Source: Sordaria brevicollis (taxonomy: Eukaryota > Ascomycota > Sordariomycetes > Sordariales > Sordariaceae). Taken from it: a stretch of 64,000 nucleotides of DNA. This document shows positions 1 to 64,000 of this stretch, piece by piece. The notes under the pieces are model-generated. The model ran no database searches and was not told the DNA's origin. It saw only the letters and a list, made by a program, of their open reading frames with translations. The stretch covers positions 2,108,001 to 2,172,000 of the forward strand of contig JAUTDP010000010.1 of the NCBI GenBank assembly GCA_033439795.1. Direction: 5' to 3'. Position 1 is the stretch's first letter. The number at the start of each line of letters is the position of its first letter. The position numbers and the translations under genes were made by a program.

Positions 1-290
1 CTTATAACCGGCTTTGCATGAACTGGAAGTGGCTCAGCCAGAGCTATGTTGATGAGGCCGGGCGCATGGGTCTCTGGAGAGACCTGGCGGATGAGGATTA
101 CAGGGAGCAGGTGGCCAGGGGCCAGAGCAAGCTGCAGAGGGATAATTGGGTGTTGTCCAAGTTTGCGCCGTTGGAGAAGAGGCCCGAGGGCGTGCCGGAG
201 ATTACGGTCACGGTGCCGAGGGGAGAGACGTTTTGGTTGGATGAGCCGAGGAGTTGGGCGGATTTGGATGATGATGAGGAGGATTGGTAG
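1..290 (+). CDS. 3' end of a TDG-module protein (partial)
   Basis: The frame is open from the window edge to a TAG stop at 288-290, so I read it as the C-terminal part of a gene that starts upstream. An internal ATG lies at 18, but the module is already under way there. The visible protein follows the TDG module: WLSQSYVDEAGRMGLW matches the W...VDxxGxL opening of its paralogues, DNWVLSKF matches the CxW strand, and PEITVTVPRGETFWLDEP matches the closing P-x-L-x-V-x-x-x-x-G-x-x-F-W-L-D-x-P. It ends in an acidic tail. Function is unknown. The upstream part, including any UAG, is outside the window. Confidence 0.7.
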   Translation, partial: YNRLCMNWKWLSQSYVDEAGRMGLWRDLADEDYREQVARGQSKLQRDNWVLSKFAPLEKRPEGVPEITVTVPRGETFWLDEPRSWADLDDDEEDW

Positions 291-1658
291 AGGAGGAAAG
301 GAAGGAAGGAAGGGAGGCAGGCAGGTGATTGGAAGGAGTATGGATGTTAAGTGTATAAAGTATGAGGAAGGAGAAGAGTGGAAGAAAGGAGAGGGAACAT
401 GATGGGAAAAGGGAAACTGAAAAAAGAGAAAACGATATAAAAGCGGGTGTCGAACGGGAGTCTTTGACGGGAGTTACCAAACAGATTGTAGACAGGCGTG
501 ATAGACAAGGTAGTAGAAAACCACAAAAAGAGCTTGAAAACTGACAAACACAATGTTCAATTAATGGAAGCCAGTGTGACATAAACTGAAACGATGTGAC
601 ATTGATAGGCGTGATGGATGGCATACAGACAAACGGAAGCTTTCGTCTTCAAGTATTGCGAAATGCAGACGAGAGTGGGGTGATGATTATCGTTGGGGGG
701 GATTGCTCCTCTCCTACGAAGATAAAGAATTGGAAAGAACTTGAACAAAATTTGGAACAGCGCGATGTGAAGGAATCGCGATTGGCTCAAGTTGAAGTTC
801 AAGTTCCTTCGCTTTGATGTCTCGACCGTATCTGTCAAAGCGGGTGTTATTAGGTACATGAGGGGGTCGGGGAAGAAAAGTGGGGGTGTCCTGGGTACCG
901 GTGTCGCGACCTCTGCACGCCATGCGCAGCTTCGCATCCACGAGCCATCTAACAAACGCTCCTTCCCCTTCGAACTCAGCTTGGCTTCCACTTCTTGCGT
1001 GCCGGTGTCTATTCCGAACAGGGCAGCAAGTATGATTCGCTCTCTCCTTATAAGCACCAGACACGACCGCAACTTGCCGCGTTACCTACAATGGCAACGT
1101 CAAGCCGATCAATTGCTCCTGCCCGGCCGCCAGCGAACGGTCAGCCCAAGCCGAGGGAACAGAGCGGTACCAGTACATGATGTCAGTCCTCTCGCGTCCC
1201 TCCACCTGGACACGTCTCGGAGTCACCATATCCCAACAACACCAACCACCGATAGTACACCTTTTCCGCCGCAGGCCACCGCGCCGGTTCTTTTTGGCAG
1301 CATCATCAGCCGAGCAGCTGTTACAATCATTAGCTATCGCTAGTACATTCGTTACAAACATCAGGACCATCAAGATCACGACTGGTTACGACTCTTGTTA
1401 CGAAGTGGGCGTGTGACGCCGCAGTTTCTATTCCACACTGCCGTCAGCCCATGAGTGGGAGCAGTTGAAGTAGGTGCCGAGTTTACTCCATCATGTTCTC
1501 CTTGCTCTGGCGCTGCCATCGAAGCCCGTGAGCTGGCATCTAACACGGGTATCTTCTTAGGCCACCTATTCCCCTTCCTCCAGGCAGCCCGGTTCTGTTG
1601 TTCATTGCTTCAAGAATCAACTCCTCTCCGACCCCCCGCTAGTAGCTAGCTGTTCAAG
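291..1658. other. Intergenic region, no supported gene
   Basis: It starts with A/G-rich 3' flank of the first gene. Reading frames on both strands overlap each other and lack a recognisable module or a coherent intron structure. A short ATG-initiated frame at 1091 (29 codons, Ser/Pro/Arg-rich) could be a small upstream exon or noise. The final 100 bp form the leader of the gene that starts at 1659. Confidence 0.5.
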
Positions 1659-4600
1659 ATGGCAGGTCCCAGCTTCAAACAGCTCGTCTTTGAGCAGTTC
1701 TTCCAAGACGTCGTGCCACCTCCCAATCCAGAGCCCACGGAGACTATCCCGCCAGCCCCAAACGGCACAGAGCAACCCGAGCAAGATGTCAACCCTTCCC
1801 AGCCACCCATATCTTAGGCTGATGATGTCGAGGAAGAGCTTGGCGGACAACCGACGGCTCCGATAATGATACCTGTTTCAGCTTCTGACGGCGATAATGA
1901 CAATACCACCAAGAAAGACGACGTACAAGTCACCGAGATTCCGCTACCAGATGAGGATGTCCCGCTACCAGAGTCGGAGCTCGGCGATTACGAAGCGGAA
2001 GATGACCTCCAAGACTTGGTCGATGACGTGAATGCAGACGCTCGTCAAATGAGTCCGGGCTCTGAAGACAACCAGAAAAAGACGCTGTCCCCCATATTAG
2101 AGGAGTCCGAGCCAGAGTCTTCCCCCAAGGACGCAAAAGCTGTTGTCGACCCAGGGGAATCAGATGAGCCAAAGGGAGAGAGGCAGACGGAAAAGCAAAC
2201 TACCGTGCTGGAAAAGGCATCACCACAAACGGCCCCACTTGATTCTACTGCCTTACCTCAACCTCGGCCCGAAAGCTTCCCATCCTTGTATGTCACTACA
2301 GACAGAACAAGTGTTGTTACACTGCCTGGTGGGTTCCTACATTCTCACTATAGGTCACGCATGAACTAACCAAATTCCTGGACCCAGACACATTCGACGG
2401 TCACGCACCATGCTCTTCAGAAGAGGAGCAGTTGGTTGACCCAGATGGTCACGGACAGACGGTTCCAAATGACGACCAAGGTAGTCGGTTAGATGACATG
2501 AGGTACTACGATTACATTGTCATCGGTAACAACAGATAGTACCTGGATGCCAATGGCAATTGGAGAGCTCTGACGGAGGCGGCACATGAACACATTGTCG
2601 CCTGGACAAATGGGGCAGCTGAACTGCCAAGCCGCGTGGAGCCTATTGAAGGTACGCATCGCAGAACGCCTGATTTTCAGCCCGAGTATGTTGAAGCTGA
2701 CAGTTCAACTTGTCTCCAGAAGACCCCAGAAGATTATGTGATGTTTACCATCGTCCATTCTCGGATGGCGGTTCATCGGCTTCAAGCACGGTTGGTGGGA
2801 ATAGTCAGTCCGAAGATGAATTACAGAGTCCTTCGCAACAACGCCACCGGAATATCCATCAGCCTCCTATGGGTACGACTGCCTCCATGTTCAATGACGC
2901 TCTATCTTCTGAAATCATTTCTAACCCACATGCGACCCAAGTTCCCGGCGACAACGTCGTTATTCCCACTCTGAGTAGCTCATTCGACAAGAGCAAGTTT
3001 CTCGAAACTCTTTCAAAGATTTCCCAAAACGGAAAGAAACGCAAAGAGAAACTTGATCAACGGATTAAGTTGCTCGAGTCGAATACCATTACACGCCCAC
3101 TGAAACACGGAGTCCCTACTCGGGGATTCTCGGGAAATGCCAAAGAAGGATGGCATGATAACGATAAGGACTTGCAACCAGACGATCAGGCAGATCCTGT
3201 ACGCATTCCTTCTGAAGCGCTCAAAGAGTTGGAACATTTGGACGACAACATTGACTTTGCCGAGAAGATGATGAAGAAGATTGGCATGCAGAAACGTCAC
3301 TCTGAAAATGATACAGCTTTAGGACCGGAGAAAGAGCCAATCGAGGAAGAAAAAGTGCGTCAAACCAAGCAGGAGAAGGTGAAGGCCCAACGTCAAAAAG
3401 AGAGGAAGCAATCAAAAGATGCCCAAATTTCGCATGAAACGACAGATCCGGCTTCAGGACGGAGCAGTCCAGCCATCAAAGAAACCAAGGAGGAGAATAA
3501 TCCAAACGAATCTCAAGTGTCCAGATCCAAGACAGTTGAATCAAAGGCGTTCAAGGAAGCTGTAAGGAAAGTCCGGGAGGCGATGAAAGATGATACCTAT
3601 GTCCCATACGAAGAAAGAACAAAACCCAGGAACGCTGTCGATGAACCCTTGAAGCGTGCAAACGGAGGATCCAATGAACCCAGGGAATCGACCACAGAGA
3701 ACGAACAGACTGCCAAAGACCATCAGGCCATTACGAAAAGCCCCGAAAAGCCCAAGGAGCCCGCGGTGCACGAGGCAAGGAAAAAGCAGGACTCAGATTC
3801 CAAGACGCCGGCGGATGAAAAATTTGAGGAGGCCAGGGAAAAGGCCCTGAAGGTACTGACCCAAAAATCTGCAGATGGTAACCTGGGTCGAGTTGCTGAC
3901 GTCTTATTTAATGCTTTGAAGCATGCACAGGACAAAGTCGACGAACCCAAGGAAAAGAGCGAAGAAGATGAAAAGACTGTCAAAGGCCATCAGACCGACA
4001 CGAATACCGAGGATTCAGAGTCCAAAACGCCGGCAGAAGAAAGGCGTAAAGCTGAACAGGACGACGCGGACCGCAAGCTAGCGGAGCAGATTCCTGAAGA
4101 CGAGGCCGCCAAACGCTTGAAACTCGAAGAGCAGCGAAAGGCCGAGCAAGAAGAGGCAGATCGGAAACTAGCAGAGCAACTTGCCAAAGCCGATGCGGAT
4201 GAGGCCGTAAAAGCTTCCGAGCATGCACGTCGCAAGGCATCGGATGAAGCTGCCGAGATCGAAGAGGAGAAAGCCACCAGAGAGCGGGCCAAAGCGGAGG
4301 AGGCTGAATTGCTTAAGAAATTGGGACAGGCAAGAGCTAAAGTTATTGAAGCTGAAAGACTCAGAGAAGGCGAGGAAAAAGCAATCGCAATGGCCAAGAC
4401 TGCGATAGACACAGCCCGCAGGAGAGTCAATGATTTTGAGGCGAAGTTACTCCAGGCCGCACAGATGGGTGAAAGCGTAGCTGCCGATGCTCATAGACGC
4501 GGAATCCGCGAGGCACAGAAAACAATTGATGAAGCTTCCAGAGCAGAAGAAGAAGCTGCTGAAAGACTCAAGACTCGTCAAGAAGAAGAAAGAAAAGCTC

Positions 4601-7600
4601 TAGCAGCTCTCAGGGTCCTTGAGCTAGCGAGGCACGATGCCGTCAAAGCGCAAAAAGCCAAAGCCAATGAATCTTTTACATGGAAAGAGGTCTCAAACCC
4701 GAAGGCAGCACGCAAGATCATTCACGATGCAGAAAAGGCTGCATTGGCCGAAAGCACCCATGTGGAGGCACCCAAGCCCTTGAAGTCTTTTGGGAGAATC
4801 AAGCCTGCCGAGCCAACAAAAGGCAAGGAGCTCATACCAGGCGGAAAGTCGGACGTCAATGCTGCACCAAAAGGCAACACTTCCACTCCACTTGGGAAGA
4901 TCATGCAACTTGCTAAGTCAAGAAAAGAAGCCTCCAGAGAGACAGATCTCAAGCTCGCAGAGGAAGGAGCTGCGAAGCGGCGGGAGCTTGAGGCTCTTGG
5001 GGCTCGAAAACGCGCAGAGATCAAGAACAAGAGTTGGGCGAGCGTTGTCAAATCCCCTTCAACGGCCGTGGATAAACTCCATGACAAGACTGCGATTGAT
5101 ACTAAACAAACCATCCCCGCACCCAAGGAGGAAGTACTGGACAGTGCTGGCAAAGAGGAACACCAAGCCACCCCCAAGACGAATCCGCCGCAGAAGCCTC
5201 AATCCCCAGTCCAGAAGCCTCAATCCACCCCCCAGACTTCAAGTCGGTCACAGTCATGGGCAGAGAAGGCGGGCCAAGGAAGAACCGAGGATCAAGCAGA
5301 GAGTAAGCCACAGACGAAAGCTCAAGAACAGGCTCAAGCTCCAGCGAAAAGCAAACAGGTTCAAATTCTGAAGAAGACCGGTGTTCCACCTACACAGGAC
5401 CCCATTTCCAAGGATCAGAAGCCTGGAGATCCAGCTCAAGATAAATCCCAGTCTCTACCCGTCCAGGAGGCAAAGGCTTCAGCCGAAGGGAAGCCACAGA
5501 CCGATGGCTCCGTAAAGGAAAAGCCAATTTCGGCACCTGAATCCGTACCCTCGAAGCCAACAGTTGAACTTCCGCTCAAGGAGGCTGAGAGCGAACGGGC
5601 TGCTCGTCAAAAAGCCGAACAAGAAAAGGCCGAGAAGGAGCGGATTGAGCGTGAGAAGGCCGAGAAAGAGGCACGGGAAAAGGCTGATCGGGAAAAGGCT
5701 GAGCGGGAAAAGGCTGAGCGTGAAAAAACGAAGCTTGAAGAGGCGGAGAAAATAAAGGATGCACAAAAGTGGATCGAGCATTTGAAGCACAAACGAGCGG
5801 CACAGGAAAAGGCTGATCGTGAAAAGGCGGAACAGGAACGGGTTCAGAGTGACAAGGCCAAACGAGCGGCACAGGAAAAGGCTGAACAAGAGCGGATTGA
5901 GCTTGACAAGGCCAAACGAGCGGCACAGGAAAAGCTTGACGAGGCCAAACAAGCGGCACAGGAAAAGCTTGACAAGGTTAAACAAGCAGCACAGGAAAAG
6001 CTTGACAAGGCCAAACGAGAGGCACAAGAAGAGGCTGATCGTGAAAAGGCGGAACAGAAAAAGGCTGAACAAGAGCGGATTGAGCTTGACAAGGCCAAAC
6101 GAGCGGCACAGGAAAAGCTTGACGAGGCCAAACAAGCGGCACAGGAAAAGCTTGACAAGGTTAAACAAGCAGCACAGGAAAAGCTTGACAAGGCCAAACG
6201 AGAGGCACAAGAGGAGGCTGATCGTGAAAAGGCGGAGCAAGAAAAGGCTGAACGTGAAAAGGCGGAGCAGGCAAAGGCTGATCGCAAGAAGGCGGAGCAA
6301 GAAAAAGCTGAACAAGAGCGCATCGCAGACGAGGAAGCCAAACGTGAAAAAGCCGAGCGACATCGTATTGCACTTGAGAAAACTGAGAAGGATCGGATCG
6401 AGCGGCTTGCGAACGAGGAGAAAAATCGTCAAACTGCCGAGCGTGAATCTGAACGATCAAAGTCAGAGCGAGAGAAACACAAAGGCGACGAACTCGAGCG
6501 ACAGAGACTCGAAGCCCAGAGAACTGCACGTGAAGAGGTGGAAAATGGAGCGGCTGAGGAAAACAGACGCATGAATGACCATCCGGAAGCTGAAAATACC
6601 AAGCCAAACCACCAACATAAGGAGGACAAGGCCCCGGTGAAGAAGCAAGTGGAGGAGCGAGGCCCTACCAACATACCAAGTTCGAGTTCCGATGATTGGG
6701 AATTCGCAATGCTGAAATTAGTGAAACTGGCAAGAGAGAAGGAGGAGGCTTCACAACGCCGCCAAACGCTTTGGGACGAAGCAAAGCGTCATAAAGAGAA
6801 AGGTCATGAACTGGGACAGAAGGTCAAAGAACTTCAACGCAAGGCAGACGAGGAATTCAAGCAGAAAAACCGCAAAGGGAAACTGAGCCAGGAAGAGTGG
6901 AAGAAGGAAAAGCTTTCCTGGGAGGAGTATAAGAGGTCGTATGCAGTTTTGATCGACAAATTTGACAGGGCTAGGCGGGAAGAGCAAGCTGCAGACCGAG
7001 AAAACATGCGAGAACAAAAACGTGGAATGGAAGAACTAGAACGGGAATTTGAAGAAAGAAAACGGAGCTTTGAAGAATCAGAACGGAGAGTCAAGTACTC
7101 GGATGCAAAATTCGATGACGCATTCAATGAGTTTCGGGCCAGATTACAGCAAATATGGGGTTCAGACACGCCCAGGCTGCCCGAACAGTCTCCAAGCACT
7201 GAGGACCCGTCCCAGGCCAATCTCGTCTCTGGCGGAGATCAGCCAGGGCCTTCTTCATCGGCAGTTCAGTTTAGGCAGACTTCACCACAACCCAGAGAAT
7301 CTGGAAACTCGGGTGCACAAGAGCGGTCATCAGAAGGGCCTGCGAACTCTGGAGCCAAATCATCAAGCGTGCCTCAAGCCCGTCGAGGACCTGAGATTGT
7401 TTCTACGGAAAGTTACAATGCGTCTCGGAAATCAACGCTGGCCACAGAGCATCAAGAGACGCCCCAACTCGAAGCATCACTTGATAACTCCAAGCACCAG
7501 CCCACAGAAGTCACTGACGAGTTCTGCGAGGAATGTAGATGGATGTTACAATGGAAGCGTAAGATCTTGTACACCAAGTCTCTCCTTGATTTAGATCTCG

Positions 7601-9223
7601 TACTAATGGTAGACTACAGCTTGCCCATGTGCTGCATTCACACGGCGTACTTGCATGATTTGCAATTCCTGCGGGATTTTACACACCGTCGTCTTTTGCC
7701 CGACGCACAACTTTCTTTAGTATGGAGGATCGGCTTGGCGTTTTCACGCCGGTAAGAGACCTCCGGTGCAACAGCCACGAAGCGACACCAGTGCGCCAGA
7801 GGGACAATACAGTCATCACGAGATACCTCTTCAACCAGGGTTTTCTTCAGGTTCACAACAAGGATACTCTCCAGCTTCACTGCAAGGATATACTACAGGT
7901 TCACATCCCGCACCCCCTCGAGATCCCATAGCTTCTCAAAACTCACATCAACGACCTCAAGGACATACAGGCTCTCAAGTTGTGTCGGCATCGGGACGAA
8001 CGTACAACTACCAGCCATATACACAAGTAAACAACTACCAGGGAGGGACCTACATGCCCCAGACAAATTGGAATGCCCCTCAATCAGAGTTTTACTCACC
8101 TCGCGGGGCTATGGCTGGACCGGCCGCATCAGGGGCCTACAATTACCAGACATCATATACGAGCGGTAACCAAGGACAAATCTACGGACCGCAAGTGCAG
8201 TGGATCGGATGGCAACCAGGCTCTTATGAGATTCAACCGCAGACCAACTATTCCCAAGGACCATCAAGACCGCGAGGAGAACCCATATATGTCCCCAAAG
8301 ATTTGCTTGCTCCTGGGCCCTACAACAAGCCACATCGACCTGAAAGTCAACGTCCGATACTTTATGACTTTGAAGGGCGGAGCCGAGTACCACAGCCAAG
8401 AATTAACCCGCCTCCGTCAGAAAAGCCTCGCTCGGAGAAGCCTGCGTCAGAAGTTGTTCCGCCTGAAGAGCCTTCCTTAAGGAAATCTACAAATGTCGAC
8501 CAGAACCTGGATGCTCATCAGCCACGTTTCAACCGGCCACATTCGCCGGCAACAGAAGAACAACTTCGTGATCCCGACAGACAAAAGTCAGAAAGCGAGC
8601 CTCACCCGTCAGAAATAACACCCTCAATGGAGCCATTGGCCGGAAGTCCCACGCCAACCCGAGCGGTAAGCAGTTCACCAAGATTGGGCCACCCAGAATG
8701 GTCAAGCGCCAGGAACGACATGCCGCCTACTCATGAAGAGGATCGACATGGCGGCGGCTCGAGTCCGTACGTGGTATGGCGGGAGACTGCTAATCCTCAT
8801 GAAAAGTTGCTTCTGGAAATTCTAAACGGAGGTGGCAGTGGCAGTGGCACTCAAACGGAGCAAAATACCCCGCGGGCTCCACTTGCGTCGATGGATCCGC
8901 CGTCATTTTCACCGCTTTCGAGTATTCCTGAGGGTAGCGTGGGGGATGTATGGAGGGAGAAGTCCGGAGAGGAGATGGCGGTACAAGAGGATACAAGGAA
9001 TGGCGATGGAGATGCTCCTCCAGATGAAGCTGGTGGCCGAACTGAAGCTGCCGGTGAGACTGGAGCTGCCGGTCCAACTGCAGCTGGTGGTCAACCTGGC
9101 GCAAATGGTCAGACTCTAGCCGGTGGGCAAAGTGAGGCCTCCAAAGTCAACGGTCGATCTAAAGATTCTGGTGAAGCTCAAGCCGCTGTGAAGGATCCTG
9201 CTGGCCGGAGGAAGTCCATCTAA
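1659..9223 (+). CDS. Giant coiled-coil WY-module protein with three in-frame UAG codons
   Basis: I resolve four exons: 1659-2328, 2388-2651, 2720-7558 and 7620-9223. The introns are 59, 68 and 61 nt, with branch-like CTAAC, CTGAC and CTAAT. Together the exons give 2459 codons in one frame if three UAGs are read as sense: 1815-1817 (codon 53), 2537-2539 (codon 274) and 7718-7720 (codon 1958). Order: acidic N-terminus; a WY module at about 2510-2620 whose invariant Trp is the second UAG; a very long Lys/Glu/Ala coiled coil (about 3000-7150), including a 61-residue tandem duplication; a Cys-rich segment across the last intron (FCEEC, CMICNSC, VFC) that could bind zinc; and a Pro/Gln/Tyr/Gly-rich C-terminus. 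Without recoding only a 52-residue peptide is made. Role unknown; the coiled coil suggests a structural or scaffold protein. The alternative is a pseudogene, but the coding stays clean for 7 kb. Confidence 0.75.
1800..1821 (+). promoter_or_regulatory. Predicted hairpin around UAG 1 of the giant gene
   Basis: CAGCC (1800-1804) pairs perfectly with GGCTG (1817-1821). The 12-nt loop ends in the U and A of the in-frame UAG (1815-1817), so the adenosine is the last loop base and has U before it and G after it. Fungal A-to-I sites favour a U at -1 and hairpin loops. Base pairing is seen by eye; editing is inferred. Confidence 0.5.
2521..2549 (+). promoter_or_regulatory. Predicted hairpin around UAG 2 of the giant gene
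   Basis: CATC-GGTA (2521-2528) pairs with TACC (2540-2543) and, after a 2-nt TG bulge, with GATG (2546-2549). The 11-nt loop (2529-2539) contains the whole UAG (2537-2539). This UAG replaces the conserved Trp of the WY module. Confidence 0.5.
5881..6246 (+). repeat. Tandem duplication of 183 bp inside the coiled coil
   Basis: Two nearly identical 183-bp units (5881-6063 and 6064-6246) each encode 61 residues beginning AEQERIELDKAKRAAQEKL. Within a unit a shorter 10-11 residue AAQEKLDxxK repeat is also visible. Frame is kept. The near-identity suggests a recent unequal exchange; the unit is below the length usually needed to trigger RIP. Confidence 0.85.
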
Positions 9224-9884
9224 AGACGGGGCAGCAAACGTTGAGGCGGTGGAGGCCTCGCTTTGTCTCAAGATGGATGGTTTGGATATGGTTTGGCATT
9301 TGTCTGTTTTATTTTCCTCCTCTTAAGTACTGCAAGCGGGATATCAAAAGCATTGTTTGAGCGTAGCGTATACCACATTGTTTTCAGTTAGCATCAGCGG
9401 GTATCATAGGTCTTTTGCCATTATGGGTGTAGGTAAATATTGGGGATGGAAGACATAGTTTGATAGCAATTGATTGGAGTAACTCAAACCCAGGGAAGCA
9501 ATTGTTAACGTGCTGATGTCACCAGGTGTGAGTTGGATCTCGTTGCTTCATGTCTTACGATGGGATGTCGATGTGAACTTTGGTGTTTTGCATGCACGCA
9601 GTTTTACATGCCAAGCCAAAGCTTAGATCTATCGCTATCTCACCTAATCAACTTTCCCTCCACCTGCAGTTAGCACCCTAACAATTCTTCCTCACCCGCT
9701 GTAAGTCCCTCTTGCCATTTCCAGCGACCCTAGGGGCATCCAAACAGGGGCGGGAGGGGGTCCACCAAAACACCCGCACATCCACCCGCACCGCAGCAAG
9801 CAACCCCTGTTCGCAAATTTTCACACATCCACAACTTTCGTCTTCATAACCCACACTCACGACTCAAATTTCCAACAACAAAAA
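9224..9884. other. Intergenic region between giant gene and tRNA
   Basis: It holds the 3' flank of the giant gene and a C/A-rich stretch before the tRNA. I see no coding frame with a recognisable product. Confidence 0.5.
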
Positions 9885-9997
9885 GGCAAGATGGCCGAGC
9901 GGTCTAAGGCGCCACGTTAAGGTTAACCCTTAATCTTCACTCATCTGAGAAAGTTCCGTGGTCCGAAAGGGCGTGGGTTCGAATCCCACTCTTGTCA
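9885..9997 (+). tRNA. tRNA-Leu(UAA) with intron
   Basis: The acceptor stem GGCAAGA (9885-9891) pairs with TCTTGTC (9990-9996), with A as discriminator. The D-arm is of leucine type (TGGCCGAGCGG). The anticodon stem GCCAC (9911-9915) pairs with GTGGT after the intron, and the anticodon is TAA at 9918-9920 with T at position 33. A 35-nt intron (9922-9956) begins one base after the anticodon and contains TTAA that can pair with it, as in other eukaryotic tRNA introns. A long variable arm and a T-arm (GTGGG TTCGAAT CCCAC) complete it. The CCA end is not encoded, as expected. Confidence 0.93.
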
Positions 9998-10048
9998 GAA
10001 TCATCCATCGCATCCTAGCTCGGGGTGTGAGATCATCTTTTTTGGGTT

Positions 10049-10459
10049 TTAGGGTGTGATCCATTGGCGAATTTTGGGGCTTGTTCACCGAGAGAAAGGT
10101 ACTTCGGGAGAAAAGGTGGCACGGGCCAAATTTTCACCGGTTGTAATCCAAAAAGTCTGGGTGAAAACGGTTCAAGTGTTATAGCGGCATTGGCGCTATA
10201 TTCTAGGGCGTTCAGCGGGTTGGTAGCCTGTGCAAGATGATTTTCGGCCTTTTTTTGGTCTACCGGGTGAAAATGGATGCGAGCATTCTAATTGGTTGAA
10301 AGGTTAAAAAATGGGTCTTTTCTTTTCACCAGGTTGAACGTCGTTGTTCAGCCGGTGAAAAGGTACAAAATCGTTTATGTACCTTGTGGAACACCTTTTT
10401 CACCAGCCCATTTTCGCCCGGTGAAAACGCTGAAAAAAGGCGAATGGATCACACCCTTA
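10049..10459. mobile_element. PIF/Harbinger-like MITE with 14-bp inverted ends
   Basis: The ends GGGTGTGATCCATT (10052-10065) and AATGGATCACACCC (10443-10456) are perfect inverted repeats, flanked on both sides by TTA (10049-10051 and 10457-10459). A 3-bp TTA target duplication with GG-starting ends is typical of PIF/Harbinger elements. The 405-bp body has no coding frame for a transposase, so it is non-autonomous. Inside are about seven copies of a CCGGTGAAAA-like motif in both orientations, possibly transposase binding sites. It lies 52 bp downstream of the tRNA. Confidence 0.75.
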
Positions 10460-12313
10460 TTCTTTTGTTGTTGTTGCTCTCCTGCAACTGGTTTCGAACT
10501 GAAATTTGGTGTGAGGGGCGACGTCCCTCAGGCTTCATGTTTTTCTCGTCGCTGCTTCGTGGGGTCAGTATTGTTTTGGGTAGGACTTGTTGCCGCGTGC
10601 TCGATGGTGGATGGGGATGAGGATGAGGATGGTGATGGAGGTGACGAGCCATGAAGTTGTTACTGAGCTGTTTGAAAGCTTTCTTTTTGCCATCTCTTCG
10701 TTGTTCTTCATGATGGTGCCTGGCTTGGTGTGCTTCTGGTGTTTTCCTTCATCATTCGCTGCCTTGCATTGAATGAATACCTTACAATCCCCAGGGAGCT
10801 GATGGAAAGCTCAATGTCGACAGCTTTGCCTCTAACATTTGTGGTGTTGAAAGACGTCGTTTTATCAAGCAACATCCGGATGAGGCTTGAAGTTCAGAAG
10901 CGCAGACTGAGTCCCGCCCCACATGGTTGCTTTGCGGAGGGAAACAAAGCTAGGAAGCACTGCCTTTGCTTCTTATCTTGCTTTTGCTTCCACGTTTCTG
11001 ATTCCATCAAAATCGCATAAGAACTCCTGGCTTCTGTCATTTTGGTGCACGTCAGTTTCTGGCCTTGCCATTCGCTTCCAGGGGCATTTTCGGCTTTGCA
11101 TGAAAACGGGGTTGGTGGAGGTTTGGATGTCAGGGTCCAATTACGTTACAGTGGGATGAGCGCTAAAACTGAAGGTGGTTACTGGGCAGGTACAGTGGGC
11201 TGGAGAATCTCAAGGCAAGACCGAACCGAGACGGTCGCACCTTCCAAGACAGCTGGCGAAGGACACTCAATCATAAGTCGGCTGAATTTCTTTCAAAAAC
11301 CGTATTCATCATGCCAAACTTCAACTTTATCTCTAAAAAGGGCACCAGCAATTCGACGAAGGTTTCCCTTTTACAGTGTGGCTGTTATCCCCTCGCGTTG
11401 AGTGTGCCCACCGACCCCAAATCTGCTCGGGCCACATTGCAGGCCACAGGCGCCCTTCACCTGTACCGCAGCACTGGCCAGCCACCACTTCGATACCTTC
11501 ACCGCGATCAACCCCCAGCTCGCCAGGCTCGGCTCTGTTTGCACCGGCAGACAAAGCTTGACATCGTGGATGGGCAGGCCCATGATGAAGAAACGATATT
11601 TCCCCAAAGCACCGGAATGCTTCAGTTTCTTTGGGCTGCGCGGTCTTAATCGAAACGCTTCTCATTCCAGTTCGCCTGGGACGTCAGGTTCCGGAGCCTT
11701 CACCTGCCCCTGCCTCTGGCAAGGCCGCCTCGCCGGCCCGGCAAGCTGCACGCATCGGATCCGAGCTCCCTTCACCGAACTGTCTTATTCACCTGGAATG
11801 ACTTCCCATTGTGCATCAAATGCAGGTTTAATTTGAATATTAACTTTGAAGGAGAATCAATTTTTTGAACCTTCGAAAGTTGGAGTACAAATTTCCCCAA
11901 ACGCAACTCTTTCTGGCATCTTTTCCTCTCCTCCCTGCATCAACATTTGGATTTGACCACAAAAGTCAATTTGCAAAGGCAACCAATTACCGACAATTCG
12001 ACTTATACAAAGTAGCCAAGATATCATCGTATGTCTCTGCTATCAAGTATCATCAACCGCCACCTTACCCCGATATCTTCCCCTATCTTCTACGACGAGC
12101 TCGACGACAATCGGACCCCTAGTTGTCGATAACATCGCATCTTGCATTTCTTACAGAAGTCGACAGTCTATCTCGACCAAGACAACGCCAAAGAGTAACA
12201 ACCTGCACATCAAACTCACATCCTCTATCTCTTTCCGAGCACACCTACCGCCGACTATCCGTCCAGCAGAACTCGAGCCACTTGCCCATAAATCACCCCA
12301 ACCGGCCGTCAAC
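10460..12313. other. Gene-poor stretch with one doubtful ORF
   Basis: No family module is present. A frame at 11402-11836 (144 codons) is open, but I recognise no domain or intron structure, and a competing frame overlaps it at 11311-11649. The last 250 bp are CA-rich and are probably the leader of the next gene. TGTTCA motifs are not dense here. Confidence 0.4.
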
Positions 12314-13218
12314 ATGTCGCACTCCAAGTATTTCAAAGCCATGTTCGAGCGAATGCACGAAGGCCAACCACACTACACCCGCAAATGGGCCGTCAAGTAA
12401 GTCGTCCTCACCACAATCCATATGCAAAGCCATTGCTAACTCTATCCAGGGACGCAAAACCAACTGGCCTCACAGACGCCCAGCGAAGGATTGCAGCTCC
12501 GCCAGATAACGGCGAGCCAGCCGCTGCTTTGTACGCTTTCCTCGACATCACACAGTATAAGCCTGACTGGCAACCTGTGGCAGTCGAGATCATGACGCGC
12601 CTCGATAATAACCTGGAGTACGTCCAACTCGACAACGGATTTTGGTACCTGCTGGAGGAGGACGGCAGTTACAAGCACATGACCGACGCCCAATTCAAGG
12701 ACTTTCTCAAGTGGAAAGCGGAAAAGGACGCGGATGCAAAGAAAGAGGGCGCAAGAGACCCGGATGAGACGGAGAGTGACGAGAGCGAATACGTCGCCGA
12801 TTTCGAGGACCACGATTCCGACGACGAGATGATCACCCCGGACTCTTCGGTTGAGCTGATCGACCCCGAACTCGACAAACTCAACTTCGAGAAGGATGAT
12901 TCCAGCTAGGAATCGGAGTCTCGCGAAGGAGTTAAGGACGAGGATGTTGAGGAGAAGGAGGAGAGCCAGATTCAGGTCCGCATCTTCAAAAAGACCGGAA
13001 CGGTGATCGACGAGTTTGGGCTGCTGGACACTTGGAAGAACTTTCAGTGGAAGCACTATTACGACGAGGAGGATCTGAAATTGGACAAGTGCCACTGGTG
13101 GATGGTTACTGACCGTCGGGCTCTCCCGGCTACCAAACCGGGTGTGCCAAAGCTGGGTGTTACTGTCCCGGAGGGCCTGTTCTTTTGGTTGCATGATCCG
13201 GTCAAGTACGACAATTAG
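12314..13218 (+). CDS. Two-module protein (WY + TDG) interrupted by UAG
   Basis: Exon 1 is 12314-12396 and exon 2 is 12450-13218, separated by a 53-nt intron with GTAAGT, GCTAAC and a CCAG acceptor. The total is 284 codons. The WY module lies at about 12590-12720 (YVQLDNGFWY, then MTDAQFKDFLKW). An acidic linker leads to an in-frame TAG at 12907-12909 (codon 181). The same frame continues for 102 codons through a TDG module (about 12985-13215: VIDEFGLLDTW, CHWWMV, LFFWLHDPVKY) to the true stop. A short product would have 180 residues, the recoded one 283. Function is unknown. This is the clearest single example of the UAG architecture in the window. Confidence 0.85.
12898..12914 (+). promoter_or_regulatory. 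Predicted hairpin around in-frame UAG
   Basis: GATTCC (12898-12903) pairs perfectly with GGAATC (12909-12914) around the 5-nt loop AGCTA. The UAG (12907-12909) puts its A as the last loop base and its G as the first base of the 3' stem. An outer U-G pair can extend the stem. Confidence 0.6.
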
Positions 13219-13624
13219 CGGGTGATGGATGGTATGCATGGACTGGCGTTCAAGGGGTTAGTTGTTCTTTTCATTTCATTCAAAGCCTGGTAGCGAGTGA
13301 AAAAAATGGCATTTGTTCACACTTTTTATTTCACTCTTTGATGAATTTTCCAACATATGGTGATACCCTCATCTGTCAAACGTCTTTCGGCTTCATTCTA
13401 TATATCAAAACTTCCCTTCACCCTCCTTTGCCCCTCGTCTACCGTTGATCGCCAAGTCATGACTCTGCACGACAGCAGCCCCGGCGTACTCGCTTAGTCA
13501 ACTAACAAGTGAATGGCGCAGAACCCCCCAAGCACCTGACGCTGAGGCCCCTGAGCGAACAAAACAATCGTGAACCTTGTAGTTGCCCCGGTAACCAGGC
13601 ATCCAAGCGGGTGTGAATAGCTCC

Positions 13625-13720
13625 CAGGTTCTTGGATCGTCACAGCTGACTGAACATCCATTCACCTCCGGAGAACATATGCTGGGTGTTGAACAGGGGG
13701 ACTGTGCTGTTCAGGTTCTG
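13625..13720 (+). promoter_or_regulatory. TGTTCA/TGAACA cluster upstream of first YPPRRPN gene
   Basis: Several copies of the hexamer or its complement occur, such as CTGAACATCC, TTGAACAGGG and GCTGTTCAGG. They lie 180-275 bp before the start codon at 13899. The same motif marks the other promoters of this family. Confidence 0.5.
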
Positions 13721-13898
13721 TGCGGATGTTTTCTTTGTCAGGCCGGTCAACAATTTCTTGGTTCTCGTTCTGCATCTTACTTCGACATCCTACATCGAGG
13801 CTCCCAAGTCTCACCTGCGCGATCATCACGACCTACGCTGCCAAAGCACCCTCAAGAGAACACACCAAGACCAAGCTTCTGCCTCTTCACCTCACAAG

Positions 13899-14808
13899 AT
13901 GGAGCACCCAACAGGTAAGAACTGGCTCCCCGCCTGCACTATTTCAACCACTAACAGCTTTACGGTAGCCCCTGCTGAGGAGGTCGTCATGCCGACCCAT
14001 TCCGCTGACGTGACCCCCATGGCCAAGAACACCAAGGAGAACAGCAAGCCCTCTCCCCGGTCCAGCGCGAATGCTGACCAACATGCCCTTGCGGTTGTTG
14101 AGATCACGGAACTCACCAAACGCATTGCCCTCGATGGCCCTGCCGGCCAAGACAAGGCGGACACGGCCAAGAACAACAACGTCCTCCAGCCTGACAACGA
14201 TCGTATCACGAAGATTGGTAACAAGGACGCCCCTACTTCATCCAAGGACGCGAAGCCTTCCATCACCGACACCGAGCTTGCTGTTACACAGCAGAAAGAT
14301 GACAATAGCACGCAACTCTACAAGCCTGACCAAGAAGTGTAAGTCCATCATCTCTGTTCTGTCTTCTAGCAACTACTAACATTACTCCCATCCCAGGACC
14401 GCCAACAAAGCCCTGATCACCCGCCGCACTGACCTGGCCTCTGACAATATACCTGACCTTGACTATAATACTACGACCGTCGATACTATCCCTGTCCCGT
14501 ACGTCTACCCGCCCCGCAGGCCCAATATTTTTAAGAAGCGGGGACTGAAGCGCGCCGCGGCCCGTCCCGTCTATGTGTGGAGTAAGGAGTCCGGCGTCCA
14601 GGATATCATTGACAAAGCTGCCAAGAACGCTGAGGATGGCGACGACGACGGAGAGGAGTTCACGGCCGAGGATCTCAAGGACATCCAGTCGGCGCAGGAA
14701 GAGTACGTGTCAAAGAAGACGGAGGCTTTTAAGCAAATGGTGAGCCAGCACTGCTGGCAGACTCGCAAGGTGGTGGATTTGGGAGAGGCTTTTGCTTTGG
14801 AGGATTAG
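13899..14808 (+). CDS. YPPRRPN-family protein, copy 1
   Basis: Three exons: 13899-13914, 13969-14338 and 14397-14808. The introns are 54 nt (GTAAGA...GGTAG) and 58 nt (GTAAGT...CCCAG with CTAAC); the joined frame has 266 codons. The first intron is a multiple of three and lacks a stop, so retention is possible. The N-terminal half is polar and looks disordered. The C-terminal half carries the family hallmark YVYPPRRPNIFKKR, an acidic stretch, then a basic helix and a WQTRKVVDLGEAFALED end. It is longer and more divergent than the next four copies. No known domain is recognised. Confidence 0.75.
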
Positions 14809-15250
14809 AGTGTCAGTCTGTTGATGTCAGGGGGAGGGACAGGAATGTGGGATATGGGAGTCGCGAGAATAAGGAGTCAGGTGCTGTGATGGATACGGTG
14901 GAATTAAGGATTGGGCAAGTACTATTGCTGGGGTTCATCTTGTTTCAAGTACTTCCTGCTGATTATCTACTGTGCTTGTACTGGCTCCATAATAGGACAA
15001 TTATAACCCCCTGATAGCTCATCCTTCAACTTCTCGATCTGTTCTTAGGTAACCTTGTGACACTTGCTTGACAGTGCTGTCAACTACTCCATAAGTTCAC
15101 AGCCGTAGGTAATCTACTCTTACTCACACATCTTTACTATATTAGCGTGACGCTCAAGACAGACTCATATGAAAACACCAAGCAGTTAGACCTTGGCGTT
15201 GCCAGACACATCGCCCACAGCCGTGACACTCCCGCTCTACTCACTTCCAA
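14809..15250. other. Intergenic region
   Basis: It contains the 3' flank of copy 1 of the YPPRRPN family and no supported gene. The promoter motifs of copy 2 begin just downstream. Confidence 0.5.
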
Positions 15251-15480
15251 CGCAGGTTCATTAGATGCTGTCCGGGGCGACTGTCGATGTATGAGTTGTC
15301 CTGTTCATGGCTGTTCATGGCTGTTCATGGCTGTTCATGGCTGTTCATGGCTGTTCACGACTTTTTAACCTGTTTCACGTTCTTTGCCCACACAACAACC
15401 TGTTCATGGCTGTTCACGACTGTCCTCCAATTCTGCAAAGCTGTTCAAGCTTGAACAGCTGCCTGTTCACGAATCCCAGG
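15250..15480 (+). promoter_or_regulatory. TGTTCA promoter array with exact 10-bp spacing
   Basis: The unit CTGTTCATGG is repeated five times in direct tandem, followed by CTGTTCACGA (15301-15360). Further copies occur at 15400-15475, including CTGTTCAAG beside TTGAACAGCT, an inverted pair. The 10-bp spacing puts each copy on the same face of the helix, as for cooperative binding of a transcription factor. The start codon of copy 2 lies at 15635. Confidence 0.65.
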
Positions 15481-15634
15481 CTGTCGCCTAGATGTAGTAT
15501 ATCAAGCCAGAAGATAATTTCTTCCCCTTCTTGTTTTTCTTTCCTTCGACATCTCACATCGAGTATTACACCTCGCACCCCAAAAGGCACAGTCTCACCC
15601 AAGTCGATCCCGCACCACCGAACGATCATCCGCA

Positions 15635-16198
15635 ATGTCAAACCACGCTTCCGCCAAGCCCGACCCCGTTGTCACAAAGATGGCTGCCCTGCCTAAGCAC
15701 GACGCCGACCACACCGTCATGAACAACGCCGATGCACCGGCTTCGACCACTACGGACATCCAGCCCCATGCGGAGGACGAAACCCCTATGCCGACCAGCA
15801 CCGAGACTACCAAGTCGATCGTTCCCCTCTTCAGCAAGACCGGACCCAACTTCAACATCCCAAATAGCGCCGGCCCCGCTTGCACCGATCTGCAAAGCAC
15901 CCGCCCCGTTCCGACCGTTTACCCTCCCCGCCGGCCGAACGTTTTCCGCACCCGTCAGAAGAACGTCCGCTACCCCATCTCGGGTCTTAACGCAGTCGCG
16001 CCCGTCAACGTTGGCAACCAAACCGAAGACCTCGAGGCCGCCGACGGCTTTCCTGTTGCAGACATGGAAGAATTTCAGGCTGAGATTCAGGAGAAGATGA
16101 GGAAGAAGACCGCTTCGTTCATGAACAAGGTCGCTCAGCGTACTTGGACGGAGAGACCAGTGGAGGACTTGGGAGAGCTCTTCACCATTGACAACTGA
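15635..16198 (+). CDS. YPPRRPN-family protein, copy 2
   Basis: A single exon of 187 codons plus stop. A Thr/Pro/Ala-rich N-terminus with a few acidic residues leads to PVPTVYPPRRPNVFRTRQKN at about residue 90, then a conserved block (YPISGLNAV, DLEAADGFPVADMEEFQ) and a charged helix ending TWTERPVEDLGELFTIDN. The start is chosen from the in-frame ATG after a C-rich leader, as in the paralogues. There is no signal peptide, membrane segment or known enzyme motif. The high Arg/Lys content around PPRRPN might suit nucleic-acid or protein binding, but that is a guess. Confidence 0.8.
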   Translation: MSNHASAKPDPVVTKMAALPKHDADHTVMNNADAPASTTTDIQPHAEDETPMPTSTETTKSIVPLFSKTGPNFNIPNSAGPACTDLQSTRPVPTVYPPRRPNVFRTRQKNVRYPISGLNAVAPVNVGNQTEDLEAADGFPVADMEEFQAEIQEKMRKKTASFMNKVAQRTWTERPVEDLGELFTIDN

Positions 16199-16794
16199 GC
16201 GTGGGATGGAGTTCTCCCCGAGGAGAGGATGGATGGTGTGATGGTGCTGGAGAACAGGATATGGAGATGTGGACTGATGGACGCATGATGTTCTGGAGGA
16301 AGGCACGAGATGGTGTTTTGGCCCTAGGGGCGATGTAAGATAGACACCCTCATCGTCATCTTGGTAGCATAACAAAGTCAAATTGCTGCCTACTTCTAAA
16401 TGCTCCATTTGCTGTGATATGACCTCGTGGCCTTTGTTGGGTAAGTAACCGTTCATTATATCTCGAATTTGCTACCTATTGCTCCTCTTGTCATTTGTTG
16501 TAATATGTTCTATACTTTTCCAAATTTATTTGGCCGTAAAGACACCCTTTTTAATGGCCACCGACTTGGGATAGAGGTCATTACCATGACTGGTAAGATA
16601 CATATCCATCCTTATTGTCATTAGCCTTCAAACTGAGAAGCCTCAGAGAGTTTAACCAAGGTACATCCGTCTTGACAGGCAAATACCATCAATCAATTAA
16701 CCAGTCAGCCAGTTTGTGACAGTGGTCACTAGTATCCGGCCTTCAAGCACCAGGGTAGGTTGCTTGGTGACCCGTCAACACGATGAACCTCGAG

Positions 16795-17080
16795 AACTTC
16801 ATGTTGGGGATGAACACTGAACAGCAGTTACAGAGTCAAAGGAACTGAAAGCTTGAACTTCACTTCCGCGAACCCAAACACAGACTATTGCCCTGACAAC
16901 CGGTAGTGCAGATGCCAGTGTGAGTGTTCACATCTGTTCAACGGCCAGATAGCTGTTCATCTGCCAATGGCTGAGGTGTCCATGACTGTCTTGATCATCG
17001 ACCCTGTTCACATCTGAATAGACGCCCAGTTCATCAAGGTTTCGAGGTGACAATCTAAATTGGTATAGGTATAAACTTTT
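16795..17080 (+). promoter_or_regulatory. TGTTCA cluster and TATA box of YPPRRPN copy 3
   Basis: TGTTCA or its complement recurs between 16800 and 17035 (GATGAACACTGAACAG, GAGTGTTCACATCTGTTCA, AGCTGTTCATC, CCCTGTTCACATC). A TATAAAC box is at 17070. About 45 bp further is the leader CATCTCACATCGAGTAT, which also occurs near 15550 and 51680. Confidence 0.6.
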
Positions 17081-17237
17081 CGTCAGCGATGGACTGGCTT
17101 CCAATTTTTCTCTTCCTTCTTCATCTCACATCGAGTATCGCAACATCGCATATCGTACCCAAAGAAGCCGCAGTCACACCGACGCCGATTTCGAACCACC
17201 GAACGAATCACGATATCGCTAGTCTCCAAACTCCAAG

Positions 17238-17834
17238 ATGTCGACCCCCGCTTCCGTCAAGCCCAACCTCGCGGCTGCCGCTACGGCTCCCCAGACCGCT
17301 CGCCAAGCCAACCAGTCCTCCACCGAGGCTACCCATGCGACCGAGACGACCGATTCGACTGCTCAGACCGCTACCGACCTCGAGCCCTCCGTGCAAGATG
17401 AGAGCGATGTGCCGACAGACACCAAGGCCGCTGACGCCCACCCCTCGACCGAAGCCAAAGGCATCATCGCCAAAGCCAGCCACGACATCTCCAACAGCCC
17501 TGCCTCGCAAGCTCCCCCCCTGTTCGGCGCCGTCACCAGTACCCAGCCCATTCCCACGGTCTACCCTCCTCGTCGGGCGAATATCTTCAAGACTCGCACA
17601 AAGAACCTTCGGTACCCCGACGCGGCCTACAATCCCGTTGGCCCCAATGCCTCTAGCTCCGATCTCGAGAAGGCAGATGGCTTCGATGGCCCCGATATGG
17701 ACCAGTTCCAGGCCGAGGTTCGGGAGACTATGAAGAGGAAGACCGAGATGTTTATGCGCAACATGAGCCAGCACAACTGGACTAAGCGCCGTGTTGAGGA
17801 TCTCGGCGAGCTCTTTGCTATTGAGGAGGATTGA
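17238..17834 (+). CDS. YPPRRPN-family protein, copy 3
   Basis: A single exon of 198 codons plus stop, preceded by a TATAAAC box and the shared leader. The Ala/Thr-rich N-terminal half is low complexity. The conserved half carries PIPTVYPPRRANIFKTRTKN, then DLEKADGFDGPDMDQFQ, and closes with NWTKRRVEDLGELFAIEED. Compared with copies 2 and 4, N of PPRRPN is preceded by A (RRAN), and SGLNAV is changed. Function is unknown. Confidence 0.8.
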   Translation: MSTPASVKPNLAAAATAPQTARQANQSSTEATHATETTDSTAQTATDLEPSVQDESDVPTDTKAADAHPSTEAKGIIAKASHDISNSPASQAPPLFGAVTSTQPIPTVYPPRRANIFKTRTKNLRYPDAAYNPVGPNASSSDLEKADGFDGPDMDQFQAEVRETMKRKTEMFMRNMSQHNWTKRRVEDLGELFAIEED

Positions 17835-18414
17835 GCATGATACCCGACGGCATTTGTTCTGGGGTCTCAGATGAGGTACACTAGGATGGAGTAACAGACA
17901 TGGTTTGGTTTTGTCACCGGATTGTGTGGAGTTTTAGATGGGGCGAAGACAGATGAGGCCCTGAGAAGGAAGGTGCAGTGGAGGGAGGTGGGGTTGGGAT
18001 GGGGGAAGAAAAAGTGGGAGGGAATTGTCTTAGTATAGTCTTGTCATAAGGTACTGTACACCAATAGATTCCCTTCTCACCATTTGTCTTTGCAATTCAT
18101 TGCTCTACGTGATATCTTGTGACTCTACATGTCCTATGCTAATCTTTCTGTTTGTTCTCCCTTACCTCTATTTGCAATTATCGTCGAAGGGTGTCAACCT
18201 ATGAACTGATCTGGCGATAGACAACTGTGACCAGTTGTACCAGTCCCAACGAAAAAGATTCCCCCGGTGACGGGCGGACACAGAGAGACTCGACTTCTGG
18301 GATTCGAAACACCGAACATACCTGGCTACAGGAGGGAATGAACTGGAACATCGAAATCTCATACCTACCCAAAGGTGAACACAAGAGATAACCCGGGCAA
18401 CCAATAGTGGGGAT

Positions 18415-18515
18415 TTCACTGTACTGTTCATAGCTGTTCATCTACCTGATGGCTGTTCATGACTGTTAGAGCCCCTCGAGTCTGTTCAGGACTGAACAGA
18501 TGCCAGTTCACCACC
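18415..18515 (+). promoter_or_regulatory. TGTTCA cluster upstream of YPPRRPN copy 4
   Basis: Copies are seen as ACTGTTCATAGCTGTTCATC, GGCTGTTCATGACTG and TCTGTTCAGGACTGAACAGA, the last forming an inverted pair. The cluster lies 180-280 bp before the start codon at 18694. Confidence 0.6.
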
Positions 18516-18693
18516 ACAAGGTTTCGTTCAAGATTGGGTATATCTGGATGGTAAACAATGGCTCCTCCTTCTTGTTCTCTCTTCCTTTTGACATCTCCAA
18601 CCGAAGATCTGAACGCAGCATCGCCGCTAAAGCCAATCGCCTAGCCCAAAAGCATCGTTATCGCCTCACCAAACGACCTACACCGCAGCGAAC

Positions 18694-19296
18694 ATGTCAA
18701 CCCACACCAAAGCCGAGATTGATCCTGTTGCCGTCAACATGGAATCCTCCGCCGTGCATGACTCTGCCGGCACCGCCAAAGACATCGGTCTTCCGTCGAC
18801 TGCCGCCGCCAGCGGCCTCGAGCTTGCGGCCACGAGCACCGAAGTAGATGTCACCCATCACAAGTCGTCTACGGATTCCTTAGCTAAGATGAATCCCACC
18901 ACCGGCTTCTCACCCCTGTTCGGCAACACCTTCGTCAACAATGGTACCGCCAACGCCCAGCATGAAGCCGCTAACACCACCCTCCAGAGCACCGCCCCAG
19001 TTCCGGTCGTTTACCCTCCGCGCAGACCGAACATCTTCCGCACTCGACAGAAGCACGTCCGCTTTCCCGTGTCCGGCTTGAACGCTGTTACGCCCTACAA
19101 CCGTACTGTCGGCGATACTACCCAAGAGCTCGAGGAGGCTGACGGGTTTCCCGTGGCTGATATGGAGGAATTCCAGAGGGAGGTTAAGGAAAGGATGCAG
19201 AAGAAGACGGCGGCGTTCATTAATAAGGTCCGTCAGAATGCGGCTCAGAAGAGGCAGGTTGAAGACCTAGGTGAGCTGTTTGTTATTGAGGAGTGA
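18694..19296 (+). CDS. YPPRRPN-family protein, copy 4
   Basis: A single exon of 200 codons plus stop. It is the closest relative of copy 2 by eye: PVPVVYPPRRPNIFRTRQKH, FPVSGLNAVTPYN, then ELEEADGFPVADMEEFQ and a Lys/Arg-rich helix ending RQVEDLGELFVIEE. The N-terminal half is Ser/Thr/Ala-rich. No targeting signal is visible. The 3' end of the coding region and the spacing to its neighbours repeat the pattern of copies 2 and 3, supporting tandem duplication of promoter and gene together. Confidence 0.8.
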   Translation: MSTHTKAEIDPVAVNMESSAVHDSAGTAKDIGLPSTAAASGLELAATSTEVDVTHHKSSTDSLAKMNPTTGFSPLFGNTFVNNGTANAQHEAANTTLQSTAPVPVVYPPRRPNIFRTRQKHVRFPVSGLNAVTPYNRTVGDTTQELEEADGFPVADMEEFQREVKERMQKKTAAFINKVRQNAAQKRQVEDLGELFVIEE

Positions 19297-19794
19297 GCAG
19301 GAGGCTTGGCGTGGGGAGGAGTTCGAAAGGTCCAGGATGTGAAAGTCATGGATAAGACACTGTGGGGGCTCAAAGAGGATGGGGGAAGGAGTTCTCGAAA
19401 GAGGACCGGGGTATGGAGTGCACCTGTACTATAGCATTTTGATAGCATTCTCTCGAACATCAATAAGAGTAGGAGTGTTGTCGATAACCTATCTCAGTCA
19501 GACGTGACGTGAACACACATTGTTATGCCATTGCTCCTCGTCAGTTTTTTTTTGTATTGAACCCTTGCACTTTTTACTATCAGCTCTAGCATCTTGGCCT
19601 ATTTGACCATGGCCGTTTGTGCCCAGCATATAAACTCTATTGCAACGATGTAACATGATGCGCATCATATCATTATATATCAAGCTTCAACGAAGTCAAA
19701 TGGCCGACCATAGCGGCTCTAATAACACCAAATATGTTGCTGAGAAGTCAGACTCAGAACAATGACAATCGCCGGGGCAACCGACGGTGTGGTG

Positions 19795-19890
19795 CTGAAC
19801 ATTGAGTACTGGTGTGCTGTGTATGGGTGTTCACTTACCTGATGCCTGTTCATGGCTGTTCAGGATCTTCGACGCTGTTCAGCGATGAAA
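19795..19890 (+). promoter_or_regulatory. TGTTCA cluster upstream of YPPRRPN copy 5
   Basis: Motifs include GGTGTTCACTT, CCTGTTCATGGCTGTTCAGG (two copies 10 bp apart) and GCTGTTCAGCG. They precede the start at 20084 by 200-280 bp. Confidence 0.55.
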
Positions 19891-20083
19891 ATGGCTTCGA
19901 CAGCCCAGGTTCAACTGTCAGGCCATGCTCATAAGACAAGTCCACATTGGTTTCGCTTCTTCCTTTCTCTCTTCTCTGCATCTCAACTCGAAGACCTCAA
20001 GTCATCGCACAAGACGTCAACCACGAACATCGTCAACGAACCGCATCGGCGTATCATCCTCCGAGCATATCGCCATTGCAAAC

Positions 20084-20625
20084 ATGTCTTCTCCGACGCT
20101 TTCGACCTCCGACCAAACGGCCCCGGCCATCCCTGGCACTCCAGCCGCCTCCCAAGCCTCGATGGTAAGCACGACCTCCACCAGCGGGCCCAGCGGCCAG
20201 CATGCCAATGACGATCACAGTCCTGATCAAGCCGAGAAGCCGACTCCCGCCGGAAGCTCCTCCGCCGTCGTGCAGACCAAGCGCTCGGTCACCCACCCGC
20301 AAGCCAGCTCGACAGCTCTCACAGCACCAGACCCATAGCGACCTACTACCCTCCGCGTCGCCCGAACATTTTCAAGGCACGCGCGAAGCACCTGAAGTAT
20401 GAGCCAGCCCCCACCACCACCACCAATGCCGCGGGCAAGACCAATGCTGCCGCTGACGACTCCGACGATGACGAAGAGTTTTCGATGAAGGACTTGGAGG
20501 AGCTCAATGCCAACAAGAAGCACCGCATGGAGAAGAAGACGAAGCAGTTCGTTCGCATGGTTCAGGAGACCCATTGGGGCTCTCGCGTGGAGGACTTGGG
20601 CTCGGTGAAGGAGATTGAGGAGTAG
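20084..20625 (+). pseudogene. YPPRRPN-family copy 5, frameshifted
   Basis: From the ATG at 20084 the frame reads 84 codons to a TAG at 20336-20338. The family core (STRPIATYYPPRRPNIFK, then KKTKQF and SRVEDLGSVKEIEE) is encoded in a different frame from about 20300 to a TAG at 20623-20625. The switch lies between about 20230 and 20335. A GTAAGC...CACAG segment at 20165-20220 could be an intron, but removing it brings a TGA into frame, so I favour a 1-nt indel. The promoter motifs remain. It is a recent pseudogene, an assembly error, or a gene with an intron I cannot see. Confidence 0.55.
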
Positions 20626-20964
20626 TCGTGGAGGGTCAGGGGAAGGGGTATGACCAGACAAGGACACAAGGGTGAGGACGAGAACTAGCAGGCGGACACT
20701 TTGTACTGTTAGTAACGTTGATAGCTCGAGGTTGCTCATAGCCAATAGAAAACTCGATGCTTTCTGCTATACCTACTCTCCTGATACACAATCAATTGTG
20801 CCAACTGATTTCGCAGCCTACCTTCTCGTGCATTGGTGACATCAATCCATGTTTCCCCCCTTTTCTTTCTTTCTCTTTTCTTTTCTTTTCTTTCCTTTTC
20901 TTTCTCCCTCCTTCCTACGCTTTCGACGGAGGACCAGACGGCCTGTTAGGGCGTTCCCGATTTC
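20626..20964. other. Intergenic region
   Basis: It holds the 3' flank of YPPRRPN copy 5 and a run of T/C-rich sequence (about 20860-20920). No gene is seen. Confidence 0.5.
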
Positions 20965-21345
20965 CACGAACCTGTTCATAGAACAGTGAGACTGAGTAGC
21001 TGTGATTGGTTACCGACTAATTGGACCGTTCCGACCGACTGTTCACGGACAGAACATTCACCCTGAGGACAGCGAGGTCGATGGACTGGACATGACCAGG
21101 GGTAGCAGTAACTCGACACTCGAACCTGAACAGCGAGGAACTGCGCAACTCACATATCTGGTCTGTGCTGAGGATTTGGGGACTGTTCACGGATGTTCAC
21201 CAACCTTGACGTTGTTCAGGTTGGGACAGCACCCAAGTTCAGTTCGGTTGCCAAGTGTTCGTCTGATATCGCACAAGGTTCGTCCGAAGTTGCCAGAAAT
21301 TTGACGCCCGTCGACCGTCGTCCAGGAGGGGGGTTATAAACCTCG
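20965..21345 (+). promoter_or_regulatory. TGTTCA cluster and TATA box of a UAG gene
   Basis: Copies include CCTGTTCATAGAACAG, ACTGTTCACGG, ACTGTTCACGGATGTTCACC and TTGTTCAGG, between 20970 and 21225. A TATAAA box lies at 21335-21340, and the leader CATCTCACCGAAGAT follows. The same elements mark the YPPRRPN genes just upstream, although the gene served here belongs to the other family. Confidence 0.6.
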
Positions 21346-21519
21346 CCCAGCTCCTTCCTCCCTTCCCGAAATTCTTCCTCCTGCATCTCACCGAAGATCT
21401 TGCAACTGCACCAACCGATGCAAAAGCTCACCTGCAACTGCGCACCCGCATCCGCACTCAAGCCTTCGCATCGCCCTGCACCGCACCAGACTTCGAACCC
21501 ACCCGCCGACCGATCAATC

Positions 21520-22713
21520 ATGTTCGCCGCACTCCAGCGCCATCGCGCGTTGCACGCCCGCGCCCGCAACCAGGAAGCCGCCGCCGCCGACGGCGACAAG
21601 CCAGTCCTTGGTGGTTCTTCGGAGCCAATGCAAGGAAGCCCCGCTCCGAGCATGTACTTCGGAAACATTCCCTCCGAAGTGCCCAAGCTGGCTGGCCACG
21701 GTCGAGCCGGTACCCCGATTTCCCCCGCGAACGAGAACCCCGTCGGCAAAGTTTCGGACATGAAGATGCCATATCCCGTCGCCGTATATACCCCCACGGC
21801 TGAGAAAGATGCCTTCGTTGCTCCGATTACCCAGTCTTTCGGCAAACTCGCGATTGCACCAACCATCAGCAAGCCTGATCACAAACCACTGGACAACAGT
21901 GCCGAACCGAAGCCCGCCGACCAGATCCCAGAGACGCCGGCTCCGATCGTCCCATCCGTCCCCAAAGCGCCCGCATCCAAGGCAGTTATCCCGACGAAGC
22001 CTCACCCGAAGGAAGCTGTCCCAAAGGCAACGACATCGAAGGTGACGGTCACGAAGGAAAACGCTTCGAAGGCAATCGTCCCCGAGGCACCTGTGCCAAC
22101 AGACACCGCCTCGAACGCCTCTGCTGCTGCGAATGCGCCTACCACGAAGGCGCCTGCCCCGAAAGCAGTTACCCCGATCATCCCATGCGCCCCCCTGGTC
22201 CCGTTGCCGAGCAAGCCCAAGACCACTGAAGCCGCAAAGCCCAAGGCAGCCCTCCCCAAGGCAGCCCACTCCAACCCAAAGGTTGAGGTGGCCAACTCGA
22301 AGGGGCCTGACCGTGCTCCAGGTTAGGAGCCGGAGCCGACCAGTGCCCCCAAGAGCGCCCCTGCATACCCAGTGATCAAGAAAATCAAGGTCACGCTCGG
22401 GACAAAGGAGATGGAGCAGCCAATGATCGAGCTGAACCCAAAGTCGCGAGCTGCGCTCCGAGCCAAGAAGATCGCCGACTCGCGCACTTGGGAGAGGAAC
22501 GCCGTCATTGACGAGAAGGGCCGCCTGGACACGCTGATGAATCGTTACGGCAAGATGAGGATGAGGCTCCCCGGGCAGTGCACCTGGGAGCTTAAGCTCC
22601 TCTCGAAGTTCAAGTTCGAGAGGGAGATCAAGAAGCCCATCCCTGTTGTTCTCGTGACGGATCCTTGGGGCTACCAATGGTTTCTCAAGGACGAGACCAG
22701 GTATGAGGATTGA
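21520..22713 (+). CDS. Ala/Pro/Lys-rich TDG-module protein with in-frame UAG
   Basis: A single 398-codon exon if the TAG at 22324-22326 (codon 269) is read as sense. I chose the ATG at 21520 (A at -3); an in-frame ATG at 21418 is also possible. The N-terminal 268 residues are low complexity, rich in Ala, Pro and Lys with histone-tail-like KAxxPKAxxxK repeats, and have no WY module. After the TAG a 128-codon extension carries the TDG module (about 22477-22710: TWERNAVIDEKGRLDTL, CTWELKLLSKF, VVLVTDPWGYQWFLKDE). So the module is made only if the UAG is passed. Function is unknown; the basic N-terminus could bind nucleic acid. Confidence 0.8.
22315..22330 (+). promoter_or_regulatory. Predicted hairpin around in-frame UAG
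   Basis: GCTCC (22315-22319) pairs perfectly with GGAGC (22326-22330) around the 6-nt loop AGGTTA. The UAG at 22324-22326 has its A as the last loop base, as in the genes at 12.9 and 42.8 kb. Confidence 0.6.
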
Positions 22714-23766
22714 GGGACGAAGGGTCTCGAAAAGGATTGAGCGGAGTGTAGGAGTATGGATGGAGGGATGATGGTGTAGTGTACGAGTAGGAGTGGATGG
22801 ATAAAAAGGTCAAGAGCTAGCTAGCAATTGCAAACTCTTTGACCACACGTTCTTTTCTAATACATTGCCGTGCCCGCTTGAACTGTGAATTGCTTCTTAA
22901 TTTGATATTCTATGCTTCGTGAACTAACTTGCCCATGATCCTGATAACGTGATTCTTCCGTCGATCCGTGACCCAACCTAACTACAGGAATGAACACACA
23001 TTGACCCCCTTCTTTAGGTAGGTTCGTCAACAGTAAATTCGTCATGCCCAGCCGGTAAGTAATCAAGAAGAGCTTGTCCCGGTGATTACGTTCTCGTCCT
23101 GTCGCCAGTGTCGTTCCTTGGCTGGCCTGCCTACAGCGGCCTGTCGGCCGAGTCGCAAAACTTACCTCTACGGGGCCGGCTCCGCCAGCGCAGTGGAAGA
23201 AGCAAACGACCGGCCGTATCTCCCTCTACGTACAATCACGCAACAAGCGGCCACGCTGGCTTGATCACAATCCTTTCTGCAAATATCGCCTTTACCAACA
23301 ATTGAGTCACGACTGAAGCGTGCACTCATTCATCTACTTCACATTTGCGACCATGACCAATATCGACAGCTCCCCTTTGCCCGGTCCTGGGGCATCTCTT
23401 ACGATGAGCTCCAGGGGAAGATATAAAACAGAAACCCAAGCCCACGAGTCTGCACCGCCCACAACTTCTAGACCAACAGGAGCAGACGAGTCAAGCGACG
23501 AGAATAACCACGTATATACGAAAGACATGGACCACACAAAAAAAGCAAGACCATCCTTCCTGTTGAAGCCATTCACATGCCTTGGCATAGTGGATACGAT
23601 CCACACATGGTTTCCCTTGTATATATAGCTAGACTTCGTCTCCCTCCTCTCTTGCTCTCTCTCTCTTCAATCAATCAAGCTTCACCACCACATTCTCGCC
23701 TCCCTCACGTGATGCTCATCCGTATGGTTCAACACTTCCACCATCGTCTCTAGCCCTTCAGCCGCT
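22714..23766. other. Intergenic region with a doubtful small ORF
   Basis: A frame from ATG 23353 to 23628 (91 codons, Ser/Pro/Thr-rich) has a fair start context but no recognised domain or paralogue. A TATATATAG box at 23620-23628 suits the gene that starts at 23767. TGTTCA motifs are sparse here compared with the neighbouring clusters. Confidence 0.4.
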
Positions 23767-25074
23767 ATGAAGCATTACGCCGCTGTAAGATCCACGCTGG
23801 AAAACAGCCCTGCTTCCGGCCGCGGCGCAATCGCCGAGATCGACCCCAAGAACAAGGGAAAGGGAAAGGCACTCGCCACCTCGCTCCTCCGCCCTCGATC
23901 CCCGTCCCGCGTCGTCGCCAGTCCCAGTAGTCAACTCAGCATACCCAAGTACCAGCAGGCCAGCAACCCTGGCGTCATATCGAGACACATACCAAAAAGG
24001 TAAACCGACCCCGGGCTTCCCCTGGTCTACCTCCTATGTGTTCAAATGCTTACCTACTGGGATTTAGCGACGCCAAAGCCACGACAGCCAAGCATGTCGA
24101 CAACAAACCTGACGAACGAGACGTTCGCCTTTCCAATGCCACCAACGAGTTGACCGAAACAAATAGCAAAGAGCGCGAAATACCTACCGAGGAAGCAACT
24201 GAGCCATGTTTCCTTTACCACACTCCAGTTACCAGACCCGGGAGCTTGAAAGTCAGGGTCTACAACATCGTCAAGGTCGTGGAGAGGCCAGAACTCAGTC
24301 TGAAGTACGCCAACTTGGACGATGGGCTGTGGTACGCTATGAAGGAAGGCGGCACGCTGAGGGAGATGACCACTCCGAAGTTCAAGGACTTCGTCAACTG
24401 GAGGATCGCTCAGCTCCTAGAGGATGACGAGAGCTTGGTTGTTTCGGAGCCCGTTGCTGAACGGGAAACGGAACGCGGCCCCTCATCACACGAAGTCCTC
24501 AACAACGAGTTCGCCAACCTCGACATTGACGAAGACAGGGAAGAGGGGGATCACGAGTCGATCGTGGACGCCGTTAACGATGAGGACCTGGAATGCTTCC
24601 CCATGGATGACCTTGAAGACCTCTACCCAGATCGGAGAACCACAGTCAAAGATACCACCACAGAAGAAGTCCTGGAGCTCCCCAGGCGAAGCTCGTCATG
24701 TCGGGCAGCCAGGCTTAGAGCTAAGGACAAGGCAACAGCCATCCTGGAGCCTCCAACACCACCTCCAAAGCGAAGCTCATCCTGCCCACCCCCCAGACAA
24801 CGACGAGCCAGACAGCCCAAAACGCCAAAGTGGGCAGACCACAGCCTAATCGACGAGAACGGCTTCCTTCAAACTCAGAAAGGAAAAGAACAGGCCCAGA
24901 AGCAAAGGAAAAGACTGCCTCGACGGGAAACTGGCTGCTTGTTTTCGCGTTGCCGACGTACACCGACTCGGAGATACCTGACCTAACGGTGACGAGTCCA
25001 AGGGAGGGTCTTATGCAGTGTATGACCCTTTTGACTATGATCGGAGAAAAGTCGGAGAGTTAGGCGTGGATTAG
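23767..25074 (+). pseudogene. WY + TDG protein with two frameshifts
   Basis: Exon 1 (23767-23999) and exon 2 (from 24068) join in frame across a 68-nt intron (GTAAAC...TTTAG). The WY module is intact (about 24285-24412: YANLDDGLWYAMKEGG, then FKDFVNW), followed by an acidic linker with repeated RSSSC. The TDG module starts in the same frame (WADHSLIDENGFLQT), continues in a second frame (GNWLLVF, PDLTVTSP) and finishes in a third (SYAVYDPFDYDRR) with a TAG at 25072-25074. Two 1-nt changes explain this, near 24890-24930 and 25005-25012. As read it stops at 24986. This copy has no in-frame UAG in the linker. It is a decaying gene or has sequence errors. Confidence 0.6.
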
Positions 25075-25820
25075 AAGCCATGACGATGAAAATGATGGGA
25101 GGTTGGTATAGAAACTTGTGATCGTGAACGTCATCGAGGATATTGGAGAGTCCAGTGGCAAGAGGATGAAGACTAGCTGGGGCAGGATAGAGCCCACACT
25201 AACTCAAGAGATACAAGCTCTTGTCGTGGTACATGTTTAGCGGAACAGTTTCAGTTTTCTCTGTTGTGTGGTCGCCCCCAATTAGCCGCCCCTGCGTCAT
25301 GGATTCGTTATCCCATCGGCCCATCTTTGTGTCACTGCAGGTTAGAGGTTAGGGGTCCAGGAGATCTAAAATAGGGAACGCATGGATCTTATGCAACGCA
25401 GACAGTGTTTCCCCTCGTCTCAACTCCTCTAGAGTTCTCGCTGACGCTTTGCCATGCAGAACTATCCGCAAGGGGCTCGCACCTTGCCCGGACCCTGCCT
25501 TGTTTAAGGCTAGCCGACATGGCCAGTACGTACTTCGACATGAGGAGAAGCAGAGGGGCAGGGCTGTGCCCATGCAGAAGCCCACGCCGGTTCCTGCGTG
25601 AGGAGAGAACACTGCAGGCCCCGCAAAGTTGTTTAACTTTTTGTCAAGTCTTGAAGGTGTCCGGTCCGCGAACTCCGTTCGAGTTGGTCGTCAACCTCCG
25701 TCTATATCAAGTCGCAACATCCCGTCTTCTCCTGATCTGTCCAGAACTTTCACTCCACAACCGCTCCTTTTCGCAACCGCCTTCCTTTCCCCATTTTCTT
25801 TGCGCCAGAACTTTCTCAAG
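25075..25820. other. Intergenic region
   Basis: It contains the 3' flank of the frameshifted gene and, near its end, a T/C-rich leader before the ATG at 25821. No gene of its own is supported. Confidence 0.5.
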
Positions 25821-27164
25821 ATGGGTTTCTCTTGCTCCATCGAACACCATGTCCTAGAGGTAACACCTCCGCCGACGCCCAAGCCTGCCTTGATATGGCC
25901 TCCCAGACCAAAGCAGAAACACCGGCCCGGATCAAGGAGAGACTACACAGCATACGCGAGATGGCATGTCAAGTGTCTAGAGACTGAACTGAACAGGATT
26001 GTAGCGGAGTACCGACGCCGTGAAAAGACCCAAGGCTGGAGGTATCAAGGCTGGAAGTTCAATTCAACGGCCGACATAGTCTATCATCAGAACCTCGCGG
26101 ACATGATAAGGTGTGTGAAATACTTCCATCTATCCCATCTTCACGTCTTTCCCCGCCTCCCTTCGTGACAGCGTCAATCGCTAACTGTCTTTCCCACAGC
26201 AAAATCGACGTCCCGGACGTCTTGCTATCAGCAATCTGCCCAGAAGCCGAACGTCTATTCGTAGTCGACAACTACTCAATTGGACTTGGTGGTTTCATGC
26301 CGGGGGAGATGACTGGTAAAAATACCTCCCTTCTCCCTTTCCTTTCCCAAGCCTAGCCTGTTAGGTACCTAACCGAAGCAAACCAACACAAAAGGCTTCG
26401 TGCTCACAGAGCACGACTACTACCAAATGCGGGACCAATTCCCCAAGGAAAGAAGACAAAAAAGAGAGGCGAGAATGCAGAGATACAGGATGAAGCTACG
26501 CAGAAAGGAAATGGCCGAGATGCGGTCTTATAAGAGAGAGTTTGATAAGCGCATGGGTGGTGGCAATGTCTACACCAATGTCAACACCATTGTCAACAGC
26601 AACAGCACCACCATCAACACCACCACCACCTCCACCTCCACCTCCATCCCCCATCCCCCTCCCCCTCCCCCAGAAAAAACCTCCAAGAAGCTCCTAGCAA
26701 ATCGTCACGACTGGTTCGACAAAAGAACCAACACCCTCAAAAGCCCCGACCCCAGACTTCCCCCCCTAAGAAGGACGAGGCGCGCACCAGAATGTGCACC
26801 CCGCCGCGGGGACCAAGCCCACAAACCGCTCCGGGGGATGCGGATCCCGGTCCCTCTGGTAAAGCCTCTGAAGCAGGGAAATTTGCTGCTTCCACTTACT
26901 GCAAGTAAGAAAGGGGAGAACAACAACAAGTTTCCTGCTCTAGAGGTACCGGCTTTGGTGTTGACGGATGCGCAGGGGAAGGATTTTTTGCTGGTTGATT
27001 CGGAGGAGGCGAAGGTAGAGGGACCGCGTGCTCGTGCTAGGGAGGAGGGGGGGAGTAGAAGGAGGAGTTCTAGCGCGAGCGGGAGGGTAGTGTCGATGTC
27101 GGCTGGGGAGCGGAGGGATAAGAGGAGGAGGGCCATGGGACCGGATCACTACTTGAGTGATTAG
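25821..27164 (+). CDS. Divergent WY/TDG-like protein with three exons
   Basis: Exons 25821-26110, 26200-26315 and 26395-27164 join to 392 codons. Introns of 89 and 79 nt carry GCTAAC or CCTAAC branch points. The N-terminus begins MGFSCS, a possible N-myristoylation and palmitoylation site (G2, C5). A degenerate WY module spans the second intron (RLFVVDNYSIGLGGFMPGEM, then LTEHDYYQM) and lacks the WY pair. A basic helix, a Thr/Asn and Pro-rich spacer and a recognisable TDG module follow (HDWFDKRTNTLKS, PALVLTDAQGKDFLLVD). The C-terminus is Arg/Ser-rich. There is no in-frame UAG, so this member makes both modules without recoding. Confidence 0.75.
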
Positions 27165-27809
27165 AATCAGGTAGGGATGTTTGTCTGGGGGAACGGGGTT
27201 GTATGTATTGGGGATAGGTACATGTACATGTAGGTGGGATGGGTTATTGTCCAATGTAAACTACCCTTGGTAGACGCGGTGTTTCGGTCGTCGACATTGT
27301 GATCATACTTTTCTTTGCTAAGTACCTCTCTTTGTGTCAACGACTTATTCCGAATAACTCGTGAGCCACATCGAAGCCATCGGCTCTGACGAAGTCGACC
27401 ATGATCCGTTTGCTATGGTGTTGAGCCTAGCAAGAGGGGGGTACCCCGGTATTTGGCTCCTATTCACTTGCGACTGTGAAGGTCATCTTCCATCCCATCT
27501 CGAACTTTTCCATTCACTTCTCGTATTGTCCTCTAGCACTTCCAGGTGTTTCTGCCTGCCAGAACAATAAGATGACCCAAGGCTCAATACGTTGGACCCA
27601 CTCGAGCGCAACCGGTTGAATGTGATGTGCATTGCGAGTGTCGTCCTTGGAAGTATTTAGGTCATTTTTCTTCCCGCTCCAACTTGCAAAAGTTGTTTTT
27701 TCTTGCTCAGCGACGCAGCAACACATACTTCGCGACACTTACTTCGCGAACTTTACTTTCTTGATTTAACAACCAACATCGACATTTACAACTTCACAAC
27801 CGTTCATTC
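27165..27809. other. Intergenic region
   Basis: No gene is supported here. It holds the promoter and CA-rich leader of the gene that starts at 27810, with no dense TGTTCA cluster. Confidence 0.5.
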
Positions 27810-29434
27810 ATGCAACCAATAACCTACGACAAAGCAAAAATGGATTTCTTCAGGAGTATCCTCACTCCTCACAAGTTTCCTTTTGCGAGCAACTTCTTTG
27901 GTGGCACTCCGAACAACAGCACAAGCACAACAAAGACTACAAGCAAGTCGTCCACAAAGAGCGCCAGCAGCACTTACCAGGATCCGTGGAGTGATGATGT
28001 TGATGAATCATCGTCACTTCACGGGTCTTCGGACTCCAACAACAAGCCTGCCGATATTTCCCCGACGAGCGACAGCAAGAGCGAGAAGAAGAAGCGTCGC
28101 GCGGATGGCGACAACGGAATCGCGACGAAGGACAAAAAGCATAAAGCGACGCATACCTCTACCGGCGAGGACGCCAGCGCGAATAAGTCGGATCACCGCA
28201 AGGTGAAGAACGACAGGAAGCAATTGGCCTTGGTTGATTCCGCCGACGAGATCATACTTCTTCGTATCACTTCCCCTGTCCAGCCGAAGAGAAACCCACT
28301 TGACTTGGCCTTGGACTTCAAGTCGTCGCGAATTGACAACAGAACTTCTGCTGGCAAGCTTGGAAAGAGGAAGTGGGCAGGATCGGCTAGCGCTTTGGGA
28401 TATCACAGCAGCAGCTCCGCGCCGGTTCACTCCGAGCTCGTTGACGATACCCCGAGCAAGAAGAGGAAGACGGAGGGAGAGATGGCGGGATCTCTATTTG
28501 ACGAGGTCCGCAGCCCAGGCAATAGGCGTGTTGTCAGAAGGTACACTATTTCCGTTCCTGAGCTTGCTGTCGTCGTACGAACTGATCGCTAACTCACTTC
28601 TTTCTTAGCCCCCCTACTGCTGGTACCACTCCTGCCACACCGGGCTTCTCCTTCAACACCCCCCCTCGCACTCCTCCCTCGACGACTACTCAACACGTCG
28701 ACACCCCGACCTCAACCCCCTCCACGACGCCCTCCCAGATCCGCCTCCGCCCCGCCACCAACCTCAAACAACAGGCCGTCCTCAACCGATTGGCCGCCCG
28801 CGCCGCCTCGGGGTAGGTACCCGAGGTGTCGTTGTCGTCGGCCAAAAAAGTTGAAGAAGACGCGCCCAGTACGCCTCCCAAGTCGACCACCGCCGTCGAC
28901 TCCCCCAAGCCCGCCCCAGCCACGCCCGCCACCACCACCACCCCCCCAAAGCCGGCGCCCATCTCCATCAAAACCTCCACCCCGCCCCTCCCCATCCTCA
29001 AGTCCAAGTCCCAGAAGACTTCCACCCCTCCCTCCCGCGAGTCCCGCCGCCACCGCCGTCACCACCTCCGCCCCAAGAACCAAACCTGGTCCGACATCAG
29101 CCTGGTCGACGACAAGGGACTTCTAGATACTTTCAGCAACCGATCCGACCGGAAGAACCAGAACGCCCAAGCAGCAGCCTTGTCGACGGGAACCCCACGG
29201 AAAGGAGGACTGTCGCGGTGCACGTGGGTCAAGATTCGCGAGCCGGTGTTGGAGGTGTTGATGCCCTCGTCCCCTGGTGATGAGGGGAAGGGGGGGAAAG
29301 AGGGTAAGGTGGTGCCGAGGTTGATCTTGACGGATACCGAGGGGAGGTGTTGGAGGTTGGAGGAGGGTAGGAGTAGGAGTCAGGTGGAGGGAGGTGGGAA
29401 GTTGCCGGGGTTGAGGGTTAGTGGTAGGGATTGA
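27810..29434 (+). CDS. Lys-rich TDG-module protein with in-frame UAG in a perfect hairpin
   Basis: Exon 1 (27810-28540) and exon 2 (28609-29434) join across a 68-nt intron (GTACAC...TTTCTTAG with GCTAAC) to 519 codons. An in-frame ATG at 27840 is an alternative start. The N-terminal part is Ser/Lys-rich with nuclear-localisation-like stretches (KKKRR, KKRK). The TAG at 28814-28816 is codon 313. The frame continues through a Pro/Thr-rich linker into a TDG module (about 29082-29375: TWSDISLVDDKGLLDTF, CTWVKI, PRLILTDTEGRCWRLEEG). A short form would have 312 residues, the long form 518. The frame stays open after the TGA at 29432-29434; see the following entry. Confidence 0.82.
28804..28828 (+). 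promoter_or_regulatory. Perfect hairpin with UAG in a 7-nt loop
   Basis: CCTCGGG (28806-28812) pairs perfectly with CCCGAGG (28820-28826), extended by a G-U and a C-G pair to nine pairs. The 7-nt loop GTAGGTA holds the in-frame UAG (28814-28816). The loop size equals a tRNA anticodon loop. This is the strongest hairpin of the set. Confidence 0.7.
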
Positions 29435-29686
29435 CTGTTTGGGAAGGGGGATGTGGTAGCAGCGGAGCAGCTGTTCCAGCAACGATCGGTGGAGAGAGAG
29501 GGACGAAGCAGAAGTGCACCGAATTCGAAGAGGAAGACTGCTGGCGGGAGGAAGAGGGAGAAGCTGATGAAGAACGAGCTTGATAAGAAGCTTGGCAAGG
29601 AGAGGAATGATGAGTTTGGATGGATTAGGTTGGTGTTACTTGTTTGTTTTATTTGCTGGTTTGTTTACCGCGGTATCCAAGACTGA
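29435..29686 (+). other. Open frame after UGA: possible basic, tail-anchored extension
   Basis: Directly after the TGA of the gene at 27810-29434 the same frame is open for 83 codons to a TGA at 29684-29686. It encodes a Lys/Arg-rich segment, then a hydrophobic stretch, WIRLVLLVCFICWFVYRGI, that could be a membrane anchor, and a short tail. The context is UGA-CUG; UGA followed by C is a relatively leaky stop in eukaryotes. It may be a read-through extension, a missed intron, or chance. Confidence 0.3.
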
Positions 29687-30395
29687 GGTCCTCTCCATGA
29701 TGGATGACGGAGGTAGAGGTTCTGAAAGCGTGTTAGGTATTTGGGAGTCCACAAGGGAGAGAGGGCATATGGATTATTTGCTTTATACTACCACGGTTAG
29801 CCACTAGTTTGTTTGATCACGATACCAATTTCTTTGTTCTGTGTACCCCTTTGATCCCGTCGATCTTCTCATGTTATGAAATCACAACCAGGCCATATGA
29901 GCACTCTGGTCGTCGCATAACCAGCCAGCATTGTCAATCTTCCCTGTTCAAGCGCACAGAAAACCGACGGCGACATGGACTGACCGGCACTCCGAGCTCC
30001 GTTGACCGAAGCAAGCCAATCTCCTCGTCCCACGGCGTCGTTATCGTTATGGGACCCATCGTTATCGTCATTCAGTGGGGATGCTATTCACTTCCGTCAA
30101 CGATTGCCAAGAGCGTCTTCAGCACCTGGTACGGACGACGGGTCACGTCACGGGATGGTCGACCGGCCCAGTGAATACCTTCATCCGATACTGGTGAATT
30201 GCCCATGGCTTCTGCCAGCTGGCTAGCTGGCATGTGGTAGGAGCTCTACGCCGAGCCCAGTTGCTCCGCTGGCACCGCATTCTTCTCACGGTCGCGATCG
30301 ACCATTTGGTGTTTTCGACTTGACGTCTCCTTCGCATCTGCGCCGACAGTATATACGCCGACCAACCTCCAAAGACTCACAAAAGTCGAGACACA
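29687..30395. other. Intergenic region with TATA box
   Basis: No gene is seen. A TATATA box at 30350-30355 lies 40 bp before the ATG at 30396. Only isolated TGTTCA motifs occur (for example CCTGTTCAAG near 29943). Confidence 0.45.
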
Positions 30396-31144
30396 ATGTG
30401 CTTTACGTACCGCATCGCCGAGTCGATGGACTCCCATCTCAATCTGTCAATGGTAAGCATTCCCTTTCCTGTTGCTTCAGGATCCAAGCCGAAGCTGATC
30501 GCTGATCGCTGGCCGTACAGCTCTCTCTTGCATTGGAGAAGGCCACCCCCAGTGCCGAAGTCGACTTCCCGTCGGTCTACTGCTTCCAGTCTACTCCGTT
30601 CGAGACTCAGACCGCGATCCCCATCCCCATCCCCGACATAGGAGATGCCGAAAACGATTCCTCCTCCGGTGATGAATTCTTCGACGCGCCGACCGGCGAG
30701 GAGGAACTCGAGTGGCTCAACTCCTCCGACACGAAAGACGTTCAATCACACTCTACCATCAACGACGACTGGATCCAGACCTTCTGGGAGCAAGACGAGG
30801 ACGAAACAGCCTACACCTACGGCACCAACGACCACCCCATCGCAGGCTGGCACTCCCCCCGCCTCATCCGCAGCGACTGGACAAAAACAAACTTCATCGA
30901 CAAAACCGATCATATCGACTTCTGGTCCCGCCACACTCAATACACCCTATCCAAGTGCACTTGGTGCACCCTCTCAGTCGACAGCTGGCCGAAACCGAAA
31001 AACGACTCCCCCTGTGGCGCCCCGGACTTGATGCTAGTTACTCCCGAGGGAGAGGTGTGTTGGTTGGATGATCCGTTTGACTACGAGTCGCTGCCGTGGG
31101 AGAGGGAGGTGGCCGGGATGAGGGAGGTGATTGTGAGGTATTAA
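30396..31144 (+). CDS. Small acidic TDG-module protein
   Basis: Exon 1 (30396-30452) and exon 2 (30521-31144) join across a 68-nt intron (GTAAGC...TACAG) to 227 codons. The middle of the protein is acidic and rich in Asp, Glu and Thr. The TDG module fills the C-terminus (about 30865-31090: DWTKTNFIDKTDHIDFW, KCTWCTLSV, PDLMLVTPEGEVCWLDDPF). There is no WY module and no in-frame UAG. A genomic TGG occurs in AGWHSP just before the module, at about the place where paralogues carry UAG. It may therefore be the version of the gene that needs no recoding. Function unknown. Confidence 0.8.
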
Positions 31145-32020
31145 CTTTTGGGGGTTGGGGATGACCTAGCTTGGTGTGGGAAGTGATGGGAATGGAAGTC
31201 GTGTGTCGTTTGACTGGGGTACTGCTGGTAGAAATAATGGGGGGCAGTGTCCTTCGCTTATAGACCTGGCCTTACCTACCGTGCCCTGAATCCATATGGG
31301 TTCTGCCTTGTGCCGGTACGACTTCGTCAGTCCGGGCTGTCAGTTTTGTTCAGCCCTAGGAGATCAGCTATACAGCTTCCTGGGAGAGGCTCGACGCCAT
31401 CAGTATGCCATAATATTCAGCACTTGGTAAGGGGACGGGTGTGGAGAGGCGTTGGGGGTCGAAGGAGTCGTTGATGCTTGAAGGAGGATTGTCGGTTGTC
31501 GGAGAGTGTTTGGTTGTTGCGGGGGTCCGGTATGTCGGAGGAACGTCGCGTCCGGATACGTAGGTGTTGGAACACTCTCACATCTTGTGCATAACCTTAT
31601 CTCCAGGGCAGAAAGGGCTTCCCACCAAACTGTTAAAAATTCTGTAGTTGTCGGTTGCAGTATAAAAGCATTCAAACCCTCCTCCCTTGCCCACCGTTCC
31701 TTTTTCACCAAACACAGTCTCCATTAACCAACCTGTCTTCTGATCATCGGCATCGCTTCGAACTTCCACCTCAGCACCATCATCAAGCTCAATACCTAAC
31801 CGCATCTTGGATGCCATAGGGTGTGTACGGAGAAGAGAATTTCCTCTTCCAAACCCGTCTTCCTTTTGCCTGTTGCTCGGTTCTGTAACTGTCTAGTTAA
31901 CACGAGAATCTCCCACAGGTCTTCCTCTCCTCCATCACCAGACACCCAACACCGCTCGCAACCAACAGAAAACTTGCAGTCAATCTTTCCCATCGGGGAC
32001 TCCATCCAACCGCCTTTACC
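31145..32020. other. Intergenic region with TATA box
   Basis: A TATAAAAG box at 31661-31668 is followed by a C/A-rich stretch, suggesting a transcription start and a leader of about 330 nt for the gene at 32021. No coding frame is supported. Confidence 0.45.
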
Positions 32021-33219
32021 ATGACCAACGTACAAAGCGAACTACGCCTAGAGGACGACATGGCCAACGTACAAGGCCTACGCCTAAAAGACGCCGCGGC
32101 CAAGATACAAGGCAAACTACGCCTAAAAGGCGCCATGACCGACACATCCGTGGCGCTCGATGGTAGCGTCACTGGACCGGGCCCTAAACACCCTCCATCA
32201 GAAACCTTCATGATACACCTCAGAAGTTTGGATCGCAGGTTCTGTGCCTATGCCGGGATCTATGGCGTGCTGTTCGAGCTCCGAATGACCTACAAGAAAG
32301 CCGGCGAAACCTACGAACTGACCCTATCGGCGAAGAACATCGACACCTCGTCAATTCCCCCGCCTGGACCAAATATGATGCGCGAACTCCGCGAACAACT
32401 CAACGACGTAATGCTCGACGTGTTTTTAGACAACAAGTTGTTCTCAGAGGGCTTCGAGATCTGGTCATGGGAGTTCGTGACCGTGGAGCCCGATCCAGAG
32501 AACGTGGAGGAAGAGGGACCCGAATTTATGTTTCCTCTAGAATGGCTCAAATATTACATGGAAGCCAGATTGGCCGCCGAAGAGCGTGACTTGGGTATGA
32601 ACGTGTCGTTGGCTATATCGAGAATGCTTAAGAGGTCTTCCGAGTCCAAGGGCAAGGTTGCCGCAGGTTCCAAGGGAAAGGCTCCAGCAGAGTCCAAGGA
32701 TAAGGCCAGGCCGCCTAAGAAAGAAACAAAGAAGCGCCCACCATCCAATGCGGACATGCTTTTTTCCCTTGCGGACATACTTTTTTCCATTGTCGAACAA
32801 TCGCCAAGGCCATGTCCCAAGTGCATAGAGAGTAAGACCGCCCTTCCTCATAAAGTTGAACGTGGCGAAAGCCTTATTTTAGTTTGGTCAGATATGCTAA
32901 TTACTATGGTACTTACATAGCCAAGCTTTCGCGCATGCCAATGTTCTTTGACTCTTTCGAAGAACCCCTAGCCGCACTCTCCAATGCTCGCGAAACCTCT
33001 TCATTGCCTAGCGAGGAGGTCACGAACCGCGACGGCAGCGGCAACCACGATGTTCACGAGGGGGAGACTGCTCGCGAGCTGGAAGAGATTGAAATTCCCG
33101 GTCCTTCTCCCGAAGACTCTCCCGACGAACTTGAGTTTAGATTGCCGGCCTTCACGGGTCCGCTACTAATCTTTGACGGAGAAAGGTCGTATTGGGCGGC
33201 TTATGTAGAGAAGAAATAG
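32021..33219 (+). CDS. Uncharacterised protein with weak TDG-like C-terminus
   Basis: Exon 1 (32021-32831) and exon 2 (32921-33219) join across an 89-nt intron (GTAAGA...GCTAAT...CATAG) to 370 codons. The N-terminus has three approximate repeats of a short RLxD/KxxxAxVQ unit. A central part with SLDRRFCAYAGIYGVLFEL and EIWSWEF looks folded. A Lys/Ser-rich stretch (SKGKAPAESKDKA) follows. The end, LPAFTGPLLIFDGERSYWAA, may be a diverged TDG module. I do not recognise the family. It is the last gene before the retrotransposon. Confidence 0.65.
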
Positions 33220-33753
33220 ATATAGTATCTCAACTTTGCTCTTTTCGCTTTTGTATACTTTTATGATAAAACGTCTTGCTGTGATGCCTCACCCATTCGA
33301 TGTTAGAGTACCGTAGCCGTGATGTGCCGATGACAAGACACAGCCGGGTTTGGGACCGGGACAGATGCCGCCCATGCTTCGGCAAGCAGGAAGGTCAGCC
33401 GTTTCCCGATAACGGGCCGGGACGGGGAACAAGCGGAAATCTTGATTGCAGATGTCTTGGACAAAAGGAGTTTTGTAGAATAATGACGGGGAGTGATGCC
33501 GGCTTCCGGCTCTTCTTTGTCGGTGTTAGGTACAATGCCATGAGCAGTCCGGGTCAAAGCCGCTGGAAGTTGTTCTGCTACAGGGCAGCGCTACAGGCGC
33601 CAAAGCGGTCTTGGCAGGCACCGGTGTCTGTTCAGATTGCGGGCAGTTCGGACGATGGCTCAAAGACTTGATCCTTGGACACTTGCCATGTTCGGACGAA
33701 AGAGCCAGATCTGACCAATCGGATGTAATGTATCTAATCCCCGTCCGCACGGT
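33220..33753. other. Gene-free stretch before the retrotransposon
   Basis: Base composition is normal, unlike the AT-rich element that follows. No gene or repeat was recognised. Confidence 0.45.
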
Positions 33754-33758
33754 CCAAC

Positions 33759-33932
33759 TGTGATAATAGCGGTAATATTGGGGTAGCAAAGAAGGCTTGA
33801 TTGTATGTAATTGTGTGTAAGACTCTACAGACGTGCAGATCTCTGGTCACTGTAAAATCCCTCAGACTCCAAACCTCGGTTATAGTTACGTATACTCTAT
33901 CCTCCCAGAGTAGGCCACCCAATATTATAACA
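33759..33932 (-). repeat. Left LTR (3' LTR of the element)
   Basis: 174 bp, matching the right LTR along its length. Its outer (left) half keeps C/G bases that are T/A in the other copy, and its inner half is more mutated. Its inner end keeps the ACA terminus. Confidence 0.9.
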
Positions 33933-36900
33933 TACCCCCTTAGATCTAGGCTACAAACCAGCGCTAAATTTACCCAAAAATACTTTATAATCTATTTACT
34001 TCTTAGAATCTTATACCTTTATAATTAAATTATTATAATAATAATTTTAGAGTCCTTATTTATTACATTAATTTTCAAATAGATTATAAAGTTTATTTAC
34101 TAATCTACTTATAGCCTCCTCCTCGTCTATTTCCTCTTAAAAACCCTTATCCTCCTTTTCCGAATTTATTTCTCTAAGTATCCCTACTACGATAAACGCG
34201 CTAGTAATTTCCTACAACTTCGTTAAAGGGCGCTAAAATTCGACGAATTTTAATTATATTATCGAAATAGTATAATCTATAAGCTTAAAACTCTTTATAA
34301 AGTTATTTATAATTTATTCCTTAATAAGGATATAAATAATATCGATAAGGTTTCTCTCCTATATTTAACGTAATTAATATTTATATACGTTAACGTACTT
34401 TAATTTAATTATTAGCCGTATACCTTCCTTAATTATAAATCGAATTATTTATTTATTATCGTATCTTATAAACGTAATTTACTAATTTAAACCTACGGTT
34501 AATTTATTTAAAAAGCGGTGAATATAAATAATTTCTTTAGCGCCTTAATTGAAGGATAATAATTCTATTTCTATAAAAAAAGTAATTACTATATTTTATT
34601 TATTAGTGCGCTAATCGATTATTATATTTAGTAACTTTAGTATAAACGCTTAGGAATTCTTACGGTCAAAGGAATTATTTATAAAAGAGGAATTAATTAT
34701 TATATAGAAGTCCTATCTATTAAATCTATTTAATTAGAGGGCGTAATTTTAAATCGATAATAAATAAAAGAAGATTCAATTTATAACCCTATAATATATT
34801 AGGCTAGGGTTGGAATTGAATTAAACGAATTTAAAAATAGGGAAAATAACGTTTAAACGCGTAATAATAGCGATATAAAGGATAAAGCCGATTTTAATTT
34901 AATAAGTTATAATTTTATAAGGTAGTACTTTATCTTCGTAGGGTATTAATTCTTCTTTAATTATAGGGGTCTAAAAGAATTTCTTCGTCCCTTTAACCTT
35001 TTCTATAATTTTCTTAATATATTCGCGCTAAAATAATTAAATTAACCGTTTTTTACGGTTACGAATAATTTCGATTCCTAAAAATTATTTTAATTCCTCT
35101 CCGCCAATAAATTTATATTTCCTTTATAAGGTAGCGATTACCCCCTTAATTATAATAACCTCCTTATTTCTATTTAAGTAAATAATAACGATATTATCGA
35201 TATAGAAGAATAAAAAAACGTTATCCTTACGTAGAATATTAAATTTAAAAGGGATAAGGGATATACTTATAATTATAAAGGTTTTAATAAATTCCTATTG
35301 CTATAAAAGAAGTAATTTCTATAAATTATATAATATTCGAAATAGACGGACTACTTAGCCTTTCTTCTAATACTTAAGAGGAATTCGTATATATATTAAT
35401 TTATTTAGTAAAATATTAATAAAGGTATTTTTTATATTGTATTAAATTAAATCGAAGTTGAAATACGTAATAATAATTATAAAGATACGAAACGATTTAA
35501 TTATTAATATAATTGCGTAAGTTTTTCGAATCCTATCCTTAATCTATTAATCTCTTTTTATTATTAATCGAACTTTATACTTCTAAAACCTACTATCTTA
35601 ATCAAATTTATAAACATAAACCTATTGTAATTTTAGAACTTCCTTACCGAATACCTCTCTAATATTTATTTATTCTTAAAATTTTATTTTATAATATTCC
35701 GCTAAGTACTCCTTCTTAATAATAACGAATAATTCCCCTATAGGGTATAAGGAGAATTTATAATAATAATTTAGGAATAATAGAAAATTTAATTAGTAGA
35801 GGGTCTTTAATAAGCTTTATTTCTATAGACGGTTAATTTTTTCCCTTATTAATTTTAATTTAGGATTATAGTTAAGATCGATTTCGATTCCTTTCTCTTA
35901 TATTTCTTTTAAGAATACTTAATTTACGACCGTATTTCCTTAAAGATTTATAAGACGGCTTTTCCGCTTAGCGAAGAATAACGCTATTTAATTAAAGTAT
36001 TAATTTATAATTAGCTATAAATCTTTATTAAATTTTAAAAGACCGTTAATTAAAAAAGAAATTAATATATTATTTAGGGTTAGGGACGTTAAATAGTACC
36101 TTTCATCCTCCAAATTCATTATTGTATTTTAGAAATTTAACGGTAATTACGAAAGTAAGGGTTTTTCTAAAAATTCCGATTAAATTTCCAACCCCATTTT
36201 AAGGACCGCCAGGGATTAACCTAATAGTATTAGAATAACCTCTAACTTTTATATTTATAATAAATATTAGCCCATTTATATTTATTCTTAATATTAATTC
36301 CTTAATACCTTTTCTTCTCTCCCCTCCTTTAAAGTATTAATCGTATTGTTCGCGTCGGTCGGAAAGCCTAGGGTAATAGAATTAAGCGTTAAGTTTTCGA
36401 AGGCTAGCGGCAATTCGAAAATATTTATTTCGGCGGTATTTATATTATAAAGAATTTTTAATTATACGGCTAATTCGTTAAGGGAAACTTTTAAGGATTT
36501 ATAAAGCTTCTATATATTATTAGTAAATACTTCGTCTTTATTAAATATAACGTTTCGTATTATAATAATCGAATTAATATATAAATTTTAAATCCGGTAT
36601 TAGTTCGAAGATTAATAGTTAATTAAATACCTAACCTACACTCGTTCCTTAAATTTCCTAATCCTATTTTTACTATTTATAATATTAGCTATAAAAGCGA
36701 AGGCTTTATAATTATAAACCTTTAAATATACGATTATTAGGGAGGGATCCGCTAGAGGAATTTTACTATCCTTAAAATTAAAGTAAATTTCGAACCTCTC
36801 TTTAAAGGATTTCTAATAATATTCTACCTTAAGTATTAAATTATATAAATATATTATTATACGCGTTATTTCTAATTATAAAGCTTCCGGTAAATTCGTA

Positions 36901-39241
36901 CTAATGCATATTAATATTACTTTTATATTAATTATACCCCTTAAATATTTTATACTTTTATTTTATATTTACGTATAAGGGGCGGAGGGTTTAATAAATA
37001 TATTGCGATAAATTAATTAAATTATAATTTTATAGCTATTAATTATTTCGTTATTATATTCAATTACCCGAAGAATAATATTATATTAAGTTTATAAGTT
37101 TATAAAAAGGCTTTGGAAATTAATTAAAATAATATTAATTTCCCGGCTATTTAAATAATAAGTCTAAATATATTTAGACTACCGATTTACGATTATTATT
37201 AAATTTGAGTACTCCCTATTTCGTATTTTAATTTTAATATAAAAAAAGAAGTTAATAGCGAATTATAGTCCTAAACCTTTAAGGTGATTACGAAATTCTT
37301 TACGCACTTAGCGCTTTAATTTGGTTAAAGTATACGGATTATAGTACATTATATCCGGCCCCTTAAAACGGACCCTATAAACTTATTTAATAAATTTTGT
37401 AAATATATTTAATCCTAAGTAGTTAAATCGAAAATATTAATAAAGGGCTTCGCTTTCTTATAGCTTCCGTTGAGAATAATTAAAGGTACGTACTGTAAAA
37501 GAAAATTCGTTAATATTATTTAATATTAAGGGGATGTATTTTAAAATAAATTATTTATATACGGAATAGATATAGTAAATTAATAAATTTATAAAGTTAG
37601 AATGAAGGTAACCGTTCTTATAATTTTAGTAAATATAATTATTTTCGAATTGTTTTAAGGAAATAAAATTATATACTATATTTAATATTAATATAACGTT
37701 AGGGAGGATTAATTCCTTTATCCCATCGTTATTTTAGACCCTAATAGTAATATTTCCGTATTTTTTAATAGCGGTTTAATTACTCTTAGCCTATATATAA
37801 TTATTAATATTTATAGAGGTAAAGTCTTTAAAGTAATTAATTTTATTAAAAATATAGATTATTATACTTAAGTCGAAAATTATAAAATCTCTTAGCGGGT
37901 ATATAGCGTAGGAATTTATAAGTATTAAAAAATTACTTTTATTTACTAAACGATTATAGAATTATTCTTAAGTAAATTCGTTATCCTTTTACTTATATAA
38001 TTAAATAATAATATCTTTAAACTTTTTATCTTTCTTTATATTCGCTAAAGTACGTTTTTTAATCTCTTCGTTCTCAATTTATCCTTCGAATACGATTTAA
38101 GGGCGTATATAATAGTATTTATAAATATTATAGCCTTATTAATTATAGAGCCTATAAGTACTATAATAGGTCTTATATATTTACTAAGACGGGGAGGAGG
38201 CTCTTTTCTTATTAATTAATTTAGAAGAGGGTTTTTTATTACTATTATTATTTATTAGGGCTATAACCTCCTCCCGTCCCTTTTTAATATTTATATTAAG
38301 GTATTAATTATTATTATTAGGAATATCCTCCGTAGCGGGCTTTCCGCCTAACGTAATCGTAAATACCGTATTTTTTAATAGGGGGATTAACCGGCCCTTT
38401 ACTTAAATGGGATTTACCATTACTACTTTACGAAAATCTTTAATAACGGTACGGAATCCTATATTTATACAATTATTTTTTATAACTTCCTTATTATATT
38501 ATAATTAGTATAAATCTACCTAAATAGAGTAAAAACTTCTTTTAATAGCGAAATAGAATTTAATAAATTAAATATCGGGATTTATAGCCCTAAGGACTTT
38601 ACGCGCTTTATATAAAGCTATAACTTATTCTTATTAAAATAATTAAATTATTTAATCGCGATTAACGCAGCCGGGGCGTAGGATAATAATTAATTAAGCT
38701 TTAATTAATTTTTTAATTTCTTTATTATTAAAATACGCTACCTTAGTAAAATTATTATACTATTCGTAAATTCCGGAGCATTTAGTAAAGTTAATTTCGC
38801 GGTATAGATCTTTAATAATTTCTATTATTTATAGATTTAATTAGGTTTTTTTAGCCCCGAAATTTATAATAGCCTTTAAATCGGTACGCTAATCGTTTTT
38901 CTCGGTTATGTAATTGCGATAGTCACGCTCGTAATAGAAACTATTACGTATAGCGGTAATAGAAAGTTCTTTAAAGCGGGCCTTCCTTTTAATTACGGTT
39001 TCTCCTTCGGGTTCTTCGCTTCTATAGTCCTTAATATTAGGCTCGACGGGTTTAGTAGGTTAGGGCTACCGGTCTATAAAATCGATATAATCCTATAGCC
39101 TTAAATTTTGGGCTTAGGAAATAAAAGTATCTTCCTAGGCGGGCTAATCCTTTAACGAATTAAGACGGATATTATTAATTTTCGACGACGATATTATTAT
39201 TATTATTGGCGTAGTTCGGTCGAATCGGTAAGACTCTTAAT

Positions 39242-39415
39242 TATAATAATAGCGGTAATATTAGGGCAGTAAAGAAGGTTTAATTGTATATAATTGTATA
39301 TAAGATTCTATAGACGTGCAGATCTCTGGTCACTGTAAAATCCCTCAAACTCCAGACCTCGGTTATGGTCACGTGCACTCTGTCCTCCCAGAGTGGGCCA
39401 CCCAGTATTGTGATA
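39242..39415 (-). repeat. Right LTR (5' LTR of the element)
   Basis: 174 bp. Here the inner (left) half is the mutated one (TATAATAATAGC against TGTGATAATAGC), while the outer half keeps GTCACGTGCACTCTG. The terminal CA has become TA. Confidence 0.9.
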
Positions 39416-39770
39416 CCAACACCCTTGGCTGTCCTCACCACCAAAGAAACCATCACCAGGTATCATTTATCATTTATCACCACAAGCACATCTGTTCAGT
39501 ATTGACGAAAACAAGCCAGACATCATGTTCAGAGATCACCATATCAACAAATCATCCAGATACTCAATGGACAATCGACCTGTACCATGGGAATGGAAAA
39601 GTATAAGAATGTCTCCCGGACCCCGAATCCATTCCCAAGTTCCATTCACTTCCAGACAAGCAAGCAAGCAAGCAAATCACTTCACGCAACTTTCCAAACA
39701 CAACAAGCAACCAGTTACAACCCAAGCGACCACCAAGGTAACCAAAACCCCCCAACCCCCTTCAACAAAA

Positions 39771-40464
39771 ATGTCCCCCTCCTCACTCTTATACCTCGGC
39801 ATGATCATGCCCGAAGACGAATACAACGATCTCCTCGGCGGGTGTTCGATCTGGAAGACCAAAGACCTCGAGGCCGCCAAGCCTCCTCCACCATCCATTC
39901 CCAAGGACATAATCGTCACAGATCCTCAAGGTAACTCGAAATCCATCCTCGCCAATTTAGATGTCATTATCGCATCATCAGCCAAAGCCAAAGCTAACGC
40001 TAACGCTAACAAATACAAGCCCACACCTAGACCTACCTCTACTCGTAGGATTCCTTCGCACTGGTACGCCAAGCCTTGCCCGGCCGCCCAATTCTCAGGC
40101 GGTGTCGCACCTAATGAAATCATCGACCGCCCTGACAACGACTTAGCGTACGTCCGGTCGGGAAAAAACGACTTGTGGTATCGGTGGCATGATGGGGAGG
40201 CGACGGCTGAGATGATGACGCAGGAGGAGTATGAAGATTTGTTGAGTTGGTTTGGGAGTCTCAAATTGGAAGAACAGATGCTGGAACAGAAAGCTAACGT
40301 TGTCCAGGTCCAAGTTCTTATGCCTCCTGTCATTTTGGTAAACTGATGAAGAAGGTAAACAGTTTCTTGCTGAGGTTGAGGGGAAGAAGGTTAGGCAGGG
40401 TAAGAAGTGGAAGAGGTGCCCTTGGGGTTATAGCACGTGCAAAGAGGCTGCTGAAGCGAAGTAG
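39771..40464 (+). pseudogene. WY-module protein with frameshifted C-terminus
   Basis: From ATG 39771 the frame runs 191 codons to a TGA at 40344-40346 and includes a WY module (about 40135-40250: YVRSGKNDLWYRWHDGEAT, then MTQEEYEDLLSW). Just before the stop it reads PPVILVN. Dropping one A of the AAA at about 40341-40343 gives VTDEEGKQFL, the TDG signature, and a frame open to a TAG at 40462-40464. So a 1-nt insertion probably cut the protein. An in-frame ATG further upstream (39525) also exists, but the leader resembles non-coding CA-rich sequence. It lies next to the retrotransposon. Programmed frameshifting is possible but unsupported. Confidence 0.6.
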
Positions 40465-40924
40465 ATGGGATTTGAGTAAGTGATGGAAGGGGTTGGGGGA
40501 AGATAGTGATTGGATAGCTTATTGGATAATTTACAAATTTTTGACTTGAAAACTTTGCTTACCCGATTGTGAATTTGTGATGCTATTGAGACTTTCTGAT
40601 GGCTACCTCTAAGGTTTGATGCGTGCCAAATCTTGAAGTTTGCCATGTAACAATGACTTTGTTCGTTCTTTGTCCGTCTTTGTGTGAAGTATGTGGGTTC
40701 TTATGCATTGTTGGGGACATCTCTTTGTGTAGTCTATCTGACATGTTCCATATCTCAAGTGTGTAGTTATTGTCTCCATTTCCATCAATCGAGTTCTGAG
40801 AATTCGTCCACCTTCACTACAGCCAACTGCAGAGACTCGGCGATGTGAAGTGCGTATGCCAATTCGTTATGTCTATATACGATAGCGTTATTGTTTACTT
40901 TACAACACAGTCTTTCCAGGTCGC
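40465..40924. other. Intergenic region
   Basis: It holds the 3' flank of the frameshifted WY gene and no supported gene; the TGTTCA cluster of the next gene begins just downstream. Confidence 0.45.
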
Positions 40925-41225
40925 ACTGAACAGCATTATACTACCACTCCGAGAACTACAACCATCTGTTCACCTGTTCATAATACTGTTCGGGTATAAG
41001 GGTCATATTCCCCTGGGGAGACTGCCCGGACTGTTCAGGCCCTCGAATACCATCCACGAACAGTACAACTTCTCCTGTCCCATCGCCGCTGTTCATCGAC
41101 GGTCACTCCAGCAACCACCATGAACAGCATCACAATGTCAACACAGCAGTACAGTCCATCCAGGTTCAGAGTTGCAAATCGCTTCATGGCCACAGCGACA
41201 GCTAGCTTGTGGGAGGGTTTAAGTT
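40925..41225 (+). promoter_or_regulatory. TGTTCA cluster of a UAG gene
   Basis: At least six copies occur between 40925 and 41125, for example CTGAACAGC, TCTGTTCACCTGTTCATAA, GACTGTTCAGG, GCTGTTCATCG and CATGAACAGC. A C/T-rich leader with CTTCATCCACACTTGGAC follows, and is shared with the promoter near 44690. Confidence 0.6.
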
Positions 41226-41388
41226 CTCGTCCCCGATTCCAATTCCTCTCCCAAATTCTTCTTCCTTTCTTCATCCACACTTGGACTCCCAAACCGCACG
41301 TATGCTTGCACACATCGCGACACACCCTCAAGCCAACCAACCCGAACACACCTCAGCCCCTTCTTCAAAGTCTTTGTTGTCTTTCAAG

Positions 41389-43191
41389 ATGTCTTCCACG
41401 CTCTGATCTTCGGGGCTCGCTGCCCACAAGTACCGGCTGTCTTCGTTGCCGACCATCGCCGATGTGATGGACATTGCCGACGCTGCTTTTGCTCGTGCTT
41501 TGTCTGTTGCCATCCACGATACCCTGCCCGATGTGTTCAACCATCCCGCGCCGATCGATGAGCCCAAGGCTTCCCTTCCCGAGAACCAGGACATCGAACT
41601 CTCCCAGCCGATTACGACCCCCGATGCCGACCAGACGCAGACCGAAGACGCTGAGCCGACTCGCGCCACCGAAGAATTCGCCGTCGTTGTCCCTGACGGT
41701 TCGGTTTTTGCTATGGAGTTTGTTGAAGAGCCTGAGCCCACCTCCGCCGTTCAGCAAATCGAGTCTACAACACCCGTCGACATTGATATCGATGACACCC
41801 TGACCTTGCCTCCCACCCCCGAGGCTCACTCGTACCACCATGCCGCTCCGGTAATGGAAATCCTTGAGGTCAACATCAGTTCTGCTGCTCCTATCCATGT
41901 CACAGAGTCTGGTATTGATGATCTTGGGGCTTCGGCCTCCAGCGTCGACTACAACAGCTTTGAACGCTTCCTCGACGAAGACCGAATGTGGGGAATCCAT
42001 CGCCCTGCTCTGCGAAAGCCCTCGATTCGCCCTTTCAAGGCCACTGAGAAGCCAGAAATCGTGGTCCTCCCAAGTGTCAAGGCCGATGAGAAAGTTGCGA
42101 AGGAAGTCCCGACCTACGTTAGCGCAGGGGCCAACAACATATGCACCTCGCTCGGGGATGACATCACCCACCACCACGGACGTAACCTGTCCATCGAGTC
42201 GACAGAATCCCATCAAACCGCCAACAGCGACGCATCCACGGAAACCGACCTCACGACCCCGGATACCGCTTCCTCGAGCCCCGATGGCACCCACAAGCCG
42301 GAGCCCGCTACCCAACCGCCCACGATTCCGCTCATCGTTATCACCGAGCATATCGAAGTCGACCCCGAGACCACCCCTGCGTCGCCGGTAATCCCCAGCA
42401 TCATCATCACGGAACCCACCGAAGACTCCCCCGATGCCTCGGATAACGCCGCCCCGATCATCGAAGGCGAGGGCGAACTCCCAACCGCAGTGTCCCTTCC
42501 ACTCTTTGAACACCTCTACGACTACGCGTCTCTCAACTTCTCCGCCGAGGACATGGCCAACCTCTGGGTCACGCAAACCGTTGTGCAACCCGGAAATCCC
42601 CACGAATATGCCCGACTGAACGATGGCTTCTGGTATATCGTCGAGGACGGAGAGAATATGCGCATGATGGTCGAAGAGGAGTACAACCAGTTTGTGCACT
42701 GGGTCATGGGAATGCAGGAAAACCAGCTGCAGGTCGTCCAACCGGTCTACAACACCACCCCCGAGGTCTGCGACAACGGCCGTCCCCAGCATCTCGGTCC
42801 CAATTGGACTCCCAAGCTCGCGGATTAGGAGTCCGAGGGCTTGGTGATCCAGGAGGATCAGACCGAACAACACCTCGACGTCGCCGAAGATGATGAGAAG
42901 GACTGGGCGGAGTTGCTCGGCTGGAAGAGTCGCACTGAGCTCGGCCGGGATTGGGAAGTTCTCAAGTCATTTGCCCACCCCGAACATCCCGACAGCAAGT
43001 ACGCCTTCGGTACCGACGACAAGTGGTACTTCGAGTACGAAGGAATGTTTCGCCAGTTGATGGAAGACGAGCTGGACCTGCTCCACTGCCGCATGGAGGA
43101 TAACTCAGCTCTTGCCGATGCAAATGCGCAGAAGGCTACCACCAACCGCTGGGGGCTTGAGACAATCACTGAGGAGGAAGAGGAATGCTGA
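41389..43191 (+). CDS. Tandem WY-module protein with UGA at codon 6 and UAG between modules
   Basis: The ATG at 41389 aligns with the starts of the paralogues at 44830 and 47771. Codon 6 is TGA (41404-41406) where both have TGG: MSSTL-stop-SS against MSSSLWSS. Otherwise the single exon is open for 601 codons, apart from TAG at 42826-42828 (codon 480). If the UGA is a real stop, translation could start at ATG 41467. The N-terminal region has FERFLDEDRMWGIHRP, shared with its two neighbours. The first WY module is at about 42600-42705 (YARLNDGFWYIVEDGEN, FVHW) and a second after the UAG at about 42945-43095 (YAFGTDDKWYFEYEG). Function unknown. Confidence 0.78.
42806..42834 (+). promoter_or_regulatory. 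Predicted hairpin around in-frame UAG
   Basis: GGACTCC (42806-42812) pairs perfectly over seven bases with GGAGTCC (42828-42834). The 15-nt loop ends in ATTA, so the edited A would again be the last loop base, and the stem starts at the G of UAG. Confidence 0.6.
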
Positions 43192-43851
43192 GCGCGGAAA
43201 GTGTTGAAGTATGATGAAGGATAAAGGGGAGGAGAGGCCGAAGGAGTTCACGCAGGGAGGAATTGTAGAAGAGTGTTCAGAGACGGATCAAGCCATATGG
43301 TCAGAGATGGAGATGCCCCAAAGGTACGAGATAAGGGACAGATAGGGAATGGAAAGATGAAAACTACTCGCTGACTTCCCAATGCTTGAATGTGATTGTG
43401 ACTTGCTCGTAACGTGATTGCCAAATCGTGAAATTGCTACCTCTATCTGCTTTGCTATATGTTTATTGCTGCATCCGACTATAACAAGTTGATCCCCCAG
43501 GCTGACAATACAAATCCCACAAGAACTCCTCTTCTGCGTCTTTGAAGCCTCGTAGGCTATCACGTTGAGCTGAAACGGTCCATGTCGGTAAGACATCACC
43601 ATATCTGCTGCGCTCTGATACAGCATAGTTCGAGATCTTGAGATGGCTACACTATTGACATGACACTCCCACCACGACATCCTTGTACAGTTCTAAGTAA
43701 GACGTAGATATGTGTATAGATTGGTTATGGAAGCTATTGCAATCCCGTTGACTGGAAGCAGTTCATCAGGTCGGCGACGGTTCAGATCGCTATACCACAT
43801 ATTGCCGTTCAACTCCTCCTTGGCAGCACCATTCTCTACTATTTCCATGAT

Positions 43852-44272
43852 GTGATTTTGAGGAACCCTAGGCGCACCCACCCCATTCCCTAAATACACC
43901 CACCCTTTCCACTAATTTTCTAACATTTCCCAATATCTATTAGATAAAATTATAATAAAAGAAGCCTACAGGACTTTTAAGCTTCCAAATAAGGGTCTGA
44001 GCAAATTTGAACCTAACCGCTAATAAATTGGGGAAGAAACCTAGTACATTGCACATCTTGGACGTTCCGACTGCAAATAGAAGAAGGAGTCGACTCTTAT
44101 CAAAAGATTTTGATCGAAAGGGGCTTCCAAAGGCTTTTTGGGCAGTTATTTCTATATATACAGAGTTTAAACTTGTCTGAGTGCTTTGTTATAGAGATAT
44201 TAAGAAAAAACGTTGAGGGGGTGGGTGTATTTAGGGAATGGGGTGGGTGCGCCTAGGGTTTCTCGTGATTTT
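43852..44272. mobile_element. hAT-like MITE with 46-bp inverted ends
   Basis: The 8-bp duplication GTGATTTT (43852-43859 and 44265-44272) flanks a 405-bp element (43860-44264). Its ends GAGGAACCCTAGG... and ...CCTAGGGTTTCTC are inverted repeats of 46 bp with one mismatch; the inner 42 bp match perfectly. An 8-bp target duplication is the hAT signature. The interior is AT-rich and has no transposase frame. It sits directly upstream of the TGTTCA cluster of the next gene. Confidence 0.8.
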
Positions 44273-44299
44273 GCACCATTAGCGCATTTCAGACATCTG

Positions 44300-44640
44300 A
44301 GGATCTGCTCATCGAACAGCACATGAACATGGACTGTTCAAGTGCCGGTGTGGTATCTGAACAGCCTCCCCATCCCTGATGCACTGTTCATGCAAGTGTT
44401 CAGCGCTGTTCGACCTCGTCCATATACGGCACCACTGTTCACAACATGAACAGGTAGTTGTATGTTTTGTTTACTTGTTCAGAACTTAGGTTGCCGGTGC
44501 AACGAACATCTCACCCCTGAACACCCATCTCACCATGTGGACAGGCACACAGTCCACCCAAATTTGGATTTGGGAATAGCCTCAGACTGTCAGTGACAGC
44601 CAACCAGTCCAAGGAGTATAATATAATATCTCGTCCTCCC
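44300..44640 (+). promoter_or_regulatory. TGTTCA cluster and TATA-like box
   Basis: About ten motif copies occur between 44310 and 44520, in both orientations, such as CGAACAGCACATGAACATGG, ACTGTTCATGC, AGTGTTCAGCGCTGTTCG and CACTGTTCACAACATGAACA. A TATAATATAATATC stretch near 44620 is a probable TATA element. The leader then repeats CTTCATCCACACTTGGAC. Confidence 0.6.
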
Positions 44641-44794
44641 CCCAACTTCTCTTCCAAATATTTTCTTCCTTCTCTTCCCTTCTTCATCCACACTTGGACA
44701 TCCAAACGCACCGTCATATCGACACGCAACCCGAAGCCCAAGTATCACACACGCCGCAAGGTATATACCTCACACCTCATTACCTTGTATTTAA

Positions 44795-44816
44795 CCCCCC
44801 CCCCCCCCCCCCCCCC
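44795..44816 (+). repeat. Poly-C tract of 22 bases in the 5' leader
   Basis: An uninterrupted run of 22 C ends 13 bp before the start codon at 44830. Tracts of this kind are length-unstable and, in RNA, bind KH-domain proteins. Confidence 0.9.
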
Positions 44817-44829
44817 TTCTGACACCACC

Positions 44830-46589
44830 ATGTCTTCCTCCCTTTGGTCCTCCGACGTCGCGGTCCACGCATACCGGGTAAGCAATCCCAACATGGCCGT
44901 CCTCAAGGCGATCTTGAACGGAACATTCGAGGCTCACAGTGACCCTAGCCCAGCCCAAGTCTCCAACCAGCAAGTAAGTTCGATCCCAACGTTCCCCTTT
45001 ACCGGTGTTTCATCGATGCCAACTCCTGTAAAGGATGGACCTGCCACCGAAGTCGACGATAACTCCGAATCGGACGACAGCACCCAAGATGTCCGCAAAG
45101 ATGATGACCAATCCTCCATCGCGGTCGCGGAATCCGATTACGTCTCCTTCCCACCCTTCGACGGCCAGACCTCCCCCATCGACGTCGACAAGTATCATCA
45201 CACTCGCAAGGTGTCCACTGAGTAAGTACCCCTCCTTCCTTGCATTGGCTTCGCATGTACGTACATATCTAGGTAGAAATATGCTAACTTTTTTTCCTTT
45301 ACAGAACGACGTCTTCGCAGAACTCCAAGACCACTGTGAACAGTGACAGAAGCAAGAACACCGCCGAGACCAATGACACGGAATACACCCAGCCGTCCAT
45401 TGCCAGCCCCGAAAAGAGACAATGCCAAACCAAAGCCCAAAGCGACGAAACCGGCTCGGCCCGCAACGCCAGCAACCCCACCGGCTTTCGATCATTCCCC
45501 ACCCTCCCGCACGCGCCTTCCCCTTGCGCCGCCGATTCACGCTCACCCACGCCCCTGGACCTAGGCTCCGCCTACGGCTCCTCCAACGAAGACACCACCA
45601 CCTTCGACTACGCCAGCGACGACGACTCCTACTACAGCGACGACGCCGACGACAACCACAGTATCACAACCGATGACGAGTTCTCCGACCTCTCCATCGT
45701 CCACACCGTCGACCGCGAAGAATACGGACTTCAGTACGTCCTGCTCTCCAACTCGCAATGGTACATCTACCACGACAACCGCCGCATCTCGCGCATGCTC
45801 CCTTACGAGCGCGAAGACTTTCTAGCCTGGATGAGCAACCCCGATACCAAGCCCGCGGCGATCATCGAGGGTTAGGAGCCCGAGTTGAACTACGTGTGCT
45901 TGGAGGTTGGGGAGCATGAGTGCTTTGATCCTGATCATGACAACGGAAAGAAGCAGCCGAAGCTGAAGGCTATTGTGAGGGGCCCGGGAGAGGTGGAGAT
46001 GGTTACCTACTACTCCGACGACGAGGAACTCGAGCAAGAAGATGACAAGGAAGAGCAACACCCCATGGCGGAGTTCAGCTGGAAGAAGGAGCAGTACATG
46101 CCCAAGAACTGGCAAGTCCTGGCCTGGTACGAGCATCCCAAGGGCGAATACAAGTACAACATCCTCGGAAGCGATCATAGATGGTACTGGGCTTGCGATG
46201 GCGGGTTCATGCTGATGGTGGACGAAGAGCTGGAGGAGTTCAACTCGTGGCGCTGGACCGATTCGGATGCTGTTCTTATCTGGAACGGTGATGTCAAAGA
46301 GGAGGAGGAGGCTCCGGCCTGTGTTCCTGCTCTCGAGACTATCCAAGAGGAGGACGAGGAATCTGATGAGGAGCTCTGCAAAGTCAAGGAGGATGATGAG
46401 CGGAAGCCTTCGGGTGCGGACTGGGACTTGGACGACGTTTTCGAGGAGGTCACGAAGGCTTTTGTGGGTCTTGTTATCGTTGATGGAAAGGCCAAGGAGA
46501 AGCAGGATCTGGTGGAACTCTGGCGCCAGGAAGTCGTTGTCGAGGATAGTGAGGATGATGAAGAAGAGGACTGGAAGTGCTTTATCTGA
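44830..46589 (+). CDS. Tandem WY-module protein with UAG between modules
   Basis: Exon 1 (44830-45221) and exon 2 (45305-46589) join across an 83-nt intron (GTAAGT...GCTAAC...TTTACAG) to 559 codons. The TAG at 45873-45875 is codon 321. The N-terminus MSSSLWSSDVAVHAYRVS matches the paralogue at 41389. The first WY module is at about 45727-45835 (YVLLSNSQWYIYHDN, then FLAW). After IIEG-stop-EPEL an acidic segment leads to a second WY module (about 46100-46255: NWQVLAWYEHP, GSDHRWYWACDGG, EEFNSW) and an acidic C-terminus. GTAAG-like sites inside exon 1 (44879, 44973) could give minor splice forms. Short form 320 residues, long form 558. Function unknown. Confidence 0.8.
45866..45884 (+). promoter_or_regulatory. 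Predicted short hairpin around in-frame UAG
   Basis: GGG (45869-45871) pairs with CCC (45879-45881) around a 7-nt loop TTAGGAG that contains the UAG. Outside these pairs a tandem G-A/A-G mismatch of the stable sheared type and a C-G pair (45866, 45884) could extend the stem. It is weaker than the others. Confidence 0.4.
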
Positions 46590-47234
46590 TGGAATGACTG
46601 GGTCTACGAATTAGGATCCGGCTAATGAAGGGAATACGAGAGGTCCTTGTCAAGATAGGTGTATTGAGAGTACTGTACGAATGTGAGTGATGAAACAACA
46701 TTGTCCCATATGCAAATACTTCGTGATGTGACATGAAACTGCCAGTCTGACTGATCTTATTGCTGATATCAAGTGATTTTAGTTATGCTCACTAAAAACT
46801 ACTTAACTCATTTATTGACCGCTCCGACTTGTTAAAGACTTAAGCCACCGGTGATAGTCTGGATGATCGTGAAAGTGAACCCTAATTGGCCTGAATACTA
46901 CAGGTAGGTACGCCCTCCTCCGGCAGATCGTGATCCGTAACGCTTTGGTACTATAGGTAGCTTTCCTAATTCCTAAATCTAGCATATTTATTCTTTGACT
47001 CGAACAAATTGTGCTGCTGGTATCGCTGAGTGTCCTTGGTAGTTTGAATGCTGCCGCCGTCATTCTCTCCCCGCCCCCATCCACGCATGTCTTGGCACGC
47101 GAGAAACCCAGAAGCCGGGTGACAGCAACTTCCATCCCGGCGTGGTAGCAAAGCGCTCTCGATAGTTTGAAGGAGTACATCATGAAGCTGGGATCCAACA
47201 GTCACCATCGTGGTGACATCTCATCGGCAGCATT
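46590..47234. other. Intergenic region
   Basis: It holds the 3' flank of the upstream gene. No gene is supported before the promoter motifs that begin near 47240. Confidence 0.45.
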
Positions 47235-47585
47235 GGCCTCCTGTTCAGCACTGTTCAGTACTCACCTTAGTAACCTTACCCACCTGGACACAGTGATCCG
47301 ATCCATTGCACGCAGATGGACAGACCAACAGTTCCCAAGAACAAGTATATAAGTTCACAAAGACGGTCACCATACCAACTCACATCACTGAGGCGTTGTT
47401 CGCAGCATCAAGCTGCTGTTCATCACTGTTCTTCCCTGAACCCACCTGTTCACCCTGGAATTGGCCAACCAAGTGCTGTACAGCGCTGCTGTTCCATGTT
47501 GAACACCCATCGCCATGTCAACAAACCTCCTGAATCTGTCACCAACGTCGCCGGCGACACTCGAGGTCTGGGAGGGTATAAGAAT
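47235..47585 (+). promoter_or_regulatory. TGTTCA cluster and TATA box
   Basis: Copies include CCTGTTCAGCACTGTTCAG, GCTGTTCATCACTGTTC and CCTGTTCACCC, between 47240 and 47455. The box GGGTATAAGAA lies at 47574-47584 (TATAAGAA from 47577), about 190 bp before the start codon. A C/T-rich leader follows. Confidence 0.6.
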
Positions 47586-47770
47586 TTCCCTCCCCTCCCC
47601 AAACTCTTCCCAGATTTCTTCCTCCTTTCTTCCTCCATCCACAACCACAAGGATTCCCCACGCACCCTTGCAAGCCGAAAGCACTCAAGCCCAAAGCACG
47701 CAAGCCTCCCCCCCTTCAACGCTCTCTTGTCACACCCTGATACACATTCTTCAGACTCACTTCGCTGAAA

Positions 47771-49777
47771 ATGCATATCACGCTCTGGCCGACCGCCTTC
47801 AAAGCTCAAGCCATGTGCCGCCTGTCCATGCCGACAATCGCTGACATCAAAGCGATGACAATCGCAGCCCTCTCCGCATCTAGCGTCTCTTATGTGGCCG
47901 AATCCCCCGAGGCCTTCGAGATCGCCAGTATGCTTGACACCCCGCAAGGATTCCAGACACTGTCTGTGAACAACTCGACCCATGACGCCGGCCTGAATGC
48001 CCACAAGATCATGAAGGCTCGGCACATGAAGTCCACCCTCGAGACCGTCCCCGAGGACAGCACCCCTACCGATGTCGACAACATGGCTCACGACTCCGAT
48101 AGCCACGACGATCGCAAGGATACCACCCAGTCGGCCGATGACCACGCTACCGCGCCTCTCCCCATCGCGGACGACAAGCCCATCCAAGTCGCCGACAACG
48201 CTCACCAAGCCGACACCATGGCTGATGACAACTCCGAGAACATAAACACCGCCGAGGATGGACCCATCACCATGGAAGAGGAGGAGAAGCACACCTACTG
48301 CCACGCCTATCCCCTCACCGTCGATATTGTCGAGGTCACCGAGTCCACGGCCCCCAAGATCACCGATGTCTCTGACGCTGACGACACAAGCGTCTCCGTC
48401 TCGAGCATTGGCCACGACTTCGAGCGCTACCTGCAGGAAGACAAGATGCAGTGGGTTCATGACAAGCCCAAACACCCCAAGGTATATACCGCATCCCGCA
48501 AGACTAAGAAGCAAGCCATCGAGGCCACTAACCCGAGCACCCAAGACGGCAAGCCCATCGATTCCGACACCGAAGCCGATGCTCGTCATCACGCTCGCAC
48601 ATTGTCCAACACCTCCACCGACTCTGACAAGTCCACCGACAGCGATGCCACCGATGCGAGCTACACCACGGCCCCTGAGATTCTCGACAGCGATGATTCC
48701 AGCCCCGACGCCAGCGCCATCGACGAAGCCAAGTCCGAAGATGCCACCCCCTCAAGCATCACCAAGCCCCAGGCCACCGAGGACCCTTTCGACAAGATGT
48801 ACAACACCACCAACCTCACCCCCTCCGACCTCGACGTCGTCCTCATCCTCGAGCGTCTCGAAAACAACCACCGCTACGTCCAAATGGCCTGCGGCTCCTG
48901 GTACGTAGTCGAAGACGATGACGAAATGCGTCAGATGACCAAACCCGAATACCAGGAGTTCATCGACTGGAACAGGCGCACCCCCGCTATCACCCGCGAT
49001 GCCTTCAACAAGCAGATGCAGAAGGACGCCGAGGAGGGGGTCATCACCAGCAAGGATGTGGCCATTATTGACACTTTGGATGATGATGAAGAGGAGGAAG
49101 TCGAGCTTGCTCGTTCGGCTGAGATTGAGGAGGAAAGCACCTTCAACCCCGACGATTAGGAACCCGTTGAGGAAGAGGAGGACATCTTCGACCACGCTGG
49201 CATGTCCGCTCCCCAAGAGGACTTTGCGCAAACCTGCCACGGCATTGAGCTGTTTGAGTATGATGACGACGAGGAGTATGACGACGACGACGAGGAGGAC
49301 ACCCCCACCTCCGCCCCCGCCGCCGGCCCATCCACAGCCACAGCCACGGCCAACGTCCCCGCTCCCCGTGTGCGAGCCGCATGGGAAACCACCCCCGCCA
49401 CCTGGAAACGTCCCGAAGACATGGACGAAGACTGGGCCGTCATCGGCGAGTTCACCCACCCGGACGGCCAGAAGCAGATTGTCGTCGGCAACGATGCGAA
49501 GGTGTACTGGATGCACGAGGGCATGTATCGCGGGTTGGATGTGACGGAGCAGCCTCGGTTTTTGAGGTGGGATGGGACTGCTGAGCAGGCTGGTTGGACT
49601 GAACAGGCGCAGCAGGCTGAGCAGGTGCAGCAGGAGGAACAGGAGGAGGAAGAGATGGAGGAGAAGAGGACTTGGGTTAGGAGGCAGTGGGTTAGACCCG
49701 GGAAGATGACCAGGAAGTGGGATTGGTGGACGCTGGAGTTGGAGACCATTGTTGAGGAGGATGAGAGTGAGGAGTAG
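47771..49777 (+). CDS. Tandem WY-module protein with UAG between modules
   Basis: A single exon of 669 codons; TAG at 49157-49159 is codon 463. The N-terminus (MHITLW, then CRLSMPTIADI) aligns with the gene at 41389. The conserved N-terminal motif reads DFERYLQEDKMQWVHDKP, preceded by YCHAYPLTVDIVEV. A long Asp/Ser/Thr-rich spacer leads to the first WY module (about 48866-48970: YVQMACGSWYVVEDDDE, then FIDW). After FNPDD-stop-EPVEE an acidic stretch and a second WY-like module follow (about 49405-49570: DWAVIGEFTHPDG, NDAKVYWMHEGMY). It ends in a Gln/Glu-rich tail. Short form 462 residues, long form 668. Function unknown. Confidence 0.82.
49141..49172 (+). promoter_or_regulatory. Predicted hairpin around in-frame UAG
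   Basis: CTTCAAC (49141-49147) pairs with GTTGAGG (49166-49172) over seven positions with one G-U pair, leaving an 18-nt loop with the UAG (49157-49159) near its middle. The large loop makes it less certain. Confidence 0.4.
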
Positions 49778-50934
49778 GGAAGATGGAAGGAAGGAATGAT
49801 CATGTATAAAACGGCTACGGCCGGATTAGGAAAGGAAAGATGGAATTGTAAGACTTCGGGGTTGAGACAAAGGGAGGAATTGTGAGAGAGAATGGGATAA
49901 TAGACTGCATATAGCGATAATAACATGCTTGCAGTGATACTTGACCATTTTGATGATTTGTGATGATGACTTCTAATTGCCTGAATGATCGACCAAATTG
50001 ATCGATTGAATGCCCAAGTGACATGACTGTTTTCGTGATCAAATGCAGTGCAGGTGCTTCCTGTCGTGATGCTCCTCCATTCTGTAATCCGTGATTGTTC
50101 CGAACGGTAGCGTAGTACCCGTCACCATTGACAAGCTAACAGTAACTCCCTTAATGTCTGTAGTATTCTGTTAGTGAGAGATCGTTGTTGCTGATTGTAT
50201 GCTGGCCGATTAGCGAGGGTGTTATGCGTTAAAGAGTTGATAGTGCAAATGCACCATAGACCTATATTATCACCTCTTTACTAACGCTCCGCTATTATCG
50301 TCTGACTGCTTCCTGCCGAGTGTCAAAAACTTCACGGCGTTTGTCCACGAGTCCACAAAACAAACCTCAACCACAATGAATGCCAACAAAGGCGTGTGTG
50401 AACAAAGCATCAATTTCAAGTAAGTTCGATTGAAAGAAACGGAAGTATCAATTAGCTATGTTGATTTCATACAACTCGATACTTAGAACAATAACATGAG
50501 ATATTCCGAATCTCGGGGTTCCAGGCTTCGGACACACATGGACGCATCTTCCAACCGATTGATCGACATTCAGCCTCTCCCTTCACATTCCCATATACGC
50601 ACACTCATCGACTACATGGCATTAACGAAAGCTTCATTCAGGCCTATATGGGATCAGCTGAACTGGATTGCGCCTCTCAGCGCTCGATATTACCATATGG
50701 CCCTGTTCTGTCGGAGTGTCCCACACGACCATTATGCCCTTGGTACGGCCTCCCCCAGACCATCGTGATGTCTTGGCATGGAGTTTCCCGTCTAGCACGA
50801 GTGGAACCAGTAGGGGGCGGCTGACCGCTACAATGCCATTGTTCACCGGCGACACCGGATGCTCACCCCGAGTCTGTCTCCGGGTAACCTCAAAATGCGA
50901 GTCTTTTGTGTTTTCCAGATTCTGCGAGGAATGA
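49778..50934. other. Intergenic region
   Basis: It contains the 3' flank of the gene ending at 49777. A short ATG frame at 50374 (15 codons then a GTAAGT-like site) leads to a stop after any splice I tried. No gene is supported. Confidence 0.45.
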
Positions 50935-51695
50935 CCACTGTTCAGCGAACTCGACAAGTTACAGTACTGTCGACGATAGCTATTGATTTGACTGTGGTCA
51001 GCCATTCATGGGACTCGATATGAACAGTTCGTCCTCATTACAGTTCGGAGTACTTCAGCTTCGAGCGTCACTGAACAGGCACTCAAGTGTCTTGATATGG
51101 GCTGTCGCTGATAAGACTAGAATGTGTGAGTTGCCCATACTCCTGTACAGACTGTTCAGCAAGCTAATTCTTACCAGCTTGCAAATGAATAGTAGAAATT
51201 ATTGTTATAATAAAACTGTTCACGCCTAACAGATGGTACAAGCACTCGATGCTGTCACCAGAGCAACCAACCCCCTTACCTTACCCAGAACACTGTTCAC
51301 TGCTTTGTTCATCACTGCCTACATTCCCACGGAACATCTGTTCAACCTTGTTCTCGAACACCTTCCCTATCCGGACACTACCAGGCCGTCTCAGCCAATC
51401 AGGTGCTACCCCTTGTCACCGGGTTGCCCACGACAACCAAAACACCAACAGTCGCCATCACCAACCTCGTCGTCGACACTTACCACATATCTCCATGGCG
51501 ACAGTCAGACAACTGTTCTCTACTAAACCGTGAACAACCCATCTGAAACTCCCTGAACAGCCCATCTCAACCACCAAACAGCCCATCTGCGCAGATCCAA
51601 ACCTTTGACCTCCTGGGTCTCCTGAGAGGGTATAAGAGAACATCTCCCCTCCCCCGAACTAAAAAAAATTTCTTCTCCTCTTCATCTCACATCGA
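50935..51695 (+). promoter_or_regulatory. Extended TGTTCA promoter with TATA box and shared leader
   Basis: At least nine TGTTCA/TGAACA copies spread over 50935-51560 (ACTGTTCAGCG, CTGAACAGGC, AACTGTTCACGCC, CACTGTTCACTG, TCTGTTCAACC, CTGAACAGCCC). GGGTATAAGAGAA places a TATA box at 51632. The leader CTTCATCTCACATCGAGTAT near 51670 is almost identical to the leaders of YPPRRPN copies 2 and 3. Confidence 0.65.
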
Positions 51696-51825
51696 GTATC
51701 CAAAGCACCAGTGCTTACTGCGATTACCGATCTTCTGCCTCGCGGCCTCTTTGCAAAAGCATACCCTTGTCTATTGACACCCTGCGCTCGACTTTCAAGT
51801 CAACCCCAGCCCCTCAATCGACATC

Positions 51826-54800
51826 ATGTCTTTTGCACCCGGATCTTCCGCCATCGCGCACCTCGCCGGCCCCAAGATGAACGACCTTCTCGACTCGCGC
51901 CACCCCAGCGCCGATATCGACAACGCCCTCATCCCGACGGCCAACACCACCGATCCCCCAGACACTGCCGACATGGATCACACCCTCAAGACCATCGTCG
52001 CCATGATCATCATCTCGGCCCTGATTGGCAATACGCTTCTGTCTGCCATCAGCGTCTTGATTGTCCTGGTCGCCTATCGAATCACCACCCCCGAGACGAC
52101 GACCATCACCGATGCCGCCCTTCCCTGCGAAGACCTCACCCCCTTGAAGCCGGTCGACGCCCCCTCCCTTCTCGACAACGCCGCTCCTGCCAACCCCACC
52201 CAGGACGCGCGCATCGACGATACGCCTTCCGAAGCCATCCCTCTCACCGAGGAAGAAGTTCACGTCTACCGCCACACCCGCCCGACCTTTGACATCACCG
52301 AGGTCCTGGCACCCGCCCCCGACTCGAAGATCGACATCTCTCTCGCGATCAACGACGACAGCGACTGCACCGGCGGTCTCGCGTCCGACGTTTTTGACTT
52401 CAAGACTTTCGAAAGGTATCTAGCGGAGGATAAGATGTACCTCACCCACCCCATCCACCCGAACCCGGCCATCACCTCTACTGGCCTGAAGGTAACCAAG
52501 AAGACTAACAAGAAGAAGTCGAAGAAGAACGCCACAGCGGCCCGACCCGCTCCCAAGCTTTGTAAGTACAGACCAAATCCTATCATCCAAACAATGGGAC
52601 CAATTGCTAACTTTGCCTTAGTTGACGTTGCGCCTTTCAACAACCAGCTCGCTAGTGTTATTGCGGAGGAGGTTCAAGCGGTCCGTCCCGCTCGTTTCGG
52701 TCACAAGAATGGTAAGCCATCCAGAGTCCAACAACACCATGGAGATAATGCAGCTAACTAGGAGATAGCCAAAACCACGGTGTTCAACCCCAAGCTTTCC
52801 ATGATTGCTGAGGAGGACGAGATCGAAGAAGACATCGAGAATGAAGAGCATAAATTGCTGCAAGAGGAGGACATCGAGCTCCCGCGCTCCGGCTCATCCG
52901 ACGAAGAAAGCGGCCATGACAACAGTTTCAACAGCTGCGCCGATCTCGAGGACTTTTCCGAAGATGAGGAGGCCGAGGACATCATCACCTTTGCCAAGAA
53001 CCCCAACAGCTGTGCCGACGTCGAGGACTTTTCGGACGAGGAGGACATCATTGCCTTCGCCAAAAAGGTCAACCGCATGTGCGAAGAGCTAGAAAAGGTC
53101 GAACGCTTCTCTGAGCCTGTCGAGCATACCATCGCGCTCGCTCAGGACTGGGACGCAACGTTCAGGAAGTGGGATGAGGAAGAGTTGGAGACCTTTGACT
53201 CTGAGGAAGATGCCATCGCCATGGCCAAGAAGATTGAGTTCGACACCCGCCCGAGCCCGCCCCCGACCCCGGTTCGCGCACCCTCTCCTATCGAGATCGT
53301 CTCGCCTACCCACACTCCGGAGGGCACTCCACAGATTATCGAGCTTCTTACCCATACTCCAGAGGGCGCTCCTTGCTTCACCGAGTCCGGCTTCCTTATC
53401 GAAGATGCCAGCACGACTCCAGCCGACGAGATTACCGAAGCCACGACCACTGCCAAGTTCACCGAGTCTGGCTTCCTCATCGAATCCTCGCCGGTCGAAA
53501 GGATCACCGAAGTCCCTACCACTGGCTTCACCGAATCCGGCTTCCTTGTTGAGACTCCTAGCAACACTCCGGCCGATCAAACCCCCGAGGCCCCCGAAAC
53601 CCGCTTTTCCGAGTCCGGCTTCCTCATCGAGAGCCCCGACAACTCACCGGCTCCTTACACACCCACACCCGCTAGCCGCATCTCCCGGATTCCCATCTCT
53701 CGGATCCCTAAGGCTACCCCCAAGGCCGTTCTTCAAACCAAGGTCAACCCTCAGACCGAAGCCACTCCCAAGGCCGCGCCTAAAACTCCTATCGCCATTG
53801 ATCTTCGCAAGTCAATCTTTGGCCCCGTTACCCAGAAGAGGATCTTCCCTTCGCCAGAGGAGAAGCCCATTGTTGGAGCGCAAGATGAGAAGCCTACCTT
53901 CGCTTCCCCCATGAAGCCCATCTTTGCCTCCCCGGTCGGATCCCCCTTCGGCCAGCACAACCGGAAAGTCTCCAACGAGTCCAACACCACCGAGGAGTCG
54001 AACCAAACCAACGACACCGTCGGTACCACCGCAACCACCGCACCTCCCGACTCGCCGAAGCTTGCATACTCAACCCACTCCACCCCCGACGACAATGTCT
54101 ACTCCTACCAAGCCATGACCGGCTTCACAGTCTGCCTCTCCGCGAAGAAAGGCACGGGAATCACCTTCGATCCCATCGCCATCTCCGGAGAAAACATCAA
54201 CTACGACCGTGACACCCTAAAGGAAATCTCTCCCTCACCTACCTCCTCCCAGTTCGGCCCTGCCGACCACAACCCCGACCCTAACCAATCCACGGCATCC
54301 GCCACATCCGAAGAGGAACAATGGGAAACCCCCTACCACTACTCCACCACCACCCCCGCCGCCGACGGCGAAGAAGAAGACGAACTCCAAATCCTCGCCA
54401 TCCTCGAACGTCCCTCCACCGGCCGCAAGTACGCCAAGCTCTCGTGCGGGAACTGGTACGGCTACAGGGAAACACCCGACAACAGCGACAACGACGACGG
54501 GTTTGAGGTTGATCACCTCACCTGGGACGAGTACGAGGATTTAATCCGGTTTATCGTGGGCGATGTGGCTTCTTTGCCGACCAAGTTGCACAGGTTTGCG
54601 AGGGAGGCGGCGGAGGAGTGTAAGGCTAGGGTGCAGGAGGCTGCTGAGGCTAAAGAGGCGATTGCGAATGCCACTGAGACTTAGGAGGTTGAAGGGCAGG
54701 GTGCTGACGCTGAGCCGATGCATGAAGTTGAACACCATGAGCATGGCCATGAGGTTGAGAATGGTGAAGTAGAGGAGGGGAGCTACTGGGAACTGGTACC

Positions 54801-55473
54801 CGCTGAGGCTACCGGTGCCAGCATTGGGAGTCTTGTTCCTGCTGAGGGGTATGAGAAGCGGGATATGGATGCCAGTATTGGCTCTCTTGTTCCTGCTGAT
54901 GAAACCCAGGAGGAGGTGGTTTCTTGGGATGAGCCGGAGGCTATGATGGCGGAGATTGAGGCGATGCTTGGGGGCACCGGCGACAACACCGAAGTCACTG
55001 AGCAGAGCTTCACTGAAGACATCACGGAGGGCGCGGCCAAGTCTACGGTCGAGGACATTACCAAATCCGACGCCGAGCAGATCACCGAGACTACCGACGA
55101 GCCTATCACCACGGAGGTTACCGAAGACATCATCACCCAGACCACTACAGACTCAGACCTCACCCCAGAACTCGAAGACACCGAGGAGGCCAACACCACC
55201 ATCTCCTCCGACCAACCCGACGAAGCATGGTTCAAGCCCCACCAAATGCCACGCAACTGGTTCGTCCTCGAACACGTCCGCTGCCCGGGCGCCGACGTTT
55301 CCTACTACGCCGAGTACGTCCGCGGCTCCGACGACATGTGGTACTTCCGCCTTGAGGATCCCATCGAATACCGCCCCTTGGACGCCCGCGAACTTCGCTC
55401 GTTCTTGAACTGGCGCGCTGCGGAGAGGCCGATGACGAGTATTGTGGAGGTTGAGGGGGAGGAGTTTTTCTAG
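51826..55473 (+). CDS. Large membrane-linked tandem WY-module protein with UAG
   Basis: Exons 51826-52561, 52622-52711 and 52769-55473 join to 1177 codons. Introns of 60 and 57 nt have GTAAGT or GTAAGC donors and GCTAAC branch points. The TAG at 54682-54684 is codon 914. Near residues 50-85 a hydrophobic stretch (IVAMIIISALIG, then LLSAISVLIVLVAY) predicts one long or two short membrane segments, unlike its relatives. FKTFERYLAEDKMYLTHP matches the motif of the genes at 41389 and 47771. An acidic middle and four FTESGFLIE repeats (about 53375-53625) follow. The first WY module is at about 54400-54555 (YAKLSCGNWYGYRE, EDLIRF). After the UAG a long Thr/Glu-rich linker leads to a second (about 55243-55415: NWFVLEHVRCPG, SDDMWYFRLEDP, FLNW). 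Function unknown. Confidence 0.82.
53372..53630 (+). repeat. Four FTESGFL repeats in the membrane-linked WY protein
   Basis: The encoded units CFTESGFLIED, KFTESGFLIES, GFTESGFLVET and RFSESGFLIES occur at about 53375, 53457, 53526 and 53607, separated by Thr/Pro-rich spacers of 16-20 residues. They may be short binding motifs. Confidence 0.8.
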
Positions 55474-58400
55474 CTCTTGCAACCCCTAGAAGGGCAAGGC
55501 TTGGAAGGGAAAAGGACATGACAGGCTCGGACTCGCACTACAGCCAATGATGAGTGACGAGGTACGATAGAGAGAGAGAGAGATCGGGAAGTGGATGGTC
55601 TGTGTCAGATATCACAAACCCAAAAGACCCAAGACCCGAAAATAAAGACCAAAAAGAGCCCAAAAAGAAAAGACCAACGGGCGCCACTTACCGAGCAAAA
55701 CCTACCGAAACCGAAAGGCCCTAAGCTACCCAAGCAAGATTGCGAGACTTTCAACGGCCAAGAAAGGACGGCAATACCAAGGGAAGGACCTGGACGAGAT
55801 GGATCATGGATGTGTTTGCATGGGATACAGTGTTGGGACTCTCGGGAAACTGGGTTTTGACGGATGGACTCATGGTATGGATTCGGGTCTTGTCTTGGAC
55901 GGATTGGGTCATGTAACGGGATGAATGAGATGGATGGATTATGAGATGAAGTTACGAAAAGGGATTTTGTACGGAATGAGAGTTATGGGTTGATTGATGA
56001 AAGGGATTGATGATGAGATGAGATGTTGTATGATGCAATGGGAAATGGTTATGGATATGGTTATGGATATGGAAAAGGACAAAAAAACTTGAAAATGGAG
56101 ATAGCATGAGTGTTAACATTACAAAAACGCACATAGCTTTCTCCCACTTGGTACTGACCCTAACGTGCAACGTGAACTGAAATGAGTGAAATGAGTGATG
56201 CTATTGTCTGCTATGCTCTGAAGTGATACGTGATGCTAACTAATGGTCCGAGACGCCTAATAAGAAGTAATGTCGAAGTTCTCTTAACTATCTAATGTAT
56301 AACCTTCCAAATCTTTACTTGATACTTTGTGAAACTGTGAAATGAGTGATACCAGTGTCTGATACTGCTTTGAAGTGATAATGCTAATGGCCCAATATGC
56401 ATTATTGAGTGATGCTATTACCTAGCTATCCAGTCTGTAACTCTCCAACTTTGGAACTGACACCTTCTCCTGAAGTTGTAAAATGAATGACCCTGGAGTT
56501 GAACATGCCTGACGGTGACCATGAAGCCCCATAATAATGTCCAGTATGCGAACAAGTGATGATGCGCTCTCTTACTGAGGAGCGGATGGGTGATAGTAAG
56601 GACTGCCAACAATGCAGACAGCTAATGAAGCTCCCATAAGAGAACCATTGTATACTCATACAAAAAACGTGATCCACGTCCCATTTACCAACAAAAAACT
56701 TACCACAATAACCATGGCTATAGTAATATTGCAATCAACGTCAACTACCGAGCAAAAAGCTACGCTAGCATACCTTTCTCTTTCTCTCATCACCTCGGCA
56801 TCATCATCATCAAAGAAAAAGAACAAAAGAGGGAAACCGGTAAGTATTCCAGGACCCAGGTACGTAGTTATCCTGGAGCCTAGCTGGCTTACCTGGTACC
56901 TGGTCTGTTTGTACGTACGTACGTACGTACGTACGAGATCTCGCACACTACGAGACCAAGCACAGCCTCGCACTCGCTGACCCAAGCTGACGAGCTGACG
57001 AGGGAAGTTAACGAAAGTGATGAAAGTGAAAGTGACAGACAAGAAAGAACCAACAGGATCTAGATCTGGGCGGGCCTGTCTGGACTTGTGCCCTGGCTAG
57101 ACAACTGACGACGCCCTAGCCAGACAAGACTAAGGACAGACGGACGCCTCGGAAAAATGAGATGAGATGTTGGAACTAACAAGACGAGTTCGACGATACG
57201 ATTTCAAAGACCGAAGGGACGATTTCCAAAGACCGACGGACGATTTTCCGAATAAAACGGTCCAAACTCGGCCGAGAGTAGACAAGACATGGCAGCATGG
57301 CAGCATGGTTGAGAAAAAAAAAAAAAAAGATGGCTTGATCACCAACTTTCGACTAACTAACAAGCGCGAGACTGGGCGTTATCTCGGAGCAGTCGGAGGC
57401 GTTGCATGGGAGACTGGGAAGATGGAAAAAGGACGGACTGTGCATGAGCAGGCACTGGCAGGCTCTGGTGAAGTGAGAAAGCCGACGTGAACGGTGTGCC
57501 GGAGCAAACGGTTACGATAGCCGAACAGGAGCCATGCGCCGAGCAGCGAGCTACCTTCCCTCTTTGCAAATTCATGGCTCATGGCTCATGGCGTTCGGCG
57601 GAGATCATGAGGTCAAGCCTAGGCCTTGGCGGGGGTGTGTGTTAGTCGTTAGTCGTTAGATAGGAGAGATGGGCCATGGTGTACGAATATGAGCCGGGCT
57701 GTTCGGACAATTTGTTGAAGATTTTTTTGCTGTTGTAGGATTGGGATCAAGGTTTTGTCGGTTTGAAGCCAGTTGGTGACTGGAGTGAGACGAGTTTGAG
57801 GATCACGGCATGATGGTGATGGTGACGACGACGGAGGGTATTTCTGTTTTGAACTGACATTCCGTTCGGGCGCCGTACCCATTATGGGGCCGTCAGGATG
57901 CCATCAGGATGGGAAGAGATTTTCTTGTGTTGGATCCATTGTGTGATGTGTGTGTGTGAGTCGAGTGTTTGAAGATGCGCCCATGCCTCCCTGTTTCTCT
58001 TGGGACCGTGACTTCCACTTGGGACCTCCTCCATTCGTTACGCATGAACGGTGATGCATTATCTGAGATAGCGGCCCCGGTCACTTGATAGGTGCAAATC
58101 GAATGTAACGTCGTGTAACATTCTTTCCGCTTTCGAAGAAGGGTGAAGGGTGCTCCTGCTGCTGCTCTTTCCACTTCAGTTGTGCTAACTGCTGCTAATG
58201 TGCCTACTTTGTGCCTGCTGTGCCCGCCTCTTGCACATGTTACACACGCTTGCCCCCTCTGGGGCTATATGTGATTGTGCATCTTTATTCGCAAATTTGC
58301 ACAAATTGGGTGGAGGATTGGAGATGGAGTCCCGCGTGTGGTCCCGTCTCCGTCGTCCTCCGTGTCCCAAGACAGGAACAGGCAAAGTAAGTATAGGCCA

Positions 58401-58690
58401 AGGTACACTATAATCCAAGGTTAACATCAGAGAGTGCCGCACTCCCGGGATTGCGGACTCGCACGTGTGGTGCCGTGATGATGGTTGATGATGATCTCGC
58501 TGCCCGTGTTTCGAGTATCGACAAAAGCGATCGAGCACTCCATTCAACAAAGCAACGAGAACGACGAGAAAAGATGCAAGATGACGGGCAACGACGCGCT
58601 GGAGATCGAGTCATGTCGTAAAAGGTTTAGCACCAAAATGGCAGGCGCTTCCACAAAAAAGAAGCCAAAGTTCCTTAGGGGTAGGATATA
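55474..58690. other. Gene-poor stretch after the cluster
   Basis: I see no supported gene. There are purine-rich low-complexity runs (55560-55740), a diverged GAAATGAGTGATGC-type repeat at about 56180-56420, and a (GTAC)6 microsatellite at 56911-56934. A frame at 55591-55860 is Lys/Pro-rich and lacks features. The last 30 bp run into AT-rich sequence. Confidence 0.45.
56911..56934. repeat. (GTAC)6 microsatellite
   Basis: Six uninterrupted copies of the palindromic GTAC unit. Confidence 0.95.
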
Positions 58691-61600
58691 GTTCTACCAG
58701 ACCGTCCCTCAACAGTTTCTGAACGGTAGAAAAAATAAACAGTTTAATTAGGTAGACTAAACTATTACGGGTAAGCACAATTAAGTTATTTACAAGTATA
58801 AACGGTCTAAATCTATAAAGACGCTTATATAGACGTCTCACACATATAAACAATCTAACAACGGTCTAAAATTACCAACGGTCTAAAAAAGGAGCGGTCT
58901 ATATAAAAGAGATCTAAGGGCAAGGAAAACTATAATCCCGCTTAAATTAATTACGTAATAGGCCCGTATAGACCAAATCGTACCCCGATAGCCTAAAACC
59001 AGCGCACTTACACCCGCACCCGCACCCGCACCCAATATAACTAATTTACCGGCGCACCCAATACGCCCATATAACGTACCCAATGCCTAATGCCTTAACA
59101 CTCCAATTTTAATTAATTATTAATAAATAATAAATTAAATAGAATTAAATATAATAATAAATATATAATATAATAAATTAATTATAATAGCTAACCCCAA
59201 TTTATATATATATTAAACTATAGAAATTTACTATCAAACGGGGCTTAATTAAGAATAAAGGAGCAATTACCTTTATTATTTATATTAAAAGGGATTAAAT
59301 ATAATTACTAATCGTATAACAAAGGTAAATTAATAATGAGCTACTTATTCGGAATAACCTTTATTAAATTAGAGTCTATAATATATAATTCATCTACAAA
59401 TTATACGATAAGAAAGTTCGTATTTTGTTCGGTTTCATTAATATCGTAGATAGGAGTAATAACGAAGAATACGTATATAAAGAATTACTCGCCTATTATA
59501 TATAGAGGAATACTTCGTTAATATTAACTATCTAAATTAGTATATATATAGAGATTATAAAAGGAAGTATATAATAATTCCGGTATAATTAAGCTTCCCC
59601 TAAAGTACAAGCGTCGATAAAAATTAATTATATATTTTTAATTTTATCGAAGGCGTTACTAAACGCTTAATTTATTTAAACTACTCAATATAATTAAATA
59701 TATACAGGCTAACCTTTATCGATAATATTAATTCGGAAAAAGTGCCCGGGTAGGGTTTAATAATATAATTACAATAAGGATACGTATTATAAAGTGATTA
59801 ATATATTAAAATATAATCTAACTACGCGAATTTCTTTCCTAATCCTTCTTTACTACAATATTATATATACTAGCCGCAAAAGAAAATATAACGTTTAAAC
59901 CCGAAGCCATCCCTATTATAAGTATAGAAATATTAAAATTAAAAATAGAATTAATAAACTTTATAATCCCATTATATAAATACGTACTTAATAACATATA
60001 ATATCTTCTTCTATTAATATAATAAATAATTATTAATAATTAATATATTATTTTTACTATATTTATTGCAATAGGCTTTTAATAATACCTCTTTAAATAT
60101 TTTAAATATATATCCCTCCTTTACTAGTAAATTTAGGGTTTTTCGGTAATATTCTAATATTAAAAAACTTAGGGCAATAGGGTTTTCGTATTTATTATCT
60201 AATTAAATTACGATTATAACGGCGGTATTGTTGAAATTTTTATTTAATATATTACGGCTTGGTAATAAAAATTCGAAGAGGGAGAGCGTAGTAGTACGCA
60301 AATTCTATAATAATTTAATTAGGACGGGTTTTTTAATTATTAATTTATTTAATAAAATAAAGTAGAAAGTCTATATTATATTTTTGTATTATAAGATATT
60401 CTTTTCCGGATTCTTATAATTAATTTTTATAAATAAGTTCTTTAATCCCTTATTTTCGCTATTAATATTAATTATATTAATAGGTTATTAATTTACTTAT
60501 ATTTGAACTCTATATATAGTATTATTAATAATATAATTAACGTATACCGGGCTTTCACTTCCTTATAATAAAGTCCGATATAAATATTCGGCTTTACTAC
60601 TTATTATCGAAATTTAATAACCTTTTAGGAAGTAATTAATCGATTAATATTAATATTATCGTTAATTAATATACTTAACGGCTCTTCTATCGACCTTATC
60701 GGAATATTACCAATTACTTCCGCTATAATACTTATAGCCGTTAATACGCGGCGGGCTTTAACCTTAACCTAAACTCTAATATTAAAGTTTAATTCTATTA
60801 TTTTAATTGCGGTACGATATAGTTTTTAAAAAACTTCGCGATCGAATCGCATATACCGGTCTATATTATATTCGTAGTTAGCTAATTCATCGGCCGATAT
60901 TATCGCATTTATTTCAATTATATTAAATATATAATATATTATAATACAATTATTAAATATAAGATATTCGCCGAATATACTAATATCGATTTAATTTTTA
61001 AAGATTTCCTATAATACTTTAATAAATTTATCTTTGAAATAATAATTCCGTAACTATATAACGGATAATATTAATATATATACCAACTAATAAATATATT
61101 CTAATAAAGAATATTAAAGGATATAATATAGCGATTAAATCTTTCCCCATCCCAATAAACGTAATAAACGCCTAAATATTTAATAATATTCGATTATTAC
61201 TATTAAACTTAAAACTTAATCAATAATAATCTAATAAAATATTTTCGTAATATTATTAAATTCCAAATAAGCGGCATTAGCAAGTCTTCCCCCAATGAAA
61301 TTTAATACCGGAGTAATAAAAATAACGGGTAATAAATTTATCGAAATCCTAATTTTAGTAGAATATCGGTCCCTACCCGTTTTAATTTTAATTTAATTAA
61401 ACCAACGGCGTTAACGTTCGACCTTAAAATAAGCCCGGCTATTAATAATAATATTATAGTTTAGGTTGCTTTATTCGGCTTTAGGGATTTCGCAATTTCG
61501 ATATCCTTTATTAATTATTTAGGAAAGAACGCTACTATTTTTTTATTATTAGGGCATATCTCTAATAAAAATTAAAATAAAAGCGTAAAGAAAATATTCC

Positions 61601-64000
61601 TTTCCTTTAATCGTTATAACAATACCGTTTCTATTATTTAAAACGGTTAAAAGCTCTAATACTTTAATAATATTTTCGAAATTTAAATTATAGGGTCCTA
61701 TAATAACCGGAAAGATATTATATTATTAAATAAACTCTTTTCGGAGGAAGGAAACGAATTATAAATATATACCTATTAAAGATTTATATATTATTCGATA
61801 AAGCGTAAACCTATTAACGAAGACTATTATAGGGATTAAAATAAGTAAAATCGAATTTATAACAAAACGTTCTACCAAAATATCTTTTCTAAATATCTCT
61901 ATTTTTAATAAACCTAAAATAAGCGAAACTTTATAAATAAGAAGAATATAATTCTTCTTTTTATTATAAATTCGTCGGATAATAAACTTAAATCCCCTAT
62001 TCTTATTAAATTCCCTTAAAGGATAAAAAAATCCAAAGGCCTTATTAAATTAAAATAATTAATTATATCCTAGAACTATATCTTCGGTAATAAACTCGCG
62101 GGGCTTAATAATTAAAATATATTCATTATTAATTAAAGGATGCGAATTAATATTATATAAATCGATTTTTAGGGTTATATTTCAACGTTAGAAGTTATTA
62201 ATAAAATTCTATATTTTCTAGAATTTCGTTACCACTAGGACTTTAACGCCTTTATCCCTTTAAATAACCTTAAAATTCGGAATATCTAACTGATCATTAG
62301 GCGTAATAATATTATATAAATCGTAAATTCTATTATACTCATCCTTCCAAACTTCTAATACTTAATTATAATAAAACTTCGATATATTATATAATACGCC
62401 TTCGCAACGGTAAAAATAATCCTAATATATATATTTAAAATCGATAAAATCTCTAGGGAAAATAAAATTTTTTAATCTCGGGTAATAAATATATATACCC
62501 GAAATTATACGGATTAAGCCGGCCTATTAGGAAGAATAATATACTTCTATCAGAAAGTCTACTAAATAAACGAATTCGAAATATATATATTTAAAAATCT
62601 TTAACACTAATAACCTTCGTATAAAATCGATAAGGTTTAAAAAGAATATATCTTATTTAGGATTTTTAGCCATTTCCTTATTATTAATATCGAATACGCA
62701 AATCGTTTTAACCGAGGATATTTTCGTTAAATTCAATAATAAAGTCGTAGAACGCATCTTTATTAATAGTATTATTTCTCTAATATAACACTTAAGGGTA
62801 TTAATAATACCGGGTAACAATACAATTTTTCTATTAGGATTAAGAAAAAGGCTAAGGATTTCCTTCAATATTATATACTAAGTACGGGAAATATTATAGC
62901 GGACGTAATAAAAATTAAAAACCAATTTAAAATCATTAAAAGTATAAGGTTTCTAGAGTATTTCAACAACCTTAAACTTAATAAAAACATTCTTACCCTA
63001 GACAAAATCTATACCAGACGGCCTAAAAAAAGGTAAGGGAGGAAACTAGAGATTATCGTCGTCGTCCTCTAAAATTTCTACTTCGTTAATTTTATCGTCG
63101 AATTTATCTACGGCATTATCTTAATAATCCGCAAAATCTCGAAGCTCTTTTATAAAAAGGAATTTAAAATCGGGCTCATCGGCATCCTTATCGATATTAT
63201 ATACTAATATCCTAGCGAAATCGATCTTACTAAAATCCTATTATTATAATATATTAATAAAAACCTTTTTATATATTATTATTAATTTACCTAAAATTCA
63301 ATAAAATCCTTATATTATTCTAACTCCCTAATTTCCGAATTATAGTCACTCTAATTATTTAATAGGGGCTCGAATATACTATTATTTTATTCTAAGGTTT
63401 TATCCTAACGAGGGTATTTTAGTTAAATAGAGCCCGTATTAAATTAGGGCCTAAAATAATTAGGACCCGTAATAGTATTTTAAAATTAAGATTATTAAAC
63501 TACTTACTATCTTCTTTCGGCGCTACGTTTATCTATTACTTCGAACTCGGCTAGTTTATTTTTTCCGAATTTTAAGCGGCCTATTTTAATAATACGGGGC
63601 GGTGTTAAAATTAAAGCCACTACAATAATACGCATACTCTTTCTAATCGATTAAAAAAAATACGGCGATATTACTAAGTATTAATTTATATATTACTAGA
63701 TTTTTAAGCGAATTAAATATTATATAATTAAAAAAAACGAAATCGCTAAAGGAAGGTTTTAATAATTACGGATTAAAAATATAAAAATCGCCAACCCGCT
63801 ACCGAAAGTCTAAATAGCCCGCGCTCCGCCATTTATTGCGACTATAATAACGTAATTTAAATAATATAATAATAAATAGTAAAAAGGTCGTTTCCTTAAC
63901 GGTTAAAAATTTTCAAAAAATTCTAATAATAATATAAAAAAAGAAAAAAAAAAAAGGAAAAAAAAAATCACATCGACGCAATAAGAATAATACCACTAGA
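58690..64000 (-). mobile_element. RIP-degraded repeat block, family unknown, continues past the window
   Basis: From about 58690 the sequence becomes AT-rich, full of TAA/TTA/ATA and nearly devoid of CpA, and it stays so to the window end. No long frame survives. On the minus strand (about 63000 down to 62000) fragments of a former protein can be read between stops (for example FDINNKEMAKNPK and YRCEGVLYNISKFYYN), pointing to a degraded transposon coding region. I find no LTR pair, terminal repeat or reverse-transcriptase signature, so I do not assign a class. A short CACCCG tandem lies at 59009-59031. Confidence 0.6.

Follow-up and report, generated by a model that had tools for sequence, protein, structure and literature searches.

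A tandem gene family of Sordaria brevicollis carries in-frame UAG codons that, judging from the sequence, are subject to premature-stop-correcting A-to-I editing with a probability of about 0.85. Eleven such stops occur in nine related genes at one locus, most of them sharing one kind of loop but differing in the stem that carries it. The preliminary description of the window (the whole stretch of 64,000 nucleotides that was analysed) listed ten of them, and all ten TAGs are present in the sequence; the eleventh lies to the left of the window. All genes of the cluster are in the + orientation. The members and the sites are:

1..290, +, 3' end of one more member; its in-frame UAG is left of the window at C2:2107337 (L015:9337)
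1659..9223, +, gene 1, a hand model of about 2,460 codons with predicted joins and three internal UAGs
1815..1817, +, in-frame UAG, 52 codons past the ATG at 1659; 7-nt loop UUAGGCU, 4-bp stem
2537..2539, +, in-frame UAG in the Trp column of the module; 7-nt loop AUAGUAC, stem CAG/CUG
7718..7720, +, UAG, probably in frame; 7-nt loop UUAGUAU, 5-bp stem with G-U pairs
12314..13218, +, gene with UAG 12907: module, acidic linker, UAG, linker, C-terminal module, terminal TAG at 13216
12907..12909, +, in-frame UAG; 7-bp stem, 5-nt loop AGCUA, every preferred flanking base present
21418..22713, +, gene with UAG 22324: 302 codons between the first ATG and the stop, 128 aa past it, terminal TGA at 22711
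22324..22326, +, in-frame UAG; loop UUAGGAG, closed by no more than 2 bp in the 7-nt register; the best hairpin in a short window has -13.7 kcal/mol
23931..25060, +, member with the module, no internal UAG seen
27765..29434, +, gene with UAG 28814: 205 aa past the stop; upstream exon needs an intron join, model incomplete
28814..28816, +, in-frame UAG; 7-nt loop GUAGGUA, 9-bp stem
30506..31144, +, member with the C-terminal module only (by eye), no internal UAG seen
39414..40346, +, member with the module, no internal UAG seen
41467..43191, +, gene with UAG 42826, a module either side of the stop
42826..42828, +, in-frame UAG; 7-nt loop UUAGGAG, 4-bp stem
44830..46589, +, gene with UAG 45873, a module either side; exon 1 by eye, frame open to the stop from 45288
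45873..45875, +, in-frame UAG; 7-nt loop UUAGGAG, 3-bp stem
47771..49777, +, gene with UAG 49157, a module either side of the stop
49157..49159, +, in-frame UAG; 10-nt loop, every preferred flanking base, no stem in the 7-nt register
51826..55473, +, gene with UAG 54682, a module either side; canonical intron 52712-52768
54682..54684, +, in-frame UAG; 7-nt loop UUAGGAG, 3-bp stem with one G-U pair

The shared module is about 50 residues long, with a W-Y core followed by a helix. Eleven intact copies are found upstream and downstream of the stops, and one more, in gene 1, is broken by UAG 2537. The AlphaFold2 model of a downstream copy (pLDDT 79) has four strands plus a helix; that of an upstream copy (pLDDT 69) has three strands, then a short bridge, then a helix. 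Whole-genome searches with two single modules, which are insensitive, yielded three and six matches, all inside the window, and the C-terminal part of the 22324 gene, used as a query, had one doubtful match elsewhere (C7, E 0.36). Named relatives in the protein searches come only from Sordaria and Neurospora, most matches being nameless. A Pfam scan of 28 segments from the cluster and its surroundings gave no match above the cut-off; the Cys/His-rich stretch of gene 1 does not figure in this set as a spliced exon.

By hand count the family has twelve members, nine with an in-frame UAG (eight in the window, one to the left of it) and three without; for four of the twelve (L015, 22324, 28814 and 30506) membership rests on the C-terminal module seen by eye or on a weak E-value. 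As regards the shared module, the earlier count of eight paralogous genes is a fair one; where members have only the C-terminal module in common, their sequence similarity is weak (E 0.14) and some of the assignments were made by eye. Two copies of the module flank the UAG in four genes (42826, 45873, 49157 and 54682); in other genes it stands between an upstream part and a different C-terminal module. At 12907, 28814 and 42826 the first ATG past the stop falls within the conserved C-terminal module, hence a separate downstream gene is unlikely there. The member left of the window has 464 open codons before its UAG and 315 aa after it; this stop sits on a 6-bp stem with an 8-nt loop.

Interrupted frames were sought on both strands in all frames; a stop had to have 60 or more open codons, and its frame the best coding score, on each side. 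Eleven stops in the window qualified, eight TAG, three TGA and no TAA. The scan supports the earlier statement that the frame is coding on both sides for seven of the ten UAGs (2537, 12907, 22324, 28814, 42826, 45873 and 49157). UAG 54682 fails its best-frame test and is placed in frame by homologues, and 1815 and 7718, with fewer than 60 open codons upstream, were ineligible and are placed by hand models. The frame margin exceeds 0.1 on both sides at seven of the eight TAGs (52759 included, 2537 excluded) versus none of the three TGAs. The eighth TAG, at 52759, was absent from the preliminary list. Two canonical introns cover it, and it was dropped as an editable stop, being removed by the 57-nt intron 52712-52768. 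Elsewhere, in 20 loci of 10 kb each, of which six are AT-rich, the same scan gave eleven stops, five TAG, four TGA and two TAA, the comparison DNA from the rest of the genome being a small sample of 210 kb. Of these five TAGs, L015:9337 belongs to the further cluster member, two adjoin genes for OLD deaminases, L017 has one within an unrelated gene, and that of L029 is weak.

Gene 1 contains the UAG-broken module, a long coiled coil and the Cys/His-rich stretch, with likely introns at 2329-2387, 2652-2719 and 7559-7619. The frame is open from the ATG at 1659 to UAG 1815, and no usable intron was found over this stop. In the module column occupied by UAG 2537, ten of the eleven other modules have Trp, the residue that editing of the UAG would yield. 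UAG 7718 is the least certain of the ten sites: its frame depends on the upstream intron 7559-7619 (donor GTAAGA, branch site 17 nt before the end, CTACAG), removal of which places the Cys/His-rich exon in frame with it.

Two genes have annotated proteins that deal with the stop in different ways. The protein B0T20DRAFT_463398 (P0007), 100% identical over the aligned part, terminates at UAG 12907. P0008, a relative found in public assemblies with 73% identity, has its last residue at the same place; the 12907 stop is conserved in P0008 as far as the protein tells, since P0008, like P0001-P0005, was compared as a protein, from which the UAG identity of a stop is not readable. The model B0T20DRAFT_487284 (P0006), which matches over the whole query, omits 54 codons including the 49157 stop as an intron at 49058-49219.

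Both halves of the 54682 gene have counterparts within a single protein in P0003 (Neurospora sp. IMI 360204) and in P0005, and P0001, P0002 and P0004 start past the position of the stop. P0003 shows by eye an apparent Gln near the stop, where the alignment is gapped; being an annotated protein, it could conceal an intron. P0005 is uninterrupted, but has an odd, probably frameshifted tail.

The RNA around the UAGs was folded with 30 nt on each side, following PMC4817773 and PMC9600606. At all eleven sites the predicted fold places the UAG adenosine in a hairpin loop, versus 32.8% of the in-silico controls, which are TAGs placed at 1848 other in-frame codons around the sites (p=4.7e-6), and the ranks of hairpin energy per gene give a Fisher p of 1.2e-6. 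Among natural TAGs (n=2150, from 14 sampled loci) 32.7% are in a hairpin loop; the site set in that comparison was ten, with 52759 included.

The motif UUAGGAG with the A in third place was first spotted by eye in several loops, and 42 loop registers were tested afterwards. The best of the 42 was the 7-nt loop with the A at position 3, formed at seven of the eleven sites versus 4.4% of controls (p=9.5e-8), and the next three best were concentric with it. The register holds when 1815 and 7718 are left out (5/9, p=1.9e-5), when only Watson-Crick pairs are allowed (5/11, p=1.3e-7) and against 1704 natural TAGs, 5.9% of which have it (p=6.4e-7). Four of the eleven sites (12907, 22324, 49157 and L015) lack the three base pairs required. 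The natural substrate of Tad2-Tad3 is the tRNA anticodon loop (U33-A34), and the predicted 7-nt loop with U-A at positions 2-3 has the geometry of that loop.

The stems covary. For three pairs at eleven sites 84.8% of the cells are paired versus 46.8% after shuffling, a level reached by none of 500 shuffles; the same is true of the thirteen cells changed on both sides, and sliding the stem partner reduces the pairing. The number of stem pairs showing a double change is not above that in shuffles (241/500). The register stem was found at none of the four apparent terminal TAGs of cluster genes (288, 13216, 49775 and 55471) and at none of three in-frame TAGs that lie outside the family in this genome (one in L017, two next to OLD genes), hence it marks the family and not all candidate stops here.

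In Fusarium graminearum the flank preferences of A-to-I editing are described as C/U at -2, U at -1, A/G at +1, G at +2, A/G at +3 and A/G at +4 (PMC9600606). All four free preferred bases are present at six of the eleven sites versus 6.0% of 1936 control codons (p=1.6e-5), and the remaining five sites have one or two of the four. Thus the UAG pattern exceeds chance in hairpins, in register and in flanks. The residues flanking the stops had earlier been noted as alike (E-S-E, E-P-E); the likeness is there, but it is better read at the RNA level, since the GAG or GAA that follows the stop supplies the preferred bases at +2 to +4 and also forms part of the loop.

Several other explanations have to be weighed against editing. 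The TAGs could be intronic or serve as 3' splice acceptors, leaving no internal stop in the mature mRNA. TAG is an acceptor trinucleotide, 52759 is truly within a canonical intron, 1815 and 7718 are preceded by pyrimidine-rich sequence, and the P0006 model disposes of the 49157 stop in this very way. However, that intron has a poor donor (GTGGCC) and a poor acceptor (AAGAG, ending in GAG), and open frames enter the TAGs in the same frame. A search for introns of 48-250 nt with canonical donor, branch site and acceptor found no frame-preserving one over the ten TAGs or L015:9337, the one canonical intron covering 45873 being frame-breaking; this search leaves room for non-canonical introns. The absence of introns is by itself weak evidence, because only 6 of 240 control codons have one by the same rule, but splicing would also leave the hairpins, the register and the covariation unexplained, and we consider it unlikely.

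The stops could also be products of decay, with RIP or another C-to-T process making TAG from CAG or TGG in young pseudogenes or in genes that simply end at the TAG. RIP favours CpA and thus yields TAG from both codons. The AT-rich blocks adjoining the genes are heavily RIPed (TpA/ApT high and (CpA+TpG)/(ApC+GpT) low, at 1.24/0.19 and 1.15/0.32), the 28814 region has RIP-like indices (1.18, 0.82), P0005 is uninterrupted where the 54682 gene has its stop, and P0007 is annotated as terminating at 12907. On the other hand, seven of the eight gene regions lack the signature, and TAA was absent from the stops scanned in the window. The frames stay open past the stops, those of 12907 and 22324 closing just after the C-terminal module; the three relatives that lie entirely past 54682 have 54-69% identity where they align, and P0008 keeps the 12907 stop. 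Since the hairpin statistics are also left unexplained, decay seems very unlikely. Programmed readthrough by a near-cognate or suppressor tRNA would likewise preserve the downstream frame and a conserved UAG. The classical readthrough context is C after the UAG, whereas here the next base is G at nine of the eleven sites and U at two. Moreover, TAG apparently acts as a normal terminator at the four terminal positions named above, and readthrough would not predict a loop with the U-A register of an anticodon, so that it is the least credible of these readings.

Finally, the editor could be an OLD deaminase acting in response to virus, as for zao in Neurospora, and not Tad2-Tad3-Ame1 in perithecia. 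OLD-ZAO of Neurospora crassa shares with the family a premature UAG stop, a preference for hairpin loops and, if the family is edited, A-to-I correction, and OLD also favours U at -1; as described, the system has an adjoining dedicated deaminase and zinc-finger targets (PMC12754623). The S. brevicollis genome has two OLD genes, each adjoined by a TAG-interrupted frame, and a relaxed pattern picks out finger-like C2H2 motifs further on in one neighbour, a strict pattern in neither. No OTT_1508-like deaminase gene was found adjoining the cluster, both being on other contigs (C21 and C12), and the 28 Pfam-scanned segments contained no zinc-finger transcription factor target. The TAGs beside the OLD genes have different flanks (CATAGA) and no 7-nt register, whereas six family sites fit the entire perithecial flank preference. 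We regard OLD as quite an unlikely editor of the family.

Fungal perithecial A-to-I editing is carried out by Tad2-Tad3 with Ame1 and prefers U at -1 and hairpin loops, and UAG stops are reported as corrected in about 70 genes of F. graminearum (PMC11156358, PMC4817773, PMC11087585). In Sordaria macrospora, peptides show translation past the edited UAG of 15 transcripts, for example white collar 1 (PMC6794485). Sexual-stage UAG-to-UGG editing, proposed in the preliminary description, is the best explanation of the family. It is supported by the hairpin loops at 11/11 sites, the 7-nt register and the flank preferences, and also by the Trp at the 2537 column, the P0008 stop at 12907, the relatives with both halves of 54682 and the S. 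macrospora peptides. From the frames, their conservation, the hairpins, the register and the flanks, which are observed, we infer the editing, its stage specificity, its enzyme and any role of the long form. The editor is probably Tad2-Tad3-Ame1 in perithecia; the S. brevicollis genome has six PF00383 matches, counted at the level of the Pfam family and not as Tad2, Tad3 or Ame1.

In view of the known perithecial editing and the S. macrospora peptides, the likeliest mechanism is a switch, tied to the sexual stage, by which a short protein gives way to a long one. In hyphae, translation would halt at the UAG and give a short form, with one module in several genes. In perithecia, Tad2-Tad3 with the sexual-stage cofactor Ame1 would convert UAG to UIG, which would be read as UGG (Trp), and the long form would gain a second module. 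There is an even chance, in our judgement, that such an editing-gated switch is the basis of the family, that is, that linkers and stems change while selection, in most members, keeps the UAG in a mimic of the tRNA anticodon arm with its 7-nt loop and U33-A34, and that longer, often two-module proteins are made only in the sexual stage. If so, the loop register would serve a tRNA deaminase as the code for recognising these mRNAs, and a tandem, fast-diverging family expressed at full length in the sexual stage only would be a natural candidate for a role in genetic conflict or mating recognition; at present we say that the family could serve sexual recognition or conflict.

Premature-stop correction has so far been known gene by gene, and a tandem family of candidate editable stops is what appears to set this locus apart. 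PUK1 and about 70 other PSC genes of F. graminearum share with it the in-frame UAG, U at -1 and the preference for hairpin loops, and in PUK1-type genes the long form is made only after perithecial editing (PMC4817773, PMC11156358). However, as presented in these sources they are single genes, and a loop register like that of the S. brevicollis family is not part of their description there. The S. macrospora edits, in the same genus, are in 15 separate transcripts that PMC6794485, in the part on these edits, does not describe as a tandem family. The locus offers a natural series for asking what Tad2-Tad3-Ame1 recognises and whether editable stops are selected or tolerated. Neurospora rfk-1 is reportedly extended by a UAG-to-UGG edit. 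The comparison with rfk-1 made earlier is apt for the kind of edit and covers neither kinship nor drive or spore killing. PMC8092558 cites work on RNA editing of rfk-1, a sexual-stage gene of Spore killer-2. The locus also holds a lesson in mis-annotation, one public model ending at a UAG and another dropping the stretch around it as an intron.

Not all in-frame TAGs in the cluster are editing candidates; one of them lies within a canonical intron of the gene at 51826-55473:

52712-52768, canonical intron of 57 nt, enclosing a TAG in frame with both flanking exons

The 10-kb loci sampled elsewhere in the genome contain the following (positions within the locus):

L017:8302, minus strand, in-frame TAG in a gene unrelated to the cluster family
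L013:7968, plus strand, TAG-interrupted open frame near one OLD deaminase gene
L014:1735, minus strand, TAG-interrupted open frame near the other OLD deaminase gene

In the scan of this genomic sample for stops, the L017 TAG has coding sequence before and after it, and its neighbouring bases are all those preferred for editing (GGTTAGGAAG). Downstream of the TAG, the L013 frame features C2H2-like motifs, as seen in a motif scan. The two frames near the OLD genes are possible zao partners, as described in Neurospora.

A second gene family and two repeats are located in the window:

14380-20622, plus strand, five tandem genes with the motif PPRRxNxF ... VEDLGE in translations
15301-15357, 5.7 perfect tandem copies of the 10-bp unit CTGTTCATGG
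33756-33926 and 39239-39409, a pair of 171-nt direct repeats, 87% alike

The second family lies inside the cluster; no internal UAGs were noticed in the translations of its five members. The 10-bp array is situated upstream of one of these. The 171-nt repeats lie on either side of about 5.3 kb of AT-rich, RIPed sequence, which looks like a decayed inserted element.
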